This document shows positions 1 through 64,000 of a stretch of 64,000 nucleotides of DNA, one piece after another. The stretch's first letter is position 1; the number at the start of each line of letters is the position of its first letter. Under the pieces are notes generated by a model. The model saw nothing but the letters and a program-made list of their open reading frames with translations, searched no databases and was not told where the DNA came from. The DNA comes from Hirudinaria manillensis (taxonomy: Eukaryota; Annelida; Clitellata; Hirudinida; Hirudinidae). The stretch lies in contig CM067526.1 of NCBI GenBank assembly GCA_034509925.1, forward strand, positions 2,388,501-2,452,500, given 5' to 3'. The translations under genes were made by a program, and so were the position numbers.

Positions 1-2246
1 AGCGCTGATATGGTTCCGATTTGATAACCAAAATGATGAAGATTGATAGCAAGAGATGGGACAGTTGATAAGTGACAATTAGAGAAGAGCACCAATTAAT
101 CATATCGCAATTATGATTTTTATTGTCACGGGCTAATCAAATTTGATATATGGACGAGTCACACTATTATTATAATTATAATTATAATTATTATTATCAT
201 TATTAATATTAATTTGATTATTATTTAATTTTCTAAAACTCACACCTTGTCATTTAATTTTAAATAAAAGAGTGAACTATATCATCTTTTGTGGCTTTTC
301 AATCTTTTAAGAACATTTTTTTGCGAAGTACAACTGGTTGAAAAACTAATCAGTTTCGGTCAAGCTTGTGATATTTCTTCGTAAAATTTGATCATCGTTA
401 GAAAAACTTACAAATAGTAAGTTAATAAGAATTCTCCCTATCGATGTATAACAATATCTGAGTATTACATTCAATTTACTTGGTTTCAGAGGCAATGAAA
501 GCGATACGTTTTGTACTTTTCAAGTCATTGGAATTAAGAAAAAAATAGTTCTAGATTTAATGGCTTAGATATTTGAGTCCAATTATCAATGCCTTACTAC
601 GGGCAGATTTTTTATTAGTCCAGCTCAATCATTCGCAATTTATAATGATGAACCGTTAGTAAAGAATCTAGTTTCAGTTACAAAAATAGCTGATCTTTTC
701 AACTTAATTATTTGGCCCGAATATATTTATGTTCAGCTTCAAATGCTTGTCTGGAATGTATCTGTTTCAAAAGTAGCAAAAGTAAAAATCTATGGTTGGT
801 TATTCGACTTAAGCTCACTAATGTTGAAGATATTCTTTACGAGAGAGCAGTTTAAATTTATTTTTCAAAACTTGAAAATTGGTTTCCTAAAGTTATGATT
901 CAGCCTGGGTTTCAAAATAAAAATATAATTATAACTATCTTAATATCAAATATTTAGATTATTTAATGAATTCAAACATTTAATTAATATTCTCTGCCTG
1001 TATAAAATGCTTTCCTCTGCTGATGCTATGTAAATTTATAGAACGTCCTAGATTTGTTTAACATGATAATCGAATTAAATCAATCGGTCGAACCTCAGCC
1101 TTTGCGAGATAATTATTAATTACGAATATTTCATATCGCATCAAACATGCATAATAAAACAAATGTCTTATTAGATTTCTTAAAGTATTTCAAATGAAAG
1201 ACCAAAGTAACCGATATTAAATAAGAACATTAACTGAATTTCATTCAGAAAAATTAAAATTCGGTCCTCAATCGATTTAACTCTTTATTTGTTTCACATT
1301 CAGAACTTCCCACGAAGATCATTAACTCAGTTCGAGTTAACGGATAAAAGATCGTAATAAACAATTAAAATATTCAAACTGCCGAGAATATTGAAAGGTT
1401 AACATTATCAATCGAGCATATCCAGTGACTGCAGTTGACGGTGTTGATAATAAATTGTAAACATTTGATACAAACTCAAATGCACTTTTCACAAAGTAAG
1501 TATTTATCTTCTCATCCTGAAAAGTCGAAATAACAAAATAGAAAATAAAAATAACATTTAAAGAAAATCAGACATAATTAGCAAATTCATTCTGGTTGGT
1601 CATTATTTTATTATAATTACGTTATAAATAGTAAATTCTTCAATCTTCTACCGACGCCATACAAAGTGGACCCTTGCAAAAAATTTGATTTTAAGGATGG
1701 ATCGGGCCAAATCTTAAATTCTTTATAGCATATTATACACCATCACATGTGTAAGAAAATAAAGTCTATCTAGTAGAATTATCAAAATAATAATAATAAT
1801 AATATTAATAATTGTAATAATAAGAATAACAATAGTAATAAAAATATTAACTTTAAGAGAAGAATTATTTTATTGGTCACGGCCAACTTTTCCTTCTAGC
1901 TACCTCACTATAATTAATATAATTACGCTATACTATACAACTAGTTTTGCATTAGCTGCTAGTACAACTTGTCCTTTCTTTAGCATTTAGTGTTGATCTT
2001 TGGTACTAGGAAATGTCATTTTTATTTATGGAATGCTTTCGCATTTGATTATATGAAATAAAAATGAAAAACTACTTTGAACAAGATTCTTACTAAGTCA
2101 ATAAGTCGTAAGTGAGCTAATTAAATAATATTTAAAAGTTTACTTTAAAGATATTAAGTTGATTTCAATCTATTTGAAGAAAACGCAAATAACTTATTAA
2201 CTTAAGAAAGTTTTAACTCGTTCCATTTTCATTTTGAATCGTTCCG
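1..2246. other. Intergenic, left edge; duplicated flank from about 1310
   Basis: I see no convincing coding exon here. The first 1.3 kb is AT-rich with imperfect ATT/ATA runs near 165-225. From about 1310 the sequence (GTTCGAGTTAACGG near 1328) closely matches 12480-13320 upstream of R3, so it is the left arm of the R1-R2 segmental duplication. A partial third copy lies near 10440-10800. An imperfect AAT-type run occupies about 1785-1850. No promoter element can be assigned with confidence. Confidence 0.6.
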
Positions 2247-3973
2247 ATGTCAAACATTTTGGATATATGTTTTTTCCTACTTTTTGTAAAAGGTGAGAAA
2301 TGATTTTGTACCACAGTACTAATAAATGTGAAAATCTCCTAATAAAAAAAGTCAGTTCGATTATATAATATCAATCTATTACGTAGTTGTTAATAATTAT
2401 TAAGCAGATAAAAGACTAACATAGTTGGCGTTCAAGCAGATTTTGTCTTTAAATTTCTTAAATTGTTAATCCAGAGGTACAGAACGAGAACAACAATGGC
2501 TCAACATATTCAACAGAGACATTAATCCGTAAAATAGGAAGCAGTGTCTTCATTGAGTGTAACGCTTGTAACGCTGCTTCCAGGCAGTGGACCCACAAAT
2601 CCATAAATGGAGGTAATGGATTGGAAGATCTTGGAAAGGGGTCCGAAAAGGTCCGAAATAAATTAGACGAAAAGGGGGAACCACGTTATAACTTTTCAAC
2701 AAATGATTCAAATTGTACTTACAACATATTTATCACTGGAATCCAATCTGGTGATGCTGGAACATTTATATGTTGGGACGGTTCGGTATTATTAAAAACA
2801 GTCGTTGTTGTTGTCATAGGTGAGGTGTTTGTCACAATTAATTGGATCTGTTTTTTTTTTATAATAAACAGCAATTTTTTTTATTAATCAAATAATGTAT
2901 ATTTTAATTGATAGAAAAACCCGGCAACTGTTCCAACGAACCGGAGTTCACGCATTCCAAAAATATAATTGTGAAACAAAATGATCCGGTCACGAATTTC
3001 GAATGCTATTTCCAATATTCAGCAGATGAATCATGTATTGTTACTCCTATTTGGACAGACTTCACAGGATATAGAAATTTCAGCATACCTCTCTATGGTG
3101 TTGAAGTTAATGCTGATAACAAGCATGCATGGATTGAATTCAAGCCTGGTGCTGATATCACTAATGGAACACGTCTTAACCTGTCTTTGTCTTTTAACTG
3201 CTTCTCAAACAACAGTCAGAATCATCGCATTGGACGCTATGATTTCGGACTTTTACCTTTCATATTTTATGTTGAAGGTAAAACAGGTTTGTCATCAACA
3301 TTTGGACACTATGTATATTTCTTGGATTGACAATATAATGTTTATATTTGCTATTTTTAATTATTTATATTTTATTAGTAAATATAAATTGCAATTAAAA
3401 ATTAGTTAAACGTTATGATTGTGGTTTAGTTTATTCGTGCATGGTAACTTGTATGAATATATTATTAGGTAATGGCCATGGCGGCCACAAAACGAATCAA
3501 CCGTTCAAGACAATTACCATCATAGGCATTGTAATTACTGCTATTGTGTTGGTTCTTTCAATCTCCTGGATATTCATCAAGTTATATCGCGGTAATTTTT
3601 ATTTTTGCTTGAGACTAATTTAATAAAACTAAAAGATTTATTTTTTTTAAGTTTTAATTTTTTTATCATTAATAATCATTTATATTTTTGAAATACCAAC
3701 ATGCCATAAACAATATGCAAATAAATTCATGTCAGCGAATCTTAAAGTAAAAAATAGTAACTAAATATATCTAATTTTTGATAATTTATTAACTTATATT
3801 AAGTAAAATAAATTTTGTTTCAAGAGGCTAGAAATATTCCGACCGGCGATATTCCCTGTCCCGTTGAAATGAAGGATTTTACTCTTAAGGGTGGGCCTGA
3901 ATTTGAAACTCCAGAAGATGAAACTTATGATTTCATAAACGACTATGAGCACAACGATTCCAAGTTGATGTGA
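2247..3973 (+). CDS. R1: two-Ig type I membrane receptor, hemITAM-like tail
   Basis: Exons 2247-2292, 2475-2819, 2915-3277, 3469-3591 and 3825-3973 join in phase 1 to give 341 residues. Residues 1-15 are a hydrophobic leader (MSNILDICFFLLFVK). D1 (16-130) has ECNACN, QW and a terminal CWDGS. D2 (131-251) has ADESCIVTPIWTD and HAWIEFKPGAD plus several N-glycosylation sequons. The TM exon (252-292) holds a roughly 20-residue hydrophobic stretch followed by KLYRG. The 49-residue tail has one strong tyrosine motif, PEDETYDFI, with acidic residues before YxxI, which recalls a hemITAM; it lacks the paired motif of most neighbours. All donors are GT and all acceptors AG. R3 is its duplicate. The ligand is unknown; a surface recognition role is inferred from architecture. 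Confidence 0.87.
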
Positions 3974-5734
3974 AATATTTAAGTGAGGAATCGGATGCAT
4001 TATCACTTCATCTCAGAGACTTAAAGTTAATGAATTTTTTTGGATTTTCGACTTTTGATCTATAAACATTACAGACGTTACAGACATTAAACATCTTAGA
4101 AACGGAACACAGCAGCTTTTTTTTTACAATTATTGTATAATTAATTTAAGAGAACATAAAAGCCAATCATACCAGCTTTGATTCATTTTTTTTTGTATCG
4201 GGTTGTGTTAGAATTGGAATAGAATGCTATTATCAGACACTCTGGAAGCTGGAAAGTAGAGATAAATAGCTTATCTCTCTACATTTCGGAAGCAAAGCAA
4301 GTGAATTGTAGTTGAATTAATTGATAATGTCCATTCTCCAACTTGATTATGAATCGAAAAAGTTTTTTTGATGGATGAACTGCATAACCACAAGTTTCAT
4401 AAAGAGGTTATTTCATGCAGTTAGCCTTTGTGATATTTTTCGACGTTAATAACATTAAGAACTCGGTGGTTGAATAATTGAATTAGTACGATTATTTTTC
4501 AGTAATTTAAATTCGGTTTCATCAAGTCGAAATAGAAACATACATAGTTACTTACAGTTACTTGCACAATTTACAGACTTTTTTAAAAATAGATTTATTA
4601 GAGTACAAAATATAAAAAAACATTACGTGGAGTTTAACTGATAAATGACTTTGATATATAATGTCAATTCAGGAATTCAGTTGAACTGAAAAAAAAATGA
4701 TTGATGGTATTTTGGATTCATATATTGCTGAATTTTGTAATGAATTAAGAGTGTATTAATTTTAAAAGAATTAACCATTCTTTGATTCACATTAAACAAA
4801 ATATAATCCTCTCACGGTTACCTTAATATATATATCAATTAGTTGCAAAAAAAAATAAATATTTTCCATGTTTTAGAGAAAATTTCGGAAAATAATTATT
4901 ATTTATTAACTACAATATTAGACTTTGATTTTTAAAAACACAAAATGTATTGCCACATTCCTCTCCTCCCATTCTCTTCCTTTTCATGCATAAAAAATGT
5001 ATCTTCATAAGGAGGCAACTGGTAAATATGAAATATTTAGATGGCCAGATGTACAGATCTAAAATGAAATTTATATTTACTTAAAAATGCAAATGTGATT
5101 TTTTCCTTAGAAATGGTTGTGCCCACATCTGCAATAACTAATTATAGTTATTTTGTAGCGCAATGAAAAAAGCTAACATTTGCCTTATCTGTGAATTAAA
5201 AAATAATTAAATATCAAGCATTTTTTTCAAACCTTTTCAATAAAATTTATATCGACTGCCTCATACTTACATGCAAAACTCAAGCTATGCAAATAATAAT
5301 CCCATTAACATAACTAATTATTAACAGCAACTGGCAAGGGTAGGGGCTAAAATGAAACTTTCCGTCGTAGATGCGTATCTTAGCTGCACGAGACTAGAGG
5401 CTTTTTTCTCATCCTATTTCATAGAAACACTGTTACTGTGATAGTTTTATTCATTAGTCGGAAGTCTTAGCTGTAACTTGCTAGAATTTAAATCAAAAAT
5501 AAATTTAAATAAACACAAATAAACAAATTCGTTGAGAACATATTCAGCATCAAAAGGAAATGAAGTTTCAGTTAAAGTTCCCATTATCCATTTCAACTAT
5601 TAATTTAAACGTTTTGAAGTTTAAAGTATGAAACTAAAAAATTGAAAATAAATGAGATAGATTATATTCTAGATTTAATCTTGATTCTACACAAATATTT
5701 CATCTCGTTGCGGTTTTATACAATATACGCCCAA
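3974..5734. other. Intergenic between R1 and R2
   Basis: This 1.76 kb AT-rich spacer has no supported exon. Most of it aligns by eye with 15042-16889 between R3 and R4, including CTCCCATTCTCTTCC near 4965/16090 and GGTAGGGGCTAAAATGAAAC near 5340/16499. It therefore belongs to duplication A. It presumably holds the R1 3' UTR and the R2 promoter. Confidence 0.6.
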
Positions 5735-8700
5735 ATGATGTCATTAAAATTGTTTCTGAACTACTTCTCTTACCTTATGTTTGTAATGCCAGGTTAGTCT
5801 GCTTAACCAAGCACATATTCAATGCTTAATCACTGTCAAAATTTAGAAGAAAAAACTATTCAAAAACTATCTATTAAATAATAATTTGGTTTCAGGGAGC
5901 CCAGCCACATCTTTGAATGAAAATGTAATAACGACAAAAATTGCTCAGAAAGGATCTCAGATCTTACTTAGATGCAATACAGCCAATCGTACTCCCTGTA
6001 ATACCCATTCTCTTTACTGGACCTATAAATTACCAAGCGGAGAAGACGAAGATATCATTGATGGAAACAGCCTAATCAGGAAAGAAATATACCCACTAAA
6101 TGAAATGCAGTACAATCTTTTAACAGATCAGAATTGCGCGCATGATCTATTACTCGAGGAAATACGTTTCAGTGCAGCTGGTTTATTTATATGTTGGAAT
6201 GGTGAGACCGAATTAAAGAAAGCAAATCTCATCGTCATAGGTAATATAATTTATAGAATATTACTATAGTAAATGCAGCCAGTTAAAAATAAAGAACAGC
6301 CAAAGATATTTTTGGTAATACACCTAAATCTCGGAATAAATTTTATAAATGCAGATGACAGAAAAACTTGTACCACCTCAGCAGAAGTATTCAACTCACA
6401 TGACGTCGTCATCTACGAGAATAACAGACCTTTTACCATAAATTGCACACTCCAATATTCAACTGATGATTCTTGTGTAGCTTCGCCTATCTGGGAGGAC
6501 ATTACATATAACAGGATCTTGACTTCATCTGAAAATGGTTTCAAGATTACTATGGAAAACAGACTTGCTTCTCTTTCATGGAAGCCTAATATTGAAAATG
6601 AGATTGATATTAGATACGGAATTCAGTTCAATCTCTCCATTTCCTTCAACTGTTCATCGTTTTCAAATAATAGCCAAGATGTACGACAACAAGGAACGTA
6701 CGATTTCGGAACAGTACCGTTCACCTTTTATGTCAAAAGCAAGGGTATATTATATATTTATGATGCCATTTCTGCATCGTCTAGCTTTTTGCGATTACTG
6801 ACTACAGATATGATATGGTGTTCATTATTAATTTGCTAATTGTTTTTTCTTTTTCCAATCGCATAGCTGTGTTATGCCTTAAAAACAGATTGCGTAAAGT
6901 TTTATGGCAATATAACAACATTTTTAAGACCTGGTTTATACATATTTCTTTATTCACTGAATCTTGCTATAGTTGTAAAACGTCAAATCATTTTTTGTTT
7001 CCTGAAAGTTTGTTAATTAGTACAAGTGCCGACCTTTTGAGTTTGCATAAATTAATGATTTATAAATCTAAGCCAAACACATAGGCTCATACCCCAATTC
7101 TTTCAATATGTAAACATTTAAAGGAAAGCTATCTATTAACTAATAATTTGATTTCAGGGGTCACCGATAAATTTTTTAATGGAAATGTGGTAACGACAAA
7201 AGTTGGGCGCAAAGGATCTCAGGTCTTACTTAGATGCAATTCAGCCAATCGTAATCTCTGTAGTGCCCATTCTCTTTACTGGACCTATAAATTACCAAGC
7301 GGAGAAGACGAACGTATCACTGTTGGAAACATCCCAATCATGAAAGAAATATACCCACTAAATGAAATGCAATACAATCTTTTAACAGATCAGAATTGCG
7401 CGTATGATCTATTACTCGAGGAAATACGTTTCAGTACAGCTGGTCTATTTATATGTTGGGATGATTCAACTGAATTAACGAAAATAAATCTCATTGTCGT
7501 GGGTAAATCAATTTATCGAATATTACTTTAACTTTTTCTTATTAATGTAACAATGTACTAATAGGAATGCAGTAAATCTCGTTTTCTGATGTTCGAATGA
7601 GTTTTGACTACATGGTGGCAGAGGGCGCTCACTTAATAGCTAGCCAAAAATAAAACAGAAGTAAAGACTTTAATGCCATTGTAACTTTTTTAAATGCAGA
7701 CGACAGAAAAAATTGCTCCATCTCACCAGAAGTATCACACGATATTGTCATCATTATTGATGAGAATACCTTACTGTTTACCATCAATTGCATACTCCAG
7801 TATTCAACTGATGAATCTTGTTTAGCTTCGCCTATCTGGAAGGATCTTACACATAACAGGAGCTTAACTTCGTCTGAAAATGGTTTCAAAATTACTATGG
7901 AAGACAGACTTGTTTCACTTACTTGGCAGCCCAATATTGAAAAAGAGATTAGTATCGGAGCTATAATTCGGTTCAATCTTTCAGTTAACTTCAACTGTTC
8001 ATCATTTTCGAATAACAGTCGCGATATACGACAACAAGGAATGCACGACTTTGGAACAGTACCGTTCATCTTTTATGTTAAAAGCAAGGGTATAGCATGC
8101 AATCCTAAAATTTTTATTATAATTCTAAGCCGTTAAATTTTGTTTATCTATTATTGCTTATTATTTATCTTTGTTTATCCACGACAAGATGTGAGCGATA
8201 ATAAGGTTTTGTGAAGCTGTGGATGAGGAACTAATTATAAATAGATGGTTCCTCAGATGGTTTAGTCTCATTCAAGTCTTTTTAGAGGCTAATTTTGGGT
8301 TACATGCACCAGTAATTTTAAATAATTCTTATTTGGCTTAGGATTGCTTGATCAATCAGAATCTGCTAATTATCATGGCGAACTTATTTGATTTAGTTAA
8401 TCGCAAGCAGTACATCGTTTTTCTTGATAGGAACAGCGATTGAATCAAAGAGGGAAGAAACCATGACTATGGTGGCAATAACGACTGGAAGTATACTTGT
8501 GGTGGCGACGGTTGTGACGGTGGTCATACTTATCGTCTGCCTGAAAGTGCGAGGAAAGTTTTATTTCGGTAAAATTGGATCAGAAATTTTTTGTAGAGAG
8601 AAGTTGTATGTAATTTAACTTATTTGTTTAAAGATTTTAAAATTGGCAAAACAGAATTAATATTTTTTAATCATAAGATTCATTGCAACTTTTGGACTTA

Positions 8701-9262
8701 CTCGACAGAAAACCTATTTCCTCACATACTCACAACTTTACTGCTACAATTTTGGACACGTTTGAATGCTAGAAGTCTCTGTATTTAGGGCAAAGTGATG
8801 TTAAAGATAGATTTGAATCCCGCTCGTCGAACACTATCATGCTCACCTTCTTTCTTTTGAATCCGGACAGCTTCTGCCCTGACTTTATGTAATTGTACTT
8901 ATGTAACTATGTAAAATAATATCCTTTTGTCTTTGCCTATGTGCATCTTCGAGACCCAGTTATCAATAGGATTCCAGCCATTATTTGATTCAGCAAATCC
9001 TTGAGCAATTACAAGGGAAGCCACTTTTTCGGTCATGATCTGATACTAACAACATTAAGTGAAATAGTATGGTAGCAATGCAAATACTTTGATATAATTG
9101 ACTGCTATTTCCATTAGAATCTTTTAAACGGTAACTCATTTTTGACACTATTACTATAAATAATGAGTTCGATATTTACAGTTAGATCCTAATGTAATTC
9201 CTCTACTAACAGCCAGAAATGCCCAGATTAGGACTTCTGAATTAAGCGTGATAGGTAAATAA
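5735..9262 (+). CDS. R2: four-Ig membrane receptor with prematurely stopped tail
   Basis: Exons 5735-5792, 5896-6240, 6355-6744, 7158-7502, 7700-8089, 8431-8568 and 9213-9262 join in phase 1 (571 residues). The leader is 1-19. The order is D1a (20-134), D2a (135-264), D1b (265-379), D2b (380-509), TM exon (510-555), and a 16-residue tail. D1a and D1b share ILLRCN/VLLRCN, HSLYWTYK and LLLEEIRFS; the D2 copies share SNNS and RQQG. R4 has a single pair, so R2 carries an internal duplication that includes about 100-200 bases of the preceding intron. The tail exon has an in-frame TAA at 9260-9262 where R4 reads CAA, which removes every tail tyrosine. The donor GTAAAT at 9255 overlaps this point and could in principle be used, but I see no downstream partner exon. 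Whether all four Ig exons enter one mRNA is inferred. Confidence 0.75.
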
Positions 9263-9418
9263 CTGCCTGAAGTTCCAGAGATAGAAGACTACACTGGATT
9301 CACAACTGACCAACAAACGACTCATGTTTATGAAACTGTGGATGATGGTACTTACGATGCCAGTGACAGTCTCTCTGAGCTAACTTGTAGTAGAAACTAC
9401 ATACCAATCATTGAGTAG
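9263..9418 (+). pseudogene. Untranslated remnant of the R2 signalling tail
   Basis: After the TAA at 9260 the same frame stays open to TAG at 9416-9418. It still encodes tail-type sequence parallel to R4, including LPEVP, DYTGF, HVYETVDDGTYDA and NYIPIIE. The frame therefore remains readable apart from one nonsense codon, though the second paired tyrosine has lost its +3 isoleucine (YDAS versus YDVI in R4). The change is either recent or bypassed by readthrough or editing. Confidence 0.75.
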
Positions 9419-11068
9419 CAAAATCGTTCCGTTTGCGTATTTAATTATTTATGTTTTTTATTACGAGCATTGCCTAAGCGATAAATCTGTTGTTTTTTTG
9501 TTTAAATCTGCAAATATCATAATATGTTTTTTGACGTTTCTAAAGTCGATTTAAATTGAAAAATTTTCGATTTTATTTGCACCATTCACGTTGCAATTTG
9601 AATTTATTTGTCATAATTAATAAATTATTTTGTTTTTATTTATTTTCTTTATACTCTTTATTTCTACCTGTATTTCATAGATCTTTGTAAAATCTGCATT
9701 TTTAAGAGCTAAGAAACATTTCAAAGCAAAATTTTTTTGCTCAATTTTCTATATTAATTACTCATCTTAAATCCATATAATCTTCGGTCATCCAAATTCA
9801 TATCTATGTATGTATTTCAACAATCAAGCATGGCTGCTTTCAAAAACCAATTTAAAAAATTTATTTTTGATTCTCCATTATTCCAGTTTTTCCTGCATCA
9901 CTACGCTTCATCTACTTACATACTGGCAGTTTCATATACTTACTTCTTCCGACGAAATATATAATTACACAAAGATGTAAAAAAATTTAATATGTTAAGA
10001 TATGCATTGGATTGACCAATTAGAGGGATGTAAGTCCCTCATAGCCAATCTTTGAGCCGGTTGATGATTCTATTATCAGATTGCTTATAATTTGCTTCTG
10101 TCTAATCAGTTCAATAATGAGGATAAATAAATTTAACTAGTGTTAAATGCCATTTATCAATGGGACGAAAAAAAGTGGCTGAAAATAAAGTTGTTAGATG
10201 TACAAATTATGGGTAGAGCTATCAATGGTTTGTGGTTGCATTTATAAAAAGCGCTTACAACTTGTTATTGGATACAATACTAATTGATGATATTCAAGCA
10301 TTTACCCGCTGGAAAGATATAGTTAAAATAAGAAAAACCTATTCTGGTTATAAGTGATTAAATTTGCATAAATAATGGTTGTGAAATGTTTAATAATATT
10401 TTGTGGGAATATTTTCAAAGTGACTTCATAAAACGAAATTCTAACAAAACCTAACCTGAGAACACCTCTAACTTAGTTCGAGTTAACGGAAAAGGTATCG
10501 GAATAAACAATCAAATATTCACTAACTGACAAGAATATTGAAAGGTTATCAAGTAAAGAGCATCAAGTGACAACAAGTTGTGGAGTTGACGGTATTAGTC
10601 AATCAACTGTAAACATTTGATACAAATGCGTTTTTTGCGAAGTAATTCCGAGTATTTATCTATTTATACTAAAAAGTCGAACAAAAGAAAATAATAATTG
10701 CATATTAAAAAAATCGGACAAAACAGAAAAATGACACTTATTCTAGTTCATCATTATTTTGTTATCTCTACGTTTTAAATAGTAAATCTTTTAATGTACT
10801 ACAGATTAATCTGACAAGATGATTCCCTTTGAAGTACGTTTCTTATACATGTATGTTGTGTGACAATTGATGCTACATTAAATGTCATTTTGAAAACTAG
10901 CTCTTCAATGTATATCTTAAGAAACGGCATAGTGGTGAATTTTCGTGCAAAGAATGTAATCCAATGAATTTATCGCGATTAATGTTTTGGCGGTGGATTT
11001 TCCTGCGACGAATTTTCCGGATACCCAAAAACACTTTTGTCTTACGGACATGTGATCGATATATATAT
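9419..11068. other. Intergenic with partial third copy of the R1/R3 upstream flank
   Basis: No exon is supported. The first ~160 bases continue duplication A (compare 20112-20305). Around 10440-10800 the sequence (GTTCGAGTTAACGG near 10478) again matches 1310-1640 and 12490-12830, but no leader exon follows, so this is an orphan piece of a receptor upstream region. From about 10930 to 11035 short degenerate units of the type ATTTTCxTGC occur, suggesting another old mobile-element fragment. Confidence 0.5.
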
Positions 11069-11373
11069 TGTAATAACCCGGGGTCCTCAAACTAATTACG
11101 GAAGGTCAGGTTTATTGAAAGTGTTCAGATGCCTTGGAAGATGTATAATGCTCGAATTGTCTAAGTCTTGAAATCTGCTGTTTCTCTAACTCTCGCTCTG
11201 TTTTCCGAGATAAATCTATTTGTGGAGGTTCATAACCAAAGAGTCTGAATAGTAATTAATTATTTAATTGATTATAAAATTATATTTCCCCTAAATTTAA
11301 TGAATTACTAAATTAATTAATCAGCAATATAATTTTAATTATTCTTCAATTATCTGGATCCAGGGATCCAACA
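11069..11373 (-). mobile_element. LTR (about 305 bp) of a truncated LTR retroelement
   Basis: The segment begins TGTAATAACCCGGGG and ends GGGATCCAACA, so it has the TG...CA ends of an LTR. The same sequence recurs as a solo copy at 60563-60861. Immediately to the right is CTGCCCCCTCCTT, which on the - strand reads as a purine-rich tract just before TGTTGGATCC. That is the position of a polypurine tract, so I read this as the 3' LTR of an element on the - strand. Confidence 0.75.
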
Positions 11374-12310
11374 CTGCCCCCTCCTTAAATCTGTTCGTCC
11401 CGAACAGACATCTATTCCCATTTTCATTTTTACTCTAGGAATAGGATCCGATTGTCTTCCAACAATCTCATGGCTTCGAATCCCAGATCCATTTGCTTTG
11501 CCATCTTCTGGGATTTCTGTTTCCTCCCTTTTGCTTCTGTGTCCCGCAACTTCCAGTCGCGGAACGTCGCCACTTCCATGTACGCACTTCTGCTCCACCA
11601 TGTCGCCAGATCTCAAACTATCTACAGGATCGCCTACTTCACTTTCCATGCTAGGCAGTCTCCCGAAATCCCGAGCACTCCCTTCTGTTATCTCCAATTG
11701 AGCCGAAACATCCGCTGGTAAATCCATGGCCTCTCCCAAAGACTCATTTGTTCCAGTACTAACTCCGTGTTGTCCATTGGTAACTCTATGTGCTTCATCA
11801 GTAACTCCTCGGGCTGCACTAAGAACTCCACAGGCTCTGCTGGTAAATCCATGGGCTGTTCTGAAGACCCTACTTGTTCCGCCATCAACTTCGTGTGCTT
11901 TACTGGTAACTCCTCGGGCGGTAATAATAACTTCACAGACTCTGTCGGTAAATCCATGGGCTCTTCCGAAAGCTTCACTTGCTCGACTAACACCTCCGTG
12001 AGCTCTCTGGGCCCTGCTGGCGACTCGATCTGATCTGGTGACTCCATGGGCTCCAATGGCAAGTCCTCTGAGTCTGCCATCACGCACAGAGTTTCTGGAG
12101 ACACGCACGCACTGTGGTCGGATGTGTCTTCTAATGACTCCATCCCAATTCTGCAAGAAACTGTACTTGGAACATCAGAACTCTTCTCAGTAGAGTTTTC
12201 ACCCGAAACCAGCAAGACATCCTGACACGGAACCGCAGTGTTTTCCAAATCGCCCCTAATAATCCCCCTCAACTCCTCTGCTAACTCTCTCAACAACTTA
12301 CAACAAATAG
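11374..12310 (-). mobile_element. 3' internal fragment of LTR retroelement with degenerate repeat ORF
   Basis: This stretch has higher GC than its surroundings. On the - strand a frame from 12296 to 11688 encodes imperfect repeats of about 33 residues, recognisable by MDLP, PEEL and KH at regular spacing. A frame overlapping from 12156 continues the MDLP unit after the first frame is lost near 11740, which indicates a frameshift. I recognise no protease, reverse transcriptase or integrase motif, so family assignment is open. The second LTR and 5' part are missing: by about 12340 the sequence has returned to duplication A flank. Alternative: a low-complexity host ORF captured beside an LTR. 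Confidence 0.5.
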
Positions 12311-13322
12311 TTGACTGCTAACTGTCATCAAACTAGCCAAAAGTTTATTTAAGTAAAGATTTATTAGATTGAATAGTTGTGATAAGTCAAATAAAATTAA
12401 AATGAAATACCAATGTGAAAGATATTAAATACTGACAGCAATTAAAATTCGGTTTAAATTCATTTAACTTTTAACTTATTTGCTTCAAAAGATCTCTAAC
12501 TCAATTAGAATTAACGGAAAAAGAACGAAACAAACATTTAAAATATTCAATACGGGGCATGAATGTTGAAAATATGATTAACATCATCAATCAAACATAT
12601 CAAGTGACTAGAAGTTGAGTTGTCGGTCTTAGTCAATAAATTGTAAATATACAAATACAAACGCTTTTCATAAAGTAATTCCAAGTATTTATCTTCTAAT
12701 CCTGAAAAGTCGAAATAACAAAAGAGAAAATAAAAATAACATTTTAAGAAAATCAGACAAAATTAGCAAATTAACATTCATTCTCTTCGTCATTATTTGA
12801 TAATAATTACGTTATAAATAGTAAATACTTCAATCTTCTACCGATGCATTGCATTTTATGACAAAGTGGACACTTGCAAAGAATTTTTTTTAAGAATGGG
12901 TCGGGCCAATTCTTAAATTCTTTATGGCATATTACACACTATCACGTGTGTAAGAAAATGAACTCTATCTAATAAAATTATCAAAATAATAACTATAATA
13001 ATAACTATATTAATAATAATAATACGAATAACAATAGCAATAGAAATATTAACTTTAAGAGAAGAATTGCTTTATTGGTCACGGCCAACTTTTCCTTCTA
13101 GCTACCTCAGTATAATTAATATAATTACGCTATACTATACAACTAGTTTTGCATTAGCTGCTAGTACAACTTGTCCTTTCTTTAGCATTTAGTGTTGATC
13201 TTTGGTACTAGGAAATGTCATTTTTATTTACGGAATGCTTTCGCATTTGATTATATGAAATAAAAATGAAAAACTACTTTGAAAAAGATTCTTACTAAGT
13301 CAATAAGTCGTAATTCGTTCCG

Positions 13323-15041
13323 ATGTCAAACATTTTGGATATATGTTTTTTCCTACTTTTTGTAAAAGGTGAGAAATGATTTTGTACCACAGTACTAATA
13401 AATGTGAAAATCTCCTAATACAAAAGTCAGTTCGATTATATAATATCAATCTATTACGTTATTGTTAATAATTATTACGCAGATAAAAGACTAACATAGT
13501 TGACGTTCAAGCAGCTTTTGTCTTTAACTTTCTTAAATTTGTTAATCCAGAGGTACAGAACGAGAACAACAATGGCTCAACATATTCAACAGAGACATTT
13601 ATCCGCAAAATAGGTAGCAGTGTCTTCATTGAATGTAACGCTTGTAACGCTGCTTCCAGGCAGTGGACCCACAAATCCATAAATGGAAGTAATGGGATGG
13701 AAGACATTGGAAAGGGGTCCGATAAGGTCCGAAATAGATTAGACGAAAAGGAACCACGTTATAACTTTTCAACAAATGATTCAAATTGTACTTACAACCT
13801 ATTCATCACTGGAATCCAATCTGGTGATGCTGGAACATTTACATGTTGGGACGGTTCGGTGGTATTAAAAGCAGTCGTTGTTGTCGCCATAGGTGAGGTG
13901 TTTGTCACAATTAATTGGATCTGGTTTTTTTTTTTATAATAAACAGCAATTTTTTTTATTAATCAAATAATGTATATTTTAATTGATAGAAAAACCCGGC
14001 AACTGTTCCAACGAACCGGAGTTCACGCATTCCAAAAATATAATTGTGAAACAAAATGATCCGGTCACGAATTTCGAATGCTATTTCCAATATTCAGCAG
14101 ATGAATCATGTATTGTTACTCCTATTTGGACAGACTTCACAGGATATAGAAATTTCAACATACCTCTCTATGGCATTGAAGTTAATGCTGATAACAAGCA
14201 TGCATGGATTGAATTCAAGCCTGGTGCTGATATCACTAATGGAACACGTCTTAACCTGTCCTTGTCTTTTAACTGCTTCTCAAACAACAATCAGAATCAT
14301 ACCATTGGACGCTATGATTTCGGCCTTTTACCTTTCATATTTTATGTTGAAGGTAAAACAGGTTTGTCATTCACATTTGGACACTATGTATATTTCTTGG
14401 ATTGACAATATAATGTTTATATTTGCTATTTTTAATTGTTTATATTTTATTAGTAAATATAAATTGCAAAATAAAAATTAGTTAAGCGTTACGATTCTGG
14501 TTTAGTTTATTCGTACATGTTAACTTGTATGAATATATTATTAGGTAGTGACCACGGTGGCCAAAAAACGAATCAACCGTTCAAGATAATTACCATCATA
14601 GGCATTGCAATTACTGCTATTGTATTGGTTTTTTCAATCTCATGGATTTTCATCAAGTTATATCGCGGTAAATTTTTTTTTTGCTTGGGGCTAATTTAAT
14701 AAAACTAAAAGATTTATTTTTTTAAGTTTTAATTTTTTTATCATTAATTGAATATTTTGAAATCCCAATATGCATATAAATTCATGTCAGCGAATCTTTA
14801 AGTAAAAAATAGTAACTATATTTTTATAGTAAATATGTTTAATTTTTGATAATTTATTATCTTACATTAAATAAAATAAATTTTGTTTCAAGAGGCTGGA
14901 AATATTCCGACCGGCGATATTCCCTGTCCCTTTGAAATGAAGGATTTTACTCTTAAGAGTGGGCCTGAATTTGAAACTCCAGAAGATGGAACTTATGATT
15001 TCATAAACGACTATGAGCACAACGATTCCAAGTTGATGTGA
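13323..15041 (+). CDS. R3: two-Ig type I membrane receptor, duplicate of R1
   Basis: Exons 13323-13368, 13551-13892, 13990-14352, 14545-14667 and 14893-15041 join in phase 1 (340 residues). The leader is 1-15, D1 16-129, D2 130-250, TM exon 251-291, tail 292-340. It differs from R1 by one codon lost in D1 (EKEPRY versus EKGEPRY) and scattered substitutions. The tail motif is PEDGTYDFI, again one acidic-flanked YxxI. Splice junctions sit at the same places as in R1. Every exon is intact, so both copies look functional. Confidence 0.87.
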
Positions 15042-16889
15042 AATATTTAAGTGAAGAATCGGATGCATCGTCACTTCATCTCAGAGACTTAAAGTTAATG
15101 AATTTTGTTGGATTTTCGACTTTTGATCTATAAACATTACAGACGTGTTACAGACATTAAACATGTTAGAAATAAAAACGGAACACAGCAGCTTTTTTTC
15201 AATTATTGTATAATTAATTTAAAAGCACATAAAAGCCAATCATAAGAATTTTGATTCATTTTTTTGTGTCGGGTTGTTTCAGAATTGGAATAGCGTGTTA
15301 ATATCAGAGACTCTAAATTCAATCTTTAATGCTCTGGAAGCTGGAAACTACAGGTAGATAGCTTATCCCTTTACATTTCGAAAGCAAAGCAAACGAATTT
15401 TAGTTTGGTAATTTCCTTTCCTCAACGAGATGATGAGTCGAAAACGTTGTTTTGATGGCAGAACTGCATAACCATGTGTTTTCGTAAAGAGGGTATTTCT
15501 TGCACTCAGCCTCTGTGATATGTTCGTGTTCCTGTATTAAGTTCAGGTTCAAAGGACAGGCAGTCAAGTTGTTTCGACGTTAATAACATAATAACATTAA
15601 GAAGTCGGTGGATATAATTGAGTAAGTACGATTATTTTTCAATAATATGAATTTAGTTTCATCAAGTCGGAATGAGAACATACAGCAGATATTTATATTA
15701 GCATTTACCGATTGTATTTTAAATATATTTATTAGATTAGAAAATGTAGAAATAAATTACGTCGAGTTTAACGGATAAATGACTTTGAAATGAAGATGTC
15801 AACTCATGAATTCAGTTGAACTGAAAAAATGATCGGTGGTATTTTGGATTTGTATACTGCATAAGTTTGTAATGAATTTAGAGTGTATTAATTTAAAATA
15901 AATAACCATCTTTTGATTCACATCCATACAAAATGTAATCCTCGCACGGTTACCTTAACATATATCGAGTAATTAAAAAAAATTATTTTCCATGTTTTAG
16001 ACAAAATATCGTAAAATAATTATTTGTTATTAACTATCAATATTATACTTTGACTTAAAAAAATAAAAAATGTACTGCCACATTCCTTTCCTCCCATTCT
16101 CTTCCTTTCCACGCATAAAAAATGCATATTCCTAAGAAGGCAATTGGTAAATATAAAATATTTGGCCAAATGTACATATCTAAACTGAAATATATCTTAA
16201 CTTTAAAATGGCAACTGTTCATTTTTTTTGTCTTATAAGTGGTGACTCCTTAGATTTGGCCCAGAGCTTCAATAACTAATTTAGTTAGTTTGTGGTGCAA
16301 TGTCCAAAGGCTAACATTTGCATTCTCAATGAATTAAAGTTAAAAAATGTAACTGAAGGTAATACAAAGCATTTATTTTTAAACCTTTAGTAATAAAATG
16401 AAGTTTAAATCCATTGCATCATGTTTGCAAGTAAACTCCGAATAACTTCAAATATAATCTCATTAACATAACTAATTATTAACAGCAACTGACAGGGGTA
16501 GGGGCTAAAATGAAACTTGGCGTCCCTTAACTGCACGAGACGATTCTTTTTTCTCATCCTACAATATTATTGTGATAGTTTTAATCGTTAGTCGGAAGTC
16601 TTAGCAGCTATTTACTAGAATTTAATTCAAAAACTTAAATAAATTAAATAAACAAATTATTAGATTAGGAACCTGTATTCAGCATCCAAAGGAAGTGAAG
16701 TTTCGGTCGCAGTTTCCAGTTCAGTTATTAATTTAAACAAAAAATTTGGAGCTAGACAATTGGAAATGAAATAGTTTGAAAATTGAATAGTTGATGTGCT
16801 AGATTTAATCTTGGTTAATAAAGATATTTCAAACTCACAGATTCTAAAAAAAAGTAGTCGATTGGCCAATTTGTCTGGATAACGCCAAC
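15042..16889. other. Intergenic between R3 and R4
   Basis: AT-rich spacer, duplicate of 3974-5734, with small insertions and deletions. A - strand frame at 16660-16899 has no counterpart in the other copy and no family features, so I do not call it. Confidence 0.6.
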
Positions 16890-19800
16890 ATGCTGACATT
16901 AAAGTTGTTTCTGAACTACTCGTTTCTTGCGCTTCTAATGCCCGGTTAGTCTGCCTCTTTATAATTAAAGATTTATAAATCTAAACCAAACACATGTTCA
17001 ATGCTTACTACATGTCAGCTTTAAAAAAAAATCTATTAAATAATAATTTGGTTTCAGGGGGCCCAGCCACATCTTTGAATGAAAATGTAATAACGACAAA
17101 AATTGCTCAGAAAGGGTCTCATGTCTTACTTGGATGCAATTCACCTAATCGTAATCTCTGTAATGCCCATTCTCTTTACTGGACCTATAAATTACCAAGC
17201 GGAGAAGACGAAGATATCATGGAAGGAAACAGCCCAATCAGGAAAGAAATGTACCCACTAAATGAAATGCAGTACGAACTTTCAACAGATCAGAATTGCG
17301 CGTATGATCTATTACTCGAGGAAATACGTTTCAGTGCAGCTGGTCTATTTATATGTCGGGATGGTTCGACCGAATTACAGAAAACAAATCTCATCGTCAT
17401 AGGTAATATAATTTATAGAATATTACTATAGTGAATGCAGCCAGTTAAAAATAAAGAACGAGCAAAGATATTTTTGGTAATACACCTTAATCTCGGAGTA
17501 AATGTTATAAATGCAGATGACAGAAAAACCTGTACCACCTCAGCAGAAGTATTCAACTCACATGACATCGTCATCGACGAGAATAACAGAACTTTTACCA
17601 TAAATTGCACACTCCAATATTCAACTGATGATTCTTGTGTAGCTTCGCCTATCTGGGAGGACATTACATATAACAGGATCTTGACTTCATCTGAAAATGG
17701 TTTCAAGATTACTATGGAAAACAGACTTGCTTCACTTTCATGGAAGCCTAATATCGAAAATGAGATTGATATTAGATACGGAATTCAGTTCAATCTCTCC
17801 ATTTCCTTTAACTGTTCATCGTTTTCAAATAATAGCCAAGATGTACGACAACAAGGAACGTACGATTTCGGAACAGTACCATTCACCTTTTATGTCAAAA
17901 GCAAGGGTATAGCAAACAATTTGTAATGTCAGCTTTCCTGACTTTTTGCCCAATTTTATAGACTAATGACTAATGATATAATGTTTATTTCGTAACTATA
18001 TTCTGTGTTTTCAAGTGCAATATAACCCTTCTAAACCCTGTTCAGATAATCGATGTAAAGTCGTACTTTTAAAAGGACAAATTATAATCCCTCTTCCATA
18101 GAGCTTTTTCCAACCACAAAAAATTATTTCACTTTTGCTTTAAGTCACAATTTTTTGCAGAATTGTTTAGCATTTGCCATCGCAAATATTAACATTAACG
18201 CAAACATCATTAATCCATTAATTATCTTAATATGAATATTCTTGAACAATTGTTTCATTTGAGAGTGAAGGTAGTAGTAATTTCCTTCTAAATGCATTTA
18301 TTGGAAACTAATCCAAACAGAGTTTTTGACAGACTATTAGAATTATACTAATTTCTGAATGGCCAATTCCGAAATTATTATAATTTATTACAATTGGCCC
18401 GCGTATAAAAGTATAAACTTTTTTTTAGTTAATTGCAGACGAGGTTTAAATCGAAAGTAACAAATAATGTACTCCATCAGCCCACTTTAGATACATGAAG
18501 GAGAGTATTTTAAAGATCGAGTTTAATATATGCCACCACTTAATTATAAGAAAATAATTAAGTTCAATTGGCTCAACTGGCTAATTTCAACGTAACCAAT
18601 TTTATGCAGCAACCTCCTAATCTTTAAAAATATTAAAGCACATGCTTAGAAATAATCATTGCAAATATTTCTTTAGTTATATTTCACACCTTCGAGTTGT
18701 AGATAATGTTTTGCTTTTATTTATAGGAGTTAAATAGATACGAATTCTTATCTAATATCCTTTTTATTTGACAGAAGAAATTTTTGAAACTGCCCCCACG
18801 ACGCTTACCATTTACGAGGGTAAATTTTTACATTTATATGCATTTACGATTAATTTATTCGAATCTTTAATTTTTTTGCGACTTTATAAAGTTGAATTTG
18901 CAATAGAGGCTATTAATTAATAGACTTTATTTTTAATTCCTCGTAAACGAAATAATTGCTTTTTATTTAGCTCCATAATTGTCCCTAGCTCGTTAAAATA
19001 TTGTATATCCTCCAGGGAATTCAATCATTTATTTGATTGTTAGAAAATATCGCTTTAGATAAACAACGGGTTTTTGTGTACGATATTTTGATTTTCATTA
19101 AGGTTATGGTTAGAACTGGTTGGCTAATCAGATATAATTTCAATTATCCCCATTTTTAAAATTACTTCCAATAAAGCAATTCGCTTGACTTGGCAGAAAC
19201 AGTGACGAGCGAATCAAAGAGGAAAGAAGCTCCGACTACACTAACTGCGGTATTCACGACTGGTGGCACACTTTTTGCAGCGTTTGTTGTGACTTTGGTC
19301 ATACTTATCGTCTGCTTGAAAAAGCGAATCTCAGGTAAAATTGGATCAAAAATTTATTTTTTAAGTCGGACATTATTTGTATGTAACTAAATTTGTAGTA
19401 AATTTGTTTAAAGATTGTAAACTGGATAAACATAATTAATATTCTTTAATCACAAATTTGATTTTCGATTTTGGAAAAATATTTATCATACCTTCACTGC
19501 TACATGCCGTGGACTTTGAACATCATTCTGGGGCCACCTTTACTTTTGATCAGGAGAGCTTCTGACCTGACTTTAAGTAACTGACCAAATATAAAATGCC
19601 CTCTAGGGTATGCCTTTAAATTACTATTTTCTACTGCGTCTTCAGATTTTGGTAATTTTCTTTGATTCAACAAATCTCTGAGCGAGTGCAAGCTAATCAA
19701 AATATAAAATAAATCATGATTTGGTTTTTAAATTGTATTGGTAACATTGCACTTTACCCTAAAATATCTGGTTGATGGTTCTATCAGCGTCTTTTTAACA

Positions 19801-20111
19801 ATAAGTTATCGTTTGGTACCATTGTTATTGTAACAAACGACGAGTTAAATATTTAACGATTATAATGGCATCTTTAATAAAATAAAATTCATTTGCTAAC
19901 AGCTAGCCGCGGCCTGATGAGTACTGAATTAAGCGTGTTGGGAAAACAATTGCCCGAGCTTCCATCTCCAGAGGATTACATTGGGATCAAGACTGACTTT
20001 CAGTCGAAATATGCCCAGAATTATGAAGTTCTTGAAGATGGTACTTACGACGTTATTAACGATCGACCAGAGTCAGCTTACAGAAAAAACTATATCCAAG
20101 TTCTTGAATAG
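16890..20111 (+). CDS. R4: two-Ig receptor with stalk exon and intact three-tyrosine tail
   Basis: Exons 16890-16944, 17058-17402, 17517-17906, 18775-18819, 19197-19334 and 19903-20111 join in phase 1 (393 residues). The leader is 1-18 (MLTLKLFLNYSFLALLMP). D1 (19-133) ends CRDGS where paralogues have CW, an unusual loss of the conserved Trp. D2 (134-263) has STDDSCVASPIWED. A 15-residue Thr-rich mini-exon (264-278) would lengthen the stalk; it is the least certain exon. The TM exon is 279-324. The 69-residue tail has LPELP, DYIGI, then NYEVLEDGTYDVI and NYIQVLE, giving the compact Yxx[L]x4YxxI pair. An AATAAA lies at 20203-20208, 92 bases past the stop. It is the intact reference for the truncated R2 tail. 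Confidence 0.82.
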
Positions 20112-20137
20112 CAGAATCATTCAATCTCTCTTCATGT

Positions 20138-20175
20138 ATATTTATTTATTTATTTATTTGTTTGTTTGTTTGTTT
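20138..20175 (+). repeat. TTTA/TTTG microsatellite in the R4 3' UTR
   Basis: Tandem TTTA units pass into tandem TTTG units just after the R4 stop and before its AATAAA. Confidence 0.85.
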
Positions 20176-20807
20176 CCCCTTAGGTCACTTGATGGCGTGA
20201 GCAATAAAATTGTTGTTGTTTTTGTTTCTTTGTTTAAATCTTTAAATATCAAAATTTGTTGATTATCGTTTTATTTTCAAAGTCAATTTAAATCGTAAAA
20301 ATTATGGCTAGCAATTTCCTTGGTCTTTCATATTGTAATTTGAATTTTTTAAAAATTACAATTATATTAAATTACAATGTATATTAAATTAATAAATTAA
20401 ATTCAAATTAAATTCAACTGACATATTTTCTTTTGATATAGTTGCTACATCTATTTAAATGTAATTTATTCATATTTAATAAAAAAAACACTTGTTAATG
20501 TGTATATAATGTTACTAAACATTAATTTTTCATGTGCTCTTTCGTTAACTTGTATTTGTTCATCTCATTCGAAAATAAAATTCCCTTTTTCTATTTTCTA
20601 TATCCATTCTTAAACAATAAAGCGACCATATCCTCCAAATTATGTGTTTTATAAAAATCAGAAGGAAGAAGGAGTGCCTTAGTTGAGCCGCAGGTCATTT
20701 TCTTGCTTTGCAAAGCGTGAAACAAGAAAATCAATACATGAATGCATGATTAACATTCAAGCAAACAAAACATCAGACTGCAGATTATATAAAATTCGTC
20801 ACTTCCA

Positions 20808-23553
20808 TTATTGAGATTCATTTTGTGTATCCTGGGGTACGAGGTAGAGTCCCGGGTCTTTGTTGAAGAATGCAGGAGAAGAGGGAATCGATGGAACAAG
20901 GTGACCGCTGGGCATTCTACTTGGGGTCATGGGGATGTATCCGACGCTTGGAGTATAGTGAGGGAGTTGATGGGAAGAGGAAGATGAAGCCATAGTGGAA
21001 AATGGTTGTTTCTTAATACTACCGAGATAAATACTGGGAGCGATGCCTTTGTCATCAATCCTGTCGTAGACTTCAGACTCGTCTGCTGAAGCTTCCCGAA
21101 TGAGAGATGCACCGTGGTGGAATTGCTGGAGTCCTTGATTGAGGAGGGGGACTGCAGAGTGGGGAGCGTGTGGAGACAAAACGCCCTGGAACCCCATGGA
21201 AGCTGCTTGGGGTGGAGGGGTGAGACTGTTGTTGACTTGCATGTTGTAGGAATTCTCGCAGGAGACCGGCTGCCGCCTGTAAGCTACATTCTCCGTCATC
21301 ATGGACTGTCCGCGGGTGTACATGGTAACTGAATTTGTGAAATCGATGGTAAGTTAAATCCATACAAATCTCTCTCGAAGCATATTTAGAAGAATATTTC
21401 GTTTTGGCCATTTTAAAATGAAGATAGATTAATTAAAGCTTCATTAAACATTAATGAAACATGTTTAGGCTGGTAATTTATTAGTAAATTGACTAAAAAA
21501 AAATAATTTCACGTTTATTTGAGTGACTGCCTTTTGGCAAAACTATAAAGTAGATGATTTGATATACTTATAAAATTAATCAGATGAGTCTTTTATTTAA
21601 GTCTAATGATTAGAAACTTTTGAATAACTAAACCTCGCATAATAGGTTAATTCATAAAATAAATTACACTTTATATTAAATATTAATAATAACATTGATC
21701 GTAAATAAAATACAAAAAAATATAAAGTGATTATTTGACGTGTAATATTAACTAAGCAGTTAATAATTTCATGTAGATACCTACGCGAATCGTCGCTAGT
21801 CCTCTTGCGATACTTGACAAGAAAGAGACTCACAAGCACAATGACCAAAATGGCAAAAAATGCCAGAATGCCAGCAAATACAAAAATTATTGTCGTCTGA
21901 CTGCTGTGATGATTCAGTGCTTTAAGATGAGAAAAAAAAATAAAACCAATTTATAAATATTTTCCGTTAATTTTACAAATTCCAATTTCTAAGTCTTTCT
22001 AAGTAAAAGATCTGACAATATTGATTTTCATGCTTCAATTATTGAAATTATTGCATCTATTTTATTAAGTGATTAATTTATTCGAATTTATCAAACAATT
22101 TATCCTTTTAATTTTAAAACTCCATTTTTTTAAAATCTAGAATCACACGGATTTTCCAAAGAGAGGTCGTGACAGTATAAATTATGTTGTGAACACGAGA
22201 CAGAATGATGACTGTCATCATAGTCTCATGAAGAATAGAATTAGTCACTTTTAATACAATTGGAATAGAATTAATCATCTTCAATGTCATTAATAATCAA
22301 GCAAGAATTACCCCTTTCGGACGGATTTTGTTCTGAAGCGCCAGGGTGGGGGGTGACAAAGTTGGTCGTGGAGGAAGAAATGGTGCTTTCTACCGGCTTA
22401 GGAATTTCGGCCGCTAAAACATGAAGATATTACCGAGTTTTTATTAAACTTTTATTGATATTAGTTTTGGTATTATTTGATTCATAAAATTATTAATTGA
22501 ACTTTGAACTTGCGGTTTACAAGCAAATAATATACAAGAAAAAAAACCTGCTAAATAAAAGTTAGGAGTGGCGAAACCAGTCTCGAAAATTGGTTCCTTA
22601 GTGGAATATTCACCCTGGGTTTTCTGAGACTTCTGACACTTAAATCTGAGTAAGAATTGATAACTGCTGCCATTTTTAAAATTTTCATCGATTTTCAGGA
22701 TTGTCGAAAAAGATTGATTGTTAAAAAAGGTTTCTTGGTTTTCCAGACTGTCATTCTGCGTTCCTTTCCACAAGCCTACGGCATAACAGTTACTTCGAGT
22801 GTGATAAGTCACAAGGCAGGTGATCTTGAAGCTGTCATGTTTTTTCACCATTACAAAACTTTCTTCATTGGTTTTCTTAGGAAATATATCACATTTTGTA
22901 GAACCAGGCTCTGAGAAATTAAATTAATTTTAACATGCACAAAAACATTACAAACTATTACTGTTATGATTTTATCCGGATATTCAGTACAAAAATACAA
23001 CATTTTCCAGATATATTTTACTTTATTATATTTTTAAATCTTTTATTTTTTAAAAATAAATTTTATAAATGCCTATAATGTACTACGTTCACCTACCTGC
23101 CACTATGATATTAGCAGAATAACCGAATCCTTTAATCAAACCCTGAGTACACCTATAAATGTCGCTCTCCTCTAGAGAAACATTAAGAAACTTCAAATCT
23201 CTTTTTTTGAATTCCGATGTGTCCTGCTCAATGACCTGAAATTTGTGATTCAATGAGTCGGGTACTTTAGAACCAGAATATATCAGGTCAGTGCCACGAC
23301 TCTCGCTCGTCCACTGTACGGGAATGTTGTCCTTTTCCGGGATTCTAGGTATTTTGCACGACCAGACGTATTGCTGACCCAACTTGAGAACTTTATTCTC
23401 TGGTCTGACTTGAGTTTCTATTGACAAAATGATAAATCTTCAAGTAATTATTTCAGTAATGATCCTGGCACTTTGAAATAGCTGCGAAAACCAACCGTCC
23501 GAATAAATGGAAGATAGTACCATCGTAAAACACACAAAGCAAGCCAAGACCAT
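20808..23553 (-). CDS. R5: divergent two-Ig receptor with long adaptor-binding tail
   Basis: On the - strand the exons are 23553-23496, 23417-23097, 22910-22548, 22413-22312, 21919-21785 and 21328-20808, all phase 1 (499 residues). The leader is 1-19 (MVLACFVCFTMVLSSIYSD). D1 (20-126) is a conventional Ig with SCKIP, VQW and DIYRCTQG. D2 (127-247) keeps the family spacing of TCLVTYHTRSNC followed by W. A Ser/Thr/Pro-rich stalk exon (248-281) and a TM exon ending VKYRKR (282-326) follow. The 173-residue tail is much longer than its neighbours' and has EVYDRI, SIYLGS, GYIPM and GLYLVP, plus a PPP stretch. YIPM fits the YxxM consensus for PI3-kinase SH2 binding. Two donors (leader GTTGGT, D2 GTTTTT) are weak. 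It is the only gene on this strand and faces R6 across a 1.0 kb gap. Confidence 0.8.
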
Positions 23554-24555
23554 TTTCCTACTATGAAATTCCGAATGAGAAATTCAGGACCACCTAAAGT
23601 AGTAAAACATAACAATTGAGTTGGAAATTCGTAACCAAATCATCAAATTTCAAATATGTATCAGCCAGACTTCCGGGAATTTAAAGGGTTCAAGCCGTCT
23701 CAGCCGACCAAATTATTTAAAGTCAAATCTAACCTTTTTTTTTAGAAAATCAAAAGAAGTCTAAATTGTCGATAACTCAATCCAAACTAGGAAGAATAAC
23801 CTAGCATGGTTCGTATCGAGCTGATGTTGAGAACATTTTCTATGACGAAAGGATGCCTTCAAGATTACTTGATTGTCAGATGGTTAAAGGGGAGAAACTA
23901 GAAAAATTAGAGAGGGTTGCTTAAATAATGTGTCATTAACTATTGGCAGCGAAGTCGTAATTATGATAGTTTTTAAATTATCCTAGCACCACTTTAGTCA
24001 TGCAATATCAGTGTTATAGCCACACAACAATAAATATATGCAACAAACGTAACTTCTTAAATAACACATCTCATCACCATTTCTGGCACAATTTTTCAGG
24101 AAAAAAAACAATAAAATTTTCATAAACAGAATGAATGAGTTCTAGAAGCTTGCCCGGGTCCAATCATCAGTTGGGAGAACAATTACAAAGAAATGATTCT
24201 ATTCGAAAGAGATCCTGTTCTGCTTGTCACTTCTTGTGGATGTAAGCTCTTGCAGCTTAATCATCTTAATTAAGATGGGTTCGACGGATAAAGCAATATT
24301 TTGAATTAATAATCATAATGAATAATCGTTATATTTTTAATAATATTCATTTATATAAAGAGTTGGTATTATTTATTCAAAATGTTATTAACAGTTAAAA
24401 TATAATATTGTATATTTTGTTATAAAATAAATTAATTAGCATTAATTAAATACTGGAATTCCCACTGCCTAATTGAGGCCGCAAAACAGACTTGTTCCGT
24501 TTGTCTGAATGTGCTTTTCGGATTTGCGAACGTTTGCCAGGTTGAATTTCTGAGG
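23554..24555. promoter_or_regulatory. Candidate shared promoter region between R5 and R6
   Basis: This 1,002-base gap separates the start codons of two divergently transcribed genes, so it must contain both 5' UTRs and very likely both promoters. I see no exon. The right half (24290-24450) is very AT-rich. No specific factor site can be named from sequence alone. Confidence 0.55.
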
Positions 24556-27500
24556 ATGTCTGTGATTTGGTTGTTATGTTTGATGCATTTACTAACTGGT
24601 TAGTAAAACGTTTGCCATTATTTTAACCACTCTAAATAGTGAGTTATTACTAGGTCAAAATTCATTCATTTACTTATTAAGTTGATAATCAGATTATTGC
24701 AGGGACCAGTGAATTTTTTATATATATTTTAAAAAATTATTTAAACGAAATAAACATGTCCTTTTAAAATTTTGTTTCATATATTTTAGAACTGGGATCA
24801 ATCAATGTTCAAGAACAAAATCTGTTAATCTTGGATGGGGATTCATTGTACCTGGAATGCAGGCCTTCAGAGCATCACAATAGAGTTATGTGGGTGTTTC
24901 TGGAACTCTTAGGGTCTGAGCAAGTTATTTATAACGTGGAGGAGTCCCGAGATGAATATTCATTCAACTGTTCAACGAAAACGTATTGTTCCTTGGGGTT
25001 AAAATCCATTTCTAGAAAAGATGCTGGAAAATATTTTTGCAAGGCAAGCAATCCTAGTGGGGAATTTACTGTTATTGTTGCTTACAATGTGTCTGTTGGA
25101 AGTTGGTACTGGTTTCATTTTTTTAAAAACTTTCATTTTGAACTAAACTACTGATTAGTAGATTAATCATTAGTAATCCTATGTCAATTTATAAGCTGTT
25201 GTGCCATTAGTAAATATATTCTTAGTTAAACATAATCCATTGGTGACAATGCAAGGAGATTCACATATGAAGGTTATGCCTATAAATCACAAATTTTCAA
25301 ATATTTGCCTTTATTTGTTCCTTGAAGCAAAGAGGTGGTACTTGTCAAAATAGAAGCATGCTCATAAATGATACAAAATGTATAAAATAATTTCCAGGAC
25401 TCAGTTGTCACTCTAATATTGGTCGCAACATTCAGGCAATTGCAGTGAGTGATTGCAAAGGTGTGAAAGCCACAAATCTTCAACAGACATGTACTCTAGA
25501 GTTCAACGGATCATGGAGTGATGCTCCTGTAAAGTAAGAGTGTTGGCTATTGTGAAGTTGCCTATTAGGCTAGATGGATGTGTTTTAGCAAGCATTAGTG
25601 TAAACATCCTTAAAAATAGGTGGAGGAAAATGTGGAAGAATGGAACTGATGTGAAGCAGAACATCAGCCCATTGAAAAATATGGTAGGAAAGCCAGGAGG
25701 TGTTATGAACATCACTGTGGAACTCCAGGAAGAAGTGGTGCCAGACATGGTGAACCAATCTTTTGAGTGCTTTGTTGAAGGACAAACACATATTCCGATC
25801 TGCACTTTGAAGACGGATCCGATTTCTTGTAATTAAATTGTTAATGTTCAGTAAAAATATTAAGTTAATATTAATAAAAATTTTTACATCTTGTTCTAAC
25901 TTTTTATTTGCTGATGCATAATTTATTTTGTGTAATTTTTTTCTCTATAATTTTTGTTAAATAACATATTAATATAATTATTCAAATTGAGAGTGAATCA
26001 ACATATAAACCTTCATCTTTCTCTCAGATGCTAGAAATCGTTCAGTAAAGGCTCTTCCGATGAGCAACGCACAAAAATCTGTGAAATGCAAGGCAGACGT
26101 CAACGAGGGACTCGGGTGCAACTACGAATGGTCCATTCCAAACGACGGGAAAGTAGAGAGTCAGGAACTGCTGCCAAGGGACATCAAAGATCAGGGTGTT
26201 TATAAATGCATAGCCACCTGTGCCATTGGAGGAATTAGTGACTGCAAGATTCTTGCCCATGAGTTTGAATTGGTAACAATTGCTGACTCGTCCGTGATGC
26301 CCATAAGTGAGTGGTTTATATTCCGCAATCGGTCTCTTTTTTTTAACTCTCTGGGTTTAAAAGTCAATGAGGTCACTCTGAGATGGATGGCTACGAGGAG
26401 CACAGATGTCTGAGGACATTCGTCACAATTTTATTTCATTACATATATTTTCCCTAAAATTTTAATTGCGATAATGGAATGCTTTTCTGAAGGAATATTG
26501 CATAATAAATGAAATATAATTACACTATATTGCATAATATACATATTATTATAATAGATTATATAATTTTAATTATAGTACTGAAATCAAGCTTCCAAAA
26601 TTAAGGCTTTCTTCATCGAGATTCTAAAATGTTATTAAGACATCAAATACCCTTTTTTTTTGTTTCCTTAGTTGCAATTGTCGGTGGAATTCTTGGTCTC
26701 CTGTTGCTAATCCTTGCAATTGTGGGAGTAATTCTGTATAAAAGAAGGTTAAATATTTGTAAATGTTATATTATATGCCCATTCTTATCATACTTTAACC
26801 TTTTTTCCATTGATATGACCAACACCGTCAACGTCATCATAGGTAACACTTAAATTGCCATTATCTTGGTGCATGTATTATTTGATAAAATCTTGTTACT
26901 GTCTCAAAGTCAGTGTTCATTCGTTAATTCGTTGATTGTTCTTTACATTGTAATTATAATATTGCAATGTGGCTTTTTCATACAGGAAAGCTGCTGCCAA
27001 GAAAAATAAGGAAGTGGGAGATAAGGAGCTAAAAGCTGTCACTTCCAATGAACCTCTATTACCAGAGAAGCCCCAAAGCCTTCCTGCAGCCACACCCATT
27101 CCAGTCACGGGCCAATCGGCCGATAAGCCGGGTCTTTCCGGCCAATCGCATAACGGTGCAGGTGGGGTCAGCACCAGTGGAAGGAAACCACAGTTCAAGA
27201 GGGGCACTTCGGGCAAGGGTTCACTCGATTTCCAAACAATTCAGGAAGAAGGCGATAAAAGTAATAGTCTTTCCTTTTGCACTTTATTAGTTAAATTCTT
27301 AAAATAATGTGAAATGTTGGTAATGTTAAACTTTTTAGATGTTATTTTTGTAATTAACTACAATTTCAATTGTGAATAATTATAAGGGCGTGTTCTTCCC
27401 AACAGACCAGGTAGCCCAAATAGGACAAAAGATACTACTGAACGATGCTAGGGGTCCTGTCATGGGAGTCGGCCATCTTGGTGATAGAATCTATTGCGTG

Positions 27501-28556
27501 ACGAAGGGCATCAGCAAGCTCTTCACATTCGTGGATTCCCCACCGTACAACCGCGTGATGCCCGAGGAGGTTATGGTCAGTGAACTTTCCAATCCTCAGT
27601 CCCTTGTGGCCTGCCCTGAAAGCAAGTCTATCTACGTCAGCGACTACTCCGACAAAAACATTGTTTATAGGTTCGACCAGAATTTTGTGACTTTGAAGAA
27701 ATTGGTTTGCCTATCTTAATTGCTTTGAAATGAGGCTGATGGAAAATGGTCTGCAATGAAAGTCGATTGACTTTGTTTGGAATCATCTGTAGGCACTTGG
27801 GTATTGCATAAAAGATTTCTTTTTCAATTCAATCCAAAATTAAGGGATTATTGATTACTCCCATGCAGGATTTTTCCCACAGTGAAAGAGGGCAACAGAG
27901 TTTCCAAGGGTAAACTCGATGGCAACCCTGCCGGCATCGCGTTGGTCCATTCGAAGCCCAACACGATCGTGGTCATACTGAAGAGAGACAGGAAGATGCA
28001 CGTGGAGATCTACGACTCTTCAGCCTCAAAGGATGCCAGAGGTTCTGTGAGCGAGCTGGAGACCTGGGAGAAGAAGTACATCATAGCCACAGGTAAAGAT
28101 GTCATGCTGCCTCTTTCCGTCTGCACAGTCAAGATCAAGGATGAGGCATCCTCTTCCTCCCCTTGCACGGAGAGATTGTATCTCCTCTACGGATCCGGAA
28201 AGTACCTGAGCACCGGCGGAGAATTCGAGTCCTACAAAGTGTCGCAGATAAACCTGGAGACCAGCCTGGTCTACAACACCTTCGACCTAAAGGATCTTTC
28301 TCAGGGCAATGGGGACAAGTTTGTCACTAACAATATGACCTCAGACGAATCTCAGGGTGGCATCCTCGTCCTAGGCAAGAAAGGCCACCTGGTGCACTTG
28401 AACTCTGACCTTACCCTTTCAAATATAGAAGCAAAGTTGGGATCATCTTTCCACTCTTTTTGCTTTAGGCCGAAGGAGAGAATAGTCATATTGGGAAGTT
28501 CAAACAAGCCGTCTCTCGTCTGCTACAAATTGAAAGACATGAATCCAAAATGCTGA
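24556..28556 (+). CDS. R6: three-Ig membrane protein with predicted intracellular beta-propeller
   Basis: Proposed exons: 24556-24598, 24790-25101, 25398-25533, 25569-25828, 26028-26306, 26672-26747, 26986-27260, 27406-27670 and 27869-28556 (777 residues). The leader is 1-14. D1 (15-118) has LECRPSEH, W and KYFCKAS. D2 (119-250) is cysteine-rich and divergent. D3 (251-343) has VKCKADV and YKCIATC. The TM exon (344-368) has about 21 hydrophobic residues then YKRR. The cytoplasmic part starts with a Lys/Pro-rich linker (369-460). About 317 residues (461-777) follow with repeated propeller-like strands such as GDRIYCVTKG, SIYVSDYSDKNI, GGILVLGKKGHL and ERIVILG, recalling NHL/WD-type beta-propellers. 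The last exons have visibly higher GC and some phase-2 introns. The 35-base gap at 25534-25568 is needed to keep frame; it is either a minute intron (GTAAGAG...TTAG) or a frameshift. Confidence 0.72.
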
Positions 28557-30515
28557 GTCGCCGAGGCTGTGTCATCGATCGGTTTTCCGCTTTTATTTTT
28601 GTACTCAAAAACAAACGATTATTTTGTTAAATTGGATATTTTAATGTGTTTCAGTCTGCTTGGTATCTAGTGCATATGTTCATGCATTGAATTGTTTATT
28701 TCCTTGGCACAGTTAACATGTTTTGATTGTGGTAAGCATATTGTAACTTATGTGATTGATTGATTTTGCAATTGTAATATGATAATAAATTCTGATTATT
28801 TTATGTTATTACTAATATTATTGTTATAGTTATTATTATTTTTATTGTTATTATTGTTGTTATTATTATTATTATTATTACTATTATTATTATATGACAA
28901 ACTACAATGATCATGATGAAATTATGGTTTTTTTTTGCCAAATGTAAAAAAGTATTACTTCTTGTTCTATAAGCAGAAGTTTATCACATTTTAAACTTTT
29001 TTTTCACTTTTTTTGGGTTGGCTGCATTGAGCAGTTTGGATTTAATTTGGATTTACTTAAGGTTTACTTAAAGTTATTTTAAATGCGACCATGCATGTCT
29101 TTAAGTCTTTACATGTAGATACTCTGTTTGGGTCGTATTTTTGGATCTGATTTTTGCAGGATGATTTGTCCTTTTTGTCTCTTAATAATGTTATTGGCAT
29201 CAATTTTGGTTTACAATTGTTTTTTTTTGTAATTTCCTTTTAATTTCAGCTTTGCTTTAATTATGAAACAAAAACTTATTTCTTAATTTCTCATTTCTTA
29301 CAAATAAATATACTTTTCCTTGATTAAAGCAAAAGCTTGGAACACTTATCTATGAAAATTGTTGCGCGCTGTTTTAATTATTGAGTATTAAATATTTATT
29401 AAATAATAATTAATGTATCTTTGGCGTCGGGGGTTGTTCGTTAGGACTGTTAGCAAATATTGTGATGAGGTGTCTTTTTGTACTTAATTGTACTGAACGA
29501 CTGGGCTGACTAATCTGTGGGTCATAGAAGTATTTCAGCTTCCTTTCCAAAAGAATAGAACGACCATTTGATGGACTCGATTATAGTATAAAGTATTAAT
29601 TCAAAGGATTTTACACAAAAAAACATCCAAAAAACCACGAAGTTCCCGTATGTTTCGACATAACTGACTCACATTGAGGGTAGAAAAGATTGAAAAAAAA
29701 ATTAATTATGCCTCACTATCACTGTGAGCTCCAAAAATAGATGATCGTGTAAAACATTCAAGAATTAACGATGGTTGAATCACCGTCACCAGAAGATCCG
29801 GCCTTGCCTTTCCTAACCCTAACCAATAACAAGAAGAACTTTGTTTCTGCCTGAAGAGAGAATTGAGCCAGATCTTGAAAATCGTTTTCACCCATTTCAC
29901 CTTAAATTAAATATTTACAAACATTCTCTGTGGGTCAGCTTCACATGTTTCTCCCATCTGCAAGGTTTGACCCCAACCTTCTAAACTATTCAAGATCACG
30001 AGCTCAAAAGGTCTGACTTAAGGCCACACGTATAGTTTAACAAAAACTTCAATTAGATCGGGGCTTTAAAAAGGAAACAACGAAAGCCCAGTTAATGTCT
30101 TGAGAAAGCAATTTTCTTGGTCTGCAAGCATCATTATGACAGCATAATGCCGCTTAAAAAAACTCTTTGAAGGATCGCTGAACCCAAAAATAAAACTGTC
30201 AATTACAGCTGTCAGGCCAATAAATCATGAATTAATATAGCTCATACTTACAAAACGATGAGCTTTCGCGGTAGTGGCTATTATTTTTCAAGACGCTGTC
30301 AAATTAAACAGGATAATTGGAGCATGAATTGCTGGAATAACTTTGAAATTGTTTAAAATTTATCGCTTTAGTTTATTGGTAATTCTGCTACTACTTTTTG
30401 CTGAAGATCGTGTCGAGTTGTCAGGCAAAGATTGAAACTGGAGTTAGACTCGCAAGCAAAGGTCAAATTATCAAAATAGGCTTCACGATCGTTTATAATA
30501 TTACAGAGAAAAAAA
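28557..30515. other. Intergenic after R6
   Basis: This 1.96 kb spacer presumably starts with the R6 3' UTR (AATAAA-type signals near 28780). About 28800-28895 is an imperfect TTA/ATT microsatellite. I see no supported exon. A short - strand frame at 29706-29900 has no leader, splice or domain support. Confidence 0.6.
28800..28895 (+). repeat. Imperfect TTA/ATT microsatellite
   Basis: Runs of TTA and ATT trinucleotides with interruptions, longest at about 28855-28892. Confidence 0.85.
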
Positions 30516-32177
30516 ATGTCGATTGCCGCGTTTATCATTGGGATGTTTCTCCACGGTTTGTATTGATTTAATAGACTGCACCATGAATTTGTAATCGATA
30601 CAATTTGACTAGAAGTAATATTCAGTACTATTGAGAGTCTCAACGAAAAAAAATTTTGCAAGTTCCAATGCTTTTAACCAATCGTCTTTTATCAATCCCT
30701 CAGCAGCTGCAGCACTACAAAGTCAATACGAAGAAGTTGCTTCAACGATGACGACCAGAATAGTTAAAGTGGGGAACAATGTCACATTTGAATGTTATTC
30801 TTGCAATATGGATTCTTTAATGTGGAAGTACACAAACCTTAAAAAAGTTGAATTAGACATCACCAAAGAAAAGTCACCAATCAGAAAGCCACCATTCAAC
30901 GTGACCCTAAACAGTTCCCACTGTAGATATGATTTATTTCTCATTAATGTCCAATTCCATTATTCTGGAGAATTTTCTTGCTGGAATAGTTCGCTCGAAA
31001 TATTCAAAACAATTCTCATTGTTATAGGTGAGTATAATTTTATTATGACTGAAGAAGCTATCCTACTTTCAGAAATATTGTGTTTTGCTTTGATAGGGGA
31101 CACTGCCAAATGTACTTTTATGCCAGCTTTACTTCTGGATACTTCGAATTCGGGGAGCTTTTCACTCGGAGAAAATGGCTCATTCATAATCAACTGTTCA
31201 TTTCACTACCTTCCAATTCATGAATCATGCATCTTAATGTCGGTGTGGAACACCTTTCCTTCTTGCAACAGAAACATAACGATACATTATGAAGTCGAAA
31301 CCAAAACTAGAATCGTATTAAAATATTTGCATGGTCCGGACATAAGAAACAAAGGTCGCTATAGTCTGCGACTTAATTTCAATTGTTCTTTATTGAATCA
31401 TATCCTCCACGAACGACCAAAAAACGTTGGTAATGTTTCTTTAAATTTCACCAACGAAAATGGTAGAGGTTAGCCAAAACCGATTTCTTTTTTTCTGGAT
31501 GTATGTCTGGCATCGATCGAAATGCATGAGAAAATGAAATTTTATTTTCCATAATTTTTCCAACGAATAATATCTTTTTCGAGAAATAATAAAAATAAAA
31601 CATAATTTGTAAACGTAGCCACATTAAAATATTAAAAAAAATTCTATTCATGAATAGATGATGCCGTTAGAACAAACGTTAATCAGGTAATTGCCATTGG
31701 TATCGGAATAGCAATTGCTGCTATTATCCTGGTGTCTCTTATTTGGAATTTGCACAAGAGATATACAGGTAATTGTTTTTGCTTATTTAGAAATAGTTTT
31801 GTCAACATTAACGACTCAAAAAAAAATCTTTGTCGTTAGAAGTATGCGTGCATTTAGAAATGTTTCATTGAAAAGGAATGTTATTGAAGCTAATATATTT
31901 TCGAATTTATCGGATTTTACTTTATCATTTAAGGTTATATTAATTGTCAACAATGAAATCATACACAATATTTTGTATCAACAATGAAATCATACACAAT
32001 ATTTTGTATCAACAATGAAATCATATACAATATTTTGTATCAGACAGTGAATCTCAAAATAACTCCAGCGTTTTGAATAAGCCCCTGCCAAAGATTCCGG
32101 CAATTTCATTAGAACAATTTGAAATCACGAAAGACATTGAAGCCACGGGAAACATTTACGAAGTGTTAGAGTATTAA
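30516..32177 (+). CDS. R7: two-Ig receptor with single-tyrosine tail
   Basis: Exons 30516-30555, 30704-31027, 31097-31468, 31658-31768 and 32044-32177 join in phase 1 (326 residues). The leader is 1-13 (MSIAAFIIGMFLH). D1 (14-121) has ECYSCN, MW and FSCWNSS. D2 (122-245) has HESCILMSVWN, more divergent than the usual ESCIVTPIW core, and several N-sequons. The TM exon is 246-282 and ends WNLHKRYTG rather than the common KLCFG. The 44-residue tail has PLPKIP, FEI where others have a tyrosine, and a terminal IYEVLEY. The second intron (31028-31096, 69 bases) is a multiple of three and free of stops, so its retention would only insert 23 residues. An AATAAA starts at 32187. The tail resembles that of R8. 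Confidence 0.84.
31948..32040 (+). repeat. Three tandem 31-base units before the R7 tail exon
   Basis: Units 31948-31978, 31979-32009 and 32010-32040 all begin CAACAATGAAATCAT and end TATTTTGTAT; the third differs by one base in the middle. The array ends just before the acceptor of the last R7 exon (32041-32043). Confidence 0.95.
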
Positions 32178-33644
32178 ATGTTAAATAATAAAATCGTTGC
32201 AAGTGATTTTTTTCTAAAATGAATTGAGTTTGAAAGTATTTTAAAATTTATTTTAAAATATTCCCTCTTTAATTAATTATAAAGTAATAAAAAAATTATT
32301 TATCTTCATAAATTAACAGTAATTTAGTCACGTATCATTTTCCGGACCTCCAATTACATAAAAGTAATTATTTTCATATTTTTTTTTAATGAACTGGAAA
32401 AAAAATTCAGTTTTGAAAACTAAAATGAGTAATGGATAATAATGGAGTAATTATTTTATGGAAAGTATGTGTCCACAGACAAGATTAAGTAATAATTATT
32501 AGTTAAATGTTTAAAACAAGGACTGTTTAGGCGATAAAGGCTGTTAGGTCTTTAGAAACGAAACATTACTCAACACGCAAAAACCAGAAACAACCAGAAC
32601 GCAACAATTCTTTATTTGTTCTCCCAAACTTCGAAAGAACCCTCGCGCTCCAAAAACTATCGCTCGATCCCCTCGCCCCGCCTACTCGCACATCGTCACA
32701 ACAAAGGCAATATATGCTTAACCTAAAATCGTGATTATTTATGTATTTATGTGTTCATACACAAATGAAGCAAATGAATAAATCATATTTTCTACTTTTG
32801 GAGAGGACGTTAACAAATTACAAATAAGACAAAAATGTGCTTTCATTGTTAATGTTTCACGAACTGCCGCTTATTTTGAGATTTTCGAGTTAGTGAAATT
32901 TTCCAATTTAGCTCCGAATCGATAGCTATAACATTTACTTAAATTTAGCTGTAGGCTATAGCAATCACTCAAAACGAGAACAAATAAAAAATGAGTGAAT
33001 TGGCAGGAACATCGAAAAAAAAAAGACTTAAAAAGACAAGGGGAAAACGTTTGTCCTTAGCAACTATCATAGGCATATTTTTTTGAAAATATGAAATATA
33101 TTTTTTGAAATTATGAAAATATTGGTAAATCATATAAATAAAAAAATGCAATAAATCCCATAGCGAAAGATAGAGTTAGACATGATTTGATTACATTTTT
33201 AAAATAATAATTGCGTTTAACATTTGTTAGTATGATTTAGTTAATATAAAGCATGAAGATCATGGGATACCATAAAAGGTTCTGAATGATAGACAGCTGG
33301 ACGGTTAAATAACTATTTAAATTAATTGTTGCATAATTATGATGAGAATGTAAATAATTAAGATTTTCGTAATTATTAATGTTTAATATTGATAAATATG
33401 ACTTCTCAACATTATTAATTAATTATTGTCACTGGAGCAGAGCGCTGTGACGCCTGAAAACGTTACATTTTCAGTTTCACTAATGGTTCAACACGCTACT
33501 GCTGACTGCCTCACAGTTACTGTCGATAATAAAGCTATATAGTTGTATTTAAAAAAAAAAACTAACTTCAGAAATTGATAAAATCTTCTTCATAGCATTA
33601 TAATCTATTTATAAATTAAAAATCTGATTTGATGATTATTCGAT
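32178..33644. other. Intergenic between R7 and R8, with an LTR-like insertion
   Basis: AT-rich spacer with no supported exon apart from the GC-richer insertion at 32542-32703. From about 32720 the sequence parallels 35600-36520 upstream of R9, so it is the left part of duplication C. Confidence 0.6.
32542..32703. mobile_element. 162-bp solo LTR-like insertion with 5-base target duplication
   Basis: The segment starts TGTTAGG and ends CACAACA, so its ends are TGTT...AACA. It is flanked by AAGGC at 32537-32541 and again at 32704-32708. Its base composition (many C-rich stretches, e.g. CCTCGCCCCGCC) contrasts with the surrounding AT-rich DNA. TG...CA ends with a 5-base target duplication are typical of LTR retrotransposons; the short length suggests a small solo LTR. 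Confidence 0.8.
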
Positions 33645-34800
33645 ATGCCAAGATTCTTAAGTTGTTTCAGTTTTGTCGTGCCCTTGCTAAGAGGTCAATG
33701 AGGTTTTTGTATAATATTATAATATTGCGTCACGTAGCGTCTGCTAGAGCCACTAATATATCCTTAAGAATTGAAAAAAATTACTTATACAAATTTTAAA
33801 ATTTACAGCAATTGCTTTACAAAATACCAAGGACTCTGGTGTCCAGGATTATAGACCGATGGAAATATTAACAAGGATCGTTGAGGCTGGTACTAATGTC
33901 TCGGTTGATTGTTATTCCTGTGAAATTTATTCATTGCAATGGACATATAAGACTCGCAATTCGAATTACAAAGACATAGCTAAAGGAGGGGACATGATCA
34001 GGACCAAGATACATGGACATAAGGAGGGATGGTATAGACTTTCATTGAACGAAGCTGGTTGCATCTACAGTTTAATTCTTCCGACCATTGAAATCGAAGC
34101 TGCCGGTTTATTCAGCTGCTGGAAAGGATCCGTCGAATTGAGAAAAACTAATCTCATCGTGATAAGTGAGCAAGTTTCATTAAGTTATTTTTGAAAATAA
34201 TTTTCACTTCAAAATGGCTTACGATTAAATAAATTTAATTACTTTATTCGTACTAATTCAGAAAAATATGTAAGTTGTATGACAACTCCAGAACCTTACC
34301 AGTCTGTGAACGTTTTTCTCAGAGGAAGTTATTGCGCTACCATTAACTGTTCATTCAACTATTCATCGGACGAGTCATGTATTGTTACTCCTATTTGGAC
34401 GGACCTTACAGGATACAGGGATTTCACAATACCAGGCAATGATTTCGAAGCAAAGACGAATGACAGGCATGCGTGGATTCATTTCCATGCTGGTGCTGAC
34501 ATAGCAAATGCAACTCAATTCAATCTATCCTTTTCTTTCAACTGTTCTTCCTTTTCAAACAACAGTTTGGATGCCCGGCAGCAAGGACGTTACGATTTCG
34601 GAACTCTGGAGTATATCGTTATTGTTGAAAGTCAGGCCAATTCGGTCCTTCATTAAGATATTGATTTAAAAGAATTCAAATTTGTTAACAGGAAGTAAGA
34701 CGACAGCTATAATCCTGGCACAATTATCAGGTTTGGTTTTCGTGGTGCTGTTCGTAGCTTTGGCAAGTTTACTCATGAAAAAACTAAACAAGCTTTGTTT
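32720..34800 (+). repeat. Duplication C, copy 1 (R8 and upstream flank)
   Basis: Pairs with about 35600-37700 at an offset near 2.88 kb. Leaders, D1, D2 and TM exons of R8 and R9 match closely; similarity stops before the tail exons. Confidence 0.8.
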
Positions 34801-35232
34801 CGGTAAAAATCATTCTTAGACGTCACTAAATTTATTATTAAAAAAAAACATTTTCCAGTTATATTTCGGTAATTGTTTTCACTTATTTCAAAACATTTTG
34901 TTTTCATTAATAACTGAAAAATCGTTATTATTAAAAGTATGCATGAGTTGAGGAATGTTTCATTGAAGAGCAAAAACCATAAATTTATTGAAGCTGATAT
35001 ATTTTCGAATTTATCAAACTTTATCTTTCTATTTAACGTTATGTTAATTAATAAAATCATAAATATTTTTTTCATCAAAACAGACATTGAATCTCCTAAT
35101 AACGCCAGCGCAAAGCATAGACCTCTACCAAAGATTCCAACCGTTTCATTAGAAGAATTCGAAATCTCGGAAAACTTTGAAGCCATACATAACATATACG
35201 AAGTTTTTGACGAATCAAATACTAAATCATAA
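33645..35232 (+). CDS. R8: two-Ig receptor, R7-type single-tyrosine tail
   Basis: Exons 33645-33693, 33809-34165, 34262-34630, 34692-34802 and 35084-35232 join in phase 1 (344 residues). The leader is 1-16 (MPRFLSCFSFVVPLLR). D1 (17-135) has DCYSCE, LQWTYK and FSCWKGS. D2 (136-258) has SSDESCIVTPIWTDLTG and SFSNNS. The TM exon (259-295) ends KKLNKLCFG, with a juxtamembrane Cys. The 49-residue tail has PLPKIP, EEFEIS and NIYEVF, with phenylalanine at the place of the usual proximal tyrosine. The ectodomain is nearly identical to R9 but the tail is related to R7. Confidence 0.86.
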
Positions 35233-36521
35233 AAGGATCATTATTAGTCATTTTTAGATGATTATATTGTCGTTTTTTTTATATTATTTACTTTGATAAG
35301 GATATCGAGCAAATTATATCTTCTTTTGCTTTATATCTTAAGTACCTGGATCAATAATCTTGGTTATGGAATCATAAATTGCAATCCATTATGAAATAGA
35401 GAGACTTCAAACTGAGGTAATAAAAATAAATCATTATTTTCAATTGCATTTCTTCGGTTTTCAACATAAATAGCCCTCTATTTTGGTCTTGTTTTTCTCA
35501 AAATAGTTATTTAAGCAGCATTTGCCACCCTCATTTCATTTATAAAAGATAATAATTTTACACCAAAATACCTATTAAGAACTATTAAGCCTCTATATGC
35601 AAAATGAGCTTAACCTAAGCTAGCGTAATTGTGCTTAGAAGAAATTAAATGTATAAACTTAACTTTCTACTCTTGAAGACGACATTAATAAATGATCACT
35701 GATGCAATGAGCAAATGTTAGTGTTTCATGAAACGCCTTTTATTTTGAAGTCTCTTATGAGATTTCCATAAAAAGTGAAATTTTCAAATTTAGCTCTAAA
35801 TGTAGCTATAGCTATTGCTCACACTTACAAAATTAATGAAGGGAAGGAACGTCAAAAGAAAATGACTTAAATTGACAAGCCTCGAACACGGAGAGAAAAC
35901 ATTTGCCCTTGCAACTATCGGAGTCATAATTTCTTTAAATTACGAAAATATAGGTAAATCATGTAAATAAAAACATTGTAATGAATCCCAAAAAGAGAAA
36001 TAGACATGATCAAATGAAATTTCTTTAATAATTTCCATTTAACACTTGTTAGCATGATTTAGTCAATTTAAGCGCCCTGTTGCTCACGCGCACCGCGCTA
36101 TATAAATGACATATTATTATTATTATTATTATTATTAAAGCGACTAAAGATCATAAGATACCATAAAAGATTTTGGTTGATAAACAGCTGGACGGTTTAA
36201 TAGTAATTTTTACATAATTGTGATAAGAATGTAAATAATAATTTTTTTGCAATTATGATTGTCATGATAAATATGATTTCTTGATGTCATTAATTAATCA
36301 TTAACGGAAGCACGGCGCTGAACGATGAAAACGCTGCTTTTAATTATTGGTTCGACTGCTGACTGCCTTACCGTTAACTGTCGATAACGAAGCTATAGAA
36401 TCGTGTTTCAAAAAAAAAACTAAATTTGAAAATTGATAAAGCATTGTTTATATGTTCTATCTAAAGTGTTAAAAGCTATTTATAGATTGAAAATCTTGAT
36501 ATATATCTGTGACAATTCGAA
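35233..36521. other. Intergenic between R8 and R9
   Basis: No supported exon. From about 35600 it is a duplicate of the R8 upstream flank, interrupted by a short insertion at 36075-36137. Confidence 0.6.
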
Positions 36522-37700
36522 ATGCCAAGGTTCTTCAATTATTTCAATTTTGTCGTGCCGTTGATGAGAGGTCAGTGAGGCTTTTGTGAAATATTACAAT
36601 AATATTATAAAATATTTAGAATCAATAACAGCCTGTAACGGATCCTTAAGGATTCTAAAAAAATTACATATACAAATTTCACAATTTACAGCAATTGCTT
36701 TACAAATTACCAAGGACTCTGGTGTCCAGGATTATAAATCGATGGAAATATTAACAAGGATCGTTGAGGCTGGTAATAATGTCTCGGTTGAATGTTATTC
36801 TTGTGAAATTTATTCATTGCAATGGACGTATAAGACTCGCAATTCGAATTACAAAGACATAGCTAAAGGAGGGGATATGATCAGGACCAAGATACATGGA
36901 CATAAGGAGGGATGGTATAGACTTTCATTGAACGAAGCTGATTGCATCTATAGCTTAATTCTTCCGACCATTGAAATCGAAGCTGCGGGTTTATTCAGCT
37001 GCTGGAAAGGATCCGTCGAATTAAGAAAAACTAATCTCATCGTGATAAGTGAGCAAGTTTCATTAAGTTATTTTTGGAGATAATTTTGAAAGATATTTTA
37101 TAAATGAACAAATGAACTTAATTACATTTTTTGGCTAATTTAGATAATTATACCATATGCACGACAACTCCTGAACCATCCCAGTTTGTAAACGTTTTAC
37201 TCAGAGGAAGTTATTCTGCTATCATTAACTGCTCATTCAAGTATTCATCGGACGAATCATGTATTGTTACTCCTATTTGGACGGACCTTACAGGATACAG
37301 GGATTTCACAATACCAGGCAATGATTTCGAAGCAAAGACGAATGACAGGCATGCGTGGATTCATTTCCATGCTGGTGCTGACATAGCAAATGCAACCCAA
37401 TTCAATCTGTCCATTTCTTTCAACTGTTCTTCCTTTTCAAACAACAGTTTGGATGCTCGACAGCAAGGACGTTACGATTTCGGAACTCTGGAGTATATCG
37501 TTATTGTTGAAAGTCAGGCCAATTACAGAACTTTTTTTTTAATAAAAATAACATTTATTCTAAAAGAATTTAAATTTGTTAACAGGAAGCAAGTCGACCG
37601 TTATGATCCTTGTACTCCTAACCATTTTAGCTGTCCTAGGACTGTTTGTAGCTGCTGCAAGTTATTTAATGAAAAAACGAAACAAATTCTGTTTCGGTAA
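35600..37700 (+). repeat. Duplication C, copy 2 (R9 and upstream flank)
   Basis: Partner of 32720-34800, starting within the R8-R9 spacer and running through the R9 TM exon. Confidence 0.8.
36075..36137 (+). mobile_element. 63-bp short retroposon-like insertion ending in (TTA)n
   Basis: A GC-rich head (CCCTGTTGCTCACGCG onward, then GCGCTATATAAATGAC) is followed by an ATT/TTA run. AAGCG flanks it at 36070-36074 and 36138-36142. The duplicate flank upstream of R8 (near 33245) lacks it and has a single AAGC. The pattern fits a truncated SINE or similar retroposon. Confidence 0.7.
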
Positions 37701-38078
37701 ACCCAAATATTGAAAATCAATTTTTAAAATGATGCACAAACTAATTTAATTTCATGAAAAATAATAGCAAACAATTAAAATTCTTTTTATTTTCTTTTTG
37801 ACAAAGTTAATTTCAGAATAATAGTTTTCGTTTATGTCCTTAAATAAGTACTTCCAAAGGATACTGTTATGATTTTTAAAATATAAATTTAAATCTTTAC
37901 AGCAACTCAACATCCTCCTGAGACAATTGAGGAGAACATTGATTTGCCAAAAGGCCCACCTGAAACAAGTTATGGCGACAGGTACCTGAAAATAAAAAAA
38001 GATTTAAATGACAAGGACATTGTTGTTTACGATGGTTTAGATGATGGTTATGATGTTATTCGAGATTTAGATGACTGA
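36522..38078 (+). CDS. R9: two-Ig receptor, R8-type ectodomain with a different tail
   Basis: Exons 36522-36570, 36692-37048, 37144-37512, 37586-37696 and 37903-38078 join in phase 1 (353 residues). The leader is 1-16 (MPRFFNYFNFVVPLMR), D1 17-135 (ECYSCE, LQWTYK, FSCWKGS), D2 136-258 (ESCIVTPIWTDLTG), TM exon 259-295 ending KKRNKFCFG. The ectodomain matches R8 almost residue for residue. The 58-residue tail does not: it has RYLKI, then VYDGLDDGYDVI, a YxxL/YxxI pair with only three residues between. Same outside with a different signalling tail is notable; see findings. Confidence 0.86.
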
Positions 38079-39172
38079 TTTATTTCATTTCTCAGTGTGC
38101 GTATTAGTTGCAAAATGTACAAATTATGTGATGTTTAACACATGTTTCCTTAATAGAATCTGACCATTGATTCCAGATTAATTTCCTTTGCACATGCTTT
38201 TATGTATTATTATTATTACTACGTCGAATAATTAGCCTTTAATTTAATTAACAGAAATAATAGGCACAATTATAATCCTTCTTCTCAGTTTATAGTTCAA
38301 ATTCGTGCGGTTTACGTGCAAGTGATGGTTTTATTTTATTAACTTTCAAGTACTTGTGATGACATTTTTCTTGTGTAAACATAACGAATATGTTTACTAA
38401 AATTGGTTCACTTTTGAGAGCTTCATCCATCCAAGTCTAATAATGATTAATAATGATTGGTAAAACTAATTAAAAGTACGTTCGCCTAATAATTCTTAAG
38501 GACTTTGTGACCTTGGGTTGTTATATTTTTAACTCGTCTTAGAATTACTGGATAATTCTGGATAAATGCTGGATAAGAAATATATGCTAAAACAAATTGT
38601 TGCTTAACAAACAAAAATCAATAACGGAAAAGCATAGCGGATATGCAAAACTTAATTCTTTTGTGAGGCTTACGAATAAATGGAATTGAATGATTTAATT
38701 CATCAATTATATCAAAAGGAACAGAAATACAAGACGATACTACTATTATCACACAAGCGATGATTTTGTTCTAAATTTTCAGTGTTTAACATAATTTCCC
38801 CTGATTTCTTATTCAGCAAAGCAAGTTTGCACAAATTAATCTGAGCGATGTATAAGTTGAGGAACCAATCTTATGTTATAACAAAACTTATGTTAAATTT
38901 TGTCGAGTTTAAGCACATAAATATTTATAAGTTAAACAAGTTGGGAAACAAGAAAGAAGAAATGATATTATTAATTATATCAAGCCAATTATAGACGCCA
39001 AATTGCTCGAAAAGTTTTGACGAGGCTGAAAAAGCAACTTTGCATTACAGCTGTCATATGTTCGATTATTCTATAGTAGGAAAATTAATGCAGACACGGG
39101 AGGTTCGAAATCAAGAAATTACAGAAAGCAAAAGTTCCATTCATAAATGTACAAGCTATGTCGATATTAAAG
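38079..39172. other. Intergenic between R9 and R10
   Basis: AT-rich, no supported exon. A short frame beginning at 39040 overlaps the R10 leader in another frame and is not called. Confidence 0.6.
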
Positions 39173-40951
39173 ATGTTTCTTATTTATCTGTGCTCAAACT
39201 TGCCATTTGCACAGGGTTAGTAGAAGATTTTTGGAAATCAAGAAATAACATTCTATAATAACGGACATAACATCGTCTTTAAAGTTAAAGGAAGTTTACG
39301 TATATTTATTTAATTTTACAAAAGATCACAGTAAATTTTACAAAACTAACAATTAAATTTTATTAGGTCTAAATACTCACTTTTCTAGTCTTGTCGCTTT
39401 CAAGTCAGTGGAGAGAGTAACGAGGATTGCAGTGGCCGGAACAGATTTTGCCGTTCAGTGTCCTTCTTGCAACAATGTGTCCATTCAGTGGACTTACAAG
39501 TCTCGCAAAGGAAACTATGAAGATGTCACAAAAGGTGTGGGAGTAATCAAAAACAAAATTCACAGCATTACCGAGCTTTGGAGCAATGTCACCAGAAACA
39601 ATATAGAGTGCATTTACAATTTGTATCTCACCAAACTTCATGTTGAGGATGCTGGATTGTTCAGCTGTTGGGAAGGTTCGGTTGAATTGAGAAAAACAAA
39701 TCTCATTGTCATAAGTAAGCCAGTCATAAGTTTCATTCCTCGATTAATTTTAAAATCGTAGTTTTTGAAATTTTCATTAACGCAGCTAGTAACATTACCT
39801 GTGAGTCCACACCGCCTCCGTCAGATTCTGAATTCATCTACATCAAACAAAGCGATTCTGTCTCCATCGAATGCTCTCTAAAATATTCATCAGACGAATC
39901 GTGCATTGCCACACCAATTTGGACGGACCTCACAGGACATAGAAATTTAACGATACTTGATAAAGATTTCGAAGCTGACATGGATGATAAGCTAGCATGG
40001 ATCCATTTCGAACCTGGTGCTGATATAGCAAATGGAACTCATTTCAATTTATCGTTTGCTTTCAACTGTTCGTCTTTTTCCAACAACAGTTTGGATGCAC
40101 GACAGCAAGGACAATATGATTTTGGTCATGTACCTTTCATAATTTATTATGAAGAAAGTATCAGTTAGTATAAGATAAACTTTTCTATAATAATTCAACT
40201 GCTTCTTTTGTTATTGTATGTTTTTGTATCTCAGTAAATAGAATGAGCTCATTATTTACCTTATAGTTACCTCATGCCTGTTTAAGACATTAGTAAAATA
40301 TGGCTCATGTGGTCTTCTAAAACTATTTCATAACCAGCCAATCATCAATTAACTCCCCATATTCGGACAGTTACATCTAAATTAAGTATTACTAATTAAT
40401 TAATTACTTAAGTATTATTAGTGATGTTAAATAAATGATTAAGGTATTTTAGTAAATATTCTTTCAGTAGTCAACAATTCTGGGGTCAAGACGGAAGAAA
40501 GCGATGAAATGTTATTTAATCTTGCACTGATAACTGGTATTCCTATAACATCACTAACTTTGATTGTTGTCCTGCTGTTAGTGTGCCTAAAAAAGTTTTC
40601 CAAGTTGTGTTTCGGTAAATTACTTAGAATCGATATTTAAAGAAAAACAATTCTCTAGGCATTCATACACCATTTTTAATTTCAATTTTCTTAAAAATTT
40701 CATAGAAATTCTAAAGAAATTATAATTTTATTTCCTAAAATTCAAAATGTGCTTTACCAGCCAATCGCCATCAGCCAGAAAGATATGAAGAAAGTGCTTT
40801 GTCAAAAGCTCTGCCAGAAATTCCTATGGTGGATGGATATATTGAAATCAGAGACGATCTACTAGCAAAAGATGATATTATAACAAAGGGATACGAACCT
40901 TTAGATACCGGAACTTATGAAACTATTAGCGATGAAAATATCACTAGCTAG
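39173..40951 (+). CDS. R10: two-Ig receptor with compact tyrosine-pair tail
   Basis: Exons 39173-39215, 39409-39714, 39786-40157, 40468-40614 and 40761-40951 join in phase 1 (352 residues). The leader is 1-14 (MFLIYLCSNLPFAQ). D1 (15-116) is the shortest of the array and begins almost at the first Ig strand; it has QCPSCN, IQWTYK and FSCWEGS. D2 (117-240) has SSDESCIATPIWTDLTG. The TM exon (241-289) ends LKKFSKLCFG. The 63-residue tail has LPEIP, GYIEI and GYEPLDTGTYETI, the Yxx[L]x4YxxI pair. The D1 acceptor was chosen as the only one keeping phase 1; the TM exon could also start three bases later. Confidence 0.82.
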
Positions 40952-41760
40952 AACTATACTACACATTAACTTCAGAAAAATAAATTTAAGAAATTTTTCA
41001 ATGGATGTTTTGCTAGCTATAATCCATTCATTTAATTATTTCATAAGTTATTATCCATTCATTCGATCAAATGATATTAGTCTTTTATCATACTATTACG
41101 CAATTATCTATTCTGTAATATCTAGAATTCTTTAGAGTTATTAAAGACTTTTTCTCCGCAATGACTTCCTAAAATTTATGATTAATGTAGTTGACGTTAA
41201 GTATTTTATGGGTAACGTACTAAATTTAGATCAAAAGCGAGAAAACCTCATATACAATTGTACAACTATAAATTCAAATATTATTTTATATTTTTAAATC
41301 CGGTGTGAAATTCATAGGTCAGGCGGACTGTAGTCGGAGCTATTAGACAAAATGCAAGATGGAAACATTTATTAATGCTGGATTGATTTATAATACTTTT
41401 TCAGGTGCCAATGCAATAGAGTTAAAAATTATTTTTCAATTTAATTTTTTGTAGTAATATTTTTTATAGTTATTTTTTGTCTTTTCTTTCATAAGACTTA
41501 CATGCACGGCTGGTGCCAAGTCAATTATGCAAATGATTACTCGATGTAATTATTTTTTACTGCCTGAAGCTTCATTTCAACTACCTCTTTCGTTTATAAC
41601 TCTTGCTTAGACAATCATGAATAAACGTTGCCTTCATAGATGAATATTTGATAATTAAATTAAGAAATGTAATAATTAATAAATGAATAATCCAACAATC
41701 GTGGAAATTACAATCCTTGTTTTTCAATATTTTGTCTTGGAAATAAATTATAATTCGAAA
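40952..41760. other. Intergenic between R10 and R11
   Basis: About 0.8 kb of AT-rich sequence with no supported exon or distinct repeat. Confidence 0.6.
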
Positions 41761-43551
41761 ATGATTTTAAGCTCTTTTTTGCCGTTGATACGTGGTTAGA
41801 ATGTTATATTAATAACTTTTATATTAAATAACTTTTCTAATTTCGAAATTATGAGCAAACCTGTCAGAAAATTCCGTAGTCACTGTATAAATTTGTCTTT
41901 CGTTAAATTTTACAGACAACTTATCCGACCGTAATTATTGCTTTAATGGAGTCTAACTTTTAAGAATTTACTTATTTTTTATTTTGTTTGCTTGCCAGCC
42001 GCAAGAAGTCCACACTACCCAACAAAGTCTTTCGTTAACAAAAACAATATCCCAGAAACACTAGCAAGAATAGCTTGGGTAGGAACAAATGACCATATAG
42101 ATTGTTACTCTTGCAATATTGAATTTCTGGAATGGACATACAAGCCACGCAACGAATACTTCAAAGATATCGCTAAAGGTGACGATGTGATCAAAATTCA
42201 AAATCATGCGAAAATTGATCCATGGGGTGATATCACCGTTGAACACGTGGGATGCAAATACACTTTGTTTTTGATCGGCATCCGATTGGAAAGTGCTGGA
42301 AAATTCAGCTGCTGGAATGATTCCTTAGAAATCATTCAAGTGAATCTCATTGTCATAAGTGAGTACAAACATGACTCGTTCAATAAATATAAAATCAATT
42401 TGATTCGCTAAAGAGGAATTTTCCTATTGACATTATCTTATTTTTACAACCAGATACCAGCAATAGCTGTTCACTTTCCCAAAAACCCAGTACCTTTGGA
42501 TCCTTCTTTGCCGGACGAAATAATTGGTTCACCATAAAATGTTTTTTCCAGTATGCATCAGATGAGTCTTGTACTGCTAAACCAATTTGGACAGACCTTA
42601 CAGGAGAGAGAGACTTAACGACACCTAGTGATGAATTTCAAGTTAACATGGATAACGAACAAGCCTGGATAGATTTCAGTGCTGATGATGACATGAAGAA
42701 CGGGACCACTTTCAACTTATCAATTTCCTTCTATTGTCACAACATTTCCAGCGTTCACATCCAGTATGATTTTGGCCAGGTGTCACTAACAATTACCGAT
42801 GAAGATTCAATTACTGTTGAAGAAGGTAAGTTTTATTATTGTCCATAATTAACAAAAGATCCAGAATGATATTGTATTTTTTAACTACATTTCGGCTTAT
42901 TCCTCTCCAGACTATATTTTTTTGATTTCATGAATTTATTTATACAATTTCTTATTTATTTAGAATATTTTAAAATAATAAACTTAACAGTAAAATATTT
43001 CATATTTGTTGGCAGAAGTTACGTACTCTCCTGCAAGGATATCCTTTTCAGACACGAACCCCTTCCTACTTCCAGCAAGCATTACTGGAGTTTTAATTGC
43101 CAGTGTCTTCATCTTAGCCTTGTTTTTATTTATTCTTAAGAAGTATTCCAAGTTGTGTTTCGGTATGCATTCGAAATACATATTATTTAACATGCTTATT
43201 ATTATTAATTATTATTTAAATACTTAACTAATATCTAACTATTATTTAAATTAGAGCCATTGGTCATATTGTGCTTCTAATTACCACTAAACATTTTAAA
43301 GTTAAAAGAATCATTATCAATAATAATTCAATTAATTTCTGAAAGCCGATAGCTCCCATAGAAGGAATAACGCTGGCACCGTGCAAGGAAGTGTCCTGCC
43401 TGAGATTCCAATGGTTGATGGTTACCTTCAAATCGCGGAACTGCCCAAAGATGTTGGAGGATATGAAGTTTTGGATGACGAGACCTATGACATCATTTAC
43501 GATACCAATGACGTGACAACCTGTGAAAACTATATTCAGGTCATAGAGTAG
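41761..43551 (+). CDS. R11: two-Ig receptor with compact tyrosine-pair tail
   Basis: Exons 41761-41794, 41999-42358, 42454-42825, 43016-43162 and 43346-43551 join in phase 1 (372 residues). The leader exon is very short (1-11, MILSSFLPLIR). D1 (12-131) has DCYSCN, LEWTYK and FSCWNDS. D2 (132-255) has SDESCTAKPIWTDLTG. The TM exon (256-304) ends LKKYSKLCFG. The 68-residue tail has LPEIP, GYLQI, GYEVLDDETYDII and NYIQVIE, so four tyrosine motifs; the last matches the C-terminus of R4. The tail acceptor at 43345 (GAAAG) is the one giving the right frame. Confidence 0.84.
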
Positions 43552-44526
43552 TGTCTATAATGTTTTAAATTATTAAATAATAACATGAATATTGTCTTCG
43601 TTTGAACTTATAATAGGCTTGGGATCGTGGGTAATTTAAGCAGTTAAACGGCCCGCTCAAGGAATTAGCGGTAAATATTTCTTCAATTAACGGAATTTTA
43701 CATGTCAAATTGAAATACATACTTAATAGCAGCGTAAAATGGCAGTGTCCATAAACATATATATATATATATATATATAATCTTTTCAATTGCTTTTTGA
43801 AAAATATTTGAACCTTTTTTAATATTCTCACGATTTCGTTCTGTAAGTTTTTAAAACTGTGTGAGTGAAAAACCAAACGACATCACAAAAGATGTTATTC
43901 TCGTTTCAACTATAGACTTAATCGCAATATCTACTTTGTTGCAGACAAAAAAAAATTTTTTTTTTAAAGATTATTGAGTAAATTAATTAATAGCATGAAT
44001 TTTCGCAGCAAATGAAGCACGACAAATTAAATGAATAAGTCGAGGATGTTTTGAACGATCTTTAGCTTTTTTTTTACCATTTAGATAGATTTTGCAACTA
44101 TGGGCTCTGTCCGTTTGCGTTACGTTACGTAGCAAGTGTGAAGGATTATTGTAATTACTAGAGATAAAAATTTAATTAATATTAATAAATTATTGAATTA
44201 ATTATTCTGATTACAAGTTTGAGAAGAGAAGGTTTTCCGATTTATTTCTTGCTTAATAACGAGGGTTGTTAAAGTAAGCTTCCGGCTACTTAACATACTA
44301 CCCAACATGCACATCAACTTTATATTTATGCTATGCTTCTCTCTTCCGGTTAAAACATCTAGAAATAAATAAAAAACACAACCAGTTAATATTAAATAGT
44401 TTATTTCTGGTTATGAATGAAAGCATTTTATTGTAAAGCAAAAGTAAATCAGATATGAATAGCCAGTTAAAAAGCCTCGATCATTATTGACCTTTGTTGC
44501 CTTTGAATTTGTTTCGAGTCAAGCCA
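43552..44526. other. Intergenic between R11 and R12
   Basis: No supported exon. An AT dinucleotide run lies at 43757-43779. From about 43900 the sequence matches 58290 onward, the left arm of duplication B. Confidence 0.6.
43757..43779 (+). repeat. AT dinucleotide microsatellite
   Basis: About eleven uninterrupted AT units. Confidence 0.9.
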
Positions 44527-46301
44527 ATGTTGAAGAAATATTTTGGTTTCGCTTTTGCTCTTCTCGTACATGGTTAGGCAATCATTTGTTTCTGTTATTT
44601 TATCGGAAATTCAATAAAACTATCTGGAACTTTGAGAGTGATTTTGATGAGAGCAACAATATTATTATATCTCAATCCGCAAATTAAAGCTTCGTAACTC
44701 GGAATAACCTTAATCGAAATTTGATTCAAATATAAAACATTAAAATTGTATTTATTAAAAGATATTCACATTTTTATTCCAGCTTCAAATCTTGAGAACT
44801 CTGCAAAAACTAATACAGTGGTAGCAGTTGATTCAACAATAATTGCAGAGAAAGGAATGAACGTTACTATTGAGTGCAACAAATCTTGCAATTTCGATTC
44901 TCCACTTTGGACTTATAAACAACCAAATGAAGCAGGTTTTGAGGACCTCGTTGTTGTGGGCAGTGGTTCGATTAGGAACAACATTCCTGGAAGAAAGGAT
45001 GACTGGTATAAGATCGTAAATGGCGCAAACTGTAAGCAGACTTTGTTTCTACCTGAAATCCAGTTTGAAGCAACCGGAGTTTATGCCTGCTGGGAAGGCT
45101 TATTGGCTAAAGGAATGACAAATGTTATTGTTGTTAGTGAGTGATATCGATATGTTATCAGTCTATTTAAACTTTGTTAATGATTATTTTTTTAATTAAA
45201 AATTCACAGATACAAACAAAACTTGCTCAATTGAGCCTGATTTCTCAGACTCAGAAAATATCCTTCTGAAACAAAACGATTCAATCACCATCAGATGTTC
45301 TTTCCAATATTCAGCAGATCAATCATGCATCGCTACTCCCATTTGGACAGATCTCACAGGATACAGAAATTTAACGATATCCGCTAATGATTTCGAAGCC
45401 AACATGGATGACAAACATGCATGGATCCATTTCAAACCTGGTGCTGATATAAGAAATGGAACAAGATTCAATCTATCCTTTGCATTTAATTGTTCTCTCA
45501 CAAACTCCAGCGATAAAATTCACAGTTCAGAACGATATTATTTTGGTCTTATACCATTCAGAATTTATGTTGACGGTATGTCTTAAAATGTATGTTTAGT
45601 TTAGATTTTCGTGGTTGATTTTGAAACTGAATTGGTATTTGGTACGGAACAACGTTTAAAATGCAATTTATTTGGTGGAATTATTATGTCAAATACAGAA
45701 TTTTTTTAATGAAAATATGTTTTTTTTTAGGAATTTCTTACAATAACCAGAGCAATGGTAAGATGGCCGATGCCAACACCTTAATCATAGTTGGGATCAA
45801 TGCAGCTCTTGCAATCCTCATCATCTTCTTCCTCTTCCTTGTTTTCCTAAAAAAGTTTTCCCAACTGTGTTTTGGTAATTATGTAATTTAAATGTTCAAC
45901 TTAACCTTGAGAACCTGCAATTAGTATTCTATTTTTTATGCGAAATTTACCTCAATTGGTTTAACATTTAAAACTTAATTGAGGATAATCTCCTTTTAAG
46001 ATTAAAGTAACACGATTATCCAATGTTAAGTACGATGATACACCAAGGTTTTACCCCCACTTACTTCCTCTTAAAAGATATTTATTACTAATTAGCTCGC
46101 AGTAATGAAAGGACAAACAATGACATCAGCGATTCGGATGCAACAGCAGTTTCCAAAGTCGAAGGTTACGTTGGAATCAGAAAAGACTTACGACCTGAAG
46201 ATACTAATGTCTATGATGCCATTGGCGATGGGAATTATGAATCGATTATGGATCCTGGCAAGCCAGAATGCCTCGTTGACTGTTTCCATAAAGATGAGTA
46301 G
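44527..46301 (+). CDS. R12: two-Ig receptor with compact tyrosine-pair tail
   Basis: Exons 44527-44572, 44783-45136, 45210-45575, 45731-45874 and 46096-46301 join in phase 1 (371 residues). The leader is 1-15 (MLKKYFGFAFALLVH). D1 (16-133) has ECNKSCN, LWTYK and YACWEG, with one residue added to the usual CxxC. D2 (134-255) has SADQSCIATPIWTDLTG. The TM exon (256-303) has a long stalk then LKKFSQLCFG. The 68-residue tail has GYVGI and VYDAIGDGNYESI. A competing frame in the tail exon is longer from its own ATG but lacks family motifs; the acceptor TTAG at 46092-46095 restores the conserved frame. R16 is its damaged duplicate. Confidence 0.86.
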
Positions 46302-48054
46302 TCTACCATCACAGTCCAGTGAACGACATTCAAAAAATGATTCAATGATTTTTTTTTTACTTATTACCCACTTTTTGATTGAAATCGTATTCAACCATGA
46401 ACTTCCAATTAAGCTTTTTTTAATTTGACAATTTAGGTTGATAATTATTGATGATTGACAAGAGTTTGTAATTAACATTCGTCCTGCTAGTGGTCATTAA
46501 CAACATTAATGAATTTCATTCAGTTTTGATGCAGTTTTGTAACGTTTAACAACTTTTCTGTAATAATTTATTCATCCCGTTACTAATTCTTACATGTTCA
46601 CAAAATGGAAATATGAACAAATCTACAATGCCTCTAGAGTCTTTCACTAGGACGTTGCAGAAAAAAGACGTTGGATTATGGAAAGGATTCTCTCAGCGAA
46701 AAATAAATAAACACTTGAAGCGATAATAAAGCAAACTATTAATTTAAAAACTGTGCGGTTGATCAAGAATTTGTAATTTAACAATGCGTTAAAACAGTGC
46801 AATGCAATAATCCATTAATTGCCACTGAGACATGGCAATGTCGATATTGCAAGTTACATTCTTTTGTCCTCAAAAATTAATCAAACTTAATTAAACTTCT
46901 CGATGAAACTCCTAAAATAGCAAATTCAATTTTGAAACTATTAAACTTTTAAAATATTAAACTATATCCATTCATGAATAAAATTTTTAAATGGAAGAAC
47001 ATTAATTTCTAAAATGTTCGTTATTAAATATTTAATTGATACAATTTAACAAGGAAAAAAACCTTAATTTTTTTCGAGGCGCTTTCTTGTCTAAATGACT
47101 TTTACTTTCACAGAAACGATGACTAATAGTTAATTCATAAAACAATCTTCTAAAACAGTTATTAAATTAAGAAGTTTCCCTTCTGGCAATCGTTATCTGT
47201 CGTTTCTTCGAATTAATATAAAATAATTTTAAATTCTACCAAAACAATTCATAACAACATAGAATTAAATTAGAAAAGATTCAGAAAAAAAGTTAAATTT
47301 GGTTTCAAGCGCCCAAGAATAGAAAGACATTTTGCTGGCCTGGTTGAAGGTAGGAAATTGACTTAACTACATAATTAACATAAATAACATAATTAAAATT
47401 GCTAAATTAACTAGAAATAAGGGTTATAGCTTGGCATTTGCAGACAATGCAACTCTGCAAATAGATTCCTGATAAGAATCAACTATTCAAGTACATTACA
47501 GTCGCTAACAGTTCCATAATGTATCTCTAAATTCTCTCACATTCTTGTCCTGCAAAAAGATTTCATGCAATATATAGGATATAATGTTATTGTCTTAAAA
47601 ACACTTTTTTAATGATTTAAATATTTTTAAATTTAAACAGTTTTTAGGAATTACAATTCAGCGAAAAATAAATAAATGTCGGAGTTATATTAAAGCCAAA
47701 CCATTAAAATTAGATAAAAATTATTATGAATGATTCAAATATAGATAAACATATGAATGATTATTGATTTATTAATTTAAATTATTCATTTAAAACACTT
47801 ATTTCAATTTAATTTACAACAATCGTTTAGAGGTTCCAATTAGAAGAACCACAGTTTGTGCCAGAAATAAATAAGCATCTCAAAAGCAGATTTGATCTTC
47901 GATTATCGAAAAGTGTTCCTAAATGGCTCATTTAATGCTACACTCGCATCGTAAAGCATAAACTCGTAATACAAAATACCAAATGGATTGGATTTTTGAA
48001 GATTGGCTACAATTTAGACTTCTTTCATCTTATTGGAGTTTTTAAATATCTCAA
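46302..48054. other. Intergenic between R12 and R13
   Basis: 1.75 kb AT-rich spacer, nearly identical to 60953-62700. No supported exon. Short repeated phrases such as CAGCGAAAAATAAATAAA occur twice (near 46696 and 47661). Confidence 0.6.
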
Positions 48055-50420
48055 ATGCTGAAGATATTTGCAGGCATTTCTCTGCTACTTTTCCTTTACG
48101 GTCAGTAAGTAAATATGTTTCACAATTATTTAGATTAGGTTGTGAATTTATGCAAAATTAATTGTAAGGTTTTTGGCTACATATTTATAAATATATATTT
48201 TTAATTACAGTAATTAAATAAATAACTAATTAAATAGATATTTATAATATCTATTTGTTGTTTGAGGAAAGAATCAGTATCTTAATTATAAATACATGAC
48301 CCTAGCCTTTGTAATTTCTAATTACAAATAGATATTTATAATTAAAAAATAAAAGTAATGACCACTTTAAAATATATATAAATTTTAAATATTAAAAATG
48401 AAGGCATACAAAAAGAGGAGTGTGCAGAGTTGATAAGTGCATTTTGGTTAAACAACAAGCCAATTGAAGCAATTAAAATTGTCTACGTTGGGGAAATCAT
48501 TACCATAGAATGTCACTCGTGTGATATCAATCACCTGCAGTGGACATACAAACCAAAAAACGGGTCGCAAGAAGAACTAATTAAAAGAAGAAATACTATC
48601 AGGAATAGAAACCCTAAAAAGGGGGCCGGGTGGTTTGGTTTGATGAGCAATTCGACCAGCTGTTCCTATCACTTGATGTTGAATGAGATCCAATTTGATT
48701 CTGCTGGAGTCTACAGCTGTTGGGATAATACGGCTGAACTTAGAATAAGAAACGTCATAGTCATAAGTGAGAACCTCTCAATTGTTAGCTATTTTATTAG
48801 TTTTAATATCCAATTACTTTGATATTTTTCTTTACAATTAACAGCCGAGAGTCAAGCTTGCTTTATTGAAGAATTTCCAGATTCTGAAAACCTACTTCTG
48901 AATCAAAATGATTCGGTCACCATCAAATGTCCTTTCCAATATTCAGCAGATGAATCGTGCATTGTTACTCCCATTTGGACGGATCTCACAGGATACAGAA
49001 ATTTCATGATACCCTCTCAGGATTTCGCAGCCAAAATGGATGACAAACATGCATGGATCAATTTTAGGGCAGGTGCCAGACTTAAGAACGGAACTCAATT
49101 CAGCCTATCGTTTGACTTCAATTGTTCTTCTTTTAAAAACAACAGTCATGATAAACACATTCTGGCCCTATACGATTATGGTCACATACCATATACATAT
49201 TTGGCGGGAGGTGAGAATCTACTGTGATTGTGACCAATGATTGACTTGTCTGACATAATTTAGCATGTTTCAGAGCTTTAGTATGTGAAGCAAATTCAAT
49301 TTGACCAAGTCTTGAACCACAATTAGAGTTATGTTGGTCTCAATAATTTAAACAAAATGCGATCGCAAACCCAACAAAATACAATACAACTATCTAATTG
49401 TATTACATTTAACAAAAGACGCTCAGTTATAATAACTGTATTTTTCTCAGTACAATTACATTATGCAATTGAACTTTCACATCAATTGAACATTTTCTAC
49501 TGCGAACAGGAAGCTACTAAATTCGTTACCAATTAACAATTGTAATTGTAAATGACTACCAAGAACCTTGGGCATAATAGTTTGGGAGGAAGAAATAAAC
49601 ATTTTAAAAATGAATATTTTATATTATAACTGCATAATTAAAACTTATTTTTAAGCTACTTTACTCGTAATATTAAAATTTTAGGTTCGCGCAAGTAGAT
49701 TGTTGCACAGCTATTGTTTGCTCAACACAATTTTTTGAACTTTTGTCCAGACATCCCCACAGAAATCCTAGAGAAAGTCTCCACTGCTTTTGATCCAGTG
49801 CTAATTATTTGGGTTACAATTACAACTTCTGTCATTTCTATTCTGGCCCTTTCATTGCTCGTGGTGTGCCTGAAACATCACAAGAAATTATGTTTCGGTA
49901 AATGTTTATAAGTATTAACATTGTATTCAATGGCTGATATTGAAAATTGTCAAGTGTTTAGTTTAATTCCTCTAGTATATCTTTGCTGCACAATTTTCCT
50001 TTTGATTTTGAATATTATGGACTTGTAAGTGATTAAAGAACCTTTGGACCGGGTTAAAAAATAAATAAAATGATGATAATCAATAAATGAAAACCAGAAG
50101 TAAAATATTCTCTTAATTAAAAGTTTATTTATAATTTATGAAAGACACTAACTCTATTTAGATTTTAAATAGTTATTCTACATTTTTTCAAAGTTCATTT
50201 TTAAGATTATTTTGTTTTTAATTTTCAAGCATATTCCAGACAAGAACACGAAAAGCGTGAGATATCTGTGCTCGGAAAACCTATGCCTGAAGTTCCAATG
50301 GACGTTGGATATAGAAACATTGATAAAGAATTGCGAGCCAAAGATGTCAGATTTTACGAGGTCATTGAGGACGGGGCCTACGAAGCTATTGCCGACACTT
50401 CTGAGACAACTACATTGTAG
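48055..50420 (+). CDS. R13: two-Ig receptor with compact tyrosine-pair tail
   Basis: Exons 48055-48100, 48428-48766, 48845-49210, 49751-49897 and 50230-50420 join in phase 1 (362 residues). The leader is 1-15 (MLKIFAGISLLLFLY). D1 (16-128) has ECHSCD, LQWTYK and YSCWDN. D2 (129-250) has SADESCIVTPIWTDLTG and FKNNS. The TM exon (251-299) ends LKHHKKLCFG. The 63-residue tail has MPEVP, GYRNI and FYEVIEDGAYEAI. It is the intact counterpart of R17. Confidence 0.86.
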
Positions 50421-52272
50421 TTATTTTAATAGTAAATAAATTATCCTTTGTTAGTTGTTATGAAAGTTGACAATGATAATGAAGTACAGAATTGTTAAAA
50501 TGACCAAAAGAGGCTTTGAGGCCAACGCTTTTTTGTGGGATAAATGTCTCCAGTCATGAAGTTCCACCCAATTAAAGGCATAATTGTATTATTTCTTAAA
50601 GTAAATGTTACTTTGTTTCGTACAAATTGATTTAATAGAATCAGACAATAAACCTAATTTTCTTCTTTTGATATGCAATTAATTCATTCAATGACTCATC
50701 AGTTCATATTACGAACGTGGTTGTTTAAATCGTCAAGTCAGCTGACGTTTTGGCGATGATGGATATAGCTGTTCACGTAATTGAAATAAACAGTTAGCTG
50801 TTCCTTTTAATAAATGTCACTTTTAATCTTTAAATATTTGTTTGCGGTTTCGTTAGCATTTTACTAAACAGGTGGGTTGAAATTTTACGTCTAAATTAGA
50901 TCTTTAATCAATTTCGGTGTTTTCTGGTGCCAGCAATCTTTTACCCATTTTTTAATATTTAAAATTCTTTATGTTAAATTTTGTAAATTGTGATCGCCAC
51001 GTCGAAATAAACAATCTTTGCTTTCCACATCGAATTGCCGTAAAATAAGACGCAGACGGAAAAGGAACTGAAATTTAAACTCATGTTTAACAACGTTTTT
51101 AAATTATGAATATTTTGGATATTATAAAATTTATTATTAAAATAGTTAATACCGCACAATCCTTCAATAATATCTAATTGAACGTAACTGCATCATCCAG
51201 TACTGAATAGCTATAACAAGGAAATTTTAATTTTGTTATACTGAAAATCTTTTGTAAAATAATTTTTGAATAAATCGAGTAAATTGAATAAGAATTTAAA
51301 ATATTTAAAATATCGCTCATTTGAATGTTAGCAAATTTTATTTACAAATTTGTAAATGGATTTTAATCTATTAACAATTTATCCAATGTTTCAAAAATAT
51401 TTCAATTTATTTAGGATTTTATTTAGGATTTTATTTATATTGGAATGTTATGGTTAACTTTCTTGCTTCTTTTGCAAGGTTAGGAATATTTTCGTCGAGA
51501 CGATTGTAAACCTGATTTACTTTTGTTGATTTGCAAATAGTTCTTCTCACTAAATGATTCATCATTTCTTATCATGATTTTATCATGACTTATTGAAGTA
51601 AACAATTAACCGTTCTTTTTAATAATATGTCTCTTTTAATCTTTAAATTTTCGTTGCTTGGCAGATGTTTTGAAATTTTACGTCTAAAGTAGATCTGTTA
51701 TAAACTTTTCTGGTGTTTTCTGGTGCCAGCAATCTTTTACCCATTTTTATTATTTAAAATTCTTTATGTTAAATTTTGTAAATTTTGTTATGTTAATTGT
51801 GATCGCCACATCGAAATAAATAATCTTTGCTTTCCGCATCGTCAAACACGTCAGTTACCAAGGAATAGACGGAAAAGAATAGACTCGAAGGAACTGAAAT
51901 TTAAATTTAGTGGACTCATATCTAATGACGTTTTTGAAATATGATTATTTTGGATATTATAAAATATAATATTAAAATAGTAAATATAGCACAATCCTAC
52001 AAGAATATCTAATTACACTTAACTGCATCATCTCATCAAGTACTGAATAGCCATAACAAGGAAATTTGAATTTTGTTATATACAAGACCTTTTAAAAAAC
52101 CAATACCGAACAAATCGAGTAAATTGAATAAGAATTTAAAATATCGCTCATTTGAATATAAGCAAATTTTATTTATAAATTAATGTAAATGGATTTTAAT
52201 CTATTAACAATTTATCCAACGTTTCAAAAATGTCTCACTTTATTTAGAATTTCAAACCATATTTATATTGGA
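50421..52272. other. Intergenic between R13 and R14 with local tandem duplication
   Basis: About 50780-51480 and 51590-52310 are two copies of one flank (both have GTGATCGCCAC and TTTGGATATTATAAAAT). Each copy ends with a leader exon: an orphan at 51445-51478 and the R14 leader at 52273-52306. A shorter related piece lies near 58070-58190. No other exon is supported. Confidence 0.7.
51445..51478 (+). pseudogene. Orphan leader exon, duplicate of the R14 leader
   Basis: The 34 bases encode MLWLTFLLLLQ followed by a GTTAGG donor, the same peptide as the R14 leader 828 bases downstream. No Ig exon lies between the two. It is either a dead duplicate or an alternative first exon that could splice in phase 1 to the R14 D1 exon. 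Confidence 0.7.
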
Positions 52273-54742
52273 ATGTTATGGTTGACTTTCTTGCTCCTCT
52301 TGCAAGGTTAGCAGATAATTTATGAAAATATTAGACTTTTACTTAATAACGAGGTTTTGGACTTTAAATGGAAACTTCTGACATTTGTTTTTTTACGCCA
52401 AAACACTTTATTAAAAAAAGGATTATATTTAAAAGAAAAGTATAAAAACATTTTAAAAAATAAGTAAGATTCAAACTGATTTCTAGCAGTTAATGGTTAT
52501 TCCCCTTTGACAAGTACAAAGATCAATAAAATTCAGCAAAATACTTAGTTCGCAGATAAATGTAAAATCAAAAATTAAACTAACATAGTTGACATTTTAA
52601 CAGATTTTGTCTTTAACTTTTTTTAAATTGTTAATCCAGAGGTACAGAACGAGAACAACAATGGCTCAAGATATTCAAAGACATTTATTTGTAAAATAGG
52701 AAGCAGTGTCTTCATTGAATGTGAGACATGTAATGCTGCTTTCACTCAGTGGACTTACAAATCCATAAATGGAGATAAGGAATTGGAAGATCTTGGAAAG
52801 GGATTCGAAAAGGTCCGAAATAGATTAGATGAGAAGGGTGAACCACGTTATAGCTTTTCAATAAATGATGCAAATTGTACTTACAACCTACTCATCACTG
52901 GATTCCAATCTGATGATGCCGGAACATATACTTGCTGGGATGGTTCGGTGGCATTAAAAACAACCTTTGTTGTGGCCATAGGTGTGTTGTTTGTCATAAT
53001 TAATTAGATCTGATTTTTTTTTAATAATAAACAGCAATTTTTTTTATTAATCAAATAATATAACTTTAAATTGACAGAAAAAACCGTCAACTGTTCCAGC
53101 GAACCGGAGTTCCTGCATTCCAAAAATATAATTGTGAGACAAAATAACCCGATCACGAAGTTCAAATGCTATTTCCAATATTCAGCAGATGAATCATGTA
53201 TTGTTACTCCTATTTGGACAGACTTCACAGGATATAGAAATTTCAACATATCTCTCTATGGCATTGAAGTTAATGCTGATAACAAGCATGCATGGATTGA
53301 ATTCAAGCCTGGTGCTGATATCACTAGTGGAACACGTCTTAACCTGTCTTTGTCTTTTAACTGCTTCTCAAACAACAGTCAGAATCATCCCATTGGACGC
53401 TATGATTTCGGCCTTTTACCTTTCACCTTTTATATCGAAGGTAAAACAAATTTGTCATTAATAGTTGAACACAATGCTGATAATGTTTATATTTGCTATT
53501 TTTAATAATTTATAACAAAAATTAATTAGCATTATGATTATGATTTAATTTTTATTTATTGTTAATTACTATTTGAACAATTTAAATTAATTACATACTT
53601 TTATCCATTGTATTTCAACTGACACTAATATTATTATTATTTTATATTATCATTTACTCAGTTAATGTTTTAATTTCACGACATTAATGTCTCAAATTCA
53701 AATTTAAGAAAATGCACATTAGTAATTTAATTGGCGGTTTAATGATTGTTTCACTTTTAGTTTTTAGACATTTGAAGTTTCGTTGGAACCTAATTATAAT
53801 TAACAATAATTATTAACGTGTGAATCCTGTGGTTCCGGGTCAAATTATCATATTGCATCGTTAAACTTGCAACTTTTATGGGAAAAGTAATTTTTAATCA
53901 ATAATCAGTTTAAATAATAATTTTTACCTCAATAAATTTTTACCTCGTAAAATTTATTTTATTATTTACATCATTCCTTAAATTTAATGAAAACTATGCA
54001 GACATATTTCCGATATGGGATTTCCTATTTAGTAATTAATGTGTTTCAACAATTATTTAAACTCCTGCTATTAGATCTACTGCTTCTAAATAAATATATA
54101 AATACATAAATCTATGTATGGTTTACAGAATTAAATTATAAAATTGATTTCAGGAAGGGGTGAAATCAACACCTTTAGTCTCATTGTTGCACTGAGCACA
54201 TGTACAGTTTTAGTGACGGTTTTTTCGACACTTGCTTTGTTTCTGTTGTGCCTGAAGAAATATTCCAAGTGCTGCTTTGGTAAAGATTTTATTATTTCCA
54301 TATTTATTCGATCTCATTAGGAATTTTGATCTCCATCAAGTGATGATTATCTTTTTATTAATGTTTAAAAATAGATTAAATATATTAAATTGATAAAGTT
54401 TGCTTTATATTTAATAGATATTCAATATTAAGAATAAAGTGATAAAACTAATAAACTTCATCTCGCATTTTAAATACAATTTTGTTACTAAAGTAAAAAT
54501 TATACATTGCTATGTTGGACTTGGAACATTAAATTTTCTCAGTAATACTAATTATTCTCACAGATAACAGGGCAATTACAGAAACAATTGCAATGGGGAA
54601 AGATCCTCCTGAAAAGCCAAAGGATGGAAAATACACTGGATTAAGAGAAGATCTTCGAACAGATATCTCCACTAATTACGAGTTTATGAATGAAGGAACC
54701 TATGAAATCATTGTCGAACCTGAGGAGCCAGTAGACATTTGA
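52273..54742 (+). CDS. R14: chimera-like receptor, R1/R3-type ectodomain on R15-type TM and tail
   Basis: Exons 52273-52306, 52640-52981, 53078-53440, 54154-54279 and 54564-54742 join in phase 1 (347 residues). The leader is 1-11 (MLWLTFLLLLQ), unlike R1/R3. D1 (12-125) and D2 (126-246) are close to R1 and R3, and the similarity extends into introns (e.g. the T-rich tract and AATAAACAGCAA near 53020). The TM exon (247-288) ends LKKYSKCCFG and resembles R15. The 59-residue tail has KYTGL and NYEFMNEGTYEII, matching R15 (LREDLR versus LREDRR). The exon set is intact and likely functional. Confidence 0.86.
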
Positions 54743-55544
54743 AACAATTTTTTTATCTTCTGATTGGATCCAGATAATTGGATCACGCCATATTGCATTC
54801 GCAACTGTCTCTTTAAAATGTCTGCATAAATTATTATATGTCATCCGAGAAATTTTTAAATATAAAGACCCTCTAGATTGACTTTATCTTTTGCGCACCT
54901 GCCTTTTCTTTACACTTCCTTCATCAGATAACATGAAACTCAGTTATTTCTCAATAATGTTTATAATAATCAGAAGAACGTTAAGCGTCTTATCAATGTT
55001 ATTATGAAAATGTTATGTGCATTATATTATGTTAATAAAAAATAAAACATCACGTACTTGTCAGAACGGGAGACAAATTACTTGAAATTTGTTTCCAAAG
55101 AATAGTCTTATTTTTGAAATTCTAATATTAGAAGGAATTAAGTTATATTTCTCTGGTGTCGTTTATTTTTGTGACTCAGAAAATATTAATAAACAAAAAT
55201 AAATTAATTAATTAATTAAAAAAGAATGTTCAAACAAAAATAAAATATTTATTTTCGTGCGTTTCACATTACATTATCAAATTTATGGATTAAAGAGAAA
55301 ATGTTTCTTTGTGATTTTGTTTTTCAATATTTTCCACTCCTTTAATTATTATTTAGTGGGCCTCATTGGTCAGATCAATTGATGAATAATGAATGGGGAA
55401 CCAATCAAAAAACAGATAATTTTTTATCAAAATATAAACAAAGTTCATGTTAGAAGGACAGTACTTGGCAAAAGTTGTATTTCGAGATAGATGTAAAATA
55501 AAGCGCAAAATCGGATTCCTGCCAAAAAACCTATTTGGATCATC
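54743..55544. other. Intergenic between R14 and R15
   Basis: 0.8 kb, AT-rich, no supported exon or obvious repeat. Confidence 0.6.
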
Positions 55545-56981
55545 ATGCTCAAGATGAGTTTATGTTATTTTTGTTCTTTTGCAGCAACGATGCAAAGTTT
55601 GTAAAGTTTTATATTTTCAAATTTTTTTCCTCGTTAAAAGTTAATAAACCGATAAATAAATAATCGATATATTTATGTGAAACATAAAAGAAATTAATAG
55701 AAAAATTGAATCCAGCCTTACAATTATTAGAATCATTGATGAACTACAAATGGGTTAAAATCATTTTACTCAATATTTAATTTTAGGAAAAATTAAATTT
55801 ATTGCAGTTATTTATAGCTTCGTGCAGAATAGCGAGTCCATGCAAGAATCTCAATCAAGAGAAAATTTTAATGTAACAACAAAATTTATAAAAGTCGGAG
55901 AAGATGTTACCATTGAATGTAATTTTTGTAATATTGATGGCCTGGGATGGACGTACAAGGGCCCAAACAGACAACATGAACTAATTGCAATAAAAAATAA
56001 ATTAATCAGAAAAAAACATCAAGGAAAAAATGTTTCATGGTTTGAACTCATAAACAATTCAACCTGCAAATACAGTTTGTATTTGCCTAAAATCCAATTA
56101 GGTGCTGCTGGTTTATATTCCTGTTGGGAAGACATGATAAGAAAAGTAACTGCAAATATTATCGTTATAAGTGAGTGAATTTGATTAAAATTTCTCTCAA
56201 TTTATTAAAAATGTTATTAACATTGTTATTTTAATTTTAATAGGCGATAACCCCAATTGTTCAAGCGAACCAGAATTTCCAGACTCTAATAACATTCTTT
56301 TGAAACAAGAAGATCCATTTACCATCAAATGTTCTTTTGAATATTCAGCAGATGAATCATGTATTGTTACTCCTACTTGGACAGATCTCACAGGATACAG
56401 AAATTTAATGATACCCGCTGATGATTTCGAAGCCAACATGGATGGCAAACATGTGTGGATCCATTTCAAACCTGGTGCTGATATAAGAAGAGGAACACGT
56501 TTCAACTTATCGCTAGCATTTAATTGTTCTTCCTTAAGCAACAGCGGACTAGAGGGTCGATATGACTTTGGTCAATTACCATTTACATTATTTACAGAAG
56601 TTGAGGACTCATTTAGATTCATTGTTACACTGAGCTCTTGCACAGTTTTAGTGATGTTTTTATCATCACTTGCAATATTTCTGATGTGCCTGAGGATTTA
56701 TTCCAAATTGTGCTTTGGTAAAGTTTATATTGCTTCCATATTTATTTGATCTCCTTTTGAACTTTGATTTCAATCAAGATATGTTTATCAGGGCCGATTT
56801 TTAACGGCAAAAGTTTAACATTTTATCAAGTCATTGAATTTCTTGCAAAACTTTTGGGTTAAAAAGGCATCTTAGAGTAAAAGGCTTCTTTGGAAATTGT
56901 GATGAAGTATATGTAAATATTCTCACAGCTAACAGGGCAAACAGCATTGAACTCGGAAAAGATCCTTCTGAAAATGATTGA
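55545..56981 (+). CDS. R15: two-Ig receptor, fused D2-TM exon, tail cut by TGA
   Basis: Exons 55545-55596, 55808-56170, 56244-56717 and 56929-56981 (313 residues). The leader (1-17) could start at 55545 or 55554, and its donor GTTTGT is weak. D1 (18-138) has ECNFCN, LGWTYK and YSCWED. D2 and the TM segment (139-296) are read through as one exon: D2 has SADESCIVTPTWTDLTG and runs through FTEVEDSF directly into the membrane span, ending RIYSKLCFG. Every other + strand family member has an intron at that join, so an intron was lost here. The tail exon meets TGA at 56979-56981, where R14 has GGA, removing the tail tyrosines. Confidence 0.78.
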
Positions 56982-57095
56982 GAATACATCGGATTAAGAG
57001 AAGATAGGCGAACCAGTATCTCAAATGTTTATGATGTTATAAATGAAGAAGCTTATGAAACCATTGATGATCCTGAGAAGCCAGTGGAAATTTAA
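56982..57095 (+). pseudogene. Untranslated remnant of the R15 signalling tail
   Basis: Beyond the TGA the frame stays open to TAA at 57093-57095. It keeps EYIGL, VYDVINEEAYETI and DPEKPVEI, parallel to R14. An AATAAA follows at 57171. The motifs are undamaged apart from the single nonsense codon. Confidence 0.78.
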
Positions 57096-58906
57096 AGCAA
57101 TATTCCATCTACAAATTGGATCATAAATCTCTGCATAAACCATTCAACGTTATCCAAGAACGTTGAAAATAATAAAGAAACAGTTTTGTTATGTTTCATG
57201 ATTAACCATCGCTTTTTATTTGTTGCATGAAAATTATCTTTGCGTTTCGTAGAAAGACTTTTGCATTAATGACAAGTTTCATTAAAATCTTATTTAAACT
57301 TTTATTTAATAATAAAAACAAGAAAAGGAAGGGTAATAATTACATTTATATTATAACATGTTGAATATAATCATTTAAGGATAGTAATAGTTGTCACTAT
57401 AACAATAGTTGAAATAGTTATTTATCTTACACGAATCAAACATTAATTTAAAATTTCGTTATGTTTTAACGTTTAAATTTGAAAAATTAACGTTCAAAAC
57501 TTTTAAAAGTAATTTTCTCTTGATTTGATCTCGATGTCCAAATGAGTTTTAAAGTAACCAAATGGCTACTATACTATGCCAAACAAATACATAACTCCTG
57601 CCGCCTAGAGTCCTCAAGTTAATTAGCTTTCAGAATTTTTTTATAAACTTATAACCTACTCTATTTTCTTTATTTTACTTTCCTTACAATGAAACTATTA
57701 TCGGGTAAAATTGTATTTCATATTTGTAAGTACAACTTTTGCTTTGCATTTATAGGCACCCGTTACAGTATTGTAAGTACTTACGTATTACGGATAGGTA
57801 GTACAGTATTGGCTCCCACGATTTTATTTTTAGTCTTAACAAATTTCCACATTTTCGAGCAGCATGTGAACAAAAGTGTTGATTATTCATTTTAAACTAT
57901 TTTTATATAAAAACTTGTTTAAAAAAATTTTATAAATTAATTTTTATTTTTTATTTTCTTTCTATTTGCAATTAATTCCGTTCACTAAATGGTCACCAGT
58001 TCCTGTTAATCATGAATCTGATTGTTTAAATTGGGTTTTAGCTAATGCTTTTGCAACGCTGGCCCAAATGAAGTAAACAGTTAACTGCTCTCTTTAATAG
58101 TATCTCTCTTTTAATGTTGCAATATTTTGATATTGCGGTTTTGATGACATTTTACCAATCGGGTGGATAGAAATATTTTTCATGATTTTTTTCCAAATTT
58201 GAACGAATCAATTAAATTAATAAAGAATCTACAATAATTCGATAATGTAACCAATTGTAACCAAACGACATCACAACAGATATTATTCTCGTTTCAATTA
58301 TAAAGACTTAATCGCAATATCTACTTTGCTGCAAATAAAAAAAAATTTTTTTTTAAAGTTTATTGAGTAAATTAATTCATAGCACGAATTTTCTCAGCAA
58401 GTGAAGCACGACAAATTAAGCGCGACAAACGAAGCATGACCTTTATGCTTTTTTTTACCTTTAAGGTAGATTTTGCAACTATGGGTTCTGCCCATATGCG
58501 TTACGTTGCGTAGGAAGTGGGAAGGATTATTGTAATTACTAGAGATAAAAATTTAATTAATATTAATAAATTATTGAATTAATTATTCTGATTACAAATG
58601 TTTGTTGAGAGAAGCTTTTCTGATTTATTTCTTAATTAATAACGAGGATTGTTAAAGTGAGCTTGCGGCTACTAAACATACTACCCAACACGCACATCAA
58701 CTTTATATTTATGCTATGCTTCTCTCTTCCGGTTAAAACATGTAGAAATTGATGTTTGAATTTGTTTCGAGTCAAGCAGTTTATTTCTGGTAATGAAAGA
58801 AAGCATTTTATTGTAAAGCAAAAGTAAATCAGATATGAATAGTCAGTTAAAAAGCCTCGATCATTATTGACCTTTGTTGCCTTTGAATTTGTTTCGAGTC
58901 AAGCCA
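57096..58906. other. Intergenic between R15 and R16
   Basis: No supported exon. About 58010-58190 resembles the flank repeated upstream of R14. From about 58290 it matches 43900 onward (duplication B). Near 58750-58780 a short stretch repeats the later GAATTTGTTTCGAGTCAAGC found at 58880. Confidence 0.6.
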
Positions 58907-60589
58907 ATGTTGAAGAAATATTTTGGTTTCGCTTTTGCTCTTCTCGTATATGGTTAGGCAATCATTTGTTTCTGTTATTTTATCGGAAATTCAATAAAAC
59001 TCTTTGGAACTGTGAGAGTGATTTTGATGAGAGCAACAATATTATATCTCAATCCCAAAATTAAAGCTTCATACGGAATAAACTTAATCGAAATTGATTC
59101 AAATATAGAACATTAAAATTGTATTTATTAAAAGATATTCACATTTTTATTCCAGCTTCATATCTTGAGAACTCGGCAAAAACTAAGGCAGTGGTAGCAG
59201 TTGATTCAACAATAATTGCAGAGAAAGGAATGAACGTTACTATTGAGTGCAACAAATCTTGCAATTTCGATTCTCCACTTTGGACGTATAAACAACCAAA
59301 TGAAGCAGCTTTTGATGACCTCATTGTTGTGGGCAGTGGTTCGATTAGGAACAAAATTCCTGGACGGAAGGATCTGTGGTATAACATCATAAATGGCGCA
59401 AACTGTAAGCAGACTTTGTTTCTACCTGAAATCCAGTTTAAAGCAACCGGAGTTTATGCTTGCTGGGAAGGCTTATTGGCTAAAGGAGTGACAAATGTTA
59501 TTGTTGTTAGTGAGTGATATCGATATGTTATCAGTCTATTTAAACTTTGTTAATGATTATTTTTTTAATTAAAAATTCACAGATACAAACAAAAATTGTT
59601 CAATTGAGCCTGATTTCTCAGACTCAGAAAATATCCTTCTGAAACAAAACGATTCAATCACCATCAGATGTTCTTTCCAATATTCAGCAGATCAATCATG
59701 CATCGCTACTCCCATTTGGACAGATCTCACAGGATACAGAAATTTAACGATATCCGCTAATGATTTCGAAGCCAACATGGATGACAAACACGCATGGATC
59801 CATTTCGAACCTGGTGCTGATATAAGAAATGGAACAAGATTCAACCTATCCGTTGCTTTTAATTGTTTTCTCACAAACTCCAGCGACAAAATTCACAGTT
59901 CAGGACGATATTATTTTGGTCTTATACCATTCAGAATTTATGTTGACGGTATGTCTTAAAATGTGTGTTTAGTTTAGATTTTCGTGGTTGATTTTGGTAC
60001 TGAATTGGTAATTGGTACGGAACAATGTTTGAATTTCAATTTATTTGGTGGAATTATTATGTCAAATACAGAATTCTTTTTAATGAAAATATGTTTTTCT
60101 TTTTAGGAATTTCTTACAACACCTTAATCATAGTTTGGATCAATGCATCTCTTGCAATCCTCATCATCTTCTTCCTCTTCCTTGTTTTCCTAAAAAAGTT
60201 CTCCCAGCTGTGTTTTGGTAATTATGTAATTTAAATGTTCAACTTAACCTTGAGAACCTCCAATTGGTATTCTATTTTTTATGCGACTTTTATCTCAATT
60301 GGTTTAACATTTAAAACTTAATTGAGGATAATCTCCTTTTAAGATTAAAGTAACACGATTATCCAATATTTAGTTAAGTATGATGATACACCAAGGTTTT
60401 ACCTCCACTTACTTCCTCTTAAAAGATATTTATTACTAATTAGCTCGCAGTAATGAAAGGACAAACAATGACATCAGCGATTCGGATGCAACAGCAGTTT
60501 CCAAAGTCGAAGGTTACGTTGGAATCAGAAAAGACTTACGACCTGAAGATACTAATATCTATTGTAATAACCCGGGGTCCTCAAACTAA
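58907..60589 (+). CDS. R16: two-Ig receptor with tail exon interrupted by an LTR
   Basis: Exons 58907-58952, 59156-59509, 59583-59948, 60107-60217 and 60444-60589 join in phase 1 (340 residues as interrupted). The leader is 1-15 (MLKKYFGFAFALLVY), D1 16-133 (ECNKSCN, LWTYK, YACWEG), D2 134-255 (SADQSCIATPIWTDLTG), TM exon 256-292. Eleven stalk codons present in R12 are missing without frame loss. The tail keeps GYVGI, then enters the inserted LTR after the tyrosine codon at 60560-60562 and stops within eight further codons at 60587-60589. The compact tyrosine pair is lost. Confidence 0.8.
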
Positions 60590-60861
60590 TTATAGAAGGT
60601 CAGGTTTATTGAAAGTTGTCAGATGGCTTGGAAGATGTACAATGCTTAATTGATTAAGTCTTGAAATCTGCTGTTTCTCTAACTCTCGCTCTGCTTTCCG
60701 AGATAAATCCATTTGTCAAGGTTCCTAACCAAAGAGTCTGAATAGCACCAATTAATTAATTCTCAAATTATATTGCCACTAAATTTAATTAATTATTAAA
60801 TTAATTAATCGGCAATATAATTTTAATTATTCTTCAATTTATTGGATCTAGGGATCCAGCA
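60563..60861 (-). mobile_element. 299-bp solo LTR inserted in the R16 tail exon
   Basis: The insert runs from TGTAATAACCCGGGG to GGGATCCAGCA. CTAT flanks it at 60559-60562 and 60862-60865, while the intact paralogue R12 has one CTAT at the same place. This is a clean TG...CA insertion with a 4-base target duplication. It is the same family as 11069-11373; orientation is given as in that copy. Confidence 0.92.
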
Positions 60862-60952
60862 CTATGATGCCATGGGCGATGGGAATTATGAATAGATTAG
60901 GGATCCTGGCAAGCCAGAATGCATCGTTGACTGTTTCCATAAAGATGAGTAG
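60862..60952 (+). pseudogene. Decayed remainder of the R16 tail exon
   Basis: This corresponds to the end of the R12 tail after the insertion point. It has accumulated further damage: the serine codon after NYE has become TAG, and the following ATG is AGG. The downstream end, FHKDE-type codons and TAG at 60950, is still recognisable. Confidence 0.8.
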
Positions 60953-62700
60953 TCTACCACCACAGCCCAGTGAACGACATTCAAAAAATGATTCAATGAT
61001 TTATTTTTACTTATTACCCACTTTTTAATTGAAATCGTATTCAACCATGAACTTCCAATTAAGCTCCTTTTAATTTGACAATTTAGGTTGATAATTATTG
61101 ATGATTGACAAGAGTTTGTAATTAACATTCGTCCTGCTAGTGGTCATTAACAACATTAATGAATTTCATTCAGTTTTGTAACGTTTAACAACTTTTCTGT
61201 AATAATTTATTCATTCCGTTACTAATTCTTACATGTTCACAAAATGGAAATATGAACAAATCTACAATGCCTCTAGAGTCTTTCACCAGGACGATGCAGA
61301 AAAAAGACGTTGGATTATGGAAAGGATTCTCTCAGCGAAAAATAAATAAACTCTTGAAGCAATAATAAAGCAAACTATTAATTTAAAAACTGTGCGGTTG
61401 ATCACGAATTTGTAATTTAACAATGCGTTAAAACAGTGCAATGCAATAATCCATTAATTGCCACTGAGACATGGCAATGTCGATATTGCAAGTTACATTC
61501 TTTTGTCCTCAAAAATTAATCAAACTTAATTAAACTTCTCGATGGAACTCCTAAAATAGCAAATTCAATTTTGAAACTATTAAACTTTTAAAATATTAAA
61601 TATATCCATTCATGAATAAAATTTTTAAATGGAAGAACATTAATTTCTAAAATGTTCGTTATTAAATATTTAATTGATACAATTTAACAAGAAAAAAAAC
61701 TTTAATTTCTTTCGAGGCGCTTTCTTGTCTAAATGACTTTTACTTTCACTGAAACGATGACAAATAGTTAATTCATAAAACAATCTTCTAAAACAGTTAT
61801 TAAATTAAGAAGTTTCCCTTCTGGCAATCGTTATCTGCCGTTTCTTCGAATTAATATAAAATAATTTAAAATTCTGTCAAAACAATTCATAACAACATAG
61901 AATTAAATTAGAAAAATTTCAGAAAAAAACTTAAATTTGGTTTCAAGCGCCCAAGAATAGAAAGATATTTTGCTGGCCTGGTTGAAGGTAGGAAATTGAC
62001 TTAACTACATAATTAACATAAATAACATAATTAAAATTGCTAAATTAACTAGAAATAAGGGTTATGGCTTGGCATTGCAGACAATGCAACTCTGCAAATA
62101 GATTCCTGATAAGAATCAACTATTCAAGTACATTACAGTCGCTAATAGTTCCATAATGTATCTCTAAATTCTCTCATATTCTTGTCCTGCAAAAAGATTT
62201 CATGCAATATATAGGATATAATATTATTGTCTTAAAACAATTTTTTTTAATGATTTAAATATTTTAAAATTTAAACAGTTTTTAGGAATTACAACTCAGC
62301 GAAAAATAAATAAATGTTGGAGTTATATTAAAGCCAAACCATTAAAATTAGATTTAAAAAGCATATTATGAATGATTCAGATATAAATGATTATACGAAT
62401 GATTATTGATTTATTAATTTTAATTATTCATTTAAAACACTTATTTCAATTTAATTAACAACAATCGTTTAGAGGTTCCAATTAGAAGGACCACATTCAG
62501 TTTGTGTCAGAAATAAATAAGCATCTCAAAAGCAGATTTGATCTTCGATTATCGAAAAGTGTTCCTAAATGGCTCATTTAATGCTACACTCGCATCGTAA
62601 AGCATAAACTCGTATTACAAAATTCCAAATGGGTTGGATTTGTGAAGATTGGCTACAATTTAGACTTCTTTCATCTTATTGGAGTTTTTAAATATCTCAA
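60953..62700. other. Intergenic between R16 and R17
   Basis: Near-identical to 46302-48054; no supported exon. Confidence 0.6.
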
Positions 62701-63850
62701 ATGCTGAAGATATTTGTAGGCATTTCTCTGCTACTTTTCCTTTACGGTCAGTAAGTAAATATGTTTCACAATTATTTAGATTAGGTTGTGAATTTATGCA
62801 AAATTAATTGCAAGGTTTTTGGCTACATATTTATAAATATATATTTCTAATTACAGTAATTAAATAAATAACTAAATAAATAGATATTTATAATATCTAT
62901 TTGTTGTTTGAGGTAAGAATCAGTATCTTAATTATAAATACATGACCCTAACCTTTGTAATTTCTAATTGCAAATAGATATTTATAATTAAAAATAATAG
63001 TAATGACCACTTTAAAATATGTATATAAATTTTAAATATTAAAAATGAAGGCATACAAAAAGAGGAATGTGCAGAGTTGATAAATGCATTTCGGTCAAAC
63101 AATAAGCCAATTGAAGCAATTAAAATTGTCTTCGTTGGGGAAATCATTACCATAGAATGTCACTCGTGTGATATCAATCACCTGCAGTGGATATACAAAC
63201 CAAGAAACGGGGCGCAAGAAGAACTAATTAAAAGAAGAAAAACAGGAATAGAAACCCTAAAAAGGGGGCCGGGTGGTTTGATTTCATAACCAATTCAACC
63301 CTCTGTGCCTATCACTTGATGTTGAATGACATCCAATTTGATTCTGCTGGAGTCTACAGCTGTTGGGATAATACGGCTGAACTTAGAATAAGAAACGTCA
63401 TAGTCATAAGTGAGAACCTCTCAATTGTTAGCTATTTCATTAGTTTTAATATCCAATTACTTTGATATTTTTCTTTAAAATTAACAGCCGAACAAGCTTG
63501 CTTCATTGAAGAATTTCCAGATTCTGAAAACCTACTTCTGAATCAAAATGATTCGGTCACCATCAAATGTCCTTTCCAATATTCAGCAGATGAATCGTGC
63601 ATTGTTACTCCCATTTGGACGGATCTCACAGGATACAGAAATTTCATGATACCCGCTCAGGATTTCGCAGCCAAAATGGATGACAAACATGCATGGATCA
63701 ATTTTAGGGCAGGTGCCAGACTTAAGAACGGAACTCAATTCAGCCTATCGTTTGACTTCAATTGTTCTTCTTTAAAAAACAACAGTCACGATAAACACAT
63801 TCTGGCCCTATACGATTATGATCACATACCATATACATATTTGGCGGGAG
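62701..63850 (+). pseudogene. R17: R13 duplicate, frameshifted in D1, runs off the window
   Basis: The leader exon 62701-62746 (MLKIFVGISLLLFLY) and splice sites are intact. The D1 exon 63075-63409 is 335 bases against 339 in R13. A 4-base deletion near 63240 shifts the frame and leads to TAA at 63287-63289, before the final Cys-Trp of D1. The D2 exon 63488-63850 (one codon shorter than R13, with SADESCIVTPIWTDLTG intact) is undamaged. TM and tail exons lie beyond the window. An exon-skipping transcript joining leader to D2 would stay in phase 1, so a D2-only product cannot be excluded. Confidence 0.8.
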
Positions 63851-64000
63851 GTGAGAATCTACTGTGATTGTGACCAATGATTGACTTGTCTGACATAATT
63901 TAGCATGTTTCAGAGCTTTAGTATGTGAAGCAAATTCAATTTGACCAAGTCTTGAACCACAATTAGAGTTATGTTGGTCTCAATAATTTAAACAAAATGC

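Follow-up and report, generated by a model that had tools for sequence, protein, structure and literature searches.

A leech array of immunoglobulin receptors with matched ectodomains on two tail classes: a candidate complex of paired receptors

Described systems and the leech locus

Paired receptors with matched ectodomains and opposing signals are known from vertebrate immune cells, for example natural killer cells. They include the CEACAM1/CEACAM3-type, KIR, LILR, SIRP, Siglec and PIR receptors, for which clustered genes of the Ig superfamily encode near-identical ectodomains with differing tyrosine tails. In the cnidarian Hydractinia, the Alr allorecognition genes likewise form a cluster, and they encode Ig-like receptors whose tails bear tyrosine motifs. 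The mammalian CEACAM pairs are described as having originated by duplication and tail-exon replacement, and their likeness as being kept by conversion or recombination around the ligand-binding exons (PMC2832619, in excerpt). Such upkeep is also known from other vertebrate paired receptors. The fester co-receptor (FcoR) of Botryllus is a type I receptor from an expanded multigene family in which a V-type Ig domain comes first, with a sushi and two C2 Ig domains and YxxI/L/V motifs in the tail, and it partners with separate FF proteins; the same source mentions Hydractinia allorecognition genes with ITAM/ITIM (PMC12065747, in excerpt). Within protostomes, the oyster CgIgIT2 resembles the leech units described here in being an Ig receptor that bears a tyrosine activation motif, and differs from them in having five Ig domains and in that no matched-ectodomain pair is described in the portion of the source covered (PMC11999971). 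No protostome paired receptor was found among the matches listed for literature on invertebrate Ig receptors, ITAM and paired receptors (titles and abstract starts).

The locus of Hirudinaria manillensis analysed here is predicted to encode type I receptors whose outer domain (D1) is a V-type Ig domain and whose inner domain (D2) is Ig-like, followed by a transmembrane (TM) helix and a tyrosine-based tail. Like the vertebrate paired receptors, these are clustered Ig-superfamily genes with near-identical ectodomains and differing tyrosine tails. Among the parallels drawn in an earlier note on this DNA (hydrozoan Alr, tunicates and vertebrate paired receptors), the last is the nearest in architecture, since matched ectodomains carry different tails. 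Unlike in vertebrates, however, D2 has no Pfam match and no convincing PDB sequence match, no charged residue was seen by eye in the TM core, one tail class (P) has a triple YxxPhi while the single motif of the other (S) seldom conforms to a strict ITIM, and the host is a protostome, in which opposing signals would be a putative feature. With FcoR, the leech receptors share the type I topology, the V-type Ig domain in first position, the multigene family and the tyrosine-motif tails, but they have two Ig-like domains only and their pairing consists in a shared ectodomain; the FcoR order of V Ig, sushi, two C2 Ig, TM and tail is absent here. By description alone, the likeness to Hydractinia Alr extends to clustered Ig-like receptors and tail tyrosine motifs, although the latter are cnidarian allorecognition genes.

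Extent and make-up of the array

The window, i.e., the whole stretch of 64,000 nucleotides that was analysed, is part of a locus (C1:2367-2467 kb) in which 26 two-domain Ig receptor units occupy ~100 kb, with six units upstream of the window, 16 inside and four downstream. The array is bigger than the earlier note stated and continues past the window on both sides. Beyond the 26 units there is one divergent relative on the minus strand, g6, with 20% identity between its D2 and that of g13. The 17 related receptors, 16 of them in one orientation, that had been proposed for the window thus correspond to 16 D1-D2 units on the plus strand and, on the minus strand, a single related, albeit distant, gene, and the proposed limits (2247..63850) coincide with the first leader ATG and the end of the last D2 exon (Table 1). 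A receptor-like gene of a different type, g7, also lies inside the window. Two exons of its cytosolic part scanned against Pfam, and the longer exon compared with the PDB, gave no match; a beta-propeller would be our guess.

The standard gene, with leader, D1, D2, TM and tail on separate phase-1 exons, describes the modelled exons well: leaders end in phase 1, internal exons keep phase 1 and the borders are GT/AG, the exception being D1 of g18. Leader modelling covered the units of the window. Of its 16 plus units, however, no more than 11 (g1, g4, g5 and g8-g15) have a full open reading from leader to tail, and several units are broken. Given that neither TM nor tail was found for g2 and no leader for g3, all of which were sought, the two may form one four-Ig gene, with g2 as its 5' half and a stop in the tail. 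In other genomes, a protein search with the A2 profile gave 12 proteins, the best array match of each being 58.7-76.7% identical, and thus other genomes, probably those of other leeches, carry the receptor family; a D1-profile protein search added three more relatives.

Table 1. Gene models in the window (positions from the first letter of the stretch; S and P, tail classes; U1 and U5, S units upstream of the window)
Unit	Span	Strand	Leader	D1	D2	TM	Tail	Class and remarks
g1	2247..3973	+	2247-2292	2475-2819	2915-3277	3469-3591	3825-3973	S; one YxxI, Phe at earlier tyrosine; ectodomain partner g15
g2	5735..6744	+	present	5896-6240	6355-6744			
g3	7158..9418	+		7158-7502	7700-8089	8431-8568	9213-9418	in-frame stop in tail
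g4	13323..15041	+						S; complete model; near-copy of g1
g5	16890..20111	+	16890-16944	17058-17402	17517-17906	19197-19334	19903-20111	P
g6	20811..23560	-		~23097-23417	~22560-22912	~21774-21918	~20811-21341	long tail exon; borders approximate
g7	about 24557-28556							different receptor-like gene
g8	30516..32177	+						complete model; single-YxxL tail, stops short of last motif
g9	33645..35232	+						complete model; single-YxxF tail; TM end P-like (KLCF); ectodomain near-copy of g10
g10	36522..38078	+						P; complete model; Y-Y spacings 15 and 7
g11	39158..40951	+						P; complete model
g12	41761..43551	+						P; complete model
g13	44527..46301	+	44527-44572	44783-45136	45210-45575	45731-45874	46096-46301	P; partner U1
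g14	48055..50420	+						P; complete model
g15	52273..54742	+						P; complete model; ectodomain partner of S units g1, g4
g16	55808..57095	+		present	fused D2-TM exon	fused D2-TM exon	present	P; in-frame stop in tail; leader sought, not found; partner U5
g17	58907..60952	+						copy of g13; TG...CA insert, 299 bp, at 60563-60861 splits tail exon
g18	62701..63850	+				past window end	past window end	copy of g14, from which its D1 differs by a 4-bp deletion (frameshift)

D1 is a V-type Ig domain. Its profile matched V domains in the PDB (shark VNAR, E 1.3e-6; best overall contactin-1, 3.7e-7), its structure model (pLDDT 67) is Ig V-like, and Foldseek returned 1337 chains at E<=1e-3 with V domains in the top rows, while in a Pfam scan of three plus-array D1 exons Ig models stayed below the cut-off in two and the third had no match. 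D2 is probably an Ig-like domain, as its predicted model is closest to Ig folds; a ZP-C domain is among its seven best Foldseek matches. D1 is more divergent between units than D2, with identities to g13 of 29-37% versus 42-70% (30% for D2 of g8) across the nine other plus units aligned.

This greater divergence of the V-type domain, the tyrosine tails and the recent duplication would also suit a graft or allorecognition complex, in which polymorphic self markers, possibly other ectodomains of the array, would be the ligands, on the model of hydrozoan Alr or Botryllus fuhc. A hydrozoan or tunicate host is opposed by the mitochondrial code of the genome (AGR=Ser, ATA=Met, AAA=Lys, read at known COX1 positions) and by its mitochondrial gene order, cox1-cox2-cox3-trnQ-nad6-cob (genes named by eye), compared with that of annelids. 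Since the host is a solitary leech and the exons scanned contain no sushi domain, unlike FcoR, we regard this as very unlikely. Graft rejection is known in leeches; among the matches listed in the graft-rejection literature, none was a leech transplantation study by title.

Ectodomain cassettes shared between two tail classes

The main finding, absent from the earlier note, is the pairing of two TM/tail classes, into which the units sort by sequence. Class P tails have three YxxPhi motifs, mostly arranged as YxxPhi-x11-YxxPhi-x4-YxxPhi, and the TM ends in LCF in 10 of 14. Class S retains the last motif alone, the earlier (second) tyrosine being mostly Phe (Phe or Ile at -8 in six of eight tails), and has the TM end WKx(Y/F) in six of eight. 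Within the window, three or four YxxPhi motifs are present in g3, g5 and g10-g16, those of g3 and g16 lying past a stop, but g8 and g9 have one each, as do g1 and g4, where Phe replaces the earlier tyrosine, so that the term 'paired-tyrosine' used previously fits the former set only. Judged by the usual consensus sequences, the Y1-Y2 spacing of x11 is compatible with an extended ITAM in 10 of the 13 readable P tails, and the single S motif matches a strict ITIM in one tail out of eight (U1).

In six ectodomain groups, S units and distant P units have a common D1-intron-D2 cassette at 84-100% nucleotide identity, with flanks, TM and tails at or near background; the S tails come early in the array, their P partners further on. 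U2/D2u and U3/D1u are two such pairs. Across nine S-P comparisons from seven groups, identity within the cassette is 87-98% for D1, 81-100% for the intron and 88-96% for D2, versus 63-79% upstream, 55-74% after D2, 56-70% for the TM and 58-71% for the tail. The within-class near-copies g1/g4 and g13/g17 are instead 84-100% identical across all segments, whereas D1u and g16, a couple of P units whose tails are related, show the opposite pattern (D1 72%, TM 87%, tail 92%). At the amino-acid level, ectodomains of partners are 81-93% identical (n=9) versus 29-60% for non-partners (n=131), the mean for TM plus tail being 27% in both. The longest matches end from -61 to +53 bp of the D1 start and from -61 to +23 bp of the D2 end (eight comparisons, g9/g10 excluded). 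Near-identical cassettes on S and P tails, with borders near the cassette ends, indicate that recombination has copied the cassette between the classes; most simply, gene conversion would have moved this putative ligand-binding cassette. No close P partner was found for S unit U4 or for g8, and the P partners g16 and g17 appear broken, with the other partner of U1, g13, being open.

The position of these borders bears on two further explanations. One is an old whole-gene duplication followed by replacement of the tail exon in a single crossover, without continuing conversion, as happened in the mammalian CEACAM pairs (PMC2832619, in excerpt). The g9/g10 pair is in line with it, its upstream region being raised too (79%). 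In the six main groups, however, the upstream 300 bp are 63-73% identical, and five of the six other comparisons that are not near-copies give 58-68% (the sixth, D1u/g16, 82%); some partner comparisons (U1, U6 and g1), at 70-73%, are slightly over most non-partner values. Given this low upstream identity, the cassette looks bounded at both ends and, as the partner order along the array is also non-collinear, we consider tail-exon replacement quite improbable.

The other is an ordinary birth-and-death tandem array of adhesion or guidance-type Ig proteins, in which the cassettes reflect neutral conversion with no functional pairing. The several broken units agree with it, as does a D2 dN/dS below 1 in 11 of 12 comparisons; in these, NG86 omega was 0.21-1.51 for D1 and 0.25-1.03 for D2, higher for D1 in eight, with no clear positive selection. 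The number of clusters mixing S and P is likewise attainable by chance (seven of eight, shuffle mean 4.6, p 0.07), the excess not being significant by itself. Still, this explanation seems unlikely, considering that high identity in the six groups ends near the D1 and D2 ends, unlike in the whole-gene copies g1/g4 and g13/g17, that the intron was copied as well, which is not expected from selection on the protein alone, and that the multiple tyrosines of the tails are regularly spaced (15 and 8), with Tyr to Phe differences that recur.

Moreover, the ectodomain and TM/tail trees are in conflict. They were built from ten S units (g8 and g9 included) and 14 P units, i.e., 24 of the 26, g2 (no TM/tail) and g18 (frameshift) being excluded. 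The S/P label changes nine times on the ectodomain tree and once on the TM+tail tree (0/500 shuffles as low), a fit to the latter that is partly circular, since the label was set from the tails after inspection. More weight is thus given to the TM-only tree, with two changes (0/500 shuffles as low), and to AU tests on the tail tree, in which six of the seven partner groupings, also picked after seeing the data, were rejected (p 8e-56 to 0.005) and the g9/g10 clade was not (p 0.34). D1 and D2 alone give nine changes each, and dropping g8 and g9 gives seven versus one, in a run where the TM of g16 was misframed. An AU test of S as an ectodomain clade gave a log-likelihood drop of 1360, so large that the constrained tree was possibly poorly searched, and the tail-tree tests are preferred.

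Possible function and significance

We favor the reading that the locus is a leech complex of paired receptors, with a probability of about 0.7. A protostome would then have the architecture known from vertebrate paired receptors, with cassette conversion keeping the partners matched. On coelomocytes or other cells, the two members of a pair may share a ligand or bind closely related ones; P members would recruit SH2 proteins through the multi-tyrosine, ITAM-like tail, and S members, with a single such site, would give a weaker or opposing signal. Conversion would keep the pairs matched while D1 changes. The genome has two loci, on C13 and C8, with SH2 matches over two domains followed by a phosphatase match, as in SHP-type phosphatases, and no Syk-type locus (two SH2, then kinase) was found among the matches listed for the 130 of 913 kinase candidates scored.

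The likely use would be innate recognition of microbes or of altered or foreign cells. Of the allorecognition or innate immune role suggested earlier, an innate or recognition role may be retained as the best reading, but colonial-type allorecognition is unsupported in a leech; the description as a tandem, Ig-type, tyrosine-signalling and recently duplicating receptor array holds. With slightly better than even odds, in our view, this is an independently evolved protostome paired-receptor system of germline Ig receptors, in which binding cassettes would have been copied repeatedly between two kinds of chassis in different parts of one array, the multi-tyrosine one being activating-like and the single-tyrosine one damping or inhibitory-like, making each new specificity a counterbalanced pair. 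If true, an annelid would have reached this genomic logic by convergence, and leeches, with chromosome-level genomes and coelomocytes, would be an accessible test animal for why counterbalanced pairs evolve. For the specific recognition of self/non-self or of microbes by leeches, the array offers a concrete candidate.

Extent and content of the array

The genome searched comprises 148.4 Mb in 23 contigs, the longest of 14,755,599 bp, and includes a mitochondrial contig (C23; 15,581 bp) whose mitochondrial code and gene order we take to be annelid-like. Within the window, which lies at C1:2388501-2452500, exon models built from splice sites and reading phase gave 16 plus-strand units (g1-g5, g8-g18), each with an outer V-type Ig domain (D1) and an inner, probably Ig-like one (D2), and a distant minus-strand relative, g6. 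The seventeen receptors of the earlier note are thus recovered if g6 is counted, but not as intact genes: reading is open from leader to stop in 11 of the 16 plus-strand models, and g2/g3, g16, g17 and g18 carry defects. The array is therefore a birth-and-death family rather than a row of seventeen intact genes.

A whole-genome D2 search returned 38 matches, exclusively on C1. The strong ones number 25 at 2367-2467 kb plus one at 7.10 Mb; the 12 weaker ones are g8 (2420 kb) and others at 2503-2522 kb and 2972-3016 kb. A tblastn scan of 184 kb placed 26 D1-D2 units, namely six upstream (U1-U6), the 16 of the window and four downstream (D1u-D4u).

Other elements are listed in the table. The exons of g7 suggest a receptor with a large unrecognised cytosolic domain; its 233-aa frame had no Pfam or PDB match, and the minus-strand frames adjoining an LTR-like copy had no Pfam match above cut-off. 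The 7.10-Mb copy may reflect either a dispersed unit or a problem of scaffolding. The COX1 match on C9, a nuclear chromosome, is either a recent transfer of mitochondrial DNA to the nucleus or a misjoin, and the Ig_2 groups may be long multi-Ig genes or additional Ig gene arrays.

Elements, copies and loci within and beyond the array (window positions unless a contig is named)
Feature	Position	Strand	Description
g7	24557-28556	plus	Inside array; Ig-type exons, TM, Pro/Gly-rich stretch, cytosolic part
g7 exon frame	27855-28556	plus	233 aa, in cytosolic part
TG...CA element	60563-60861		~300 bp, LTR-like; splits g17 tail; CTAT direct repeat
Related TG...CA copies	11061-11375; +109 kb; +125 kb; C1:7.10 Mb copy		
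Long open frames	11350-12317	minus	Overlapping; internal near-repeats
Distant subfamily	C1:2502501-2522500		Two D1-D2 pairs, inverted and convergent, at 94-96% identity; own candidate TM exon for each copy
Inverted pair	C1:2509.1-2509.9 with 2511.5-2512.3 kb		
Inverted pair	C1:2519.0-2519.8 with 2521.6-2522.5 kb		
g17-region copy with insert	C1:7095001-7105000		~4.65 Mb off; 98.3% over 3,863 bp
COX1 match	C9:3026446-3027786		Score equals mitochondrial one
Dense Ig_2 match groups	C8:4724-4736 kb; C10:4806-4872 kb		
SH2-phosphatase loci	C13:7990-7993 kb; C8:5849-5853 kb	same strand within locus	SH2 matches spanning two domains, then phosphatase match

Tail classes and shared D1-intron-D2 cassettes

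Tails carry either three YxxPhi motifs (class P) or the last one alone (class S: U1-U6, g1, g4). Over 13 readable P tails (that of g17 is interrupted), the first two tyrosines are 15 apart (YxxPhi-x11-YxxPhi) in ten, the others being g11 (18), g12 (13) and g3 (13); the second and third are 8 apart in 11 of 13 and 7 apart in g10, with g3 read by eye as 8 on a degenerate last motif. In g3 and g16 the motifs sit downstream of an in-frame stop. At position -8 of the S tails, the place of the second P tyrosine, Phe is found in 5/8 and Ile in 1/8. The single motif of g8 and g9, which were grouped with S in the trees, aligns by eye with the second motif. LCF closes the transmembrane (TM) segment of g9 and of 10 of 14 P units, and WKx(Y/F) that of U1-U6.

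Self-BLASTN revealed patches of ~740-960 bp shared by distant units at 88-95% identity. In nine S-P comparisons made segment by segment (U1/g13, U1/g17, U2/D2u, U3/D1u, U5/g16, U6/D4u, g1/g15, g4/g15, g9/g10), identity is high in D1-intron-D2 alone, and the non-partner control U4/D3u gives 57-71% in all segments. In eight comparisons the longest match stops ~60 bp or less from the D2 end and from the D1 start, which in flanking units is the protein-match start and not established as an exon border; g9/g10 is omitted as its match breaks into pieces. Intron identity reaches 94-100% in four groups, 89% for g1 or g4 against g15, 84% for U6/D4u and 81% for g9/g10. Since this intron, which has no protein content, is also matched between partners, their similarity is explained by recent copying and not by protein constraint alone. 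Partners are not in collinear order along the array, which argues against a single block duplication. The upstream 300 bp are not common to them (63-73%; g9/g10 79%), and thus their regulation may differ.

Conflict between ectodomain and tail trees

The trees took in 24 of the 26 units. The S/P label changes nine times on the ectodomain tree, where shuffled labels average 8.0, nine times on the D1 and D2 trees each, twice on the TM tree and once on the TM+tail tree (as low in 0/500 shuffles), a figure that is partly circular because the label is read from the tails, TM alone being less so. In AU tests, with p values that are optimistic because groups were picked after seeing the data, the tail tree rejected U2/D2u (1.6e-4), U3/D1u (8e-56), U5/g16 and U6/D4u (4e-5 each), g1+g4+g15 (0.0016) and U1+g13+g17 (0.005), and did not reject g9/g10 (0.335). 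Ectodomains rejected an S clade (1e-67 with g8+g9, 5e-5 without) on a constrained tree that was maybe poorly searched. S and P are mixed in seven of eight supported ectodomain clusters, an excess set aside as pairing evidence because it is not significant alone by label shuffling (p = 0.07); the case for pairing lies instead in the ectodomain/tail conflict and the bounded cassettes.

Known systems and a proposed mechanism

The nearest logic is that of the mammalian CEACAM paired receptors, where ligand-binding exons are common to ITIM and ITAM-type members and the shared regions hardly reach the flanking introns in several pairs (PMC2832619). Botryllus FcoR has similar tail motifs but different domains (PMC12065747). 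Among the matches listed from the open-licence literature on invertebrates and tunicates, leeches and graft rejection, no title or opening of an abstract indicated a paired-receptor system in annelids, and words starting with "immun" are absent from the main text of a comparative-genome paper on leeches (PMC10087013).

The comparisons show that a single ectodomain cassette is carried on two chassis. D1 (and D2) would bind ligand. The three regularly spaced sites of the P tail would form a multi-SH2 docking tail similar to an extended ITAM, and signalling from the one acidic-TYxxI site of the S tail may be weaker or opposed; assigning activation to one class and inhibition to the other would be a guess. 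The two SH2-phosphatase loci are candidate SHP-type partners. Twelve D2-type proteins encoded on contigs from ENA and lgn are 59-77% identical to the array, including one g11-like (77%) and two g6-like (65-66%), so the receptor family extends beyond the H. manillensis genome.
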